From Echinarachnius parma (Eukaryota > Echinodermata > Echinoidea > Clypeasteroida > Echinarachniidae), in assembly GCA_037951105.1 (NCBI GenBank), contig JBAMJV010003033.1, forward strand, positions 124,001 through 188,000: a stretch of 64,000 nt of DNA, given 5' to 3'. Shown piece by piece: positions 1-64,000 of this stretch. A program made the position numbers and the translations under genes. Each line of letters starts with the position of its first letter. Within the stretch, counting starts at the first letter, position 1. The notes under the pieces were generated by a model. The model saw nothing but the letters and a program-made list of their open reading frames with translations, was not told the origin of the DNA and made no database searches.

Positions 1-60
1 AAATTATATCATATTATTCATCTCTTTAATATCTCCCATATATATAACATGTACAATTCA

Positions 61-465
61 GAGGTCACGGCGTTACAGTCACGGCGTTACAGTGCATAGA
101 TACATTTATGATATCATATTTACTATGAGCATTGGATTTTTTCTACATTTTTATTTGGATGTTCTAGCTTGATGTCTAGTACAAAGAATCAATTTGACAA
201 AAGTGCAAAATGTTCCTGTAGTTCACAGAGTTTACTTAGTTTCTTAGCATGTAAGAAACCCATGTCTTTTTGCCGTCACGGCGTTACGGCAGATATTGAT
301 ATTCATAATTAATAATTTATTGGGAATTTTGGTTTTCTTGCCTATTGTAAATTATTGGTAGGATAGTGGTTACAGATGCATATCAAAAGTTGGTTTTAGA
401 TATTTAGATTTTATGAGTTATTTGGACTTTCATTGTGAGAAACACCCTCTGACCGTCACGGCGTT
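61..465 (+). repeat. Four dispersed CACGGCGTT motifs
   Basis: GTCACGGCGTTAC occurs twice in direct tandem near 65-92 and once near 276-288. A shortened form, GTCACGGCGTTT, occurs near 453-464. The motif is GC-rich with two CpGs inside very AT-rich DNA, so the clustering stands out. Function is unknown. Confidence 0.6.
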
Positions 466-1074
466 TGCTTGGAATTGCCCCATATTGCTTTATACAAACT
501 TATTTAACATACTTTTTCAAAAAGTGTTTTTTTTTCAAACAAAAAAAGGGAAAGTAATAACATTCTGTGTACAAGAACATGTAGCAGGTATATCTGAATA
601 GACGTCACAGAGAAATGAGAGAGGGTGCCAAATATGAAACAAACATCTTCTTTTCATTAATTCCATCCGTGAACTTCCTAAAATTCTGTGGTTTCATCCA
701 TTTTGAATAAGCACAAACCTTTCTGATTTGGTCAAACTTTCATAGATTATTCCTCAGATACATTCTCTATAGTGAAAACAACAATGTGCCACAATTGTGT
801 TAGAAAGTGAAAAGCGTCTTGTATCTTGAATCATACATCGTCGTGACAACACGGTTTGTTATGAAAGTTGGAAGTCATGTTTAATGAACCAAATTCAAAC
901 CTTTAGTCATCCGTAGAAAAAGAGAAGGGCACTATTAAGTAACCTTTGTACTTTATATGTAAGCAATTTTGGGAGCATTGTATAAACCAAATTTACTGGT
1001 AGTTCTCTTTTATTTTAGATAAATACAAAAACAGATAAGGCTCCAACCTACAAGATGTTTGTAGATTGCAGAAC

Positions 1075-1642
1075 TTAAAGGGGTATTCCGGGCCTGATAA
1101 AACCATTCGTTATTTGAATAAGCAGAATAAGAGGCATAATTGGTGAAAATTTGATCAAAATCAGACAAGAAACACGGGAGTTATACCTACTTGAACATCA
1201 TGTAGTAATGAGTGATCGTTTCAAAATTGCCGCCATATGCTACATCATTGACGAGCAACTCGCCATGGCTTTAGTACGTGAAAATACACTTATTTCTCAT
1301 TTTCGTTGCTAACAATTAATTTTTCTCTGCTTGTTTTCACGAATTCATAGAAGAATATCGATGGGCCAACCTCTTTGTAATTTCTAAGCTCATAAATTTG
1401 CTTTGTTATTAAGAAAATTAAAATTTTATAAAATTTCCATGTAGAAGTCAAAATGGCTGCAGCTCGCAAGTTACGTCACGATCGATAGCAATTGCGAACG
1501 ATACTAAAAATCGGAGTAAAGTTCATCCTGTCATAACTTTTTTATTGCTCTACCGTTTTGGCTCAGATTTTCGATCATGATTCTTCATATTCACTTCATT
1601 TTATAGCAAACATCACATTTCTGGGGTGGAATTCCACTTTAA
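1075..1642. mobile_element. TTAA-flanked MITE, T2/Kolobok-like (family A)
   Basis: It begins TTAAAGGGGTATTCC and ends GGAATTCCACTTTAA, giving imperfect terminal inverted repeats and TTAA at both ends. The start matches the TTAAAGGRR signature of T2/Kolobok MITEs. At 568 bp with no open frame it is non-autonomous. Only one copy is seen in the window. Confidence 0.6.
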
Positions 1643-2144
1643 TTCACTTTAGACAAAGATTGACTTATGCCCTTCTCACTCTCACCTGACGATATTTACA
1701 ACAGCCTTCAAAATGCACGTCCACAGTTTGCTTACTCTTGAGGTGACTGTAATTCAAATTTTTCAATAGCCATGCTAATTCTGTTTTTTATTTCAATGTT
1801 TAACGTTTTCACTCTTAATGAAAACAAAAGGAAGTGAACTTTCCAAATTTAGATGGGTATTCCATAGCATGAAGTATCAAATAATGACATGTTAACTTTA
1901 TTTCAGGGAAAGAATGGAACTACTTATTGCTGCCAATTGAATAGATCATGTTAACATTAACATATGGTCTAAAAGACTCTCAAAATGGAAAGAAATAAAA
2001 GTCAGCATTAATGACAGGTTCACTGACAATCATAGAACAGAAATGACAGTTTTATGAAGCAAAAGCTGTTCTAAGAGATTTAAAATCAGTTTTAATTAGC
2101 TTTGTGATATAGGGAAACAAATTATTTCAGGGGCTTCTTTTTTT

Positions 2145-3075
2145 AGCGTTCATATGCGCATTACTGTTTACATGTAAAAGAAGATTTCGGTTTCAAGTTA
2201 CACAAGATTGTGTTTCCATTTGCTTACAAGTGCAGTTTAAACATTTTAGAAGTAGAATTTGCATTTATTGTTTTCAATATATTATGTTTTATGTTCTCAA
2301 GAGATGACAAAAATGACTGTTATGTACATAATTATAAAGACAATTTAAAGTATTCCATATATAAAAAATGGGTCTTTCCCTTTGCTTGAACCATATCAAC
2401 TTCATGAATATAAATCTGACATATGATATAGCTAGGTACTTCATAGCAATCATAGTGCTCTCAAAAATATAATTGGATTGTAAATCCATAAATATTTAAA
2501 GATCTCTAAGACTGCGGGATCTCATTCATGTACGTCACTTGAAGGAATACACTGCGGTATCTCATAGAAATCGCTTGAGGAGTTGATTAATAATTGCGTT
2601 TTCCTTTTCCGCATCCATTTTCCGCTTCTTTTTAAGCGTTCATATGCGCATTACTGTTAACATGTAAAAGAAGATTTTGGTTTCAAGTTACACAAGATAG
2701 TGTTTCCATTTGCTTACAAGTGCAGTTTAAACATTTTAAAAGTAGAATTTGCATTTATTGTTTTCAATATATTATGTTTTATGTTCTCAAGAGATGAAAA
2801 AATGACTGTTATATACATAATGTTAAAGACAATTTAAAGTATTCCATATATAAACAAATGGGTCTTTCCCTTTGCTTGAACCATATCAACTTCATGAATA
2901 TAAATCTGACATATGATATAGCTTCATAGCAATCATAGTGCTCTCAAAAATATAATTGGATTGTAAATCCATAAATATGTAAAGATCTCCGAGACTGCGG
3001 GATCTCATTCATGTACGTCACTTGAAGGAATACACTGCGATATCTCAGAAGTCGCTTGAGGAGTTGATTAATAAT
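2145..3075 (+). repeat. Tandem segmental duplication, two units of about 450 bp
   Basis: The block 2145-2595 recurs at 2635-3075 in the same order: the motif AGCGTTCATATGCGCATTAC, then the stretch ending in GAGGAGTTGATTAATAAT. Differences are scattered substitutions and small indels. No coding content is evident in either copy. Confidence 0.85.
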
Positions 3076-4390
3076 TTATTTTTTTTCCGCATCCATGTCC
3101 CCTGATCATCATGCTACTTGTTGCATGATATTGCACAGCTTCATTTACCTTTGCTGTACTTCTCTCTCTCTGACTCTTCAAATATTATGCATTAAATGTG
3201 ATCCATATTCATACAAACACACTAGCTTAGTTCCATTCCAAGTCTATTTTTAGATGATAGGGATAATTGTGCAAAGAGAATTCCTTTAGTTGCCAACTAG
3301 GGTTGAAAGGTACATGTAGGTAATTAATGCTTGCCCAGATAACTATCTAGTTAGTGACTTTAGTTGGTGCTTTTTTTTTGCCCTACGATCCAAAATAGAC
3401 TAAGTTTGAGAAAAAAGGGTCCTGTTTTGTTTTGTTTTAATATGGACCCTAGACCTAGGGGAAAATAATATTTTATTTTGGGGTTTTTTACTTAAATTCA
3501 AACATTTCAGTATGAAAAGAAAAAAAACACTCTGAAATTTAGTTTGCATTGATCTATATCAATATATACTAGGGCTCTGCCAATTAATGTATTTATTTAT
3601 TAATTTTGGGGGTATTTTTTTTTTTGGGGGGGGGGGGGCTCTTTTAGGCATTTGGGGAGCTAAATTGCCTTGAGCTCCATGTAATTTTCAGGTTGCTAAG
3701 AACAACCTTTGTGAAATAGTATACATGAATTAAATTTGAACGTGTTAGAACTGGTTAAATAATTCCTTGTGTTTAAAAGCCACACTAGTGATGAAAGAGG
3801 AAATATAATAAATATTTATTTCTGTAGCAAATGCACATGATGCCGTATTGTGCAGGGGTCAACACACAACGCGATCGGATATGATATGTCCGGAATGGCT
3901 GAATACAGATGAATTACTATCTTATTTAGGAAATGGTGCTGATTAAGAATGTATCACATCGTTGCACGAAACTTCCTTTGTTGTTAACAAACAAAAACAT
4001 ACTTTGCTTTATATCCAAACTCTCCGCAACCAACAATTTTCAGTCTTTTTAAGAAACAATCAAAAACTAACCTTTTCCCATAATTTAGACCCCCAGTGCA
4101 TTTAAACTATTGAGTTTAAAAATAAGCTCTATTTTCATGTACATGCATTCTTAATATTATGTTATTGTTATTTTTCCCATTAAAAATGATCTGGAGCCAA
4201 AACTGATGATCATGTATTCTTTTATAATATGCTCATTCTAATAGAGAAAAGAATGTTACCTCTTTTTATCTAAATAGAATACTTGCAGTGTAATATTACT
4301 TGTATGAACAAAATCAGTTATAAATGACTTATATCATCTGATCTGACTTAGTAAAATACGCGTCATTGATTGGCTAAACACGGTCACGTG

Positions 4391-4602
4391 AAATATACTA
4401 TATAACATACAATACATGTACACCAAACACAATTGTCCCTGTTGGCTTGTTGTGTAACTCGCTCGTACTATGAAAACAGGCTTTTCTCTCGAACAAAAGG
4501 GGTTTTCCACCTTTTCTAGAGCTATCTAGTATGAACTCAGATAATGTAAGGGTAAGAGGGATGGGTTATTGTGGGAGGGGAAGGGGACGGGGACGGAGGA
4601 GG
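4391..4602 (+). repeat. 212-bp direct repeat, copy 1
   Basis: This block starts AAATATACTATATAACATAC and ends GGGACGGAGGAGG. It recurs at 7870-8081 with the same length and only a handful of substitutions. The two copies bracket the large coding exon at 5194-7000. No terminal inverted repeats were seen, so the type is uncertain. Confidence 0.85.
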
Positions 4603-4681
4603 GCGCTAGTTCATTTTTGTATGACACATGGCCAGAGAGGTATATCACCCTCACGGCGCGCGCTGCAAAAGAGATTTATTA

Positions 4682-4689
4682 TGACGTCA
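4682..4689. promoter_or_regulatory. Full CRE palindrome TGACGTCA
   Basis: This perfect CREB/ATF consensus site lies about 510 bp upstream of the long first coding exon. It is one of seven exact TGACGTCA copies in the window. Function at this site is inference. Confidence 0.35.
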
Positions 4690-4776
4690 CAATGAGAAAA
4701 AAAGGTACACGTACCGTACATGTATGTTGTTTTTGACTGATTTCAGTTTCAATGCATGAATGTGAATATAGCCCCC

Positions 4777-4934
4777 GTTAACTTTGGTGTCGGGAAAATC
4801 ATGGAATGTTCCCTCGGGATTTAAAATGCTATTTCGTGAAGAAAATAAGTCGTGAAGAAAATAATCTTCCCTCAATAGCATTTAAAATCCCTCGGATGGA
4901 ACATTCCGTGATATTCCCTCCACCACCAGTTAAC
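4777..4934. mobile_element. 158-bp fold-back element
   Basis: GTTAACTTTGGTG at the left pairs with CACCACCAGTTAAC at the right. The inner arms, around GGAATGTTCCCTCGGGATTT and its partner, pair across a loop of about 45 bp. The near-complete hairpin suggests a small fold-back MITE. It lies about 260 bp upstream of the long first exon. Confidence 0.6.
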
Positions 4935-5235
4935 AATTGTATAATGACTCATAACCCGCCTTCTGTAACAATTATCATTTCAAATGTTATTTATTCATTC
5001 AGAGAGTAGAACAGGTATGTTCCATGTCTGCCAAGCAAGCTACTTAAATTCCAGACTACACAGATGGTCTAGAACCTTATTACAGTATATTTCAGAATTA
5101 AATATATTCCTGCCCTTAATCAAAATACGTTACATTGTTCATGTTATCCTCAGACTATTTATTAATGTATAGTATTTCTTTTTCTTGTTCCAGGTTTTGT
5201 GCAGTTTGGAAGAATTCCAAGGAGCAGTTTTCACC

Positions 5236-5448
5236 ATGAGATGAGTCATGACATCTTAGTAGTGGATGAACTGTGAGGGAAGTTCCCCACAAGGCAGGGC
5301 TTGTGATTATGAGCAGCGGTACAGAGACCAAGTTCCTGGCGGGACCCTGCAAGCCGTCCGTCAGTCTGCCCAACATCTCAGTATTACCCCTCACCCGGAA
5401 CAACAACTCCAGGGACAACAACCCTCTCAAGCGCCAGTCAGCAATTAA
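5236..5448 (+). promoter_or_regulatory. Cluster of four upstream AUGs in the long-isoform leader
   Basis: Between the acceptor at 5193 and the main ATG at 5309 there are four ATGs. They are 5236 (ATG AGA TGA, a two-codon uORF with A at -3), 5241 (11 codons, stop at 5276), 5248 (three codons) and 5266. The last opens a 60-codon frame running to 5448, which overlaps the main start in another frame. If this leader is in the mature mRNA, it should lower or condition translation of the long isoform. That effect is inference. Confidence 0.5.
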
Positions 5449-7000
5449 CGGACCTTCCATCATGCCAGAGAGCCTAGAGGTGGACACCGCTAGGAGGAAA
5501 TCATCTATTGGGGAAGATTGGACATCAGAGCATCTTATCACCATCTCCTCGGGAGCTGAATTCTGGAGCGCCAATTCGGACTCTGTCACAGTGGGACCAG
5601 TATCCCCCAAAATCCTTAGTCTGTGCAGCAAGTTTGCCACTCTTGGTGACTCTAGTAGTCATCGAGATCACCTTGCACCCTACAACTCAAGACCGCGATC
5701 TAAGTCTGTCACTCTTGCCTCTGTAGCCGTTGATAGAACATGTCCTGAGAGGAAGTTCTTTCCCGATTTCTTGCAACAAGAATCCGCTATCCATCACCCT
5801 AAGCCCCTCAACCTCATGCTTGCACCTCCTGGATTCTGTCACAATGATGTCGATGGTGGTGGCCTTTTGCCAAAGCAGCTGCTGTCTCCGAGCACAAGTC
5901 CTAGTAGCGGATACGGCAGTGGGGTCAACTCGAGCAGTCCCATTTGTTTGAGTCCCCGAAGCCATTCACCAACTCTTGACATGCATAGTTTGCACAGAGA
6001 ACACAGCGATGAAAAGACTCCAGACTTATTGGAGCCTCCAGATGAAACAAGAACTCTGAGGACTTTGAGTCATGATAGTGGTGTTTCCAGACTGTCTGTG
6101 GACTCTCCGTCTGCAATGGGACGCTCATCCAGCGAAGAGGAACCTTGTCAAGAAAGCCAAAGACATAGTAAAGTTAGGAGTATGCACACACACTTTAGCA
6201 GCAATTTTACCATCCAGGTCCCGAAACCTGTGCGACCACAGTTAGTAAAAACCAAACCAGTATTTCATCTCTATCCTCCTGAAAGTCCAATAGGTAAGAA
6301 ACAACCGGAGGTCCTGTCCCCTGACGAGGGGTTCCAAGACCTCAAGTATCCTCTGGAGCAGTCATCAACGCGTACTGCTTTCTCATTACCTACACCAACA
6401 TATCAGCCAGGGCCACTCAGTCCTGGTCACATGGAAATCAAACGATCAGAGCTGACGGTGAGGTTGAATCCTCCTGGAAGCCCCCTCCCACCTCGTATCC
6501 ATCAGACCTCGCTTGGGCTCGATCAGTCCTCCCCCGAGCGTCACAGACGGCTCCCCAGCCAGGGAACTATGGACAGCATAGAACTGGAACTGCTTGAAAG
6601 GTCCCCTCTCTTACCCCATCACTTAAGTGCTCCCTCTCTAGAGGAGGAACAAAGCGTGCCTTCATCAACCGAGCCGAAGCCTTTCAAGCGAGGCACAATG
6701 CCTCCAGCGCTCGTGATTAGTGATTTGTGTGAGACCACTCCACCCCCAGAACCCTCCCAGCCCGGTGCTTTCATGTCAAACTCAGGACCCAACTCAACTC
6801 TCCACTATCTGACTCTGTCTGATATCCGTTCGGACGTTGTTCTGCGCAAACTGTCGACGGACAGCTCAATCTCGTCCCTCAGCCAGGGCTCCATTGAGGA
6901 CGTCTTGGAAGACATCCACCACTCGGCTTCAGCTCCAGACCTCTCATCGCCTGCCAAGCCGCAACTCTCTGCAGCAGCCAAGAGGGCCCGATTCAGTAGT
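5309..7000 (+). CDS. IP3K: IP3 3-kinase, long alternative N-terminal exon (1L)
   Basis: This exon supplies a 564-residue N-terminal extension for the IP3 3-kinase. The exon probably opens at 5194, after the acceptor TTTCTTTTTCTTGTTCCAG, and ends at the donor AGT|GTAAGT, leaving phase 0. I start at ATG 5309 (A at -3); an in-frame TGA lies at 5267-5269. The protein is rich in Ser, Pro and charged residues and lacks long hydrophobic segments, so it is probably disordered. It has many SP motifs, a basophilic kinase-type site RRKSS (residues 62-66), a Ser-rich stretch followed by DVLEDI (about 511-536), and a basic end AKRARFSS that would join directly to ASSWRKI of the shared exon. Long disordered N-termini are typical of vertebrate ITPKB and ITPKC, where they direct localisation; I cannot align this one to either by eye. 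Membership in the kinase gene rests on strand, phase and order rather than on domain homology. Confidence 0.85.
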
Positions 7001-7869
7001 GTAAGTACAAGATTTCCTTTCTTCTTTAGTTGGCATGTGGCACATGTACTGTAAAGCATTTTTTTTCATTTTTGTTGTTGTTGCATGATTTGGAGCACTG
7101 GGGAAACATGCTTTTGATACATTTGCAACACATCAATATCCAAATACATTTTGTTTTGAAGTTAAGCAATCCTTTCATGAATCCAAAAAGTTGCAGAGTG
7201 TTAAGAGACATGTCAAAATCTAGTTTCTCCGACTACTTTTCGTTGGATCCGTGTTCTCCTACTCTATTATTTTGTCCCTTCAAGTTTTTAAGGTTCAGTG
7301 AAATTACTGAACAAAAGTTGCATTGGTTTCCGTGGTTACTAAGAGGAAATTGCATGCATACTGCTGAACGCACACTCATGCAGACAAAAAACGGCAACAG
7401 CATCGTATTGCTCCAGATATGTTATAATTGTATCACCTCCCTCCCTGTATTCAATACTTAGCAGTCAAGAACATTTTGTATCTTTTTGAAATTATGTTGC
7501 AAGTATATTTTTTCAATATTAAGATTAATATTTTTTTTAAAAGAAGGCGTGAAGCGTTTTTTCCCCCAACGCCAACAGCATCTTATTGCTCAAGATATAT
7601 ATGCTATATATATATCACCTACCTCCCAGCAGTCTAGAACATTTATTTAATCGTCTTGAAAGGTGCTTACAATTTTAGATCTTACACATCATCATGTTCA
7701 TGCATTTATTTGTGTAAATGTTTATTATTTATTTATTTTCATAACATTTTGTTTCCAGATGGTGATTCTCTTTGAATGTGTTTTGTTGAATGTTTTTCAG
7801 TTGATATTTTTACCTGCATAAATTTAGAACTAAAATGTAAAGGCTGCAACATGATATACATAAACACAA

Positions 7870-8081
7870 AAATATACTATATAACATACAATACATGTAC
7901 ACCAAACACAATTTTCCCTGTTGGCTTGTTGTGTAACTCGCTCGTACTATGAAAACAGGCTTTTCTCTCGAACAAAAGGATTTTTCCTCCTTTTCTAGAG
8001 CTATCTAGTATGAACTCAGATAATGTAAGGGTAAGAGGGATGGGTTATTGTGGGAGGGGAAGGGGACGGGGACGGAGGAGG
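7870..8081 (+). repeat. 212-bp direct repeat, copy 2
   Basis: Near-identical to 4391-4602 with no length difference, in the same orientation, 870 bp after the long exon. The high identity implies a recent duplication or gene conversion. Confidence 0.85.
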
Positions 8082-8470
8082 TGGTGGAAATAATTATTGT
8101 GGTGGTGTGGGGGGGGGGGGGTTTGAAGGCTTGGGTGAAAAGCATACATATAATGGCTATGCCTTCTTCTTATGAACCCACTCTGGAAAAATAAAAAAAT
8201 GACTCTATTTAATTGTGCTTCTGTGATGCTAAAGCAACATCATACTAAGCTTTTCACAAACACCATCCTACGCTTTCCTTCAGGAACTCCAAAGGCTTTA
8301 CATAACATTATGCATGCTTGAAAGGTTTCCAAACCTCTGACTTCTCTTATTTTCTTCCTCTTTCTCCCAGTCTAGAAACATGTACAGACTACCTGAAAGT
8401 CTTTATTCATTTATTTACTGAAACCTTTCTCTACATTTATTTTTAGTTCTTTGATTATGTGTGTATTGTG

Positions 8471-8832
8471 TTAAAGGGATCTGGTAACTTTGTTGACAAA
8501 CACATGTGCAAACAGTGGTAAATGGTTGATGTAATGTGTATTTTTGTGATCTGATATGTCCACTTAGCGATGTGTGAAAATTCCATGGTAAATGAATGTC
8601 ATATATGCAAAGTGGAATTTGCCAGCTCACTTTGTACACAGTTTTAAGTATCCAGTAGAAAGTCAAAAATCCAAACACTTCAATCTTAAATATCTTTATA
8701 ATAAAAGAGAAATTCTGAAAACCGAAACCTATTCCATGTTTCTACTGGGAATACAATTACAATGAGATATTTGAGAACTGCTAGACTTCTAGGGAAGTTT
8801 TTGTAAATTTTGACAATGTTACTAGATCCCTA
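8471..8832. mobile_element. TTAA MITE family B, copy 1
   Basis: It begins TTAAAGGGATCTGGTAAC and ends GTTACTAGATCCCTAA, so the right TTAA is damaged. The length is about 362 bp, without coding capacity. The same family recurs near 27934, 28471, 31526, 46258 and 55350. Confidence 0.75.
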
Positions 8833-9294
8833 ATGTTGATAATAAAGATGTAGGGATAACTATGATGTAAAGCGTATAGGGAATTAAAAAACTTTGGCGA
8901 AGTCTTTTTACTTCCTTTTTTTACTTCCTTGTCTGGTCTATTTCTAAATTTACCTTAAATAAGAAAATTGGACAAAGGGTAATTTTTACTCATAATTCTG
9001 AAATAACCATCAACTTGCGGGCAAGCAAATTTACATTTACACAGATATTTTGTATCAGTTTCAATTTGAAAATGTTTGTTTTGCTCTGTTTCATCATAAC
9101 CTGTAGATGCAATACTATTTGACAATCCCAACTCTTGGTTTGAACTTGCTATCTTCGCCCTATTTATCAAAAAGCTTGTGAATATATACATTATGTACAG
9201 TATATTTGCACATAAAATGAAAATTGGATGCATCAAAGTCACCATTACGGCACACAGCTCCAGAAGTGGGGTAACTACTCATCAAAATTGGCAT

Positions 9295-9462
9295 AAATTG
9301 ACAAATAACAGGCAAATTGAATGGACAAATAGACACAAATTGAAGGAAAAATTGGATGGACAAATACGCACAAATTGAAGACAAATTAACTGGTCAAATA
9401 GACACAAATTGAAGACGATTTATGGACAAGTAGACACAATTTGAAGACAAATTGTATTTAAA
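9295..9462 (+). repeat. Imperfect tandem repeat, GACACAAATTGAAG units
   Basis: At least five degenerate units of about 33-38 bp carry GGACAAATAGACACAAATTG with small changes. The block is non-coding. Confidence 0.7.
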
Positions 9463-10651
9463 TTGGACTGGCAATAGCAGAATGCAACATTATAATCACG
9501 TTGGTTGACTATATATTGCTTGAGAGATCTTGATCTCTGCAATGAACCAAAATTGACATTTTCAAATCAGAAATATTTTAAAATTCATTCCCCCTGCCCA
9601 TTCATTTAAATTTGTATCCCCTTTCTGCAAATGTCAGACTGGGTTATATGAATAACTTTTCTTGTCCAGCCAGCTTAACAGCTAGGGATTTTTTTTCTTT
9701 TTCTGCAGTATTTCCTTCAAAATCAATTCATTCTCCATAGACTCCAGCCAAATATATTTGTTAATAACAGTCCTTAACCCAATCAGGACTCGGGCTTGGG
9801 TCTATGGAGAATGCATGTTATGCAAAATCTATCCATCTTGAATGGGTTACCAGATTGATATGAAGCAAAAAGGGAGTATAAGATTTTTCCAACGTACAGT
9901 ATTTGCTAAAAATTCTTTAAATATGATGCACAATTTAATTTGAATACTAATGAACATCTTTATCGCTGCTAGCGGATGACTACTTGCAATTGTAACATAC
10001 AGTGTATCTTGTAGAACTAGACAAGGAGCGAGTTGGGGGTTGGAGGCTTAGGAGTATATATACAGCCCCTCCCATCTAGAGTTTTTAAAACGCCAATACT
10101 TGTGCAAACATTTCCTCACTTATATGGGCAATACTGTACATTTCGTGTATAATAAGCACCTTTTTGGCCAAAATAAGCTAACTTTGAATTAAATTTAAAA
10201 AGGATGTTAATGAGCCCTCCTATAAAAGTTTATAAAGTTTTGCGGCTTTTCAACGGTAACTATAGTACTTGCATATATCATCACTGCACATTTGTACACA
10301 TACTGAATTACAAGCAGATATGAAACAGCATTTGATATCTGATATTGTCTTTTTCTTCATAAAATAGAGGTCTATTTATATATGGTACATTCTCCCACGC
10401 TTCCATTCATACTCTGATTGCTATGAGATGGTTTTATATTGTGTATTGTATTATCATATTCCAGCCTTGCCTCTTGGGCACTTCGAGGAAATCAATTTTC
10501 TGTGACAACGAAGTACAGTGTATTACACCTTTAATTGCAGCATCAATGAGCAAGCACACCTGTTACCATGACAACCACAACCGTTATACACCTACTGTCT
10601 CTGTTTCCACATGAATTTCACTTCTCTCATTTCAAACACAATTACACAATT

Positions 10652-10745
10652 ACGCACACACACATGCACACACACACACAGGCACACACACATACACACG
10701 CACAAGAGGGCTGCATGTACACATACACACATACAATTACACGCC
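10652..10745 (+). repeat. CA-rich microsatellite
   Basis: Interrupted ACACAC runs with GC and TG breaks. Any reading frame across it (rich in Thr and His) is an artefact of the repeat. Confidence 0.85.
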
Positions 10746-11276
10746 CACAACACACACAACAACTTTCCTCTTTAAAACCTGTCTGACCTGTCTTAGCAAC
10801 CACCTGTCTATAGCAGCCAACCCTCCTATAGTTGCCACCCTACACAAATCAGTATTATTGAATCAAAATTACATAACATGTTACAGTGAAAAATGCAAGG
10901 ACTATTTGGTAGAGATTTGTCGTTTTATACCGTACAAACCCTCCGTGGTACTTTTATCTAGACTGGGGCTGATCAAAGAAGTGCATTTTATCTTCCTCGC
11001 TCAAAGCCTATTCATTCAATCACAAAAACATACTATGGGGAGGTTGGGAATCCCTGCAAAGGGGTGTTTTTTCCGGGATATATTTGGAAAGAACTATGTA
11101 CATTCAAACTTGTGAATTATAGTTACCACCTAGGGAAACAATGAAAGTGGCCACTGTAGACAGGTGACCTCTGTAGGCAGGTTCTGTAACATTGTTTTTT
11201 TTCTTCAGGGGATCACTTTTGGTGATCGCTGAATATGTCGTGTTAAATTTACTTTTCAACAATTCCTTTCCCTTCA

Positions 11277-11303
11277 CCCCCCCCCCCCCCCCCCCCCCCC
11301 CCC
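11277..11303 (+). repeat. Poly-C run, 27 bases
   Basis: Uninterrupted C homopolymer; the minus strand reads as poly-G. It is one of about ten long G or C runs in the window. Confidence 0.9.
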
Positions 11304-11953
11304 TCCCCTCTGTGTTCCTTTTTAGTTTTGCTAGGTTGGTAGACAACAAATTTTTTTGGATGGCCACAATAAATTCAGCCGTGTAAAGTTTCTAATAAGC
11401 ATCTAACTGTATCATGCTCTGCTTGTAAACCCTGAAATCAATCTATGATTTAGCTTGAAAATGAAATGCTGCCCTCTTGGGGCAGAGCTGAGTGGAATAA
11501 CATGTAAAGCCAGATAGAGATCTGTGCATTATTGGTTCTTTTCATATACATTTTCGGTCAACAGACTTCCGATTTAACTGAGTGAGGTAGAAAATGAAAC
11601 ACTCACATTTATGCGCAAATACATGACCATCTCATGAAACTGCACTTGCTTTAAATAGGTCCATTCTAGTTCTGTTTTAGATGATAGGTCTCTAAGTATG
11701 CATCAAGATATTATTATAGTTGCCAATAATGCCTACTTGGAAACTAGGTTGGACTTTTGTAGAAGGTAATAAATGCTTAATAAACCATTGTTTGTGAGGA
11801 AGGAACCTTGAGCTGTGTTACTTTCTTAGCTCATGAATCTAAAACATTTTGAAAGGAACTACTGTATATTAAAGCTAACTACAAGTAGTATGCCCTTTAT
11901 TTTTTTAAAGATTTTCATTTACTGTACATACTACATATAGCAATATATTTACA

Positions 11954-12295
11954 TACAATCAAACCTGCCTAAGCGACAACCTGCCAACCTCTCTGTAGTG
12001 GCCAATACAAGTGATTTCATGCAGCAAAAAATGTATGGAACCTGTCTATTGAGGTCACCTGTGTACAGTGGCCACTTTTCTTGTTTCCCTTTAGTATTCA
12101 CTACTGTACAACAGTTTGACTGTGCGTGTACATTCAACCTGTGTATGCACAGTCAAACCAAGGTCAAACTTATACTGTACACATGTACAGTAAAATCTGT
12201 GTATGTCAAGTAATACCTGTGTATAGTGACCACTAAAAGGAAACAAGAAAAGTGTCCACTAAAGACAGGTGGCCACTAAGACAGGTTTGACTGTA
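11954..12295. mobile_element. MITE with CAATCAAACCTG / CAGGTTTGACTG ends (family F), copy 1
   Basis: It begins TACAATCAAACCTGCC and ends GACAGGTTTGACTGTA. The interior is built from alternating CACCTGT and GTGGCCAC-type motifs in both orientations, so the element is largely self-complementary. A diverged relative occupies roughly 10784-11190. Other copies are at 26571, 39690 and 45449. Confidence 0.7.
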
Positions 12296-12553
12296 TACCC
12301 AGAATATCTCTTCAGGTAAAATATGGACCAGCTCAGTAACAAATTCATATAATTTGCATACATGTCATATGAGTTGTTTGAACAGCATTGCAACCTGAGA
12401 GCTTGTCAGAGGTTTTCCTGACAAAGCAACAAGCCAACAACTAATTATGCATGCAAGGTGGATTCCACACATTGAATTGTGTGTGATAAAACAGGCTTGT
12501 TGAATAGCTTGTCTCCAGGTCGAAAGGCAGGAAACACATTTTGAAATCTATGT

Positions 12554-12783
12554 TATGGCCCGGTCAGATATCAACGGACATCGGAAACGTATGCCCAACG
12601 AATAGACAATTTGTGAAATTAAATTATCCGGTGATGAAAGTCGTCTCCATTGCTTCATGTACAAAACATAGAACAACGTACATCACCGGACAAGGAACGG
12701 ACAAGAAACGTATAGAATGGATGGAAAATTTAGCTCTCCGTTTGACCTCCGTTTGCTCAATCCGTTGATATGTGACCGGGCTA
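12554..12783. mobile_element. 230-bp inverted-repeat element, TA-flanked (family G), copy 1
   Basis: Left end GGCCCGGTCAGATATCAACG pairs with right end CGTTGATATGTGACCGGGC. TA lies outside both ends, consistent with a TA target duplication. No transposase frame. It is CpG-richer than its surroundings. A diverged relative lies at 33617-33820. Confidence 0.65.
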
Positions 12784-12867
12784 TTAATTGTAGAATAATA
12801 ACTATGTGATTCATGTCTGCAAACCATGAAACAGATCAATCTATATACCCAGTCATATATGCGTTTG

Positions 12868-13293
12868 TTAAAGGGGACCACCAGGCAAAGAACAACACAT
12901 TATTATATGTTTTGGTACCGTTTTGTGATATCAAATAGATACCCAACATTTTGCAAAGGGTTGTGTAATTCATAAACAAATCAATTAATTTCCACCACTT
13001 ACGGAACCACTACTATTTCCTGGTTCCATACGGGCCAACCATTTGCGAGTGCGCCAATGCTATTCACGCGTACGTTTGTAGACAATAGATTCCCGGGCGA
13101 TTCGTTCGCTCTGCACACATTAGTCTTCGCAATTTAGACCGCATGAACGCTTGCTTTAGAATGGTGATGCGTTTTCCAATTATATATTTTTTTCTGGAAA
13201 CATATTTTTGTGAACTTGTTGATGGAATGGAATACTAAAGATGTTACTTTTCTTTAATAAGAATATTATTTTTTGGGTGGTGGTACCCTTTAA
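12868..13293. mobile_element. TTAA MITE family C, full copy
   Basis: It begins TTAAAGGGGACCACCAGG and ends GGTGGTGGTACCCTTTAA. The 426 bp carry no coding capacity. The ends fit TTAAAGGRR. An internally deleted copy lies at 22073-22298. Confidence 0.8.
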
Positions 13294-13639
13294 ATAAATT
13301 AAATGGATGATCACACGACTTTGGATCTAAAAGCCAAAATGATTAAACCCAAAATGATTAAACCCAGATCATAAATTACTTATTCAAATTTGATGGATTA
13401 TTTGATTAATATGTAAACATGTGCATAAGAAATCGTAGTCTAGACAAATTTCATTGCAAAGCCAATGTTATAATCTAAATTAAAATGAATCTTGACATAT
13501 TTTCAACAAATTTAATCTTTTACACAATTTGTGGTGAAACATTACATGTTAAAGCATTTGATTTGATGTTGTTGCTACTTTTGCTTTATTGAATAAAAGA
13601 AAATTCTTGATTGAAATGTCATGTAATAAAAAATACCCA

Positions 13640-13770
13640 AAATGTGATACAAATCTAATTTTGAAGTACAAATACAAAAATTATGATACAAATCTCATTG
13701 TGAAGTATGGAAGAAATGATAACAAATACAAAAATGATGATACAAATCCTAATTGTGAAGCATAGAAGGA
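13640..13770 (+). repeat. Degenerate tandem repeat, about 55-bp unit
   Basis: Three units contain GATACAAATCTAATTTTGAAG-like and ACAAATACAAAAA segments. Non-coding. Confidence 0.65.
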
Positions 13771-13989
13771 AATGGTAGTTAGGACGGGAAATTGTGCTAT
13801 ATATAATTCCCACTGATAAGATATCTTTGAAAGATACATGTAATTAATAATTTATCATATACATGTATATATGCATCATCTTGGTGGCACAAAGCTCTCC
13901 CCGTTAACTTTTGCCCAAGATAACAAAATTGCTTTCAATAGATTTTGTATGAAATGTTCTCACCCACCATTATATTTATTGCGTGGACA

Positions 13990-14590
13990 GTTCTCCCTCT
14001 TATAAAACTGCACAATTAGTCAGTAACCATAGCATTGTATGTGTAAATTGTCTATTCAAAGCGTCCTATTCGTTCCAAATGTTTGACGTAATAGCTGCTT
14101 TCAAATTATACCCCACGCAGCATTTCATTTTATATGAATCGATCAATTTTTATAACAGAAAGAGGTTTCTCATAATATAAAAAATATAATGCATGCTTTT
14201 TCTTCATGCTTTATTAAATCAGTTTTTATGGGTCATTTTGCAAAATTGCCATGTTAATATATCATCAACCCTTTCATTCAGAGCCTTCAGTCCTTTCCAA
14301 ATGTTTGATATTAATACCTTCTTTAAAAAGATGCCCCATATAGCGCCATTGTAAACATAAAAGCATAATGTAAGAGAATTTTACTGATAAAAAAAACTTT
14401 GATGGCCATTTGGTTAACTGCTTTATTAGATATTATTTTATGGGTCATTTTGCACAATTGCCATTTGCATACCACTTTCATTTTGATACAGATCTTTCTC
14501 CTTTGCAAATGTTCTGACTACTTTAATGCACTGCTGTTAATTTCTTATAGAAGTAAACAGCTTCAAGAGAATGTAAGAACATACCTCTAA
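13990..14590 (+). repeat. Degenerate tandem repeat, unit about 215-225 bp
   Basis: TTATGGGTCATTTTGC recurs about 213 bp apart (about 14226 and 14439). TTCCAAATGTTTGA recurs about 222 bp apart (about 14074 and 14297). Together they show roughly three decayed units. Confidence 0.6.
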
Positions 14591-15158
14591 AAATGTAAAA
14601 GGTAATTTCATCCTGTTCATATTTTTCTCATTTATCAGAATAAATGTTCACAATAACAAAATTCACAATATACAATGGAGGAATTGTCGCAAATATTGAA
14701 GGCAATTATTCTGTTTACATTTTACTTTAAATGAGCTAGCTGTAGAGCAAGAAAAGTTATTATGTTCCATATTTGTTCAATTTCATCTTGTAACCATGCC
14801 AACCACTTGCTTACCCTGGTAACTCCGGGGCCAATAAGCACACAAACAAGGAGCTTCTTGCGCTAACTATGATAGCAGTTTTATCTTTAGATTGCAAAAG
14901 TAAACTGTATTTTATGAGTGTGCATGCTTGCCTCTGTGTGCTGATGGATGTATTATCCATTTATAGATCTGTGGTGTGTTGTAATTGAGATAGGACTAAT
15001 TGCAGACTGTTTTATTCATACTATTTTGATACAACAAAATTCTGCTTCCCATCTTTAAAGATATATTTACAGGAGAAATTTGGACTGATTCTCTGTGCAT
15101 GATCATTCTGGGTTTGCATCGATTATATACTTTCTTATTTGTTACTCAGCTTCCATTT

Positions 15159-15402
15159 GTGACTGACTATAGCAAAACCCGGCACTTGTCACTAATTCAT
15201 GTTTTATGGCATTTTATATTCACACAATGTGTGTAAAAGACCTATGATTGTAAAATTGAAACAATCATATCTTCGCCAATTATTGACCAATTAGTTAGAA
15301 CAAAGGATCAAATGAAAGCTTGTGATGAGGCATTTGTAATGATATGAAAATCGACATTTTGATTTTTACCGACAAATGACGGGTATTGCTATAGCCGGTC
15401 AC
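15159..15402. mobile_element. MITE with GTGACYGRCTATAGCAAAACCC ends (family H), copy 1
   Basis: It begins GTGACTGACTATAGCAAAAC and ends GCTATAGCCGGTCAC, with CACTTGTC near the left and its complement near the right. Length 244 bp. Copies recur at 23066-23296 and 31706-31956. Target duplication is unclear. Confidence 0.75.
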
Positions 15403-15743
15403 ATTTAGTCATGTTTTCCTATAAAGTTAAAGTGGCCCCGACATCAAAAGGATGCAAAATTACTTTTAGACTGATTAAACAAAATTTTCACTGAGAATCT
15501 TTATATGATGTAAAGTGTATTTCCCCCCCCCCCCCCTCATGTTTTTTTTTTTTTTTGCCCAAATGCTGTTTGCATTAATTACAGAAAAGGGGCATGACAT
15601 TGCAGTTTTGTATGTGTCTAGATAAATGCACTTGACATAATTGAGCCATTCCTCTGAAATCGCAAGTTTTCAGGGGGCGGGGCTTAGGAAGTCCTGGAAG
15701 CCTTTTAAACTGGTGAAAATGTGTCATTTTCTGTTATTGTACT

Positions 15744-15826
15744 TTAACTCCCTTCACTTCACAGGAACTGGGTGGGTTGTGTACAAAGTCTATGGAGATT
15801 TCTGAATCTTGAAGGGAACGGGTTAA
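15744..15826. mobile_element. 83-bp TTAA-flanked mini-element (family I), copy 1
   Basis: It begins TTAACTCCCTTC and ends GAAGGGAACGGGTTAA, with TCTATGGAGAT in the interior. Diverged relatives occur at 22332-22412, about 23398-23481, 47006-47090, 53951-54012 and 59106-59170. Consistent ends and size suggest a very small mobile hairpin, but this is inference. Confidence 0.45.
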
Positions 15827-16208
15827 TATGTATAATATGTATTTAAATACAATCCAGGCTTGAATATTAACACCCAAAATATTTAAATATGTAATAATAA
15901 GGAATTTCATTCAGGCACCTATAATATAATTTCTGAAGAGAATCAGACAAATTTGAATTTTTAGATCAGTGTATAGTTTCCCTTTTCTGTTTGTACATTT
16001 ATTTCACAAGTTGGCAGACTGAGTCAGTATGTTAAAAAGCAAAATAAATAACTGATATAAATGAAAATGAGCAAAGAAAATGGGGCCTCCAGGTTTATAA
16101 AGCTTCTGAGTTCTAAGGGTAGTAGTGCCACACATAATTTAGTCTTTATTTTCTGTTGACCCGTTAGTATATTTTAAGGAAAGGTTTTACCAATCATATA
16201 TAAATCAT

Positions 16209-16228
16209 TTAGGGTTAGGGTTAGGGTT
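16209..16228 (+). repeat. Short telomere-like TTAGGG run
   Basis: Three perfect TTAGGG units plus TT. It lies about 80 bp left of a minisatellite whose complement also carries TTTAGG steps. Confidence 0.85.
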
Positions 16229-16305
16229 CTGTTTTTTTTCTTCTTCAATTCTGCCACTTCCTTTCCTCTTTTTCTCTTTCTTGCAAAAAAGTAATTATTT
16301 TGTAA

Positions 16306-17105
16306 GCCCCCTCTAAACCTAAACCTAATCTATCCATACCAGGCTACTAAACTTAGCCCCCTCTAAACCTAAACCTAATCCACCCATACCAGGCTACTAA
16401 ACGTAGCCCCCTCTAAACCTAAACCTAATCCACCCATACCAGGCTACTAAACTTAGCCCCCTCTAAACCTAAACCTAATCTATCCATACCAGGCTACTAA
16501 ACTTAGCCCCCTCTAAACCTAAACCTAATCCACCCATACCAGGCTACTAAACTTAGCCCCCTCTAAACCTAAACCTAATCTATCCATACCAGGCTACTAA
16601 ACTTAGCCCCCTCTAAACCTAAACCTAATCCACCCATACCAGGCTACTAAACTTAGCCCCCTCTAAACCTAAACCTAATCTATCCATACCAGGCTACTAA
16701 ACTTAGCCCCCTCTAAACCTAAACCTAATCCACCCATACCAGGCTACTAAACTTAGTCCCCTCTAAACCTAAACCTAATCCACCCATACTAAGCTACTAA
16801 ACTTAGCCCCCTCTAAACCTAAACCTAATCCACCCATACCAGGCTACTAAACTTAGCCCCCTTTAAATCTAAACCTAATCCACCCATACCAGGCTACTAA
16901 ACTTAGCCCCCTCTAACCCTAAACCTAATCCACCCATACCAGGCTACTAAACTTAGCCCCCTCTAAATCTAAACCTAATCCACCCATACCAGGCTACTAA
17001 ACTTAGCCCCCTCTAAACCTAAACCTAATCCACCCATACCAGGCTACTAAACTTAGCCCCCTCTAAACCTAAACCTAATCCACCCATACCAGGCTACAAA
17101 ACTTG
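16306..17105 (+). repeat. 50-bp minisatellite, 16 units
   Basis: Sixteen contiguous 50-bp units each contain CCTAAACCTAAACCTAATC and CATACCAGGCTACTAAAC. Two unit types differ at TATCC versus CACCC. In units 4-9 they alternate, giving a 100-bp higher-order period; the last seven units are all CACCC. Units are nearly identical, so the array is young or homogenised. There are no unique spacers between units. Confidence 0.95.
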
Positions 17106-17582
17106 CCTAATTAAAGGTAGTTTGGCTTTGTAAATCAGATACATGGTGCCATCTTGCAAACACCTTGTGCACGGTGCGTAGTACAAACTGTCATGTAGTG
17201 TGCACAAACTAGCCTAGTTCAAAATGGTGAATCATGGTGTAGCATCACCAAGCTTGACAATCTTTTAAAACTTTAAATACCAGTGATATAGAGTTCCACT
17301 TAACGGAAATCCTGAGTTCTGGTAGGGAAATTTCATCTAAATCTCATTAAATCCTATGCAATTGGTACCCATTTTTATAGTTAAAATTACATTACCATAA
17401 GTTTGCATTTTGGAAGAAAATGCACAGTTGGGGAGGAATCTTTGAATTATTTTGCTCATGATCTCCTGAAAATGTTTGTAATTAAATATAAAATGGGTAG
17501 AAGAATCCCTGCATTCTGATTGGTCAATTAGCATGTAAAAGTTTTTTACTGATGCATGAAATAAAATAAAAAAATAAAATAA

Positions 17583-17657
17583 AATGAAATGAAATGAAAT
17601 GAAATGAAATGAAATGAAATGAAATGAAATGAAATGAAATGAAATGAAATGAAATGT
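17583..17657 (+). repeat. Pentanucleotide microsatellite (AAATG)n
   Basis: About 15 perfect AAATG units, preceded by degenerate AAAAT units. The Phe/His/Ser-rich frame on the minus strand is a by-product. Confidence 0.9.
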
Positions 17658-17804
17658 CATTTAAAAAATTTTTTTTTTATTTAAATTTGTTTTTATATTA
17701 AAAAAAAAATGAATGATATAAAAAAAATCATTTAAATTAAACAAAAAAATCCAATTTTTTCCCCAGCCATGGGTCAGTAATTTTGAAGCCATGGGTCAGC
17801 ATAT

Positions 17805-17930
17805 TTCGTGGATCGGTAAGAATTGTATGCACTCTTTAAATTTGGAAATGGTCTAAAACCCACTCGCTGCGCTCATGGGTTTAAACCATACCAAAGTAAA
17901 ACTTGTGCATCCAATTCGTACCGATCCACT
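17805..17930. mobile_element. Fold-back element of about 126 bp
   Basis: GTGGATCGGTAAGAATTG on the left pairs with CAATTCGTACCGATCCAC on the right. GGTCTAAAACCCA and TGGGTTTAAACC pair inside, around a short CpG-containing loop (CTCGCTGCGCTC). Confidence 0.6.
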
Positions 17931-19653
17931 CATGCCTGTGCATCATTTGTATACTGATCTACGCTACACAATGTATTAACCATGCAGAACAAATCTAAAA
18001 CACTTGTGGAAAAACAATTTCATTATCAGTATGCAATATATTCGAAGAGAACTTCACAGTACTACTTAGGAAAAAATTGCGTATTTCTAGAAGGATTTTG
18101 TAGCTATATTTGCAGGACTAGTCACCTGGTTACAAATCTTTTGCCGATGCAGAATTGTGCAGGAATTTCCATCCAATATCCTACAAGATTACCCGAATAC
18201 ATATTTCATACAGTTTGCAGCAACTCCCCAGACAATTCTCTTTGATTATGATTTTCACCATCTTTTGGTTTCATTACAGTCATTTCTTTCTTTAGATAAA
18301 CACATGATTCAAAATAGAACTTTGTTATTCAAGAAAAATAATTCTTGTAACTGTATGAAGTTATCAGAACTTTGATTGTTTTCTTCTGATGGTTTGAATT
18401 CTGTGAATAATAAATCTTTTTCTACAAGATCACTTACAGCGCATCATCTCTATTGTATGTAAGGCAGATTTTACATTAACATTTACCAAAGAAAGGTTCT
18501 TGGGACTTTTGGGGGGGAATACTTTTTAATTAGTGCTTTAACTGCTTAATTACATTTATTTTACTTAACACTTAAACCTTGTCTCTAAATGTTTGACAAC
18601 ACCATTGAAATGTTGTACTTCAGCAATCCTGGCAACTACAGCTACCCAAACACATTGCGAGAAAGAACATTTCTAAGTGACGCAGTAAGGCTTAACATGT
18701 GCAAAGGCTCAAAACAAAATCATTACAAATATATATATTTCATTTGTTATATGTTCAGACATTTACATAAATGCTGAACGTCTATTCATTTTAAGGTAAT
18801 TTAAATGCTTGGTAACGGTATTGACTCAGCGCTATTTGTAATGAATGAGGAAATGCAGTATGAACATGCATGAGTAGGGTTTGGGGCTGGGATTAGGATA
18901 AGGGATTGAGATTAGCGTGGGGTGGGGGGCGGTTAGGTTTCAATTTTAATTTCAATTTATTTCCGCTTATAAAAACAAACATCAAATGCATGATTACAAT
19001 TTAAATGGTATGCAAAACAAAAGTGGGGAAATCATAAAAAAGCGCATGAAGACTTGTGGAAATGATCCCTGGTTTGCATTTAAAAAATACAACTTATACT
19101 CTTATCACAATATAAAAAATTAATTAAACTAATAGCAACATTTATATATATATATATATATAAACCAAAAAAAAGAAGAAAAATAAATAAATTTGGAAAC
19201 ATTTTTACATAATGACATCATTTAACAGTCAATTACTCTTATCGACAAATAAGATTTTAGAAATAAGGTTTAGAGTTGGGGTCAAGTTTGTAATCGGGGG
19301 AAGGGAAGTTTTAGGCCTCATGACGTAGTCCAAATGAGAAGTAGACCAAATGGGTGTAGACCAAACAAGCATATAACCCAGAGAACATGCACCACCAGTT
19401 GTCATTCTTTGATCAGAAATTCAGAATCATATTATCGTTCAATAGAGTATGATTGATTACTTGTTGAGAGAAGTAACATTATTTTAGCTTTGTGTGCCAG
19501 TAGAAATGCTTACGATGTATTGATATGGTGACCGTTGTCTAGAGTTCAATGTTTAAAACCATTTCTCCCTTTTTGTAAAATAATAGTATGTCATAATATT
19601 TTCTATTTGGTGATTCCTTGAAAATGTGTGTATAATCAATATGATTTCAAAGA

Positions 19654-20217
19654 TTAAAGGGATAGTTGAGTTTTGGTAGAGAGGGCGCTAGACTACTTAT
19701 TTTGTTTGTGAGGTAATGAAAAACTTGAGTGTAAAATTTGAAAGAGCATAATATTTAAATAATAAAATCATCTTTGTTTGATCAAAATCGGTTCAGAGAC
19801 GGCTGAAATATCCATAAATATAACAATTTGTAATAAAGCTGGGGCCCCAGGTTTATTAGAGAATTTTGAACCAGCCGTTAAAAATTCCAAAAAATGCTTC
19901 CTCTTTTCAAAAAGTTACAAAATAGGTATTTAAATAGTTGTTGGTTATTTCTCTATCTAATCACTATTTCAACAAAACATCACATGCACAATATTTTATT
20001 CAAAATGGTTGAAACCGATGAGTGTTTAGAGAGCGCCCTCTTACGTTTTAACGGCTCTTTTTGAATGATAGCATGATCTTTACTACGTCATTTGTAATTT
20101 TGTGTTCCATTCTAGTTATAACTATTAGTTTGTAATGTAATGATGCAGGTTTTGGTTACTAAAATTCAGTTTCACCAAAACTGTACTCTCCTTACCAGAA
20201 CTCAACTATCCCTTTAA
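19654..20217. mobile_element. TTAA MITE family D, copy 1
   Basis: It begins TTAAAGGGATAGTTGAG and ends CTCAACTATCCCTTTAA. Length is 564 bp including both TTAA, with no frame. It is nearly identical to 61145-61707 over its whole length. A decayed inverted relative lies at 37668-38034. Confidence 0.9.
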
Positions 20218-20959
20218 GAAACTATTGGTAAGTATAAACACTAGTCAAGTGACCGTGAAAATGATAATGAATTAGAAATAAAAAGGATGATTATTCCCCA
20301 TGAAAATAACAAATACAATGATGAAATTAACCCAGATACAAATCAAATGATAATTATAAAATGCAGAATTGAAAATGAAAGTTAATTTAAAGCTGCTGAC
20401 TGAATACAGATCTGTTTGTTTGATTAACAAGTGATTTCAATTCCCCAGAGTGGCTTAGTTCCTGACCGTCACTCGGAAATGAACAAAAAGTTGTGAAAGT
20501 ATCTCGCTGTGTAAAAAATCGATCGGCCTCCATTATCATTTGAGAGATATATATATAATTACTCCTCTTATTAATGATAAATACTACTACGTAAGTGTAT
20601 TCAATAGACTGATAAAATCCTTGTGTGTGTAGACGAATGTACTGAATATGATATGAAAATCAAACACTAACGTCAGTGAGCTATGATTCATAAAAATTAA
20701 ATCACATAATCTATAATTACCCAAATATCTTTTAAATTCATCTTATGAATGTAATCACAGATCTTTAATTATTATAAAGTATATCTTAAAACAAAAAAAG
20801 AAGACAAAAGGAAAGATTTCTCAGATTGATGAATCTTATGATAGCGCTGTCAAATCTGATTCTAAAAGTCTTACTGCCATGTATAATATCAAATTGGAGA
20901 TTTCCTTTTGCATAAATCCGTCCATTGTCACTTGCAGTTCTGAGCTTAAATAAAATTCC

Positions 20960-21610
20960 ATTTACAATATAAAGATACAATTAAATGACTTGGTATGAAC
21001 TGTTCTTTATCCGATCTGACAAGGAGCAAATTTTAAGAATTATGTTCGTTTGTCAATATTTTGAAAATGGTTATGAAACCATTCTGGATCAGCCCTTGGT
21101 AATTATACTTTTACTTTATTATGATCACTAAATTGATCATCAGATACATTAAAAAAAGTTGATTTCAAGGATTATGTAATCACTATGTATATTTGTTCTT
21201 TCTTTTGGGAAATAGATCTTAACCAGATCCAGCTTGGTGCTGATATTTATTATAATATTACTTTATTATCACTAAATTGATAATCAGAAATAACCCCACA
21301 TTTACAATATAAAGACAAAGTAAAATGACTTAGGATGAACTGTTCTGACAAGGAGCGAATTTCAAGAATTATGTAATATGTATATTTGACTTTATTATGA
21401 TCACTAAATTGATTGTCAGATACATAGAAAATGTGACTTGGTATGAACTTACATGAAATAATCTTTTTTTACACTCAAGGATTATGTAATCGCTATGTAT
21501 ATTTGTTCTTTCTTTTGGGAAATAGATCCAGCTTGGTGCAGATATTTATTATAATATTACTTCATTATCACTAAATTGATAATCATAAATGTTGTGACTT
21601 GCTATGAACC
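20960..21610 (+). repeat. Degenerate tandem repeat, unit about 310-340 bp
   Basis: TTACAATATAAAGA recurs at about 20963 and 21301. CAAGGATTATGTAATC recurs at about 21166 and 21477. The phrase CACTAAATTGAT appears repeatedly. About two units with indels. Confidence 0.75.
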
Positions 21611-22072
21611 TAAATGTTATTCAAGTTGAAGCTAATATATATTTATGATTTTTTTTTTGGTTTTCTTTGGTATTTGTAAAAAACAGATTTCAGCATGGTG
21701 TCACATGGCATGCATTTTGATCGTTATCTCGTTTCGGAGTGTCTATCCCAGTCCATTTGGGCAGCTATCTCCAATAATTCAAGTGCCCCCCCCCCCCCCC
21801 CCCCAATAAGTAAGCCCACACTATGCCACTGCCTCAGTAATCTAAATGCTCACCATAGGCATAATCACACCTGCCTTTATTCCTGTTCTCTTAGTTACTC
21901 CCTACTAAATTTTGCAATTCCCAGAGAGTCAATACAAGGTCCACCACTATATTTCCCCTAGGCAATGCGTTAACATTGCACTCTCTCATTTCCCTGTGGA
22001 GCATTCTAGCCAGAGCCACCCTACAGGTGCACAGTGCACTCAAATTACTCAGGATGAGGTAGGGAGCAGCAA

Positions 22073-22298
22073 TTAAAGGGGACCACCAGGCAAAGAACAA
22101 CACATTATTATATGTTTTGGTACCGTTTTGTGATATCAAATAGATACTCAAAATGTTGCAAAGGGTTGTGTAATTCATAAACAAAGCAATTCATTTCCAC
22201 CACTTACGGAACCACTACTATTTCCTGGTTCCATACGGGCCAAGCATTTGCGAGTGTAATAATAAGAATATTATTTTTTGGGTGGTGGTACCCTTTAA
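22073..22298. mobile_element. TTAA MITE family C, internally deleted copy
   Basis: Both ends match 12868-13293, but about 200 bp of interior are missing after GCATTTGCGAGTG. Both TTAA boxes are intact. Confidence 0.85.
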
Positions 22299-22331
22299 AT
22301 GTCTAGCTGAAGTGTGGATACATGGACAAGT

Positions 22332-22412
22332 TTAATCCCTTGCCAAGGAAAGCAGGTGGGCTATGTACAAAGTCTATGGGGATTTCAGATATCTCAAAGG
22401 GAACGGGTTAAT
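22332..22412. mobile_element. Mini-element family I, copy 2
   Basis: It begins TTAATCCCTTGCC and ends AAAGGGAACGGGTTAA. The middle (GTGGGCTATGTACAAAGTCT) matches copy 1 at 15744-15826. Confidence 0.45.
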
Positions 22413-23065
22413 AGGGTGCATGTGTGAACCCATGCATGTCCAGTGCAGGATTATAAGGGAACCCCCTGCAAGGTTTTGTATACTCCACGCTTTTAATCCC
22501 TCTTTTCAAACTGAGTAGTCTCATCATCCAGACACATCTGAGTGACTTTCTGTCAGCTTGAGCTTTCAATTTGGTCTTCATCTAGATACAGAACCTAAAA
22601 TGTCCATATACCCTACCACACACTTGACCTCCAAACCAAACTTAACCATAATCCCAACCAACAATCATTATCATATATCAAACTCTAATCCTCTATAGAT
22701 CCTAATCATAAGTCTCTATTAAAACTGATATGTCAATCACAAGTAACAATGACCTTCTGACTGAGTGCCCTTAATTACACCCGATGTCAGTTGTGTTCTC
22801 AGGACCTTTATATTGATGGGACAGAAATTTATGAAGCTTTATTTATTGATTTGTCTGCCCTTCCCCTTGTTAGTTTTGTTTAAATCAGGGGGAGCAAGGT
22901 GCACACCCGTTTTCCAATTTTCCCATTTTAATTGTGTTTCAAATTCTCTATGATTGATTGAAGTGAAAGAGTGATCTTTATTATTTTGTAATCCTTATTT
23001 ATTGTTTTGTTGACATTGTAAATGTTTACTGTAGGCTAAATGCAACTTGCATGAAACCCATATAT

Positions 23066-23296
23066 GTGACCGGCTATAGCAAAACCCTGCACTTGTCGGT
23101 AATACATGTTTTGAAGAAATGGGCATTTTAAGTTCACATAGTGTGTGTAAAATTGAAACAATATCTTCGCCAATTATTGACCAATCTTTTTGAACAAAGC
23201 ATCAAATGAAAGCTTGTGATGAGGCCTTTCTAATGGTATGAAAATCCTCATCTTGATTTTTACCGACAAGTGCAGGGTTTTGCTATAACCGGTCAC
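23066..23296. mobile_element. MITE family H, copy 2
   Basis: It begins GTGACCGGCTATAGCAAAAC and ends TTTTGCTATAACCGGTCAC, with well-preserved terminal inverted repeats of more than 30 bp. It is the best-preserved of the three copies. Confidence 0.8.
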
Positions 23297-23803
23297 GTAT
23301 ATTATCCCACAAGAAAAACATTTCTTTTTTTCATGGGAAACAAAGTGAAACTGGCCTTGCTTTACATAAATACTTGCAGAAGAAATACTAGCTTTTATCC
23401 CGTTCAGGACTGCTCCCGAATTGGTAGGGTCTATGGAGAATGCATCTTATGCCAACATCGATTGGACTTAAATGGGTTAAGATATATCACACTGGATGTA
23501 TGGAAATGTATCATGTCTGCATTATATACAAGTACCTCCACTTTTAGTGTTCATACTATGTTATTGATTAATAATTGGTTCAATGATTTCCTTTTAATTG
23601 AGCCTACTATGTGTATTTCATCGGCCCACTCTGTTATCTCTTTTGCCCTAAATGTTTTTTGAAAAGGGGTATAGCACAAGGATAGTTTACAAAAATAGTA
23701 CAGGAGGGAAAGAAAAGATCAAAAGAGAGAGCTCATAGCAAATGAGGGAGAGAGTGCGAGAGATGAAAAGGAATAATTGAAAAGGATGAAAAAAGAAAGA
23801 GAG

Positions 23804-23834
<31 letters not shown>

Positions 23835-25663
23835 ATATTATTTTGAGGCACCCCCGCTTGTGAATTGAGTGTAAACATTGAGCTCCATAGCTAGGTTGGG
23901 CCACGGGGGACATATCTCCCACCCTCTCTCTATATATATAGATACTCTGACGTCAATGGAAGCACCCAGGGGGCCAAAGTCTGCCACATCAGCCCTCGTC
24001 AATACCACCACCTTGGTACCCATCGTCAAAAGTTAACCCTCGAGTCACTACGTGGGTTGGAAGTCAAAGGTCTTCTGGTGTATGCCTGGTTACAGTCACA
24101 GGGTCATTGCTTTCTAAACCGTCAAGGATCGGATCGAGAGTTGCAAACAGTTGTCATAACATGGACATTACTTCTGTTCTTAGTTTGATATCGAGAAAAC
24201 TATTTGTGGATGTTACCTTCCCCTTGAGAGTATTGTCTGAATAAAGACAAATCTGACAGGGAATGAAAAGTGACATGATTGAATGCAATACAGTACTGAC
24301 TTGCATCTTATGTACCACTGAGAGCGAAACCGGACTGAAAAACCATAGAGAACTCTGGTGTGAAACTCTTGGTGAAGTACACATATATTTACGATTAAAA
24401 CTATGCTCGATTATTGCCCCGGGGAGAAGCCACTACAACTCGCTACATTTTATTTGTCAACAATACATATCCGCAGAGTAAAGACTAAAGTACACACGCG
24501 GACACGCTCTCTTGCAAAGCCATTCAATTGTTGTGGTTTTGTGTGTGTCTGTGTGTGAATTAATATCGTTATAACTTGTAACTGCGGTTGGTGTATAATA
24601 AAAGAGTCTTGCATGTGCGTTCACAGGGGACAGAAGGGAAGTGTTACCAGAGCATATTACTCTACTGCTGCGCGACCTGTACCGCTGCTAATTACTCTCC
24701 CTCCCATTTTATGACATCTGCAAACTACCGTTTATCTTGCGATATATTGCATCCAATGCTCGTGTACGATACATTTAATGCATGCAGTAGAGACAAAATG
24801 TATATTTGTATTGCAAGCAGCTTTTTGGGGAAAATGCTGAGAATTCTGTAGAACTGTGAAGAGAGAAGCATGCACCGACAGCAGATTTTGGACGCCACCT
24901 TGGTAGAAGAAGATGCAGATGTGAAGTTCATCTCTCTCGTCTAGCCCCTTGATATCCATGACTAAGGCCCATACGGAAACAGAGGTGCTTTAGGAGTGAA
25001 TTTTTCTTCTCTCCAACTCAACTATAATCACGTAATATCTCCAAAAGTAGATGGTTGAGAGAATAACACTTTATATTAAGAAGATTACACCTCTTTTTGA
25101 TGATTATCTGTACTCTATTTGTGGACAGCTGTTTAAGAATGAAGAGATTTTACACCCTTGGGTACTGGGTTGATTGATGACTACTATCATTTATCATCGT
25201 GCACGTGCAGGAACGCAATACATCCTGAGTGATCGTTGTGTTATTGTTTTAAAAACTATTGATCATCCATCAAGTCTATGCAGAGCAACAGGATTTTCGT
25301 TGATAAGCATCAACTCTTTTAATAAGACGGAGGAAAATCTCATCTCTGAATCACAGATGATAATTCAACGAGTCCATCTCGCAAAGTAAGACATATTTTC
25401 TCGATGAGCAAGTAATCGCTTATCTGTTGCTATGGTTACGATTGCCAAGGGAGCGATGCTGATCAAGCAGAGCGATTAACTTCTACAGATTACCTTGCAC
25501 TACGGCAGCAATCACATATCTATAAAGAATTCACAGGAAAAAAAATTGGTGAAAAACACTCTCCCTTTTCAAAAAAATTCCAGCTGTACCGTAATCGTAA
25601 TCGGTAGATCAAATAGCTGGCATGTGGTTGGGAGGTCGTGAGATTGAACTGTAGCTGGTTGTT

Positions 25664-25671
25664 TGACGTCA
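25664..25671. promoter_or_regulatory. CRE palindrome TGACGTCA upstream of exon 1M
   Basis: An exact CREB/ATF site about 300 bp upstream of the TATA box at 25962. Its position suits a proximal regulatory element for the exon 1M promoter, but binding is inference. Confidence 0.4.
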
Positions 25672-25961
25672 TACTGTCGGACTGTTTGCCTGGGAGACCT
25701 GGGGTAGATGCAGTCTGCTGGTACCCTGTCTCTAACCGCTAGCTATCACACAGATGTTGCTATCAGATGCATGCTGCTATCAGATGCACGCTGCTATCTT
25801 CATATTACTCTCTACTTGTTTACACCTTTATCGGTATTGGTGACCCATCGCATTTTAGCCGGATCTGAAGATATACGTATACTCTCAGTGACATGACCTC
25901 AATTCTAACTCTTATATTACGTTACCACGGATATCTTTAATTGCATCAAGCATAAACAAAC

Positions 25962-25970
25962 TATATAAAG
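25962..25970 (+). promoter_or_regulatory. TATA box of the exon 1M promoter
   Basis: TATATAAAG is a near-ideal TATA element, 106 bp before the ATG at 26076. Transcription would start about 25990-26000, giving a leader of roughly 80 nt. That leader contains no other ATG, unlike the leader of the long isoform. Confidence 0.6.
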
Positions 25971-26075
25971 TGGGCCCATTTCATTTGGAAGGCAGCATAC
26001 CACTGCACACCAGCAAAGGCCGATCTGCTTGTCGCTGACAAAGCTGAGACATTCCTCAATTGCTGTTTGCTTGCC

Positions 26076-26435
26076 ATGAAGGATAAGAACGGTGACGAGA
26101 CTGCGAATAGTACCATGGAGGTGACGAATCGGGAAGTTGCCGTTGGAAGCGGTTTGGATTCGGATCGGGACGACGCGGTTGAGCGCGGCTCGGAATCGAA
26201 CCCGAGTGATGCTGTTGGAAGTGTGTTGAAGTCGGATCAAGGGGATGCGGTAAAAGGCGTCTTGAATTTGAGGCAGCTTAATGCTGTCCGAAAGGTCATG
26301 AAACGCCTTGATTCCGTTGATGCGCAGGTCAAAGCCTCTGCCGATTCGGACAGCGATGACTCTCTCCTGGACGAGTGCTCCAGGATCTGCATGTGTGAGA
26401 AGTGCGTGCCCAAGACCCCTCTTAAGGTGGGACCG
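26076..26435 (+). CDS. IP3K: IP3 3-kinase, alternative N-terminal exon 1M
   Basis: A 120-codon exon that probably gives a shorter N-terminus for the same kinase. ATG 26076 sits in GCCATGA (G at -3). The frame is closed upstream by TAA at 25953-25955 and ends at donor CCG|GTAAGA in phase 0, matching the shared exon at 46898. The sequence is acidic and low in hydrophobic residues. Residues 22-81 form five 12-residue units, each starting Ala-Val (see 26139-26318). A Ser/Asp cluster and a Cys-containing tail (CMCEKC, then TPLKVGP) follow. A TATA box lies at the right distance upstream. I do not recognise the segment from any known kinase; assignment to this gene rests on strand, phase, splice donor and position. 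It could instead belong to an unknown nested gene. Confidence 0.7.
26139..26318 (+). repeat. Five 36-nt coding repeats within exon 1M
   Basis: Residues 22-33, 34-45, 46-57, 58-69 and 70-81 each begin Ala-Val. The best-conserved pair reads AVGSGLDSDRDD and AVGSVLKSDQGD. The DNA repeats share GCNGTTGGAAGNG and TCGGATC. Units four and five have drifted towards basic and leucine-rich composition. Confidence 0.7.
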
Positions 26436-26570
26436 GTAAGAATAAGATGCATAGAGCTGCTTTTTAACCCCCTCTGTACCTTTAACAATATAGAACTACA
26501 GTTTTCCCCACCTATAATCAGGTATTTGGTTGTCTATTAGTTGTTTCTATTTCAGGAAAGATGAATTGAG

Positions 26571-26749
26571 TACAGTCAAACCTGTCTTACCAGTCACCTG
26601 TCTTTAGCAGCTAACTTGTCTAAAGTGGCCATCAAATATAATCCCGGCAGAGAAACAATTTTATAGAACCTGTGTTTAAAGTTGCATGTCTACAATGGCA
26701 ATTTGTCTTTGTTTCCATGAGGTGGTTACTATGCATAGGTTTGACTGTA
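26571..26749. mobile_element. MITE family F, copy 2
   Basis: It begins TACAGTCAAACCTGTC and ends ATAGGTTTGACTGTA; 179 bp. The interior has the family's GTGGCCA/TGTCTTTAGCAG motifs. It is located 135 bp after the exon 1M donor. Confidence 0.75.
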
Positions 26750-27586
26750 AGTTTTTCCATTTGTCTTCAGGTATTTGGTTGTCTATTAGTTGTTTCTATT
26801 CCATGAAAAAAAGAATCTATAGATATATATTTTCGGGAGCCTCTTTTAGAGCTTGCTGCCTATATTCATATGAAATATGTAGTACATAGAATAAGTTGTT
26901 GGCATTTCAGGGGCAAGAATTGCCAAAAGCTCCATGTATGTGCATTTATATGAACAACTAATATTTTGTTTGTTTTTTACACATGGTGATGAAAATATAT
27001 CTGTGCTTTTCCAACTTTAGTTTCTTATAGTTATAGTCAGCAGTTTATATTTTCTGTTGTTGCTTATTATTTCCTCAATCCCTTTTTATTTTGTTTTCTG
27101 TATTCATGTTTTTGACTACCATTTGCAATTTGATACTTGTATCGTCAAGGTAGTCTGTACTGGTAGGTAATTTACCATTGGTTCTTCAACTAATAAAGAT
27201 GTTTTTACGTGTCAATTTTATAGGTGAATCAACCCCCTACATAATACATGGGCCATTTATTCTATCCATACATTTATTATTCTCCATACCACACATGCGC
27301 GTGTACACAAATAGTGAAAGAAAAGATTTGCCCTTTCACCGTTTCATTTATTTTTACTAAATACTACATAGTTGTCTTCCAAATAATCTACATGTATGAG
27401 GTTTGGTGAATATTTGAATATTGTCTGGCATGGGAGGGAATAACACAGAGCGTATAATATATATATATACAGTATATACATGCACATTGTATATATCGCA
27501 CAAAGCAGTAGAAAATTAATTGCTTTTGCATGTCCTTCTCTCACGTTTTCTCAAAGATGTACGTAGCATAGATGCAACTTAAATTG

Positions 27587-27900
27587 ATCCATTAACTTCA
27601 CAAGATTTTGTCAAAAGCCACATTTGAGACTTCAGTCATGTACCTTACCAATATCGTTGCAAGATTCTTCAGAATGATATGTGATAGTTTCATTTTAAAA
27701 ACACTGTTTGAAAATTGACTTCAGATTCTGACTGACATTCGTACTATTGAAAAGCATGAATTCCCGGAACGCATTTCATTCAGTCAATACAATGTAAATA
27801 GCTCCATAATTAGGGAAAAATCAAAACTTCAAAATGTTATTCTTCCGTTACCAATACCACACATTAGCCAAACAACAAGGTACAAGGGATACGGTGAGAA
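27587..27900. repeat. Dispersed repeat, also at about 38860-39180
   Basis: Both places share the phrases TTGAGACTTCAG, TGTGATAGTTTCAT and AACACTGTTT in the same order and spacing. No clear ends were found, so it is left as an unclassified interspersed repeat. Confidence 0.5.
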
Positions 27901-27933
27901 CTCTCCAAGTGATTTTGGTTCCATTTGACAAAG

Positions 27934-28299
27934 TTAAAGGGGATCTAGTAACTTTGTTGACATGTGCAGAAAGTGATGAATGGTTGGTAAAACGTGTAGT
28001 TTTGTGATTTGATATTTGTCCTCTAGGTAATGTGTGAACATTTCACGATAAATGGATGTTATATGGCCGAGTAATGAGCAAAAAATGTATGATACTCCCT
28101 AACTCATTGCACTGACTTTGTACACAATTACGACTATCCAGTGGATAGCTAAATATCTTTTTAACGAAAGAGAAATTTGGAAAACCAAAACCTGTTCCAT
28201 GCTTCTATTGGTAATACATATATACAACACGGTATGAGAGAACCACTATATTTCTGATTAAGTTTTGTGTATGTGAACAGTGTTACTAGATCAGTTTAA
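27934..28299. mobile_element. TTAA MITE family B, copy 2
   Basis: It begins TTAAAGGGGATCTAGTAAC. The right end (GTTACTAGATCAGTTTAA) is damaged, but TTAA is kept. Length 366 bp. Confidence 0.75.
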
Positions 28300-28470
28300 T
28301 GGATCACTCTGATACATTGTTGTAGTTTGTACAGGATATAATAACTACGTAAACTGAAGGGTGTCAAGGACAGTGTAGGCGGCGAACAAAGTTTTTCAAA
28401 TTATACATAGCATTCACCAGTTCTCAGCCTGGATTGGTCCCCGGAAATACTTGGGTTGTGGTCTAATATT

Positions 28471-28861
28471 TTAAAGGGATCTACAATATAGTTCAAATGT
28501 TCACATGTTCAAAAAGTGATGAATGGTTGATAAAATGTGTATTGATGTGATCTGCTATGTCCACTGAGTTAATGTGTGAAAATTTCATGTTAAATGGATG
28601 TTATATGGCCAAGTAATGAGCGAAAATGCAAAGTGATATTCGCTAACTCATTGCGCTGACTGTGTACACTTTGTAAACTTTCCAGTGGATAATTAAAAAT
28701 CCGAACACTACAATCGTAAATATCAATTGAACGAAAAGGGAAATTTGAAAAACCCAAACCTGTTCCATGCTTCTATTGGTAATACGAATACAAGGTATGA
28801 TAGAACCACTTGCGTTCTGAGTAAGATTTGTGGATTTGGACAATGTTACTAGATCCCTTAA
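28471..28861. mobile_element. TTAA MITE family B, copy 3
   Basis: It begins TTAAAGGGATCTAC and ends AATGTTACTAGATCCCTTAA. Both TTAA are intact over 391 bp. It lies only 170 bp after copy 2 in the same orientation. Confidence 0.8.
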
Positions 28862-29784
28862 ATGTTTTGCAATCAGGGAAAATTTGGTGGCCCAAAGCTA
28901 ATTTTGTATGAACCTGGGCCAGCGTAGTTTGTAGCTGAACTGCAATGAACATACTATTGCCGTCGCACCCTTTTTTCCAACTAAAAGCAATACTGAAATG
29001 CACATATATACATGTATGTGTACATCCACACCCGAGTTCACTGTTAACAATTAAACTTTTCATTCATAACACTTCATAGGCTTGAACTATTTAACACTTC
29101 ATAGGCTTGAACTATTTAACACATTGCTTTTGATGTGAGCCATATTATTGTTATAATAACCATGCATAATAATTTTTTAAAAAGCACTGACCGTTGCTAA
29201 CGATCAGACTATGCAACAAACGTCATGAGCTTTTAATAATAAACACATTGCTTTCTATGGAATCCATATCCTCTATATTATACCCACGCATTATACAATT
29301 ATATATGTATACAGCAGTGCCTAATAAAATTCCTGACACTTTTCTGTTATTCTAGCCTCTCAAACAAATCACTTAACGTTTTTTTTCTGTGTTTTAAATA
29401 CATAAATTTGCTAACTTATTGAAATTCAGTCAAGCATACACCGCCCACCCACCCTGTCACCCACTCTTTAAAAAAATAATGTTTAGGCAGTATAATATAG
29501 GTCTACACATGTACACTGCATAATATATATTGTGTGTGTCCTTATATATGTTGAATAGAGATTCATAATTCCGTGTTCATTTTATTAAATTTTGTTGTAC
29601 TAGTTCTTCATGTGAAGCTTCAAAAAAGAAGAAAGTTTTTGTTTTTCATCACAAATTTGTGCTAGTAGCAGACATTTATGTTACCCATGTCTTTATGAAA
29701 CAGCTAAATAGATGGGAGTTGTGGGAGCTAGGTGATATTTGAAACCTTAATCATAATCACGATGTGTGATCATTTTTCATACCT

Positions 29785-30285
29785 CGTGTTCACACACACA
29801 AATTTCATCCCTTAATCATGACTAGAGAATCAGGAGCTGACTAAAGAATCAGCTCCTGATTAGCTATACGACGGAAATTGTGTGTCTGAACACTCACTTA
29901 ATGAAACGACGTATAGCTAATCATGATTAACGAAACGGGGTTTTGAGCATCGTTTCGTACGAGAGCTGACAATAGAATCATGATCGTTCGTGTGTGAACA
30001 ACTGGTCGCTCGTTTAATCATGATTAGCTATACGAGACTTGTATAACGGGGCGTGGCTTAACGTGACCACGCGCGACCACTGAAGACAGCAGACAGAAAA
30101 AAAGACAACACACTGCGCAGTAGCAAACTGTGCACTTATACGATGTTTCGTGGAGCTGAAGGCCAGCTGGTTTGGGATCTTGTTTTTGTGTATGTGAACG
30201 TATCGTATGTTTCATTAATCATGATTCTTTAGTCATGATTCTTTAGTCATGATTAAGGGATGAAAATTCTGTGTGTGTGAACACG
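29785..30285. mobile_element. 501-bp inverted-repeat element (family J)
   Basis: CGTGTTCACACACAC at the left pairs with GTGTGTGTGAACACG at the right. The pairing continues inward through TTCATCCCTTAATCATGA and TCATGATTAAGGGATGAA for about 45 bp. The interior repeats TAATCATGATTA-type and GATTAGCTATACG phrases several times. No coding frame. Confidence 0.75.
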
Positions 30286-30687
30286 CTGTTAGATAACGAA
30301 CACTGTTAACCTTGTGGAAAAATTCACATAAGATTTTATCATCACTGTCCATCGATTTTGATGAATATCTATTTAGGGAGACATATAAAAACAAATCAAA
30401 ACCTGTTTCATTTCTGTAACCATAAGCCAAACAACAAGGTACAAGAGAAATGTGAAAGCCCTAAAAGTGATTTTTGTAAACTTTGGCAACGTTAATTGAT
30501 TACTTTACCCATGTTTTGAATGAATTTTGTCTGTTAACGAGTGGGGAGATTTCAATATCGTGTGTAATTGAATGGACAGCTACTCCATTTGTATGCAGTA
30601 CTAGATTCCATCTCGACTGTGTGACTGAATGCACAATCATGCAAATAGGTAGATGTTTGAGATAGATGCTTCAATTCAGTGTACATA

Positions 30688-31137
30688 TTAAAGGCATATA
30701 TGCGTGGGTTATTAGACGCGTGGATCCATCTTGCGCACTTTTACGCACGGTACGTAATCCCCATTGGCTCAGTTATAAGTATCGATCGCAAACTGTCCCA
30801 TTTCTGAATACCCGAGTCAAAAATGCATTAAAAATAGTCGCGTTCGGAATGTTTGTACTAATCGAATGGAGATCCATCAGAGATGTTTACGAGCGAAAAT
30901 ATCACGTAACACGTTAACCGCAACCGACTTCAAAGTGCCGCCGTTTGATGGCTAGGTGACAGCGTGAGAAATTTGTTTGCTGCATGCAATTTCATAAGAA
31001 GGCCTTTGTTCAGATATTTCGAGGCACCTCTCTTCGATCGATCCAACATATATCTTGAGTTTACCTCGAGAGATTACGGTGGAGTCGAGTTGGAATTTGC
31101 CGACTACCCTTTATAACCCACGCATATATGCCTTTAA
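30688..31137. mobile_element. TTAA-flanked element with 21-bp terminal repeats (family E)
   Basis: TTAA at 30688 and 31134 flanks perfect inverted ends beginning AGGCATATATGCGTGGG. Total 450 bp. The interior is comparatively CpG-rich and gives an 83-codon frame (30666-30917) with no recognised domain; I treat that frame as incidental. The end TTAAAGGCA departs from TTAAAGGRR at one base. Confidence 0.85.
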
Positions 31138-31525
31138 ACTCATATCTTCCTAACACAGAGCCGTCAAAGGTAGCATATGATACAAGAGTTGCCTTGGTTA
31201 TATAACCTGTGATAAGATAGGGTATAATCCTGCTGTATGTGATATAAATACTCCATACAACAATGCATACTCTCTGGGTATTTTTATATTCTTTTTAATT
31301 TTAGCATATTCTAATTGGAAAAAAAGTTCACTGATTCTGGTTCGTATTGGTTATTGATTTAACACCTCAAGACTTGTTATTATTTTGTTTAGATGGGAAT
31401 AAGTAAAGCAGTTTTTTTATTATTTGGGATTAAAGGGATCTAGTAATGTTAACATACTACATACTGACAAAGGGTTGAACAAATGTGTTTTGTTGGCATT
31501 GAATGTGTCCACTCAGTGATGTCTG

Positions 31526-31705
31526 AAAATCCATGTTAAAGGGATCTAGTAACTTTGTTGACATGTGCCATAAGTGATGAATGATTGATAAAATGTATAT
31601 TGTTGTTTAATATATGAGATGTCCACTGTGTATTGTGTGCAAAATTAAAGTCAAATGGATGTTATATGGCCAAGTAATTAGCAAAAATGCAAAGTGATCA
31701 CTAAT
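31526..31705. mobile_element. TTAA MITE family B, truncated copy
   Basis: The left end TTAAAGGGATCTAGTAAC is intact and the sequence follows the family for about 170 bp, then stops at the family H element at 31706. A further shortened relative begins at about 31432. Confidence 0.65.
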
Positions 31706-31956
31706 GTGACTGGATAAAGCAAAACCCTGCACTTGTGGGTAAAAATAACAATTGAGATTTCCAAACCATGAGAAAGGCCTCATGACAAGCTTTAATTTGA
31801 TGCCTTTTTCTGAAATATCGGACAATAATAATTGGCAAAGATGACTGTTTCAATTTTACAAACATAAGTCTTTTACATACATTATGTGAACTAAAAATGC
31901 CAATTTCTTCATAACATGAATACCGTCAAGTGCGGGGTTTTGCTATATCCAGTCAC
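31706..31956. mobile_element. MITE family H, copy 3
   Basis: It begins GTGACTGGATAAAGCAAAAC and ends GTTTTGCTATATCCAGTCAC. It abuts and appears to interrupt a family B element. Confidence 0.75.
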
Positions 31957-32079
31957 AACTGTTCGTACCAGTACCAGTGATAAATCAATGTAACATATAA
32001 ATTTCTGCTCGTTAATTGGGTTGTCATGTATGTAGATAATAATCATGTCTCGATGTATACAGTGGCCTAATATGATTGG

Positions 32080-32133
32080 TACCGTAAATCTCCGTGTATA
32101 AGGCGCACTCGTGTATAAGGCGCACCCCCAACT

Positions 32134-32171
<38 letters not shown>

Positions 32172-32877
32172 TTTTTTTTTTTTTTTTTAAGAAATTTTTT
32201 GTTTTAGAATTTTTTTTGGGACACCCTGTAGTCATGTTGGAACACTTACATCGCTGGTCTAGGGCATATCAAGGGCCTAATGTCAATTGTAACTTTCATG
32301 ACCATATACTTTTTTCACATACAAAATAGTGGTTAGTACAAAAATTGCACACATTGAGCAATAACACTGGTGCTCATGAATATTCATATTCATGAATATT
32401 CATAAGCACTTATACTGCATTAAATACTGCACTATATAATGCAATTTTCTTAATTAACTAACAATAGATTTTCAATTATGAGAAAAATTTATAACAAATG
32501 GTTAGATAATGAGTACTGCTGCTCACGAATGTATGAATATTCATTAGCAGCAGTAATTTGCTTAATAAACTTGCATTTTTTACATCTGTAACCAACATTT
32601 TTATTTTGAGAAAAAATTATATGTTGCTGAATGCTACAACAGACAGTAAGCTCTTGTCATGCCATGGGCCAGTGTAATATGCATTGAACATGACTAGAGG
32701 GTGTCCCCCCCCCCCCCCCCCAAAAAAAAAAAATCAATAAATAAAAAAAAATAAAAAAAAAAAAAATCTTTTTTTTTTTTTTTTTTTTTTGGCTGTACCT
32801 GTGTATAAGGCGCACCCCCGACTTTGAAATTTTTTCCGACGGAAAAAAGTGCGCCTTATACACGGAGATTTACGGTA
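32080..32877. mobile_element. 798-bp DNA element with terminal inverted repeats (family K)
   Basis: TACCGTAAATCTCCGTGTAT at the left pairs perfectly with its complement at the right end, and the match continues through AAGGCGCAC for about 30 bp. A second AAGGCGCACCCCC lies just inside each end. The interior is AT-rich with long A/T runs and a palindromic TCATGAATATTCAT block. No transposase frame. Confidence 0.8.
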
Positions 32878-33616
32878 ATCATCTTTACATGAACTGATCA
32901 AATATTCCATTTTTGTTCATGCCTACGTGCTAGATAACTCATACTGTTGATGAAACAGCCCAATTTCTACTTTTGCTTAACAGATGCAATTTTTTTCCTT
33001 CAAATGGAATAATAACTCTTTAAATTGTATGCATTCCATCAAGCAGACACGAAGGAAAATTTTTATCAAAACATGTTTTGCGCACAATCGGGAAGGCTCT
33101 TGTTATTTTATTTTTTAAAGGCTGGCTGGCCAAGAAAAACAGAGAAGATGAGAGGAATGTTTTTTTAGCAGATAAAGACATCAAAGATTGAAAAAAAAAG
33201 GACACAAATGATGTAGCTGGTTATATGATGCAATCGCCCTTAAACCAGTTTCAAATTTAAACGCATACATCCACTCAGAAATGTACAAAAGACTGCTAAT
33301 GACAGCATACATACATATATGTGCAATTTTTTTCATTTTGATTTGATACAAAATGCTGTCTTGTCCAATCCCACTTAGGACTAGTCCCCCAAATGTTGTA
33401 TGTTGCACTGGTTAGATCTTGTTACGTATTTGAATGCACAAACACGTACACGTTCATTTATTTCAGTGGGTAAAAAAGAAGTAGATTGAAGTTGAAAGGT
33501 TGCATACATGTAGATCTGAAGTCATTGCAGTTTTGGGGGTAATAAATTAGCCCAAAAGGTTTATTTTGAACAAGATGGTACACAATATAATGAGGATTGG
33601 TGCGGGGGAAAATGAT

Positions 33617-33820
33617 TAATGGTGTTGTCACACTTCTCCGGAAAGTGTCAATGGATGCCCGACAGAGAGAAAAATTAGCGATATCAAATTATTTGGTGGT
33701 GAAAGTCCCCTCCATACCTTCATGCACAAACATTCCGCCGGATAAAGCAATGGACATCGCCTGACAAGGAACGCATTCGAACAAATGGATTGGTAATTTG
33801 GCTCTCCGTCATTTCATTTT
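33617..33820. mobile_element. Diverged relative of family G
   Basis: It shares GGTGAAAGTCNNCTCCAT, GACAAGGAACG and TTGGCTCTCCGT-type phrases with 12554-12783 in the same order, but its ends are eroded. Confidence 0.45.
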
Positions 33821-34080
33821 AGATTAATTGACCTAAAAGCTAGAGTGCCATGCCCATTATGGGCCATATTAATTTCCCCCAAAGTATTATTCATAAGGTT
33901 GCAGTTTTCCATCATAATGGATAAATTAATCATACTTATGAATTGATAAATTAACCTGGTTATAAAAAATAGGGCACTTACCAACTAACAAATGATATTG
34001 AGGCAAACATGTTTAAGAAGTTATCATTCATGTTCAATGTCCTCATATTTAAAGAAATTTATTGGTAATTTCATCATTAT

Positions 34081-34085
34081 CATCA

Positions 34086-34144
<59 letters not shown>

Positions 34145-34150
34145 ATCATC
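34081..34150 (+). repeat. Hexanucleotide repeat (GTCATC)n
   Basis: About ten tandem GTCATC units flanked by CATCAT. The Ile/Val-rich frame crossing it is an artefact. Confidence 0.9.
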
Positions 34151-35739
34151 GCCATCACTATCACAATCTCCTTTTTCATCACCATCATAATCATAAACAT
34201 AAATTTATCATAATCATAACCCTTCGTTTTCCCTCATTTTGTTGTGGATGCTTGTCAGTGAATAATTTTCCTGGTATCGCATCACAATTTGCTATGCATT
34301 TTTGCATGACTGCTATACAAAATATCTTTTGTGTAGCAGTTTTCTTCCATAGAAGTGTACAGAATTTCATTTGAAATATTTATCCATCGGCTGAAATTGC
34401 TAATCAAATTTGAGGAAGAAAATTATTCCCTGCTTGTAAATAGTGATCATGAAATACAATCTAGAAGTATTGCCCTGAAAATGGCAAGGTTGAATTGCAT
34501 ATTATGAATAGTGAATGGTATTCAAATGATCGATAAACGGGCTACAGTATTTGCCACAAAATTAGACGACATATCACATTGAATCGTAGTGAAAGGACTC
34601 ATGCATACTAAAAGGCATACATATAATCATGAGAGCATAATGCAGTTTATTATGTCTAATGTACGACTTCAGATGTGAAAGAAGCAGAAAGAATGTCAAG
34701 TTACCATGGTAACCTAGTGATGTCTTCCTTCTGATGAAATAACACCATGCATATTCTTGGTTCTTCAAGGAGCTGCAAGCAGAATCACAGGGCAATGCTG
34801 TCGTTTTTTCTCTCCTCTTTGATTTGAAAGTATGAATAATTGCCCTCTCCCTTTTTGTCTTTTTAACATAATTGTGTGTGAGATACTGTACATGACCAAA
34901 TAGAACAACTTGTCTGGAATTCACTGAGGTGGTTTGAATTTAATCGCAGTTTTAAAAAACCCTGTTTTACGAAGCACTGCACATTCTTCTCTCATTTTCA
35001 AAATAAGGAATAGAATTCGACCATTTAACAAAATAACTTGTGCGGAAATATGAGAATAGTTAGTGCTTAAGATTGTCATTAATTTTGCTTAATCTTATTC
35101 ATTAAAAAGTACTCAGACTATAGTCACATGTTACAGCAAAAATTACAGTCGAAATTACCGTTGGGAATGTATCAATCGTATACTTGACTTTGATTATTGA
35201 GTAGTTGGCATATATTTGATTAGATTATGATGCCACCATGTCACCTAGCATACAGGGGAATTTAATTACATACATGCTGATGGACATTGTGTTGCATGTA
35301 ATGTAATGTATGACGTCAGACTATTCCTTGGTCATCGACATCGTGATTCAATGGATGAATTTGATCTGATTAACTGAGTATTGAACTGTCATTTTATTTC
35401 CGTTCTGTCTCACTTTCTTTCTTTCATTACTAGTCATTTTAAAAGATGAACTTTGTACAAACATTGGGTAGCAGTGTTCAAAACTAACCCAATGCCCATG
35501 GAAACCTGGTGGGCCTTGTATTAACTTTTTGAGGTATTTAACCTTTTTTCTCAATTAATACCTTTCAAATATTGATAGCCTGAAGAAAAAAAAGAATTGG
35601 CACTTATGAATTTTGCAGTAAACTCAATGTTAGCCACTCACTGGTTACTATATACTGATTCCATTTACATTGTGAATGTGAATCCAAACCATTCTTTAAA
35701 TATAAAACCTTAAAATATTTAAAAAAAAAAATTTCAACT

Positions 35740-36110
35740 TTTCAGTTTGGGCGGGAAACTCAGCTTGCCAATACCGTTATGAAACAGATATCGCTTCCAT
35801 ATCCACATTGACCACATTGAATTTACAATTATTTTGATTTGTTAAGAGAATATTTCTTTTTCTAATTGAAATATCAGTTCATCAGATTTGGCGGGAAACA
35901 TCAGTTTTCCAATACCCTTGTGAAAAAGATGTCACCACCTTTATATCCTCATTGAATCACAATTTTCTGATGTGTTAAGAGAATATTTGTTTCTAATTCT
36001 AATGGAAATATCAGTTGATCAGATTTGGCGGGAAACGTCAGTCCCCAATACCCTTGTGAAGATGTCACACCCTATTCACATTGTTCATGTGTTGAGAGAA
36101 ATTGTTGTCT
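35740..36110 (+). repeat. Tandem repeat of about 140 bp carrying E2F-like sites
   Basis: Three degenerate units each contain TTTGG(G)CGGGAAA, then CCAATACC, GATATCAC/GATGTCAC and GTTAAGAGAATAT-type phrases. The GC-rich core is kept in all three while the AT-rich flanks have diverged. Confidence 0.75.
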
Positions 36111-37667
36111 CATAGAAATTTTATTTCCCTATGGTTGGTAGCATTCCTCTTGTTATACATGTACCCTTTTCAGACCATGACACAGTCAGACCTGTTCTAG
36201 CCACAACCTGTATAGCATTACAGTATGATACAGTAACTTTTTGCTTGTAAATGTACTTGCAACTGTACTTGTATATGATGTTTATGGTGTGCTCTTGCAA
36301 AGAAGAACAAAAAAACGAGTGAACACTTACTCAGCATGCATTCAAAGACCTGTCAATGTCTTTTTCTGCTGCCTAGCATGAATCATTAATCTTGCATAAA
36401 TACATATTGTTTTTTCCTGATTGTTTTAATAGCTCGGATGTCTTGTGATAATTTCAGGTGGGGGGGGGGGGGGTGTCTTGGTTCATAATGGGAGTGTTTG
36501 GTATGAAATGGGCATAGTATATTCATATAATTACACCGAGACCTCAGAACTTGTTACTTGCGTAGCCTGCCACCTTGCAAAGACAGTTTCTGAATGGACT
36601 TGAATGGTGCCTTGCATAAAAATTGATTCACAGCCCTTAATAAAAACAGAGTATTACAGGCTTTTGATAAAGATAGATTCTCATCCATAAAATAAAGACA
36701 GAAACACAGCCTTCAACAAAGATCAATTCAGAGCCAGCTATGATAAAGATAGTTTCACAGCCATCTATTTATATACATCTCTTTTATATTCAAGAGTCTT
36801 TTATGAAGATATAAACGAGACGTGTCAAAGTGATAAAACATCACTGTCAAGGCCGCACACCACTGGCCCTACAGTATGTGTGATGTACGTGCCATACTTT
36901 CTCATCTCCCTTTGATTGTCTGTTTTATACTTTGATGAAAGATAGGTGACCTTGGTTTCCAAAGGAAGAGAAACAGTACGCAGTATCGACTCCTAACACC
37001 GGTGTAAAAGAAAAATATATCGACGAGTGAAAAATCAAAACTGTGACAGCAGGTGAAAAATGAAAACTGAGGGCCAAGATGTGCAGAATGATACAACATG
37101 TGCCTTTGTTTTTGTTTTCCTAGCATGAGAAGCTTCAAATTATGATAGACACTCTGTGTGTGGCCCTTTTATTGAACATTGACGTAAAGAAAACTTGACA
37201 AGACTCTCATATAGTTATCATTATTTGTATAGTCGCCCATTACAAATCACTTCGAATGTTCGCACAATGCTGGACAAATACAGTCTTTGAACTATAGAAT
37301 AAATCTGGGGGAATATTGGAATATAAATGAAGTTATCTTTTTTTTCTCTTAATGAGTCATGAACATGAATTTATGACAGAATACAAAGCATACATACACT
37401 TGTTACTCAAATTTAGGTGACTGATGCACATGCATGTACAAATTAACTTGTCAAAAACAGGTACAAAATACTGCTCAGGCTTGATTAAAAAGACATATAA
37501 CAAATTAATATAAAATGGTTGATTCTGTAAGCTTATTTATTTCAAAATTATTATATTAAGTAGATTTTAAAAGAGATTTTTAAAAATTGATAATTTAAGT
37601 TGATTTAAAAATTTATTTTTAAAAATTTATTTCAAAATTATTATATTCAGTTGATTTTAACTTAATT

Positions 37668-38034
37668 TTAAATGGGTAGTACATTTTTGGTAAGGCTGAG
37701 CTTTAGTAAACAAAACCTGCACAATAACATTACAAACTAATAGTTATAACTCCACCATGCTCGAAGGTATAGAAAATTACAAATGACTAAGTAAAAAGCC
37801 TGTTATCATTAAAAAAAAGCCATTAAAAAAGCATTGGTTTCAACCATTTTTTATGTTTTTATAATTATATGTATATATTTATTGATATTTCAGCCGTTTC
37901 TGAACCAATTTTGATAAAATAAAGTTGTTTCTGTCATTAAATTGTATGCTCTTTCAAATGTTACACTCAGTTTTTCATTATCTCACACATTTCATGCAGC
38001 GCCCTCTATACCAAAGCTGAACTACCCCTTGAAG
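37668..38034. mobile_element. TTAA MITE family D, decayed copy in opposite orientation
   Basis: It follows the reverse complement of family D: AACCTGCA, CAAACTAATAGTTATAACT, then GTATGCTCTTTCAAA and GCGCCCTCTATACC. Internal deletions and many substitutions make it an old copy. Confidence 0.75.
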
Positions 38035-39689
38035 TTCTAAGACTGAACCATTGAGGATCTGTAGATTAGGAATAAAACATATATATACAAAAGCAAAATT
38101 CAAATATTTTTATAATTTTTGAAAAATTTTAAATACAAAAATTTTGAAATTTCCTGTGTAATATTTCACCCCATACTCACATATCACACTTTTCTGTCCT
38201 AAAACAGTTTTTTTTCCATCTGTATACATTTGAAAGAAGTATAATGAAACCTTTATTAAAACAGTTTACATGAAATATTCCTGGTATTTTGTTCAAACAA
38301 GTATGTACACTTGAAAACCTCAAAATACTTCACTATGTCATCAGTAATATTCTTATATTATCTTCTTGTATTGCTGTCCAAACTTGTATCCACATTATTT
38401 GTAACCATTCCCGAAAATCGGTTACTTTAATCCTCTTTCGGTTACTTATCATTTTTACAACTCTTTTATCCAACAGAACACTGTTTGCCGAGCACAAAGT
38501 CAATATGTCCTCTCTTGTAATGCGTATCAGCCAGGGCCCTCCTAAACATGCAATGTCGTTTAAAGGGTCGGTCTTGTAGAGGTTTAAAATGAAAGGTCCG
38601 AAAAAATATTGTGATTTTTTTGGAAGTGCCATAGTATTATAATAAGGTTATTAGCAGGAAATATATTTGTTAATACAATTAATAATGAAGAGAAATTTAA
38701 TTGGCAACAATAGTCATTTTTGACTGATTGTTATCGAAAAAAAACAACAACATAAAATCCTTATGCACAAGTAATGCAGTTCTTGATTTAGCAATAGATA
38801 TTTATGAAGTACTTGTACATAATTATGCTCACATAGGGCCATGCTATCACTATTAAAGTGATCCATGAACTTCATTCACTTTTTTGAAAGTGATAATTTG
38901 AGACTTCAGACATACACCAAAATTATTGTTCAGGTTTCTTCTGAATGATGTGTGATAGTTTCATAGAAAAAGAACACTGTTTAACTAGTGAAAAAAGGTG
39001 ACAATTGATGTACTGTCCAATTTTTTGTGTCAACAATTAAAAAGCATTCCTGAATGCTTTCAATTCAATCATAAATATAAATGAACTTCATACATGTACA
39101 TGCTTGTCAATATTTATCTTTGTAAATGATAGCTATTCATCAAATTTTGTCTAATCTACTTCACAAGATTATTATTATCCAAACTTTCCACTCAGCCACA
39201 ACAAAGCGCGTGCCCTTTAAGTCTAAATTAGATGAGTTCAGAGTGATAAGTGATCTGTTTGACGTCATAGCCCTGTGTGTACATTGCAATCCCCCACAGA
39301 GATAACAATGGGAGCCACTTGTGGATGCTCATAATAGTTGTCATTTATAGAATGGAACAACCCATGTTTTCTTGGCACCCTACAATGAGCAGGGAAACCA
39401 AAGTTTGTTTTGTTACTTGTGAGCTGACTGCACAACTTTGATAATACATGTGTGATATGAAATTGAGAATAGCAGTGAACGAATAATAACAAAATGAATG
39501 TTTGTTTTAGTTACATATATATATGTGGACTGAATGCACAATGAAATTATACATGTATGGAATTGTGACCCCCTGCCTTAATTATAATGTTCAATCATTA
39601 GCTCTCAAATCCCCCTTGCAAAGACTGTACTTATGCATCCACACATATATACAATGTTCTTTTCATTGATACATACAGCATTCAAATAT

Positions 39690-39850
39690 GACTTTTATAG
39701 CCACCACACGTCTATAACAACCACCTGCCTATAGTGGCCACCATACATGATCCCCCGCAGATCAAAACAGTGTCATGGATCCTGTCTCTTAAAGGTCACC
39801 TGTCTATGATGGCCACTTTTCTTGTTTCCTTAACACAGGTTTTACTATAA
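39690..39850. mobile_element. MITE family F, decayed copy
   Basis: It contains CCACCTGCCTATAGTGGCCA, the GATCCCCCGCAGA motif and TGGCCACTTTTCTTGTTTCC shared with copies at 11954 and 45449. The ends are eroded. Confidence 0.55.
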
Positions 39851-41411
39851 TTCATACTTGTTAAATCTAATTAAATCTATTGCTTTCTTTGTAAAATACA
39901 AGTCCTTTAGAAGTTTCATATTCATGAACAATTATTAACAAAAAAGATCTTTTGAGTTTAGAGTACATGTTATGCAAAATATATCCACACCAAATAGACT
40001 AGTTTGCTGTTCATATGGTATGCATTATACTAGTAACAAATGTTGTTCCTGATATTCTGTAGGCTTGCCACAAGTTTGCATGACATAGTAGCAACTAGAA
40101 TATGCAAGGTTTACTTTAAACAGGTTATTTTCATTGCTTATCTTTAGATCAGTAGGAAATGGGCATGGCATGCGTACATTTGAATAACTGGTATAGTGGA
40201 GAGAAGTTTGTAAACGTGAACCTAAGTGAGCCTGTCCCTTCCTTGCCAGAAGATGGCAGCAGGCAAGAATGATTAAAGAATCAAAATGAATTTCAGGCAG
40301 GATAATTCAGGGGATGAACAGATGGTGACTTGGTAGCTGGTCTTCATCCATTCGGTCTACTCCCGCTTTGTCTTCTTGCATAGTCAGAATTTAAAGGGTT
40401 AAGATTATGGTAAGAGGTTGGGATTAGAAAAAAAATTCAATAACATCATTTGTATAATATAATTATATGCTCTGATACTACTTTTCTAGCATGCTGGCTG
40501 CTGGCATAATTTTTGTTGTTGATATATTTATTTGATTTGCATTGAACTCTATGTAGGGGGCTCTTATGTGATGTTTTAAATTTTATTTTCATTATTTTTT
40601 TTTGTGGGGGGGGGGGGGGGGTGGGGGCACAATAGCCCTGAGAATTCCATGCACTGGGCTTGGGGTGGCAAAAATAGCCCCGATAAAAAAAAGTAATGAA
40701 TAAAATTGCTCTTACAAAAAGATTATTTTACATTTTCTTGAAATTGTCTGCAACTTTGGGTTCTTAGCTAAAGGGAATCCCCCAAACTATATCTCATAGT
40801 AAGATGGTAGTCACATATATATAATATTCGCCTCGAATAGGCTACCTACTGTAGATAGATGGTGCTTTATAAATGCTTGATATTATTATTATTATCTCAG
40901 AAACTTCAAATTATTAGTTCAGAATTTGCTTTTCAAAGAATTGTACTCTGCGTCATCAAAAAACAAATCAAACTGCAAAGGCTAGACAGGTTTCATCAAT
41001 GGAGACTCTCTGAGGATATTAAATCAGATTTGAATAGTTTCTAACCCTGTCACTTCCATGTTAGGAAATAACCATAGATTTGATGTATAATTAGTGCCCA
41101 CGGTAAACAGAGGGTTAAAGGTAGAAGAGCATGTAATTTGTTCTTTCACAGATGAATTAGGGGATTTTCCCTCTCTGTTGATCATTCATTCAAGCATCAC
41201 ACACTTGTAATCTAATAATCTCTAGCAAGCTGATTGTCTTTCCTTGCGAGGAAAATGAAATTGTATTTCTATGGCCTCTTTTGTGGCCTGTGGGCATCAA
41301 ACAAGAAACTCTAGCTGGTAACCATTTTGAGTTGGAACTCAATGATAATAATTTGACAAGGACTGGAAGGGTTTTGGGGGTCGAAATCGCTCAGAGCCTG
41401 CGAGTAATTAT

Positions 41412-41714
41412 CTTGTTTTCATTACATTTTATTTACTCACATCCATATGAGATACATCAATAGAAAAACAATGCATAACAATATAGATATATTTTTGTTG
41501 TAAACATGTCGGGACTTATTTGTCGCTTTACAATGTCGCTTTCAAAACTCAACCTGAGTTAATAGTGGGATGTGATCTAATATATCCCTGAACTCGGCGA
41601 TGGTGATGTTTTCTTTCCTCGGAAGAGATGTTGATGCCAATGCGGTAGCCATAGCAACCAGTGCTGAGAGATTATCTTTACCATGGAAACTTAACCCATT
41701 ATGCCAGTGAGTAA
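41412..41714 (-). CDS. Candidate terminal exon of an unidentified minus-strand gene
   Basis: On the minus strand the acceptor TTTTTTCTCTCTCCAG precedes an open frame starting at 41714 with two bases of a split codon. About 56 codons follow (THWHNGLSFHGKDNLSAL at the start, DILDHIPLLTQVEF at the end), then TGA at 41544-41542. AATAAA (minus strand, 41433-41428) lies about 110 bp downstream, so acceptor, stop and poly(A) signal are correctly arranged for a last exon. The frame has mixed composition, is not low-complexity and is less AT-rich than its surroundings. I do not recognise the protein. If real, the gene is nested antisense within the kinase intron, and its other exons would lie to the right. 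A retrocopy fragment or a chance frame remain possible. Confidence 0.35.
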
Positions 41715-42288
41715 CTGGAGAGAGAAAAAATAACAAATGTAAAGACTACACCGTACATTACAAATAGCCATATTGATTGCATCTATTTAGTATTTATACT
41801 AGAGCTAAGACAATGCTCAAATTTAGAATAATATGTGCAGAATACTGTGCATTTATTGCGTATATGAAAAACATATGCAGTTAAATCTTTAGATGAGAGA
41901 GAACTTGTACATAGTTCCTTAGGTAAACCCTGTCTTGTCTTAAACTATAGAGGGCACCAGTCACCTTTGGTTTGGAGGTAATGCTCATCTCTTTCATGCA
42001 TTGTGGAGCAAAGTGGGGGAATTGCATTGCACACTAAGACACATTTTACATATAACCAACGTGAGCTTACGTGAAGCACTTGCAGTTCTAAGAATTTAAT
42101 TAATAAAATCTATTAATAAACAGCAGAGCTTATACTCTCATCTTGTGAGCCTTTTGGAATATTTTAGTACTTGGGGGCATTGAAAACTAGTGTTTTAGAG
42201 CATTATAAAGTGAAAACTTACAACTCAATTTATGAAAAAGCTTATCATCATTACCCCATATTGTTTTGTTTGTTTTTTGTTTTTGTTT

Positions 42289-42379
42289 TTGTTAGTTTGT
42301 TTGTTGTTGTTGTGTGTTGTTGTTGTTGTTGTTGTTGTTGTTTTGTTTTGTTTTTTTGTTTTTTTTGGGGGGGGGGGGG
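42289..42379 (+). repeat. GTT microsatellite followed by T and G runs
   Basis: (GTT)n with TTTG blocks, then 13 consecutive G. Low-complexity, non-coding. Confidence 0.9.
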
Positions 42380-42639
42380 TCGGGGGGAGGCTTTACCACC
42401 CAATCTTTATGCTTGATGCCCAAAATAGATTAGTCTTTAGAGGTACATTGGAACAAACTAAAGGCAATACTTACAACAGTATAACTACCTTTTTTGTGTT
42501 TTTATTAATACTCCCATTGACAAAACTTACAGAACAACCAATAAAAAAAGTGCCCAAAGACGAGTACACATTCAATTACAGTATTACACGCAACACCAAA
42601 AATACTCACAAATAAACAAAAGGATATATACATTCACAA

Positions 42640-43490
42640 CACATGCACGCACTGATGCTTACACACACACACTCACATGACATAAACAAACTGTCAGATA
42701 CACACATCGTCCACAAACCTTTTCTCTATGAAGAGAATCTCATTCTAAGAGTTGCCTTACACATGGAATGATACTCTGGCTCTCCCAATTCTCACGTCAA
42801 TACACACAATAACACACCTACAGACAGACAAACCTACACAAACACAAACTTAGTTTCAAACTCATACACACATACGCATACACATAAACCCACAATAGTA
42901 CACGCATAATCTGTCTATGATGGGAATCTCATACCGAGAGTCAGTCTAACACATGGATTGAGAGTTTGGCTCTCCTTTAAAATCTAATATCACATCATAC
43001 AATAACTCATATACAGACAGACAAACCCACAAAAGTTCAAACACAAACATAAAGTTTTAGACACACACATATGTATACACACACACTGCCTATTATGGGA
43101 AACTCGTACTGAGATCATTCTAACACGTGGATTGAGAGTTTGGGTTAACAATAACACACATACAGACAAACATGCACCAACTTAGTTTCAGACACATACA
43201 CATGCACATAAACCCACAAAAGTACACACACCCTCTGTATATGATGATAATCTCATACTGAGAGTTCACCTGACACATGGATAGCGAATTTGGCTCTCCC
43301 AAATAAAGTCACTTCACAAAATAAACACATACAGACACACAAACACAAACTTCATTTTCAGACACACATACATAAACACACACATAAACCCACAAAAGTA
43401 CATACACACTCTGTCTATGATGGGAATCTCGTACTGAGAGTCAGTCTAACACGTGGATTGAGAGTTTGGCTCTCCCAATTCTCACGTCAC
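42640..43490 (+). repeat. Minisatellite of about 150-190-bp units with CA-rich spacers
   Basis: Five units carry TCTNTGATGGGAATCTC, ACTGAGAGTCAGTCTAACAC and GGATTGAGAGTTTGGCTCTC in order, joined by (CA)-rich stretches with ACAGACAGACAAAC. Unit lengths vary. The array ends about 1.2 kb before exon 1S. Confidence 0.85.
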
Positions 43491-44169
43491 TTGACAACGC
43501 ATAGCAACCAACGTGCATTTCCTGTCCGCACCGAGGCCGACTACTTGGACGGTTTATAATGATTTGAGTGGGCAAAAGTTGCAGCAAATCAGAAGACACC
43601 TTAGGCATGCCATAGAAAGCTCTTCTGCCTTCTACTGTCCCTTTTAATGAGGCGCTAATTGGTGCTGCTGTTATGAATTAACTTGTATTAAACATCTCGT
43701 TTGATTAGCCGCGCTGTCATTCTGCTATAGATGTTGGTTTTATGAGCGTTGGACATTGTTTTGTTGGATGCACATTGAAACTCTACCTTGTTAGGCCTGC
43801 GACATTCGATAGTTGATGTGGAAGTGGAGTATCTGGTGAAATGTTAACAGTTTGGAGCCAAGTTTTCAATTTGAAAATGTAACAATTTGCAATTTGATTT
43901 TGAGAATTGCCACCTCTTGAGTAGCTCTGTCATACCTTATTTCTGTAAAGTTAAGCAAAGGAGCAAAATTGATGCTCAATTTGATTTCGTTATTTCAATG
44001 CTGACTTGCATTTTTTCTCTGAATTGCTTTGAACAGTTTATATCTTCTTTCTGGAAACAGATGAAGATAAGCGCGTGATTTTCTGAAATCAAGTTTAATC
44101 AACTACCTACCTACCAAGTTTTGAATTTGAAATTTTAAGCTGTGTTTAAATCAGTCTGTTTAGTTCAAC

Positions 44170-44600
44170 TTAGAAGTCAAGGGATGAAGTTAAGATCTAT
44201 TGGCAAAGCAAGCCTGGTGAGATGTCAAATTGACTTGGATATTCTGTTGATAACTACCTCAGTAAAGACTGGTTTAGTAACAAGTTGACTTATATAAAAA
44301 AAAAAAAACTGAGCTCAGAAAAAGACCTAGATTCTGTTGATGAAGACTGCTTTGGTTACAAGTTGACTTTCATTTGAAGATTCCAGCCAAGAAGATTTGT
44401 TTGGCCATAAACTGGCTTTCGTTTTAAAGGTCGAGCTAAGAAAGAGCCTTAGAATCTATTGGTGAAGACTGCTTTGGTTACAAGTTGACATTCATTTGAA
44501 AATTTGCGCCAAGAAACAGACTTAAAATCTTCTGGCTGAGACTTATTTGACGACAAGTTGGAATTCATCTGTGGCAACCTGTTTTGATTAGCGCTTGCTC
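44170..44600 (+). repeat. Degenerate tandem repeat just upstream of exon 1S
   Basis: GAAGACTGCTTTGGTTACAA occurs twice, about 140 bp apart. Weaker units share ACAAGTTGACNTTCATTTGAA and GCCAAGAAA. The block lies 70-500 bp before the ATG at 44672 and may be part of that exon's 5' leader. Confidence 0.7.
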
Positions 44601-44671
44601 TATTGCAGGTTGACTAGATTTGTTTTGCTATCTCTTGTCAAATCAAACCTTGTAAAAGAACGTGACCAGTA

Positions 44672-44812
44672 ATGTCTGCCAAACTGTTCGCTGGACCTAA
44701 GCCACCCTCACCACCGTCGTCCGTCATTGCCAATTTGAGCACCATGAAGAGCATGATGATTTCGTCCGAAGTCTACCTGGAGATTTTTGTTGGCTGCGTT
44801 GTATTCTTATTG
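44672..44812 (+). CDS. IP3K: IP3 3-kinase, alternative N-terminal exon 1S
   Basis: A 47-codon exon that would give the shortest N-terminus. ATG 44672 (G at -3) follows an in-frame TGA at 44663. The exon ends at donor TTG|GTATGT in phase 0, compatible with the shared exon 2.1 kb downstream. Residues 1-30 are Ser/Pro/Lys-rich. Residues 34-47 (VYLEIFVGCVVFLL) are hydrophobic and would lie directly before ASSWRKI of the kinase, suggesting a membrane-associating N-terminus. That is inference: 14 residues with one Glu is short for a full span. If the donor is not used, the frame continues to 44866 and yields a 64-residue peptide with a hydrophobic C-terminus of about 30 residues. T-rich DNA encodes hydrophobic residues by chance, so the exon is less certain than 1L. 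Confidence 0.55.
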
Positions 44813-45448
44813 GTATGTTTGTTTGGTGCATTGTACATGTATGTCTATATGTTAATTTTAATCTAATTAAGTGCTAAACAACTAACAAAAAGATAAAGCT
44901 TAAATTTCCTGATATTACATCTAAATAGATGAATGGAATGTGAGTTAATGTTAGTCCTCTTTCTTTTTCCTCCAACTTTTTCACCCTTTGCAAATATTTT
45001 TGCATCAAGTAATCATGGTAATAGTGACAAAAACTAAAAGATCTTTGCATAATTTATCTCAATCTCATATTTTCTTGATTAAGTTAGCTATAACTGTAGC
45101 TAGGTGTAAAACAGCATAGCTGTACTACATTTATGGCCAGACTCTGTACAATTCTTTTTTCAACTTTTGCAGTCAACACAAAGGCAACAAACAAACACAT
45201 TACACATCAATTGTACAACCCCCATTTATCAACTGACCCTTTTTGTTAAAACTTGCATATTCAAATATGAGTTAACTTTCATTTCCTGCCCGTCTCAAGA
45301 AGTAGCTGATTATCCCTCGTTAGTCCATTTTATGAAACTTCCTTAGCATTCACTCACCACCTTCTTCTTCCATAGCCATATCATACAATAACCTCCTACA
45401 ACCTCCTAAACACCCTCCAGATCCCCTTCAATATACACTCTAAAGAGA

Positions 45449-45628
45449 TACAATCAAACCTGTATTAATATAGTGGCTAACTGTCTGTAGCAGCCAACCT
45501 GCCTATAGTGGCCACCAAAAGTGATCCCCCGCAGAGAAAATCAATGTGAAGGAACCTGTGTAGATTAAGATATGGCTTCTTCTCTTGTTTCCCTTTATAG
45601 GTGGTCACTATACACAGGTTTGACTGTA
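45449..45628. mobile_element. MITE family F, copy with good ends
   Basis: It begins TACAATCAAACCTG and ends CACAGGTTTGACTGTA; 180 bp. It has the shared CCTGCCTATAGTGGCCACC and GATCCCCCGCAGAG motifs. Confidence 0.75.
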
Positions 45629-46257
45629 TAACAAGATGAAGATTAAGATCGCTTTGAAAAGATTAATTCATGTATATATGTAGGAACAACAAACTAAGTA
45701 GGAACATGATATACAAGGCGTTGGTTTGAATTGTTTTGTCAATAAAACGATGTGATAACACACTTTATTATTGTTCTCATGGAAATGTTATTTAGGAGGA
45801 AGAACTATTTATTTCTGTATGGCTTCATAACAGTTGTATCTGTTCATTTCCTTCTTGACCTGTTTTTCTGTTACTTTTAAGCATATTTCATTTTAGCCAT
45901 AGTTTTTCTTTCAGTTCCTGTTGAAACAGAACTTATTTTATTCATATAAACATGTAAAAGCAAAACAGTAGTCATCATCATCACTAAATTGCTGAAGCGA
46001 ATGCATAAATGTTGTATGCATGTCTGACGACATTTTGTAAGTGTTTTAATTTGCATTTTGCTTCTATTTCTCATTTGTCTTCCGAGACTGATGACTTAGC
46101 ATGTAGAATTCTGCTATTACATTTGTCATCCGTACATCTGTATATCATTGTGCAATGTTATACTAACGTTTTCTGTTTGGCAGAAATATATCTTTTTAGA
46201 ACCTTCCATGGGCATGGCAAGTGGTGGACACTACAGTTTACGCGTAGGCCTCCATCT

Positions 46258-46653
46258 TTAAAGGGACTTAGTAACATTGTCCAAATCCTCAAAATAAAAT
46301 TGTAATTCTAGCGGTTCCTTTATACCTTGTTGTATTCGTATTAACAATAAAATCATGGGACAGCTTTCGGTTTTTCAAATTTCCCTTTCATTACAAAGAT
46401 ATGTATGATTGAAGTATTTAGATAAGAAAATCTCCGGGCGAGATTTTCATCCCTGTACAAAGTGAATGCAGTGAGTTGGTGAATATCACCCAATATCACT
46501 TTGCATTTTCGCTCATTACTTGGCCATACATTGTCCATTTGACCTGAAATTTTCACACAATACCCTGAGGACATATGAGATAACAACAGTATACATTGCA
46601 TCAACCATTCATCAGTTTTTGCACATCTCAACAAAGTTACTAGATCCCTTTAA
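46258..46653. mobile_element. TTAA MITE family B, inverted copy
   Basis: It begins TTAAAGGGACTTAGTAAC and ends AAAGTTACTAGATCCCTTTAA. Both TTAA are present over 396 bp. The interior matches copies 2 and 3 in reverse orientation. Confidence 0.85.
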
Positions 46654-46683
46654 CCAATTGTGTTTTTGGTTTGTTTTCCCTTT

Positions 46684-46706
46684 GGGGGGGGGGGGGGGGG
46701 GGGGGG
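46684..46706 (+). repeat. Poly-G run, 23 bases
   Basis: Uninterrupted G homopolymer about 190 bp upstream of shared exon 2. Confidence 0.9.
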
Positions 46707-46897
46707 TGCTAATTCCCATTGGGGATGAAACCAATTTTCGAGTAATTTAAATATCTTGCTATTTTTCATGAAATAAATATTTGATTATTTATTAATTTGA
46801 TTTTTCTTGTGCGTTTGTCATTTTAATCAGTTATATGATAAATCTATGATGATTAATTATTTTGTTGTTTCTCTTCTTTGTTTGCGGTGTACTACAG

Positions 46898-46997
46898 GCC
46901 AGCTCATGGAGAAAGATTCGCAACATGGTGCACTGGTCTCCGTTTGTCCAGTCCTTCAAGAAGAAGTACCCCTGGGTCCAACTTGCCGGACATCAAG
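46898..46997 (+). CDS. IP3K: IP3 3-kinase, shared exon 2 (calmodulin-binding region and N-lobe start)
   Basis: This is the first kinase-core exon. It encodes [15 protein letters not shown] followed by a Lys/Trp-rich stretch ([14 protein letters not shown]), closely matching the region of vertebrate ITPKA/B/C just before and into the catalytic domain. In the family, the Trp/basic segment binds Ca2+/calmodulin, which stimulates conversion of Ins(1,4,5)P3 to Ins(1,3,4,5)P4. The acceptor is CTACAG|GCC in phase 0; the donor is AAG|GTATGT after 33 codons plus one base, so a Gly codon is split to the next exon. All three alternative first exons end in the matching phase. The frame stays open upstream into the intron, so an unspliced reading is possible but not needed. 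Identification of this exon is firm. Confidence 0.95.
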
Positions 46998-47259
46998 GTA
47001 TGTTGTTAACCCATGCATTGCCTACAGGAACCTGCCATACTGTGTAGGAACTCATTGGAAATTGAAATATTTGGTAAGGAACAGGTTAAGAAATTTAGAT
47101 AGGGGTTGCCCTATAGATGTTTGCATACTTGGCGTAGGGAGGACAGGAACTTTTTTTAAATTTCAACTAATGTATGTTTTGGTCCATTTCTCACTTGTAT
47201 AAATAATTATAATGTTTTATCATTTAAGAGAAATATATTTTAACAGTGTGCAAAATGCG

Positions 47260-48300
47260 ATAAATTGATAACTCCTTAGCGGTAAGATGTGTTACATGTT
47301 AGTCCTTCTTAAAGGCTTGTCCAATGATACAATGATGAGTTCATGTTGTTTTCCCTAAAAGGGAAATGAGTTGAGATATGATATTCTTCTTTCTATGACA
47401 TGCAGATGAAACATAAAAATAAATCCTTTCTAATACTCTTTCGACACTGTATGCAGAATGTAGAAAATTGGCAACTCCTGAAGTGTAACACAAGCATTTG
47501 TCCTTCTGAAAGGCATTTCACATCATACCTTCTATTCATGTTGTCAACAATAAAATAGGAAACGAGGTATTATATAATATTTGTTCTAATTCTGTTCAAA
47601 TACGTATGAAACATTGAAATAAATATCATTATGTCTATTCTAAGACTCTTTAGACATCGAATGGATTTCAAGATTTGAACTTCTTTGTACTTCTTAATGG
47701 CTTTTCACATTGTACAATGTCACAGAGATGCCAAATAGTACGTTTTTGCCATATTTAGTATGTTTTTTTGATGTAAATATGGCAGTACGTTTTCTAAAAA
47801 AAAATTTTTTTGAAGGGGGAAAAAAAAAAAAAAAAGATCTTTTTTCTTTCTTGCTTCTCCTCCCCACCATATAGTAACTGTCGAAAATGGCAAAAAGAAT
47901 TAGGTTGAACCCTGAAAACTATTATTTAAGTTATGTATTTGAAATATAACACAAATAAACAAAACAAACTCATAAAAACGCCGTGTGATCGACTGAATCA
48001 ACTTTTATATTAATGCAAACGTAAAGAGTATTTCTGTTGCGCGAAAATGACCACGAAAAAATATGATAATTTTGGCTGCACTGAAAATACTTTTTTTTGG
48101 TTAAAAATACTGTTTTTTACCTCTCAGAATACTTTTTTTTTGGTTTGTGAAGGTTGGCATCTCTGATGTCATATTCATCTTATTTCCCCCCTAAAAGGAA
48201 ATGAGATGAAATGAGATGAAATATGATATCCTTTCTCATTCTTTTCTGAGACATGCAGATGAAATATTGAAAATAATTATATTATGTCTCTTTTTATAGC
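47260..48300 (+). repeat. Degenerate tandem repeat of about 210 bp, interrupted by an insertion
   Basis: Units share TCCTTCTNAAAGGC, CATGTTGT, AAAGGAAATGAG, GACATGCAGATGAAA and ATTATGTCT-type phrases. About four units are visible. One is split by the element at 47723-48165. Confidence 0.7.
47723..48165. mobile_element. Inverted-repeat insertion with hAT-like ends (family L)
   Basis: It begins CAGAGATGCCAA and ends TTGGCATCTCTG, with ATGTCA directly outside both ends. It sits inside a tandem repeat unit that resumes on the other side. The CAGAGATGCC-type end resembles hAT elements, which normally make 8-bp duplications; six clean bases are visible here. No transposase. Confidence 0.7.
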
Positions 48301-48904
48301 GGAGGATATAAATGACTGGCTTTGTACCGGGTAGGAATAAAAGGTGCATCGTATAAGTAGATCATTAAGACCTTCGGGAGATGTAGTTTATTATACAGAC
48401 ACACATACATACACATACACGGACATACACAAAATAAAAAAATTACATAACATAGCTCGTATTATGCAGTCAAATTGAATGCAACAAATCGAGTTAACCA
48501 TATAGATTCTATCTGTATGAAAAGATGTGGGAATACTTTCTTATGCTCATCAAACAAAAACAAAATAGCATGTGGCTGGTTAGAAGAAAAGAAATGTTAC
48601 GAGCTAATCAAGGTAATCTGCTTAGTTTGCCCTGAGCATTATCCTATCCTATGATATGAGAGAAGAAGACTCTTCTCAATAACATCCCTTCAGAGCGAAT
48701 GAATGTCTGTAGGTATATTACAATAAATGAAGACTAGTTTATTATTCTTCATTTGGAAATTTGCAGTAGGCGTAGTGAAATCTGATTAGCTTTGGGGCTC
48801 TGTTTCTCATATTTCTTCAACCCATTCTTCATTAATAAGCAACAAAACATATTTATTTCTTTACCATGAAAGTTTTCGTTGTAAATTTCCTAATCCATCC
48901 ACTT

Positions 48905-50351
48905 ATAAACCCCTCAAAAAAAGTTCGGAAACTCAAGTTTGATCGATCATATCTCTCGTATTTTTTAATAAGCATATTCGAAATTGGTGTCACAGTAAAG
49001 CCTCATTATATACCTTTCAAACGGTGCATTATGTGTAGTGATTATGCAATTGGGGCGATTGCAGTAGCCCAGAGAATAGGGGGAGGCAGGAAGTGAAATG
49101 TCGCAAAATGGCCCTAATTAATTTAATTTACGAGTGCATGACTGTGTTGACCAGTTTTCTAAAGGTTAACATTCTATTGAATACTGCCACCCTTTCCATT
49201 CATCAAAATTGTTGAATTTGATACCATTTTATGTTTAATTATCTCTTCATTACGATGGCATATTAATCGTAATGATTATACAAATGGGGTGTGTGCAGCG
49301 AACCGGAATATGGAGATGGGTCGAGTGTGAAATCAGACAAAAAGACATGGAGTTGACAAAAAATCAGAGCGTTGCATTTTTGTCGAGCTTTTGGGAGGAT
49401 TTGTTAGCATTTCAAATAAAATATTCATGATCAAATTTGATATCAACGGAAAGCCCAACAACTCTTCTGTATGAAAATGTGAAATTTATAATGATTTTTG
49501 TAAAGGGCGGCTGCAGGGAGATGAATGTGGGGGAGCCTCAAAAGTGACCCATTTCAAAATGCTCTGATTTGGTGTCGGTATCTTTTACCATTGTGTAGAG
49601 GATGTAATGCGACTTGAATGAGTTGGCCATGAATGAGAAGAATTCAATTGAAAACGCATGAATAGTGACTCAGTTGTGCCTTGAAATCAGAGCGTTTCAA
49701 AATGGGTCACTTTTGAGGCTCCCCCACATTTATCTCCCTGCAGCCGCCCTTTGCTAAAATCATTATAAATTTCACATTTTCATACAGAAGAGTTGTTGGG
49801 CTTTCCGTTGATATCAATTTAAATCATGAATATTTTATTTGAAATGCTAAAAAATCCTCCCAAAAGCTCGAAAAAAATGCAACACTCTGATTTTTTTTGT
49901 CAACTCCATATCTTTTTGTCTGATTTCACACTCGACCCATCTCCATATTCCGGTTCGCTGCACACACCCCATTTGCATAATCCTTACGATTAATATGCCA
50001 TCGTAATGAAGAGATAATTTCCATTAAAAAAGTATAAAATTCAACAATTTTGATGAATGGAAAGGGTGGCAGTATTCAATAGAATGTTAACCTTTAGAAA
50101 ACTGGTCAACACAGTCATGCACTCGTAAATTAAATGAATTAGGGCCATTTTGCGACATTTCACTTCCTGCCTCCCCCTATTCTCTGGGCTACTGCAATCG
50201 CCCCAATTGCATAATCACTACACATAATGCACCGTTTGAAAGGTATATAATGAGGCTTTATTGTGTCACCGATTTCGAGTATTCTTATTAAAAAATACGA
50301 GAGATATGATCGATCAAACTTGAGTTTCTGAACTTTTTTTGAGGGGTTTAT
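48905..50351. mobile_element. 1.45-kb fold-back element (near-palindrome)
   Basis: ATAAACCCCTCAAAAAAAG at 48905 pairs with its complement ending at 50351. Pairing continues inward with few mismatches to about 49570 and 49684, leaving arms of about 666 bp and a loop of about 113 bp. No transposase or other long frame; the 76-codon frame at 48866-49096 mostly overlaps the arm. The element sits within a tandem repeat region whose units continue on both sides, so it is an insertion. Confidence 0.9.
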
Positions 50352-50359
50352 GTACAGTA

Positions 50360-51200
50360 TATATTATTGTTTTCTCTGTATTAACGCCATGTGCAAAATC
50401 AGTTCATATTTACTGTAAACATCTTGAAAACATGAGTTAAATTACCATCAATTCCTTATTTTTGTCATCCCAATCTTCATTTAATTTTCCTCAAAACATT
50501 CATTTCATGACCTTTAAAAGCTTTTAATGCTAACTTCTTAACAATCCATCCAAGTATCTGTGTATATATTTTTTACGGTAAACATTTTGAAAAGTGTGAG
50601 TTTAATTACCATCAATACCTCATTTTCTTGAACCTATTCATCAATATTCATAAAAACATATTTCTTTGCTTACTTGGTAATCCATGCATTCTGGCTTGTT
50701 ATATGCTCTGTTATATGTGTATTCTTTTCGTTTTAACTCTTTATTCGCTGCAAATGAATATCACTTGAATTACCATAAATTTCCCATTTTCTTCAACCTA
50801 TATAAATATATTCTTCTAAACCTATTTCTTTCTTTATCGTGATGGCTTACATTGCATACTTCCTCGCCTTTGCATGATGTATTTTACTTTATTTATTTGT
50901 CAATTTTATGTGCTTGATAGAATAATAACTGCAAATTCAAGAACTTGCGAGTTCAAACATTACCATAAATTTCTCATTTTCTTAAACCTGCATTTTATTC
51001 ATTTTCCTTTTATTGCATTTCTTTCTTCAACTTATTAACTTTTGTTGCACATTTCCTTATCCCTTTCCACCCTCTCTGTTCATATTATACTATTCCTCCT
51101 ATGATTCTGTGTAAAATTATTAACTTTTCTTAAAACCCATTTTTATTTATTTTCTTCCCCACTGTATCTTTCATGCAGACCTTCAAAGCTTCAGATAATA
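50360..51200 (+). repeat. Degenerate tandem repeat of about 190 bp
   Basis: At least four units carry AATTACCATCAAT or ATTACCATAAATTTC followed by CATTTTCTTNAACCT. Similar phrases occur just left of the fold-back at 48905, so that element interrupted this array. Confidence 0.65.
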
Positions 51201-51539
51201 ATATCTTTGTAAAATGTTCGATCTCTGTATTATACACAAATTTTCACAGTTTTTGCTGCAGCTAAGCTGATGAAGTGCAAATTCATACTACCATTAATAA
51301 ATGACCTTGCGTAGGTGGATACCTTAAAGGTAATAGACAGGTAACATTATTGGAGGAAGATTGCAAATCATCTCAGAGGTGATTTATCAGTACTTGTATG
51401 CATAGGTCTGATAATACAAAAGCTTTGGTGAAAATATAACGCAGGATTATACAAATATCTAAGGTATTTGATCATATATTTCAAGCTAGCAATTCAACTC
51501 TCAGTCTATTTGTTAGTAGTTAATAAGAAATAGTGTGGA

Positions 51540-51720
51540 TTATTTTTTACTTCATATAAGTAGTATGATTTATCTTTACCTTGCATACGTAATATGAATT
51601 ATTTAAATTGCATAGATATTATGAATTATGATTGCATAATTAGTGTGAACCATTTTAAGTGCATAAATAGTATGAATTATCTTAAGTGCATACATAGTAT
51701 GTATAAAGCTCATTTCTCTA
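51540..51720 (+). repeat. Short tandem repeat of about 33-37 bp
   Basis: Repeated GCATANNTANTATGAATTAT units, about five copies. Confidence 0.65.
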
Positions 51721-52737
51721 ATAAGTAGAAGATGGCTAGAGACTATCTATAAATCAATTTCTGTGCTATATATACATATATATACATATATACACGATTC
51801 TCTGAATAAATGTATATTTATCTTTGCACTTTAAGTGCAAGTAGGGGCCTAATTAGTTGCATCCTGATGCTGCCCCAGCCCTTGGGAACCATACTGATGC
51901 CCCTAGATACTGATTAGACGAGCAGTTAAAGGGAGTTGGTAACTTTGTTGTCATGGGCAAAAACATAAGTCGCTGTATTGGTGAGAAAAGTTAACAGTTT
52001 GATTAATTGTTTTGATTTCCAAAATATCTAGTGAAATGGGGGATTTGCCCAAATCAGCAGAATTGCAAGAAAAGTGCTGTTCTTCCCTGGGGTCCTAAAT
52101 AACACATGAATTTGTTTTGGCTATTAATACAAGCAACAATGAAAATAATATGTGGTTCGGAGGAGCATTTCATTTAACGCTTCCATTATTCCTTGGAGGT
52201 ATTTCCAATACCTCCTTAATTACACAAAATTTTGGATATTTACATGTATATATCTCAATAATTTTCGCCAATACCAGGGTTAGGGTTAGACTCTGTAAGA
52301 CTTTTATTTGCTACAAATGGTAAGAAAATCAGGAAGGATAGGAAGGAAGAAAAGGAAAGAATCAAAGAGAAAAAAAGAAGGAAAGGAATGCGAAAAAAAA
52401 GTGGATTAAAGGTTTGAAGGGTCGGCAGGTTGCAACAAATGGAAGGCTGCTGCATTTTGTTTCTATTATAAAAAAGCTTTAAATGTCAGCAAAAATTGAG
52501 GAGGGGCAGTTCGATGTTTAAAATAGAAACACCATTGTAATTGTGGTTAGAACAAATCTCCCATGGCAGCAGATTTTTTTTTAATTTTTTTTTAGATAAC
52601 ATCAAACAATATACACAAAACTATTTGTCCTTCTAGTTACCTATATATGTCACATGGCTGATAACAGGTGGTATACAAATGATTGAAATGAATCAATTCT
52701 TCTAACAGACTTTCTTGTTGATAATAGTGGCACTGCC

Positions 52738-52850
52738 TTTGAAATCATGATCATGATCATCAACATCACCATCATCATCATCATCTTCATCATCATCATC
52801 ATCATCATCATCATCGTCATAGTCATCATCAATATGTCATCATCAATCGT
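52738..52850 (+). repeat. CAT trinucleotide microsatellite
   Basis: (CATCAT)n with TGATCATGATCATCA at its left edge. The Met-rich frame on the minus strand is an artefact. Confidence 0.9.
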
Positions 52851-54728
52851 TACCACCATCATTATAATGGTTATGCTTTGATATATGAGGATGAAGATGA
52901 CACTCAAAACAGTGATGATAGAAATTTTTCCAAGAGTTAGTGGTTTGTTTGTGGGTAAATGAGGATTGGGATTCATGATTGTAGCAGTGGTGTGGTGAAG
53001 ATGGTAAGTGAAACTATCAAGGAGTTCGGTGACACACTTTTCTGAAGGAAAAGTCTGAATATTTTAGTGACTGTTTGTTCCTGTTTCTCGCCAAATCAAA
53101 GAACAACACCAAATGCTGCCAAAGGCCTCTATTTTAGGTGTCTACAAAAATATACTAAGGGTCTTTATCAATCAAGAAAAGTGCCCGAAGAAAGCTTCGA
53201 CGTTAAATTGCCTAAAGTCAAAGAAAGAGCATCAGCTTTGACGTCTTTCCTGCGAATCTAGTCGCCAGTGCATCCATGGCATATCCATCGCATCACCAGA
53301 AGAAACATCCTGGGGCTGAAATCTGGCTTTGGCAGCTTGCTGACATCCCTAGAGTTGAGTGCCAGGGATAAAAGTGACCACAACATGCTGGTAACGATCT
53401 AGCAGGATGTAGTCCGGGGCTCCCAGAGGAGTAATATCCATACTTTGACTAATCTAAAAATAACCAACTGACACATATCTTGACTTTTACATGGGTTGGC
53501 GTTGTTATAAATATAGTGCAAACATGACCTCTAACTGTGCACAAAAAGTGCTTGGATATGATGACAACTTGTAGAGTAAATTTCTTTTATTCCAAATGTC
53601 ATGGCGTTATTTCTGAGCATGGATTTCCTCTCCCGTAGTTAGGGTGTCCAGACAGATTTCTGTCATCTAATCCAAAGTATTTATTTTTGGTGAGAAATAA
53701 TGGAAGAGCAGTGTCTGATTTCAAACATTCATAAAGTGTAACAAAATCAGGTTTGATAATTCTTTAGAGTTGAGCCTTTTGTCTACTGGTTTTGGCAGCC
53801 CAGACATTTATAAATAAGTTTTTAACTTTCTGCTAACTTGTTCATCACCATTTGATTTTGGGATAACATGTTGAACCAGTCCTGAATTGGTTTAATCAAA
53901 TATGGTAAATATGGTCCATTCTGGACCAATATGAGATTGGTCAACATTATTAACCTGTTCCCTGCTAGATTTTGCCCTCCCCATAGAGTTAATACAGGAC
54001 CCAGTAGGTGATGGGCAAAGTTTGTTTTTTTCTGGACAGTTTAAGTTATAATTTATTAAAATATATTATTCAAGAAATGTATAGTTTTGTTTTGGAACCG
54101 GTCTGGAACAGGGTAATCATTTGGTAAAGGATCATTCTGGATTCATTTTTAGATCAGGCTAAATTATTTACGTGTATGTCTGGTCAGTTTTAAAGAAAGT
54201 GTTGATTTGAATATTATTTTAGAACAGTACCATGTATGATTTTTGTCTTTAAAATTATAAAGACTGAACATATTTCAGACTTATGCTTGCAAAATAAATA
54301 TATAATTCAACAATTTTCCTCTAATAGTTTTGGTATGAATGCAATTTAATTTGCAAGTCTAATAGAATTTCCTCTTTTTTGAGTTCCAGTAAAACTTTTT
54401 GGGGTAGAAAAGTTGAACACCCAATCTGCAGTCTGCAAAATTTTCTTTTAGAAAAAAAAAACTGCCATTTTGAACTTTTGAAGATTCTTAGAAGTGAAAC
54501 ATGTTTCATATTGCAGTGGGACCAACTTGATCTTGTCTTTATCACTTCTATTTCTGGAGCTTGTCTTTTTACTCCCATTTTTATCCTTGTCAACTATTCC
54601 TGGACTTTCCCCCCCATACAGCCATCAGAATACATCTACATGTACCAGTGCATACATGAGCTTTCATGCTGTAATGCCTGTTTTGTTAAGATTCATTCTT
54701 TTTCTACATACACTACGAAATATTTTTG

Positions 54729-54860
54729 TAAAAGTTATGTTGAAATGCATAAAATGTTGATTCAAATCATATATATTTTCTAATTATCAAAGAGATTTTT
54801 TGATTTTAGAAAATATATATGATTTGAATCAACATTTTATGCATTTCAACATAACTTTTA
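54729..54860. repeat. Perfect 55-bp inverted repeat (hairpin)
   Basis: Arms 54729-54783 and 54806-54860 are exact reverse complements, starting TAAAAGTTATGTTGAAATG, with a 22-base loop. No target duplication or relatives were seen in the window. Confidence 0.95.
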
Positions 54861-55349
54861 TAAAACTGTTTCAAGACACTAATGGCTTTCCATAATAGTT
54901 AAGACCATCTTAGTGCTAAGATCAACTTAGGATCTTTGTGAAACACCCCCCAGGACTGGTCCCCAAAATACTCTGGGGTCTGCAGACAAATGTGTATTGT
55001 AGACATGAATTAGTTCAAGTTTAGTGAAACGTATTCAACTGTAAAGTGGAAAGTAATCTTTGCATTAAAAGTGGAACATCTACTCTTATCCTAGTTTTGT
55101 ATTATAGCGCAACTCCTAACAATCCTAAACTAGTTAAAGGTTAGTTCACCAAGCCTGGCCAGCTTTTGAGTGTAAAGCGATCTGTTGCATGAGGAACCTG
55201 TCTGTCCACAAGCGCGTCTAAACCCTGGCCATGTAGTGTAGTGTATCTGCAAATGCCTAATGGATTGTGTCCTGTCCAAGCTAGGGGTGCACTGACTTCC
55301 ACCTTTTGACGTCATTAGGCAAAAGGTTAGCTCTTTTCAAAGCTCCTTC

Positions 55350-55486
55350 TTAAAGGGATCTACATGTAGTAACATTGGCAAAATCCACAAAACGTAGTTC
55401 AAAGGACTCTGGGTGTTCACAAATACACATTTTATCAACCCTTCTTCAGTTTTGAGGCATGTAAACAAAGTAACAATATCCCTTTG
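55350..55486. mobile_element. TTAA MITE family B, internally deleted copy
   Basis: It begins TTAAAGGGATCTACATGTAG. The right end is CAAAGTAACAATATCCCTTT with its TTAA lost. The copy has shrunk to about 137 bp. Confidence 0.65.
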
Positions 55487-55679
55487 TAGGGATAGTTTAT
55501 CTTCATGATTCTTTCAGTCGTTTTTAAACTGATTTTTTTCCTCTGATTATTTTTGAAGCTTATTTCATCTTCAGATGTACAATGTATAAGCTTGATTTAC
55601 ACAAATTATTACTATTTGGTTAATTTGATCTGTCGACATTCTGGATAGCAAATACACTCTCATTATATTCTAGTTATGA

Positions 55680-56010
55680 TAATCTACACAGTATTGAATT
55701 AATGATGAAATTAGTACAGTCATGAAATATGCCAAATGCCGGAGAACTTTTTGATAATTGTTAAAATGTTCTCTTTATTGGAAGGCATTTTGTCCCTTTA
55801 ATTCTTGCAGTAATATTGATAATCTAACACAGAATGGATTGTAGTATTTAGTAGTAGTTGAGCCAGGAAATATGTCATATGTCACAAAACTTTGTGATAA
55901 TTGTTTCAACTTTCCATTTTCTTGTTGCTATTTTTTAAACACAGTATTTCATCAGTGGAGCAAGGAAATATGTCATATGTCAGAGAACTTTTGAATGATC
56001 TTTTAACTTC
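55680..56010 (+). repeat. Degenerate tandem repeat of about 100-130 bp
   Basis: GGAAATATGTCATATGTCA and ACTTTNTGATAATTGTT recur three times. Confidence 0.6.
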
Positions 56011-56149
56011 AATACAAACTGTTTGTTAGTTGACATTTTAATTTATTTGCCGTTAGCCTTTTGTGATGACCACTTCCCCGGGGCTCTATTAAACATTGAC
56101 ACCGCATCCCACTTCCCATCTCTGCTAGTAACTTGAAACTCTCCCAACG

Positions 56150-56800
56150 TTTTTCAATCCAGTCCGTATGCAAATGATGACAATCATATGTCATCGTGTC
56201 AACTAGGGAATTGCGCATCATATTTGGGTGGAGACTCGATATCAAAAACACAATTAGCTTCCTCATCATCACCCAGGATTATGATGTCATGATGTTGATT
56301 GTGATGGAATTAAGTGCAATTTTCATGATATTTGATGAAGCCTTTCATCAGATTTTCATTATGTGTGGTTAATTAGATTCTTATGTCATCACATCAACAT
56401 GGGAATTGCATATCACATATGGGTGGGGACTTGATATCAAGTACAATTACAATTCATCATTATCATCCTGGGCCCATATTCATGAAAGCCCTCTAGCTAA
56501 GTTTCATGCTAAGTCTATTGCTGATGATGTGGCTTAAGTATCAAACACATGATCTTTTAGTTGCTAACTATAGAGTTCGCTTAGTGGGTACCCAAGGCTA
56601 AACCAGCTAAGACTAGTTGGGAACTAAGTAACTGTAAGTGGCTCACTAAACTGTAGACTTGGAGACTTGATATATCAAAAACACAATTAGCTTCATCATC
56701 ATCTTCCATGTTAATCATGTCATGATGTAGATTGTGACAGAATTATCCAAAATGTTCATGATATATTGTGTAACCTTTCATATGATTGGCCTGATTTTGG
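56150..56800 (+). repeat. Degenerate repeated block
   Basis: GACTNGATATCAAAAACACA, GCTTCATCATCATC, TCATGATGTNGATTGTGA and TTCATGATAT occur in the same order near 56170-56340 and 56660-56790, with a partial unit near 56400-56470. Confidence 0.6.
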
Positions 56801-56989
56801 TCATCGTCGTGTGGATGTGATTTGGAGGATTTTCAGGACTTCCTTTATTTGACCTTTTATAACATTTGATGACTTCCAATACACCCGTTTTGTAGCAAAG
56901 GGTTATGTGGAAACTTGGTTGTGTTCCTGTATAAGATTATTTCCATATAAAATGTTGATGCTCAGACATGTGATACTGTGTTAAATGCA

Positions 56990-57640
56990 AAATCGCTTAT
57001 TTTCCCTTGACATTTTGATTACAAGCATGAATGATGTATGCTTTTAAAGTTATAGTTGCAAATTCATGCAATTTGATACCATGCACAGATTTAATTAGTA
57101 TTGCAGTTCCCAACAGTCATGTTATTCCCTTATCTGTGCAATATTGATCTATTTTAATGGTTTATTTCCACATAATGCAGATACGCGTGCATACATTATG
57201 TGAATTCAAAATGGCTATAATTCTCCCTTGACAGTACTAGTATGAATGATGTATGCTGTCAATATATACTTGCACATTCATGCAATTTGATTACATCATG
57301 CGCAAGTTTCATGAATATTGCAGTCCCAATATGTTACCCCCTTATCTTTGCAATATTTATCTATTTTAATGGTTTATTTCCACGTAATGCTGATACTGCT
57401 GATAATGTATGCATGCATTATTTAATGTGCTGAATGCAAAATGGCTATAATTTTCGCTTGACATTTTCATTACTGATGGATGCATTATGCAGTTTGTAAG
57501 CTTCATGGTTCATGCCAAGTTTTCATGAATAGTGATTGACATCCACTATGCCATCCATCAACTATGTTAGTTACATGTATGTTACTCAGTTATCTTTGAA
57601 ATATTTATCTATTTTAAATGGGTTATATGATATAAATTCA
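56990..57640 (+). repeat. Tandem repeat of about 215 bp, three units
   Basis: Each unit carries AATGGCTATAATT or AATCGCTTATTTT followed by TTGACA, a GATGTATGC step, TTCATGCAATTTGAT, and TATCTATTTTAATGGTTTAT or variants. The third unit is the most diverged. Confidence 0.75.
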
Positions 57641-57857
57641 TTATGGACTTAGTATTTATAAACTTTTCTTTTAAAACTGTCACTGTATCATAACAAGTAT
57701 GTAAACATATTTCTGCAAAGAATACTTGTATTATTCATGAAGGCACGTGGAATAGTATTAGCAGAAAACGTGACTGGATTAGAAGGAAAAGTTATGATGC
57801 TAAATGAGGATACTATCTATTATAAAACACCTGCGTGCCTCACACAAACCAACACAT

Positions 57858-58035
57858 GCACACACACACACACACACACGCACACACTCCAACACACTCT
57901 TTCCCCCCCTCGCCCCTCCCCTTTTCCCCTCTCACCCCTCCCCTTCTTCCCCTCTTTCCTCTTCTCCCTCTTTTCTCACCCCCTCTCCCACCAAAGACTT
58001 GCTGGTAGGTCTATGCTCCCCCTCTCTCCCCCTCT
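57858..58035 (+). repeat. CA microsatellite followed by a pyrimidine-rich tract
   Basis: (CA)n at about 57858-57888, then about 140 bp almost entirely of C and T (CCCCTCCCC, CTCTCCC). The frames across it are compositional artefacts. Confidence 0.85.
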
Positions 58036-59878
58036 CTCTTTATAGTACACAAGTCCTATTCACTTCCGTCCTCGCTCCCGTACCCCCTGATATTAATCTA
58101 GGGGTGCATAGTTGCTACTCATCACTTGGCCGTCAACCCCAAGTGCTACCTACATTGACGTCATAGTTTAGAACAAGGCGAGCCAAGTTTAGAGAGGGGC
58201 TTGTCTCTGATGACCAAAAGACAAACAATTCTGTGCATAAACTTTAAAAGTATTAAAAGCAGTGCAGTTATCTGATTCAAACGCGCCTCCGACATCACAC
58301 GTTTGTAATGGCAACACCTGTCATTGATTCTCGTTATTTCTGTGACAATAAAGAGAAAATAATTTTACGGATTGCGTTTTGTTTTGTTTTAACAAGAGAT
58401 AATTATATACATATTTATGGAAAGACTTCTGATCAACAGATTACTTGGTTGCTGCAAATAGACTGGGATATCTTTTTTTGCTTCGTTTTTGACAACACTT
58501 TTTTTTTTAATTCGGAAAAGAGATCTGAATAAGAAGCGCTTTTCCACTATGCTAAGCCTAAAGCTCTTAGGTTATTTTAATCCATGGGTCAAATTTAACA
58601 CAGTTTGTATACTAAATTAAGTCTGCCAGTAAATTTAGTTCACTAAAAATTACACGTATCATTTGACACAATTTAACACTGGGATACATTCAACCCAACT
58701 GCTGTTGAGAACTTGGGTCTAAAAGTTTACGCTAAATATCCACACTATGGTGTGTTTGATTTGATGCAAATGAAAAGAAATGAGGAAGGATAAATGTAAT
58801 AAGACCATTCAAACTTTGAATTATAGTTCTTGCCTTTTTGCAAACTAAGAACTAAATACATTTTCTGTTCTATGAAATGTGAAAGTTTGAAACGCTCAGT
58901 GGAATTATTAAAAATCCCATTTGATGAAAATTATTAAAAGTTTAAATTTTGTTTATATCCCATTTTGCCCCGTGTGTGATAATTTGTTTGTCTTTGCTGC
59001 TGCTTCTTTATCCATACAATTACTTAAAAGCTTTACTGCTTAGGCTTATTTCAAATACTATAAATCTTTAATTTCATATCGATTCATCAATGCCTGTCCA
59101 CTTATTTAACCCGTTCCCTACTAGATTTGCCATACCCGTAGAATTAATACATGGCCCACCAGGTTCCCGCAAGTAACTGGTTACAATATATTTTTTCTTA
59201 CAGTTCACCATTTTAGAATAGTTAGATATTGCATTTCATTTGAAATATCTTTGAATTAAAAAAAAGAAGAATAAAGAGACAATTTAGGTTCACAATATTC
59301 TAGCACATACATGTAACCCCACCCTGTATATCTCTTAAGTTGTACATGGTTTTAGCGATGAAGATACTGAAAACAACAACTTCGTAGCCATTTATTCTGA
59401 TGTGCAGCTTAGGCTAACATTCTGGGATATGGTATTGAATCAGTAAAAATAGATACAAAATAAAGCATATAAATGTTTCAGTAAAATTTGTTTTTTAAAA
59501 CTTGTTATAGTATTTGTTATGTTACAGTTGTTCTGTTCCATGTATGTTCCTACTGGAGTTTGTTTTCAATTAATATTGGTTTTGCAAGTATTTCTACTTA
59601 TGGACAAAGTAGAAGAACCTAACTGATTTTTCAAACAATTTCTTATAAGAACGTGGTAGAGGCCCTCTTTTTCTTAGGAAGAAATGGTAGAGGTTGCCTG
59701 CCGTTATCTTGAACTGAGGAGTGTCTGGAGAAGGAATGAAGGGTGCGACACACTTGGCAGAAGATGTATGGCGTGCTTTTGTGAAGACCACAGAAGTGCT
59801 CTACACCACCACCTCATGGTGTTGAACTAGTTATAATAAATTCTTTTTTGTTTTTTTTATGTTTTTATTTTGCTACAG

Positions 59879-59932
59879 GTCACTTGAATGCTGATGAATA
59901 TGGGACGATTTGAAGAAATTCTGCTCTAGGGC
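59879..59932 (+). pseudogene. Decayed duplicate of shared exon 3
   Basis: After an intact-looking acceptor (TTTTATTTTGCTACAG) the DNA follows the first 54 bases of exon 3: GAATATGGGACGATT is exact, and the flanks show about one change in four bases. Relative to the real exon one C is lost after ACGATT, which brings TGA in frame at once. Homology fades after CTCTAGG. It lies 116 bp upstream of the true exon and the preceding intron also matches, so this is a partial tandem duplication of acceptor plus exon start. It cannot encode a working kinase segment, but its acceptor could still compete in splicing. Confidence 0.85.
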
Positions 59933-59994
59933 ATCAGTCAGTTGCCTATTGCTAGATTTAATAAGATTTTCTTTGTTTAAATATTTTGCTGCAG

Positions 59995-60135
59995 GTAACT
60001 TCAAGGCGGGTGAATATGGGACGATTCTGAAGAAGTTCTGCCCCAAGGAGGAGGAGGCCCTCCGAGCGCTGATGTGTGACGTCTTGAGGCCGTACATCCC
60101 GGAGTACAAGGGAATCGTGGAGAGAAATTCAGAGA
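59995..60135 (+). CDS. IP3K: IP3 3-kinase, shared exon 3 (N-lobe)
   Basis: It encodes NFKAGEYGTILKKFC, then EEEALRALMCDVLRPYIPEY and KGIVERNSE. This matches the N-lobe of IP3 3-kinases, where the lysines of FK and ILK-type strands contact ATP phosphates (family knowledge). The first two bases complete the Gly codon begun in exon 2. The acceptor is ATTTTGCTGCAG|GT. The exon ends after the first base of an Arg codon, at AGA|GTATCC, a weak donor, followed by an intron of only 342 bp. The exon is 141 nt. It is GC-richer than the surrounding intron. Identification is firm; only the exact donor is slightly uncertain, but the next exon restores the frame perfectly. Confidence 0.95.
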
Positions 60136-60296
60136 GTATCCTTTTTACATGGAAATATTGAACATGAATAGACAGTTGCTGGAGCAGGTTTGACTGAACA
60201 TTTGAAGTATTTTTTTTAATACTGTTTAATCCAATTGGAATGCTCTTAATTATTCTCAAGATAAAAGTGTGGAAATGTAGGTTATATATAGTTGTT

Positions 60297-60492
60297 CTGT
60301 ATTTGTTCAAATGCAATTGTAATTTGTATTCCTTGTTGAGAAAGTTTTATTGCGCAAAAGACGTTCAAATGCGATTATAATGTGTATTGTTTAGCCAAGA
60401 ATGTGTTGTCTTTGCAGAAAGTGTTAAAACACAATTATTCATTTGTATTCCTTAACCAAGACCTTTTACTTGCGCAGGATATGTTCAAATGC
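60297..60492 (+). repeat. 60-bp tandem repeat running into exon 4
   Basis: GTTCAAATGC recurs at 60305, 60363 and 60483, with a diverged GTTAAAACAC at 60423, giving periods of about 58-60 bp. TTGCGCA occurs before the second copy and at the real acceptor, and CTTTGCAG, a decoy acceptor, lies before the third. The last unit overlaps the first bases of exon 4. Confidence 0.7.
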
Positions 60493-60550
60493 AAGACCTA
60501 CTCGGAGAATTTGATAACCCTTCTGTCATGGACTGTAAAATGGGAACAAG
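60478..60550 (+). CDS. IP3K: IP3 3-kinase, shared exon 4 (catalytic signature)
   Basis: With the base carried from exon 3 it encodes RYVQMQDLLGEFDN followed by PSVMDCKMG, an exact match to PxxxDxKxG, the signature of the inositol polyphosphate kinase superfamily. The Asp and Lys of this motif are essential for catalysis in studied members. The acceptor is TTACTTGCGCAG|GA; the donor is AAG|GTAAGA, leaving two bases of an Arg codon. The exon is 73 nt. The MDCKMG form, rather than the variants of IPMK or IP6K, supports the IP3 3-kinase branch, as do the neighbouring exons. Confidence 0.96.
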
Positions 60551-60576
60551 GTAAGAATCTAGTAGTATTCCTCTTT

Positions 60577-60805
60577 TTAGAGTATTTTTCATTGTAGTTT
60601 TGCTGTGAAAAGGTCAACAATTTGTACAGACAGACTTGCAATTCATAACTGATTCTGATTTTAAGGTTTCAGCTAACGGCTGTCTTTTTTTAGTATTTTT
60701 CATTGCAGTTTTGCAGTGAAAAGGTCAACCATTTGTACAGACAGAATTGAAATTTGTAACTGATTCTTGATTTTAAGGTTTTAGCTAACAGCTTTCCTTC
60801 ATATC
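60577..60805 (+). repeat. Tandem duplication, two units of about 114 bp
   Basis: AGTATTTTTCATTG, GTGAAAAGGTCAAC, TTTGTACAGACAGA and TTAAGGTTTNAGCTAAC occur in order in both units with few changes. Confidence 0.85.
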
Positions 60806-61144
60806 AGAAAAGTATATGGCCAATTGTGTGTTAAATACATAGATATAACATATGCTTGGACTGTATTTTGAGCAATCACCTTGTTTTTATATGTATATAA
60901 TTCACTTAATATGAAGGAAATTGCTTCCAAAAGTCCATTAATGCCATTTGTTCAGGTTTCTGCACAAATGAAAGAAAGAGGAAAATAGATGTTAATATTT
61001 AATATATATATTTTCATAAGCTGACAATTTTATGTATTACCACACCATTAGACATCACATACATGAGCAACTACTGATGTTTCACATCTGAAATGAGAAT
61101 TGTTTGTAATTATTTTGTCCTCCAGCAGTGTTTCCAAGCAATTG

Positions 61145-61707
61145 TTAAAGGGAAAGTTGAGTTTTGGTAGAGAGGGCGCTAGACTACTTAATTGGTTTGT
61201 GAGGTAATGAAAAACTGAGTGTAAAATTTGAAAGAGCATAATATTTAAACAATAAAATCATCTTTGTTTGATCAAAATCGGTTCAGAAACGGCTGAAATA
61301 TCCATAAATATAACAATTTGTAATAAACCCGGGGCCCTGGGTTTATTAGAGAATTTTGAACCAGCCGTTAAAAATTCAAAAAAATGCTTCCTCTTTTCAA
61401 AAAGTTACAAAATAGGTATTTAAATAGTTGTTGGTTATTTCTCTATCTAATCACTATTTCAACAAAGCATCACATGCACAATATTTTATTCAAAATGGTT
61501 AAAACCGATGAGTGTTTAGAGAGCGCCCTCTTACGTTTTAACGGCTCTTTTTGAATGATAACATGATCTTTACTACGTCATTTGTAATTTTGTGTTCCTT
61601 TCTAGTTATAACTATTAGTTTGTAATGTAATGATGCAGGTTTTGGTTACTAAAATTCAGTTTCACTAAAACTGTACTCTCCTTACCAGAACTCAACTATC
61701 CCTTTAA
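61145..61707. mobile_element. TTAA MITE family D, copy 2 (young)
   Basis: It begins TTAAAGGGAAAGTTGAG and ends CTCAACTATCCCTTTAA; 563 bp. Near-identical to 19654-20217 in the same orientation. Both TTAA are intact. Confidence 0.92.
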
Positions 61708-61798
61708 GCAAGGAAACAATGAATAGTTGATTGTTGGTTACCAACTGTGCTAACCTAGCCCCAGGTACTATGATTATCAAATTTGTTACTCCGTACAG

Positions 61799-61853
61799 AA
61801 CATATCTGGAAGAGGAACTGATGAAAGCCAGAGAAAAGCCCAAACTTAGGAAG
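61799..61853 (+). CDS. IP3K: IP3 3-kinase, shared exon 5
   Basis: With the two bases from exon 4 it completes Arg and then encodes TYLEEELMKAREKPKLRK, the strongly conserved segment directly after the DCKMG motif in IP3 3-kinases. The acceptor is CCGTACAG|A with a poor pyrimidine tract; the donor is AAG|GTATGT in phase 0. The exon is 55 nt. Following family order, the next residues should be the DMY segment, then the IP3-binding helices and the C-lobe with the metal-binding Asp. None of these is found before 64000, so the gene is cut off by the window edge with roughly 150 residues missing. Confidence 0.95.
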
Positions 61854-64000
61854 GTATGTACAACACTTGGTTGACGTTGCTATCTATAGGCTAGTATACT
61901 GCTCCCCCGGGAGTTGAGATGGTGTGCAAGATGATTGCATGGGTTTTAACTAGCATTAATCACAGGATGATAAAACCGGCACACAACTGTGTATAATAAT
62001 TGTAATTATTGCTCAAATTATTATAATTATAATTTAATTTTGATCATTTTTACATCATGTTCTGTTTAATTTTTTGTTTTAGTAGTTGTTTTTTAAAGAT
62101 GATTTTAATGACTTCTAGTAGATTATTTTTGTAGTAATAATGACTTGGTATTAATATATATATAGAGAGAGACGGAAAAGAAATGAAGGTCAGGAAAACG
62201 AATTAATGATAATGATCTTGTTTTTCTATCTCATTTTGATAGTAGTTGAGAAGACTCCTGATTACCAAAACGAAATACAAATCATGTCGCAGCAAGGCAA
62301 GCTAAGCGTTTTATCACATTATCATATTTTGATAATAGTTGAAAAAATTTCCTCTTGATTACCAAAACGAAATGCGGATCATGTCGCAGCGAGGCTGGCT
62401 AAGCATTTTATCACATTCTCGTATCCATGGGAACCAATGTGAATAGAGAACCTTCAAGATAATAGCCTGTGATGCTGATATGTGAAGGGGCTCAATTAAA
62501 ATGATATTGATGTATGATTTTAAAAAGAAGGTACAAGTGGGATTTTGGTGCTTTTCTTTAGATACATGACATTATCATTCTGTCCCTCTTGAGTTAGGTG
62601 GTTAGCTGTTATTTGTTTTTGTTTTTCAGATGTATTCAATCAATTATGATTATTCACATCTCAAATTCTCTTTCTTTATCCTGACCATCTGAGAGAAGCA
62701 GCCTAAGTTTCAAACCCGGGTTGATTTGTGCAAAGAGCAGACCTCCCTCTTTACAAAATACATTTGTTTTTAATCCATCCCTCCTCCCCGCCAGATATAA
62801 ATAAACCCACACTTTGCCACTGATGGTATCCTTGTAAAATTAAAATTAAAATTAAAATGTTTGGAGCTCCTTTCATCCATTTCCACACTGTTTGAAGTGA
62901 TGTTAAAAAAACTGTTTTTTTAATAAGTTTGTTAGTGGATAATTAATCTTTATTTGATACATTGCATTATAATGTTCATTTTAGACAATTAATGTTCTGA
63001 ATTTGAAGGTTAGTGTGGTTTAAAATTTTGCACAATATAATTTTGTTAAAGTTATATGATGCCAAAGTTTATTTCTTTTATATATACTTTTTTATGGTGT
63101 TCATAATGCTCTGAAAATAAGGTTAGGTGTGGTTGCTAGTTGCGTGTATATAAAGGCAAAATATAAAGTTAACTGATGGGGAAGCTAATTTCATACATGC
63201 TCTGAATATAATATGGTCAAGTGTAGACTTTGCTAATTGTGTGTGTTAATAGGGATATGAAAGAGTTTGTTGATGCTAAGGTAATTTCATACACGCCTTC
63301 ACCATTACCGTCTCCATCGCCACTCCAAGGCATCATTTGATCAGATACCAGCAGCGCATGAGGCAGTTACTATGGAAACCTGAATTATACAATGCTCTTA
63401 AAGTAGGCTTAATGGAACGTCTCTCAAGATAGTATCCTGTTCTTTCTTCGTACTTTGTAGTTAAATATTTACTCTGGAGAAATGTTCTCTGAGAATCTTT
63501 TCCATTTCTAATGGAATCTTGTTTTTTTTATTACTCTAAATGCATGCTCAATGATGTTTTTCCTGTTTTTACATCACTTTGCAGTGAAATATATGTTTTC
63601 TCCAGAGAAATATTCCCTGAAAAACCTCTCTTGCTTCTATTGAGATCTTGTTTTCTTATCAGTCTTTATAATGCAGCGATTTAAAGTTTTTCACAACACT
63701 TCACCATGAAATATGTATTCTCTGGAGAAACTGTCTTTGAAAATCAAGTTCTGTTGATGCTCTTAACAAAGTCATAGAGTAGGTTTATGGTCAGAAAAAA
63801 CGGTTTGGGGCCTTAGAGGAATAGAACTGATTTATTGTACTGTCTTCTTTTTTCCTTTCACGTTGGGTTTCTTAGCCTAATTGAGTCAGTTGTGCAAATC
63901 TGTTTATGTTCATCTATTTAACACATTCAGTAATTGTCCTAGGAATACTTGGGCTGAGGTCCATAAGAAAAGCATGCTATACCAACATCAAATAGCCTTG
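61854..64000 (+). other. Intron after shared exon 5 (runs off the window)
   Basis: No further kinase exon is seen. It contains a two-unit tandem duplication (about 62236-62417; CTGATTACCAAAACGAAAT in each), a loose repeat near 62960-63270, a repeat of about 130 bp near 63465-63770 (CTGGAGAAATGTTCTCTGA and variants, three units) and a relative of mini-element family I at the right edge. Confidence 0.7.

Follow-up and report, generated by a model that had tools for sequence, protein, structure and literature searches.

In vertebrates, IP3 3-kinases are encoded by three genes, ITPKA, ITPKB and ITPKC, whose N-terminal regions differ and whose calmodulin region lies just ahead of the kinase domain; the N-terminus of ITPKA reportedly binds F-actin (Schell 2001, cited in PMC12283734). 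Alternative first exons are frequent in animal genes. In Drosophila IP3K2 (wavy), several transcript isoforms are built around contiguous shared core coding exons, and both the tryptophan on which calmodulin binding depends and the PxxxDxKxG motif, named there as an active-site motif, lie within the four coding exons that every known isoform contains (PMC4751550, Figure 3 legend). Isoforms around a common core are thus already known in this gene, and the likeness to the locus described here rests on these shared-core isoforms, since the legend is silent on how they start. According to PMC11000326, C. elegans, Nematostella and Ciona have one IP3K gene, Drosophila and Branchiostoma floridae two, and human three, and 23 of 31 animal IP3K genes have six introns. 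In flies, isoforms exist alongside two IP3K genes. No work on alternative first exons in an IP3 3-kinase from this kind of animal appeared in the literature search, and alternative starts are not described in the relevant parts of the honeybee work (PMC5717273, PMC4932443).

The window, the whole 64,000-nt stretch of Echinarachnius parma DNA that was analysed, contains a locus that shares the common core of these systems and probably varies the front of the kinase within one gene. With a probability of roughly 0.7, the first coding exon of this IP3 3-kinase gene exists in at least two alternative versions, a long one (1L) and a medium one (1M), and possibly in a third, short one (1S), each of which would be joined to the acceptor at 46898 in phase 0 (Table 1). 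The support is unequal: 1L is safe, 1M good and 1S borderline. A sequence-only reading had reported frames of 564, 120 and 47 codons, each running in phase 0 up to a GT donor, and a shared exon that opens in phase 0; our reading of the window reproduced both, and the phase agrees in three of three first exons. Transcription from these exons and their junctions with the shared exon are what we infer.

Table 1. Features of the IP3 3-kinase locus (positions in the window unless a contig is named)
Feature	Position	Strand	Remarks
Predicted 5' leader part of 1L exon	5194..5308	+	four upstream ATGs (5236, 5241, 5248, 5266)
1L, long first coding exon	5309..7000	+	564 whole codons; phase-0 donor AGT/GTAAGT; found once in assembly
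TATA box ahead of 1M	25962..25969	+	TATATAAA; CA step at 25993-25994, 32 nt on
1M, medium first coding exon	26076..26435	+	120 codons; phase-0 donor CCG/GTAAGA; found once in assembly
Five diverged 12-residue repeats	1M codons 19-78	+	units REVAVGSGLDSD to QLNAVRKVMKRL
1S, short candidate first coding exon	44672..44812	+	47 codons; phase-0 donor TTG/GTATGT; hydrophobic end
Core exon 2, shared, putative calmodulin-binding region	46898..46997	+	100 nt; follows ...TACTACAG; phase-0 start; one base left for next exon
Core exon 3	59995..60135	+	weak donor GTATCC
Core exon 4	60478..60550	+	encodes PSVMDCKMG (PxxxDxKxG active-site motif)
Core exon 5	61799..61853	+	core search and edge reading
Core exons 6 to 8	C3032:189912-190061, 190471-190644, 192836-193051 (stop)		beyond the window

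The core exons were located with an ITPKB query, their edges were read, and the exons were then joined. The joined core consists of seven exons, three of them outside the window, with compatible phases and 302 residues followed by a stop, and each predicted form of the gene has seven introns. The core aligned over its full length to ITPKB and ITPKA. In a PDB search with the 1L form, the matches included ITPKB chain 2aqx (4.9e-126) and ITPKA 9qgk (2.5e-122); the core is nearer to ITPKA, B or C than to IPMK or IP6K, since all seven matches at E up to 0.001 belong to one of these three. Pfam placed the core in family IPK (1.9e-39), and the IPK catalytic motifs PSVMDCKMG and IGSSLLFVHD...WMIDFGK are present in the assembled protein. 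By these matches the core is clearly an IP3 3-kinase, in agreement with the sequence-only reading.

A putative calmodulin-binding segment precedes the kinase domain in the shared exon. It aligns with HWQKIRTMVNL-PVISPFKKRYAWVQLAGH of ITPKA, also located ahead of the kinase domain, where the Trp-X-Lys-Ile-Arg calmodulin region of that protein is found. Because this region is encoded by the shared exon, all three forms should carry the calmodulin-binding tryptophan region. This speaks against the earlier proposal that the alternative exons provide different calmodulin responses; different localisation or turnover among the forms is possible.

The 56.8 kb that precede the shared exon were scanned for candidate first exons, forward-strand stretches running from an ATG to a phase-0 donor at least as strong as that of 1S, and each was scored with a coding model trained on 1L and the core. 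Among the 34 candidates, 1L scored 239.7 bits, 1M 52.0 and 1S 7.0; 1L and 1M each contain one nested shorter candidate, and the remaining 29 scored at most 1.2. Two of these 29 equal or exceed 1S in length, at 52 and 57 codons, with scores of -21.8 and -37.4. When the model was trained on the core only, the scores were 55.0 (1L), 47.1 (1M) and 1.5 bits (1S), and the rank order of 1L, 1M, 1S and others was kept. The coding character of 1L and 1M is well supported, and the top three independent candidates of the 34 are 1L, 1M and 1S.

In 40 first-order Markov copies made from 38.2 kb of the intron sequence, 27 candidates of at least 47 codons arose, none of which combined 47 codons with 7 bits, a cut-off set on 1S itself. 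In eight control sequences (173 kb), six candidates passed both thresholds, five of them in coding exons: one ALDH-like exon, which we take to be such, one core exon of the kinase gene, and three stretches in IPK loci that had been chosen as controls because such genes are present there. The filter is imperfectly specific, since the sixth is a low-complexity stretch (57804-58004). In six further control sequences (60 kb), three candidates passed, all in one stretch of L025 forward, with two sharing a start.

Acceptor-like sites, defined by at least 10 pyrimidines in 15, are present before 1L, 1S and the core, and none was found in 25900-26076 before 1M. The site upstream of 1L, TTCTTTTTCTTGTTCCAG, contains 14 pyrimidines in 15 and directly precedes 5194; 1L is therefore probably exon 2 behind a non-coding leader exon. 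A TGA at 5267 lies in frame ahead of its ATG. The predicted leader contains four ATGs from 5194 onwards, compared with none in the leaders of 1M (from 25993) and 1S (from 44609), and these would make 1L translated less well. The 1L donor is of fair strength (2.91 bits, versus 4.2 to 7.1 in five of the six core donors). No known domain was found in 1L by Pfam at E up to 1, and a PDB sequence search gave no match. When whole 1L was compared with ITPKA, 66 of 1000 shuffles were as good; the last 110 residues gave a weak alignment equalled by 10 of 1000 shuffles, for a stretch that was picked after seeing the alignment.

The odds that 1S is a real first exon are about even. Its donor is also fair (2.29 bits on the same scale), an in-frame TGA at 44663 precedes it, and its synonymous-only log-odds are 3.2 or 4.8. 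The acceptor-like site upstream of 1S, with 10 pyrimidines in 15, directly precedes 44609, and 1S may be a second exon after an unseen non-coding first exon. A phase-0 entry at 44609 meets a stop at codon 3, so that a coding internal exon from this position is excluded and 1S needs its own ATG. Pfam at E up to 1 identified no known domain in 1S, and its comparison with ITPKA gave no significant alignment (104 of 1000 shuffles as good).

The alternative that fares best holds that only 1L and 1M are genuine and that 1S is a chance open intron stretch adjoining the shared exon, which we rate a little short of an even chance. Such a reading is consistent with the 1.5 bits obtained under core-only training, and with a hydrophobic end that a T-rich intron can supply: the stretch across the junction of 1S and the core, EIFVGCVVFLL/ASSW, has a 19-residue Kyte-Doolittle mean of 1.94, and an equally hydrophobic 19-mer occurs in 19 of 222 intronic stop-free stretches of at least 40 aa. 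Homology between the starts of 1L and 1S (KFLAGPCKPS and KLFAGPKPPS) was also considered and rejected as not significant, since shuffles did as well in 412 of 5000 cases when only the first 45 residues of 1L were used and in 1186 of 3000 against all of 1L; the chance reading gains from this as well. Against it, 1S leads the candidates after 1L and 1M, ahead of the other 29, and no comparable candidate came from the 40 Markov copies. Moreover, the assembly search gave no dispersed repeat copies of 1S: each of the three first exons was found once, 1S apart from an adjoining 83-nt repeat piece, and therefore none is a dispersed repeat in that search. The earlier claim of three alternative first coding exons thus stands for 1L and 1M, which are well supported as coding, and is weaker for 1S. 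If 1S is real, a membrane anchor is possible; that it forms an N-terminal signal anchor which leaves the positively charged WRKIR cytosolic and holds the kinase on the ER beside the IP3 receptor, with the 1L and 1M forms soluble or cytoskeletal, is a long shot.

For 1M, evidence beyond its score comes from the repeats. The protein has a period of 12 residues, with 21 of 108 matches at lag 12; of 5000 shuffles, 6 attained this count at some lag between 5 and 24. Between units, base identity at a lag of 36 is 31/48, 31/48 and 17/48 at codon positions 1, 2 and 3 (Fisher p 0.0013, from unit comparisons that overlap one another), and the corresponding values from two unit pairs without overlap are 18/24, 17/24 and 9/24; no comparable match was found at lags 33, 35, 37 and 39. 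The differing codon pairs comprise 23 synonymous and 81 nonsynonymous ones, and therefore the units have changed in protein as well. The lower identity at third codon positions is as expected if protein-level constraint followed duplication. The antisense strand is also open (25917-26495), and codon scores on the strand of 1M are ambiguous, with 42.6 and 41.3 for two antisense frames versus 52.0 in frame. The open antisense frame was rejected as the conserved reading, because the variable bases of the repeat would fall at its first codon positions.

A second alternative, that only 1L belongs to the kinase and that 1M, lying in the long first intron, is a separate small gene or a retained relic whose reading runs to a stop at 26538, seems improbable. 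The 1M frame is indeed open, upstream to 25956 and downstream past the donor to this TAG, and 1M resembles no known protein, with a best Pfam match of 0.054, below the cut-off, and a best PDB match of 0.17. Yet 1M ends at a strong phase-0 donor (5.01 bits), it lies on the same strand as the kinase, whose acceptor is the next usable one in phase, and the repeat test shows that its protein frame has been preserved. Comparison of 1M with ITPKA gave no significant alignment (376 of 1000 shuffles as good). A single-sequence prediction for 1M alone has a mean pLDDT of 59 and two predicted helices at 65-87 and 95-105, and 1M is thus predicted to be mostly without structure.

The TATA box upstream of 1M and the absent acceptor-like site fit 1M as a first exon, and a promoter of its own is plausible, although TATAWAWR occurs 70 times on the + strand of the window, which corresponds to a chance of about 1/10 of finding one before the 1M ATG. 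The separate promoters proposed in the sequence-only reading are thus plausible for 1M, where the CA step also agrees, whereas an acceptor-like site lies shortly before both 1L and 1S. That a single long transcript uses these exons internally (e.g. 1L-1M-core), with no alternative first exons, is very unlikely: the phase-0 ends of all three would keep the frame at the donors when joined, but 1M has no acceptor-like site upstream, entry at 44609 stops in codon 3 and the in-frame stop at 5267 lies ahead of 1L.

Under the preferred reading of alternative first coding exons, the 302-residue core, with catalysis and calmodulin binding, would be common to all forms, and 1L, 1M and possibly 1S would be alternative fronts, each joined in phase 0 to 46898. 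Transcription of 1M would probably begin at its own TATA promoter; 1L would probably be entered from a non-coding exon further upstream, and its upstream ATGs may make it less efficiently translated. Which first exon is used would then set the site of expression and the N-terminal region, largely disordered, of the kinase, and this region may in turn influence where in the cell IP3 becomes IP4, with catalysis and calmodulin binding unchanged.

When the core was searched against the 1.2-Gb assembly, eight matches were obtained among the best ten candidates, all on contig C3032; seven correspond to the exons and one to a weak partial repeat of the final exon. As far as this search shows, the animal has one IP3 3-kinase gene, although a remote second gene is still conceivable; the single locus of the earlier reading is upheld among these best candidates. 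Drosophila, in contrast, has two IP3K genes (PMC11000326). Searches with the core, 1L, 1M and 1S found no haplotypic or paralogous copies in the assembly usable for a substitution test. The further suggestion that one locus does the job of the three vertebrate paralogues is an analogy: one locus was found, but 1L, 1M and 1S showed no significant likeness to a vertebrate N-terminus. If the preferred reading is true, a single-gene animal varies the front end of its IP3 3-kinase by choice of first exon and offers a testable one-gene counterpart of the three vertebrate paralogues, and N-terminal variety predates, or is independent of, the vertebrate duplications.

Further matches in the assembly were obtained with the IPK family on contigs C649, C9496 and C5561, none of which matched the IP3 3-kinase core query among its best candidates. 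C649 is presumably IP6K-like. C9496 weakly matches IP6K (0.03) and C5561 matches IPMK (2.2e-9); IPMK and IP6K belong to the same Pfam family, IPK, as the core.

Repeated sequence lies close to two of the candidate alternative first coding exons of the IP3 3-kinase gene, 1L and 1S. The two copies of the direct repeat that flank exon 1L are 98% alike and are spaced 3479 bases apart, and the pieces of the tandem duplication share a likeness of 84 to 99%. Near 1S, the first copy of the 83-nt unit has a likeness of 86% with one of the other two copies and of 60% with the other, and the copies possibly fall within the leader or promoter of this exon.

The antisense frame over the third candidate, 1M, gained no support as a coding frame from the codon-position comparison among the five diverged 12-residue repeats of the 1M protein. 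The G run ahead of the acceptor shared by these exons is a possible G-quadruplex or a possible weak spot of the assembly.

Features in and past the window
Feature	Position	Strand	Relation
Tandem duplication, period ~490 bases	2139-3083		
Direct repeat, 212 nt	4391-4602 and 7870-8081		one copy each side of exon 1L
Open antisense frame, 192 codons	25917-26495	minus	overlaps exon 1M
83-nt unit, three copies	44311-44588		a short way upstream of 1S
G run, >20 G	about 46685-46706		~190 bases ahead of shared acceptor
Repeat of last coding exon's end	L009 (own numbering) 5002-5400		past window
Exon, aldehyde dehydrogenase-like reading	C3032 (the window's contig) about 206.9 kb	minus	past window

Farther along, the closing stretch of the final coding exon (gatgatacagtcctggactgacctagtgcc...) is repeated in the 3' region, ~180 and ~360 bases downstream. 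The minus-strand exon has a protein reading that we take to resemble aldehyde dehydrogenase.
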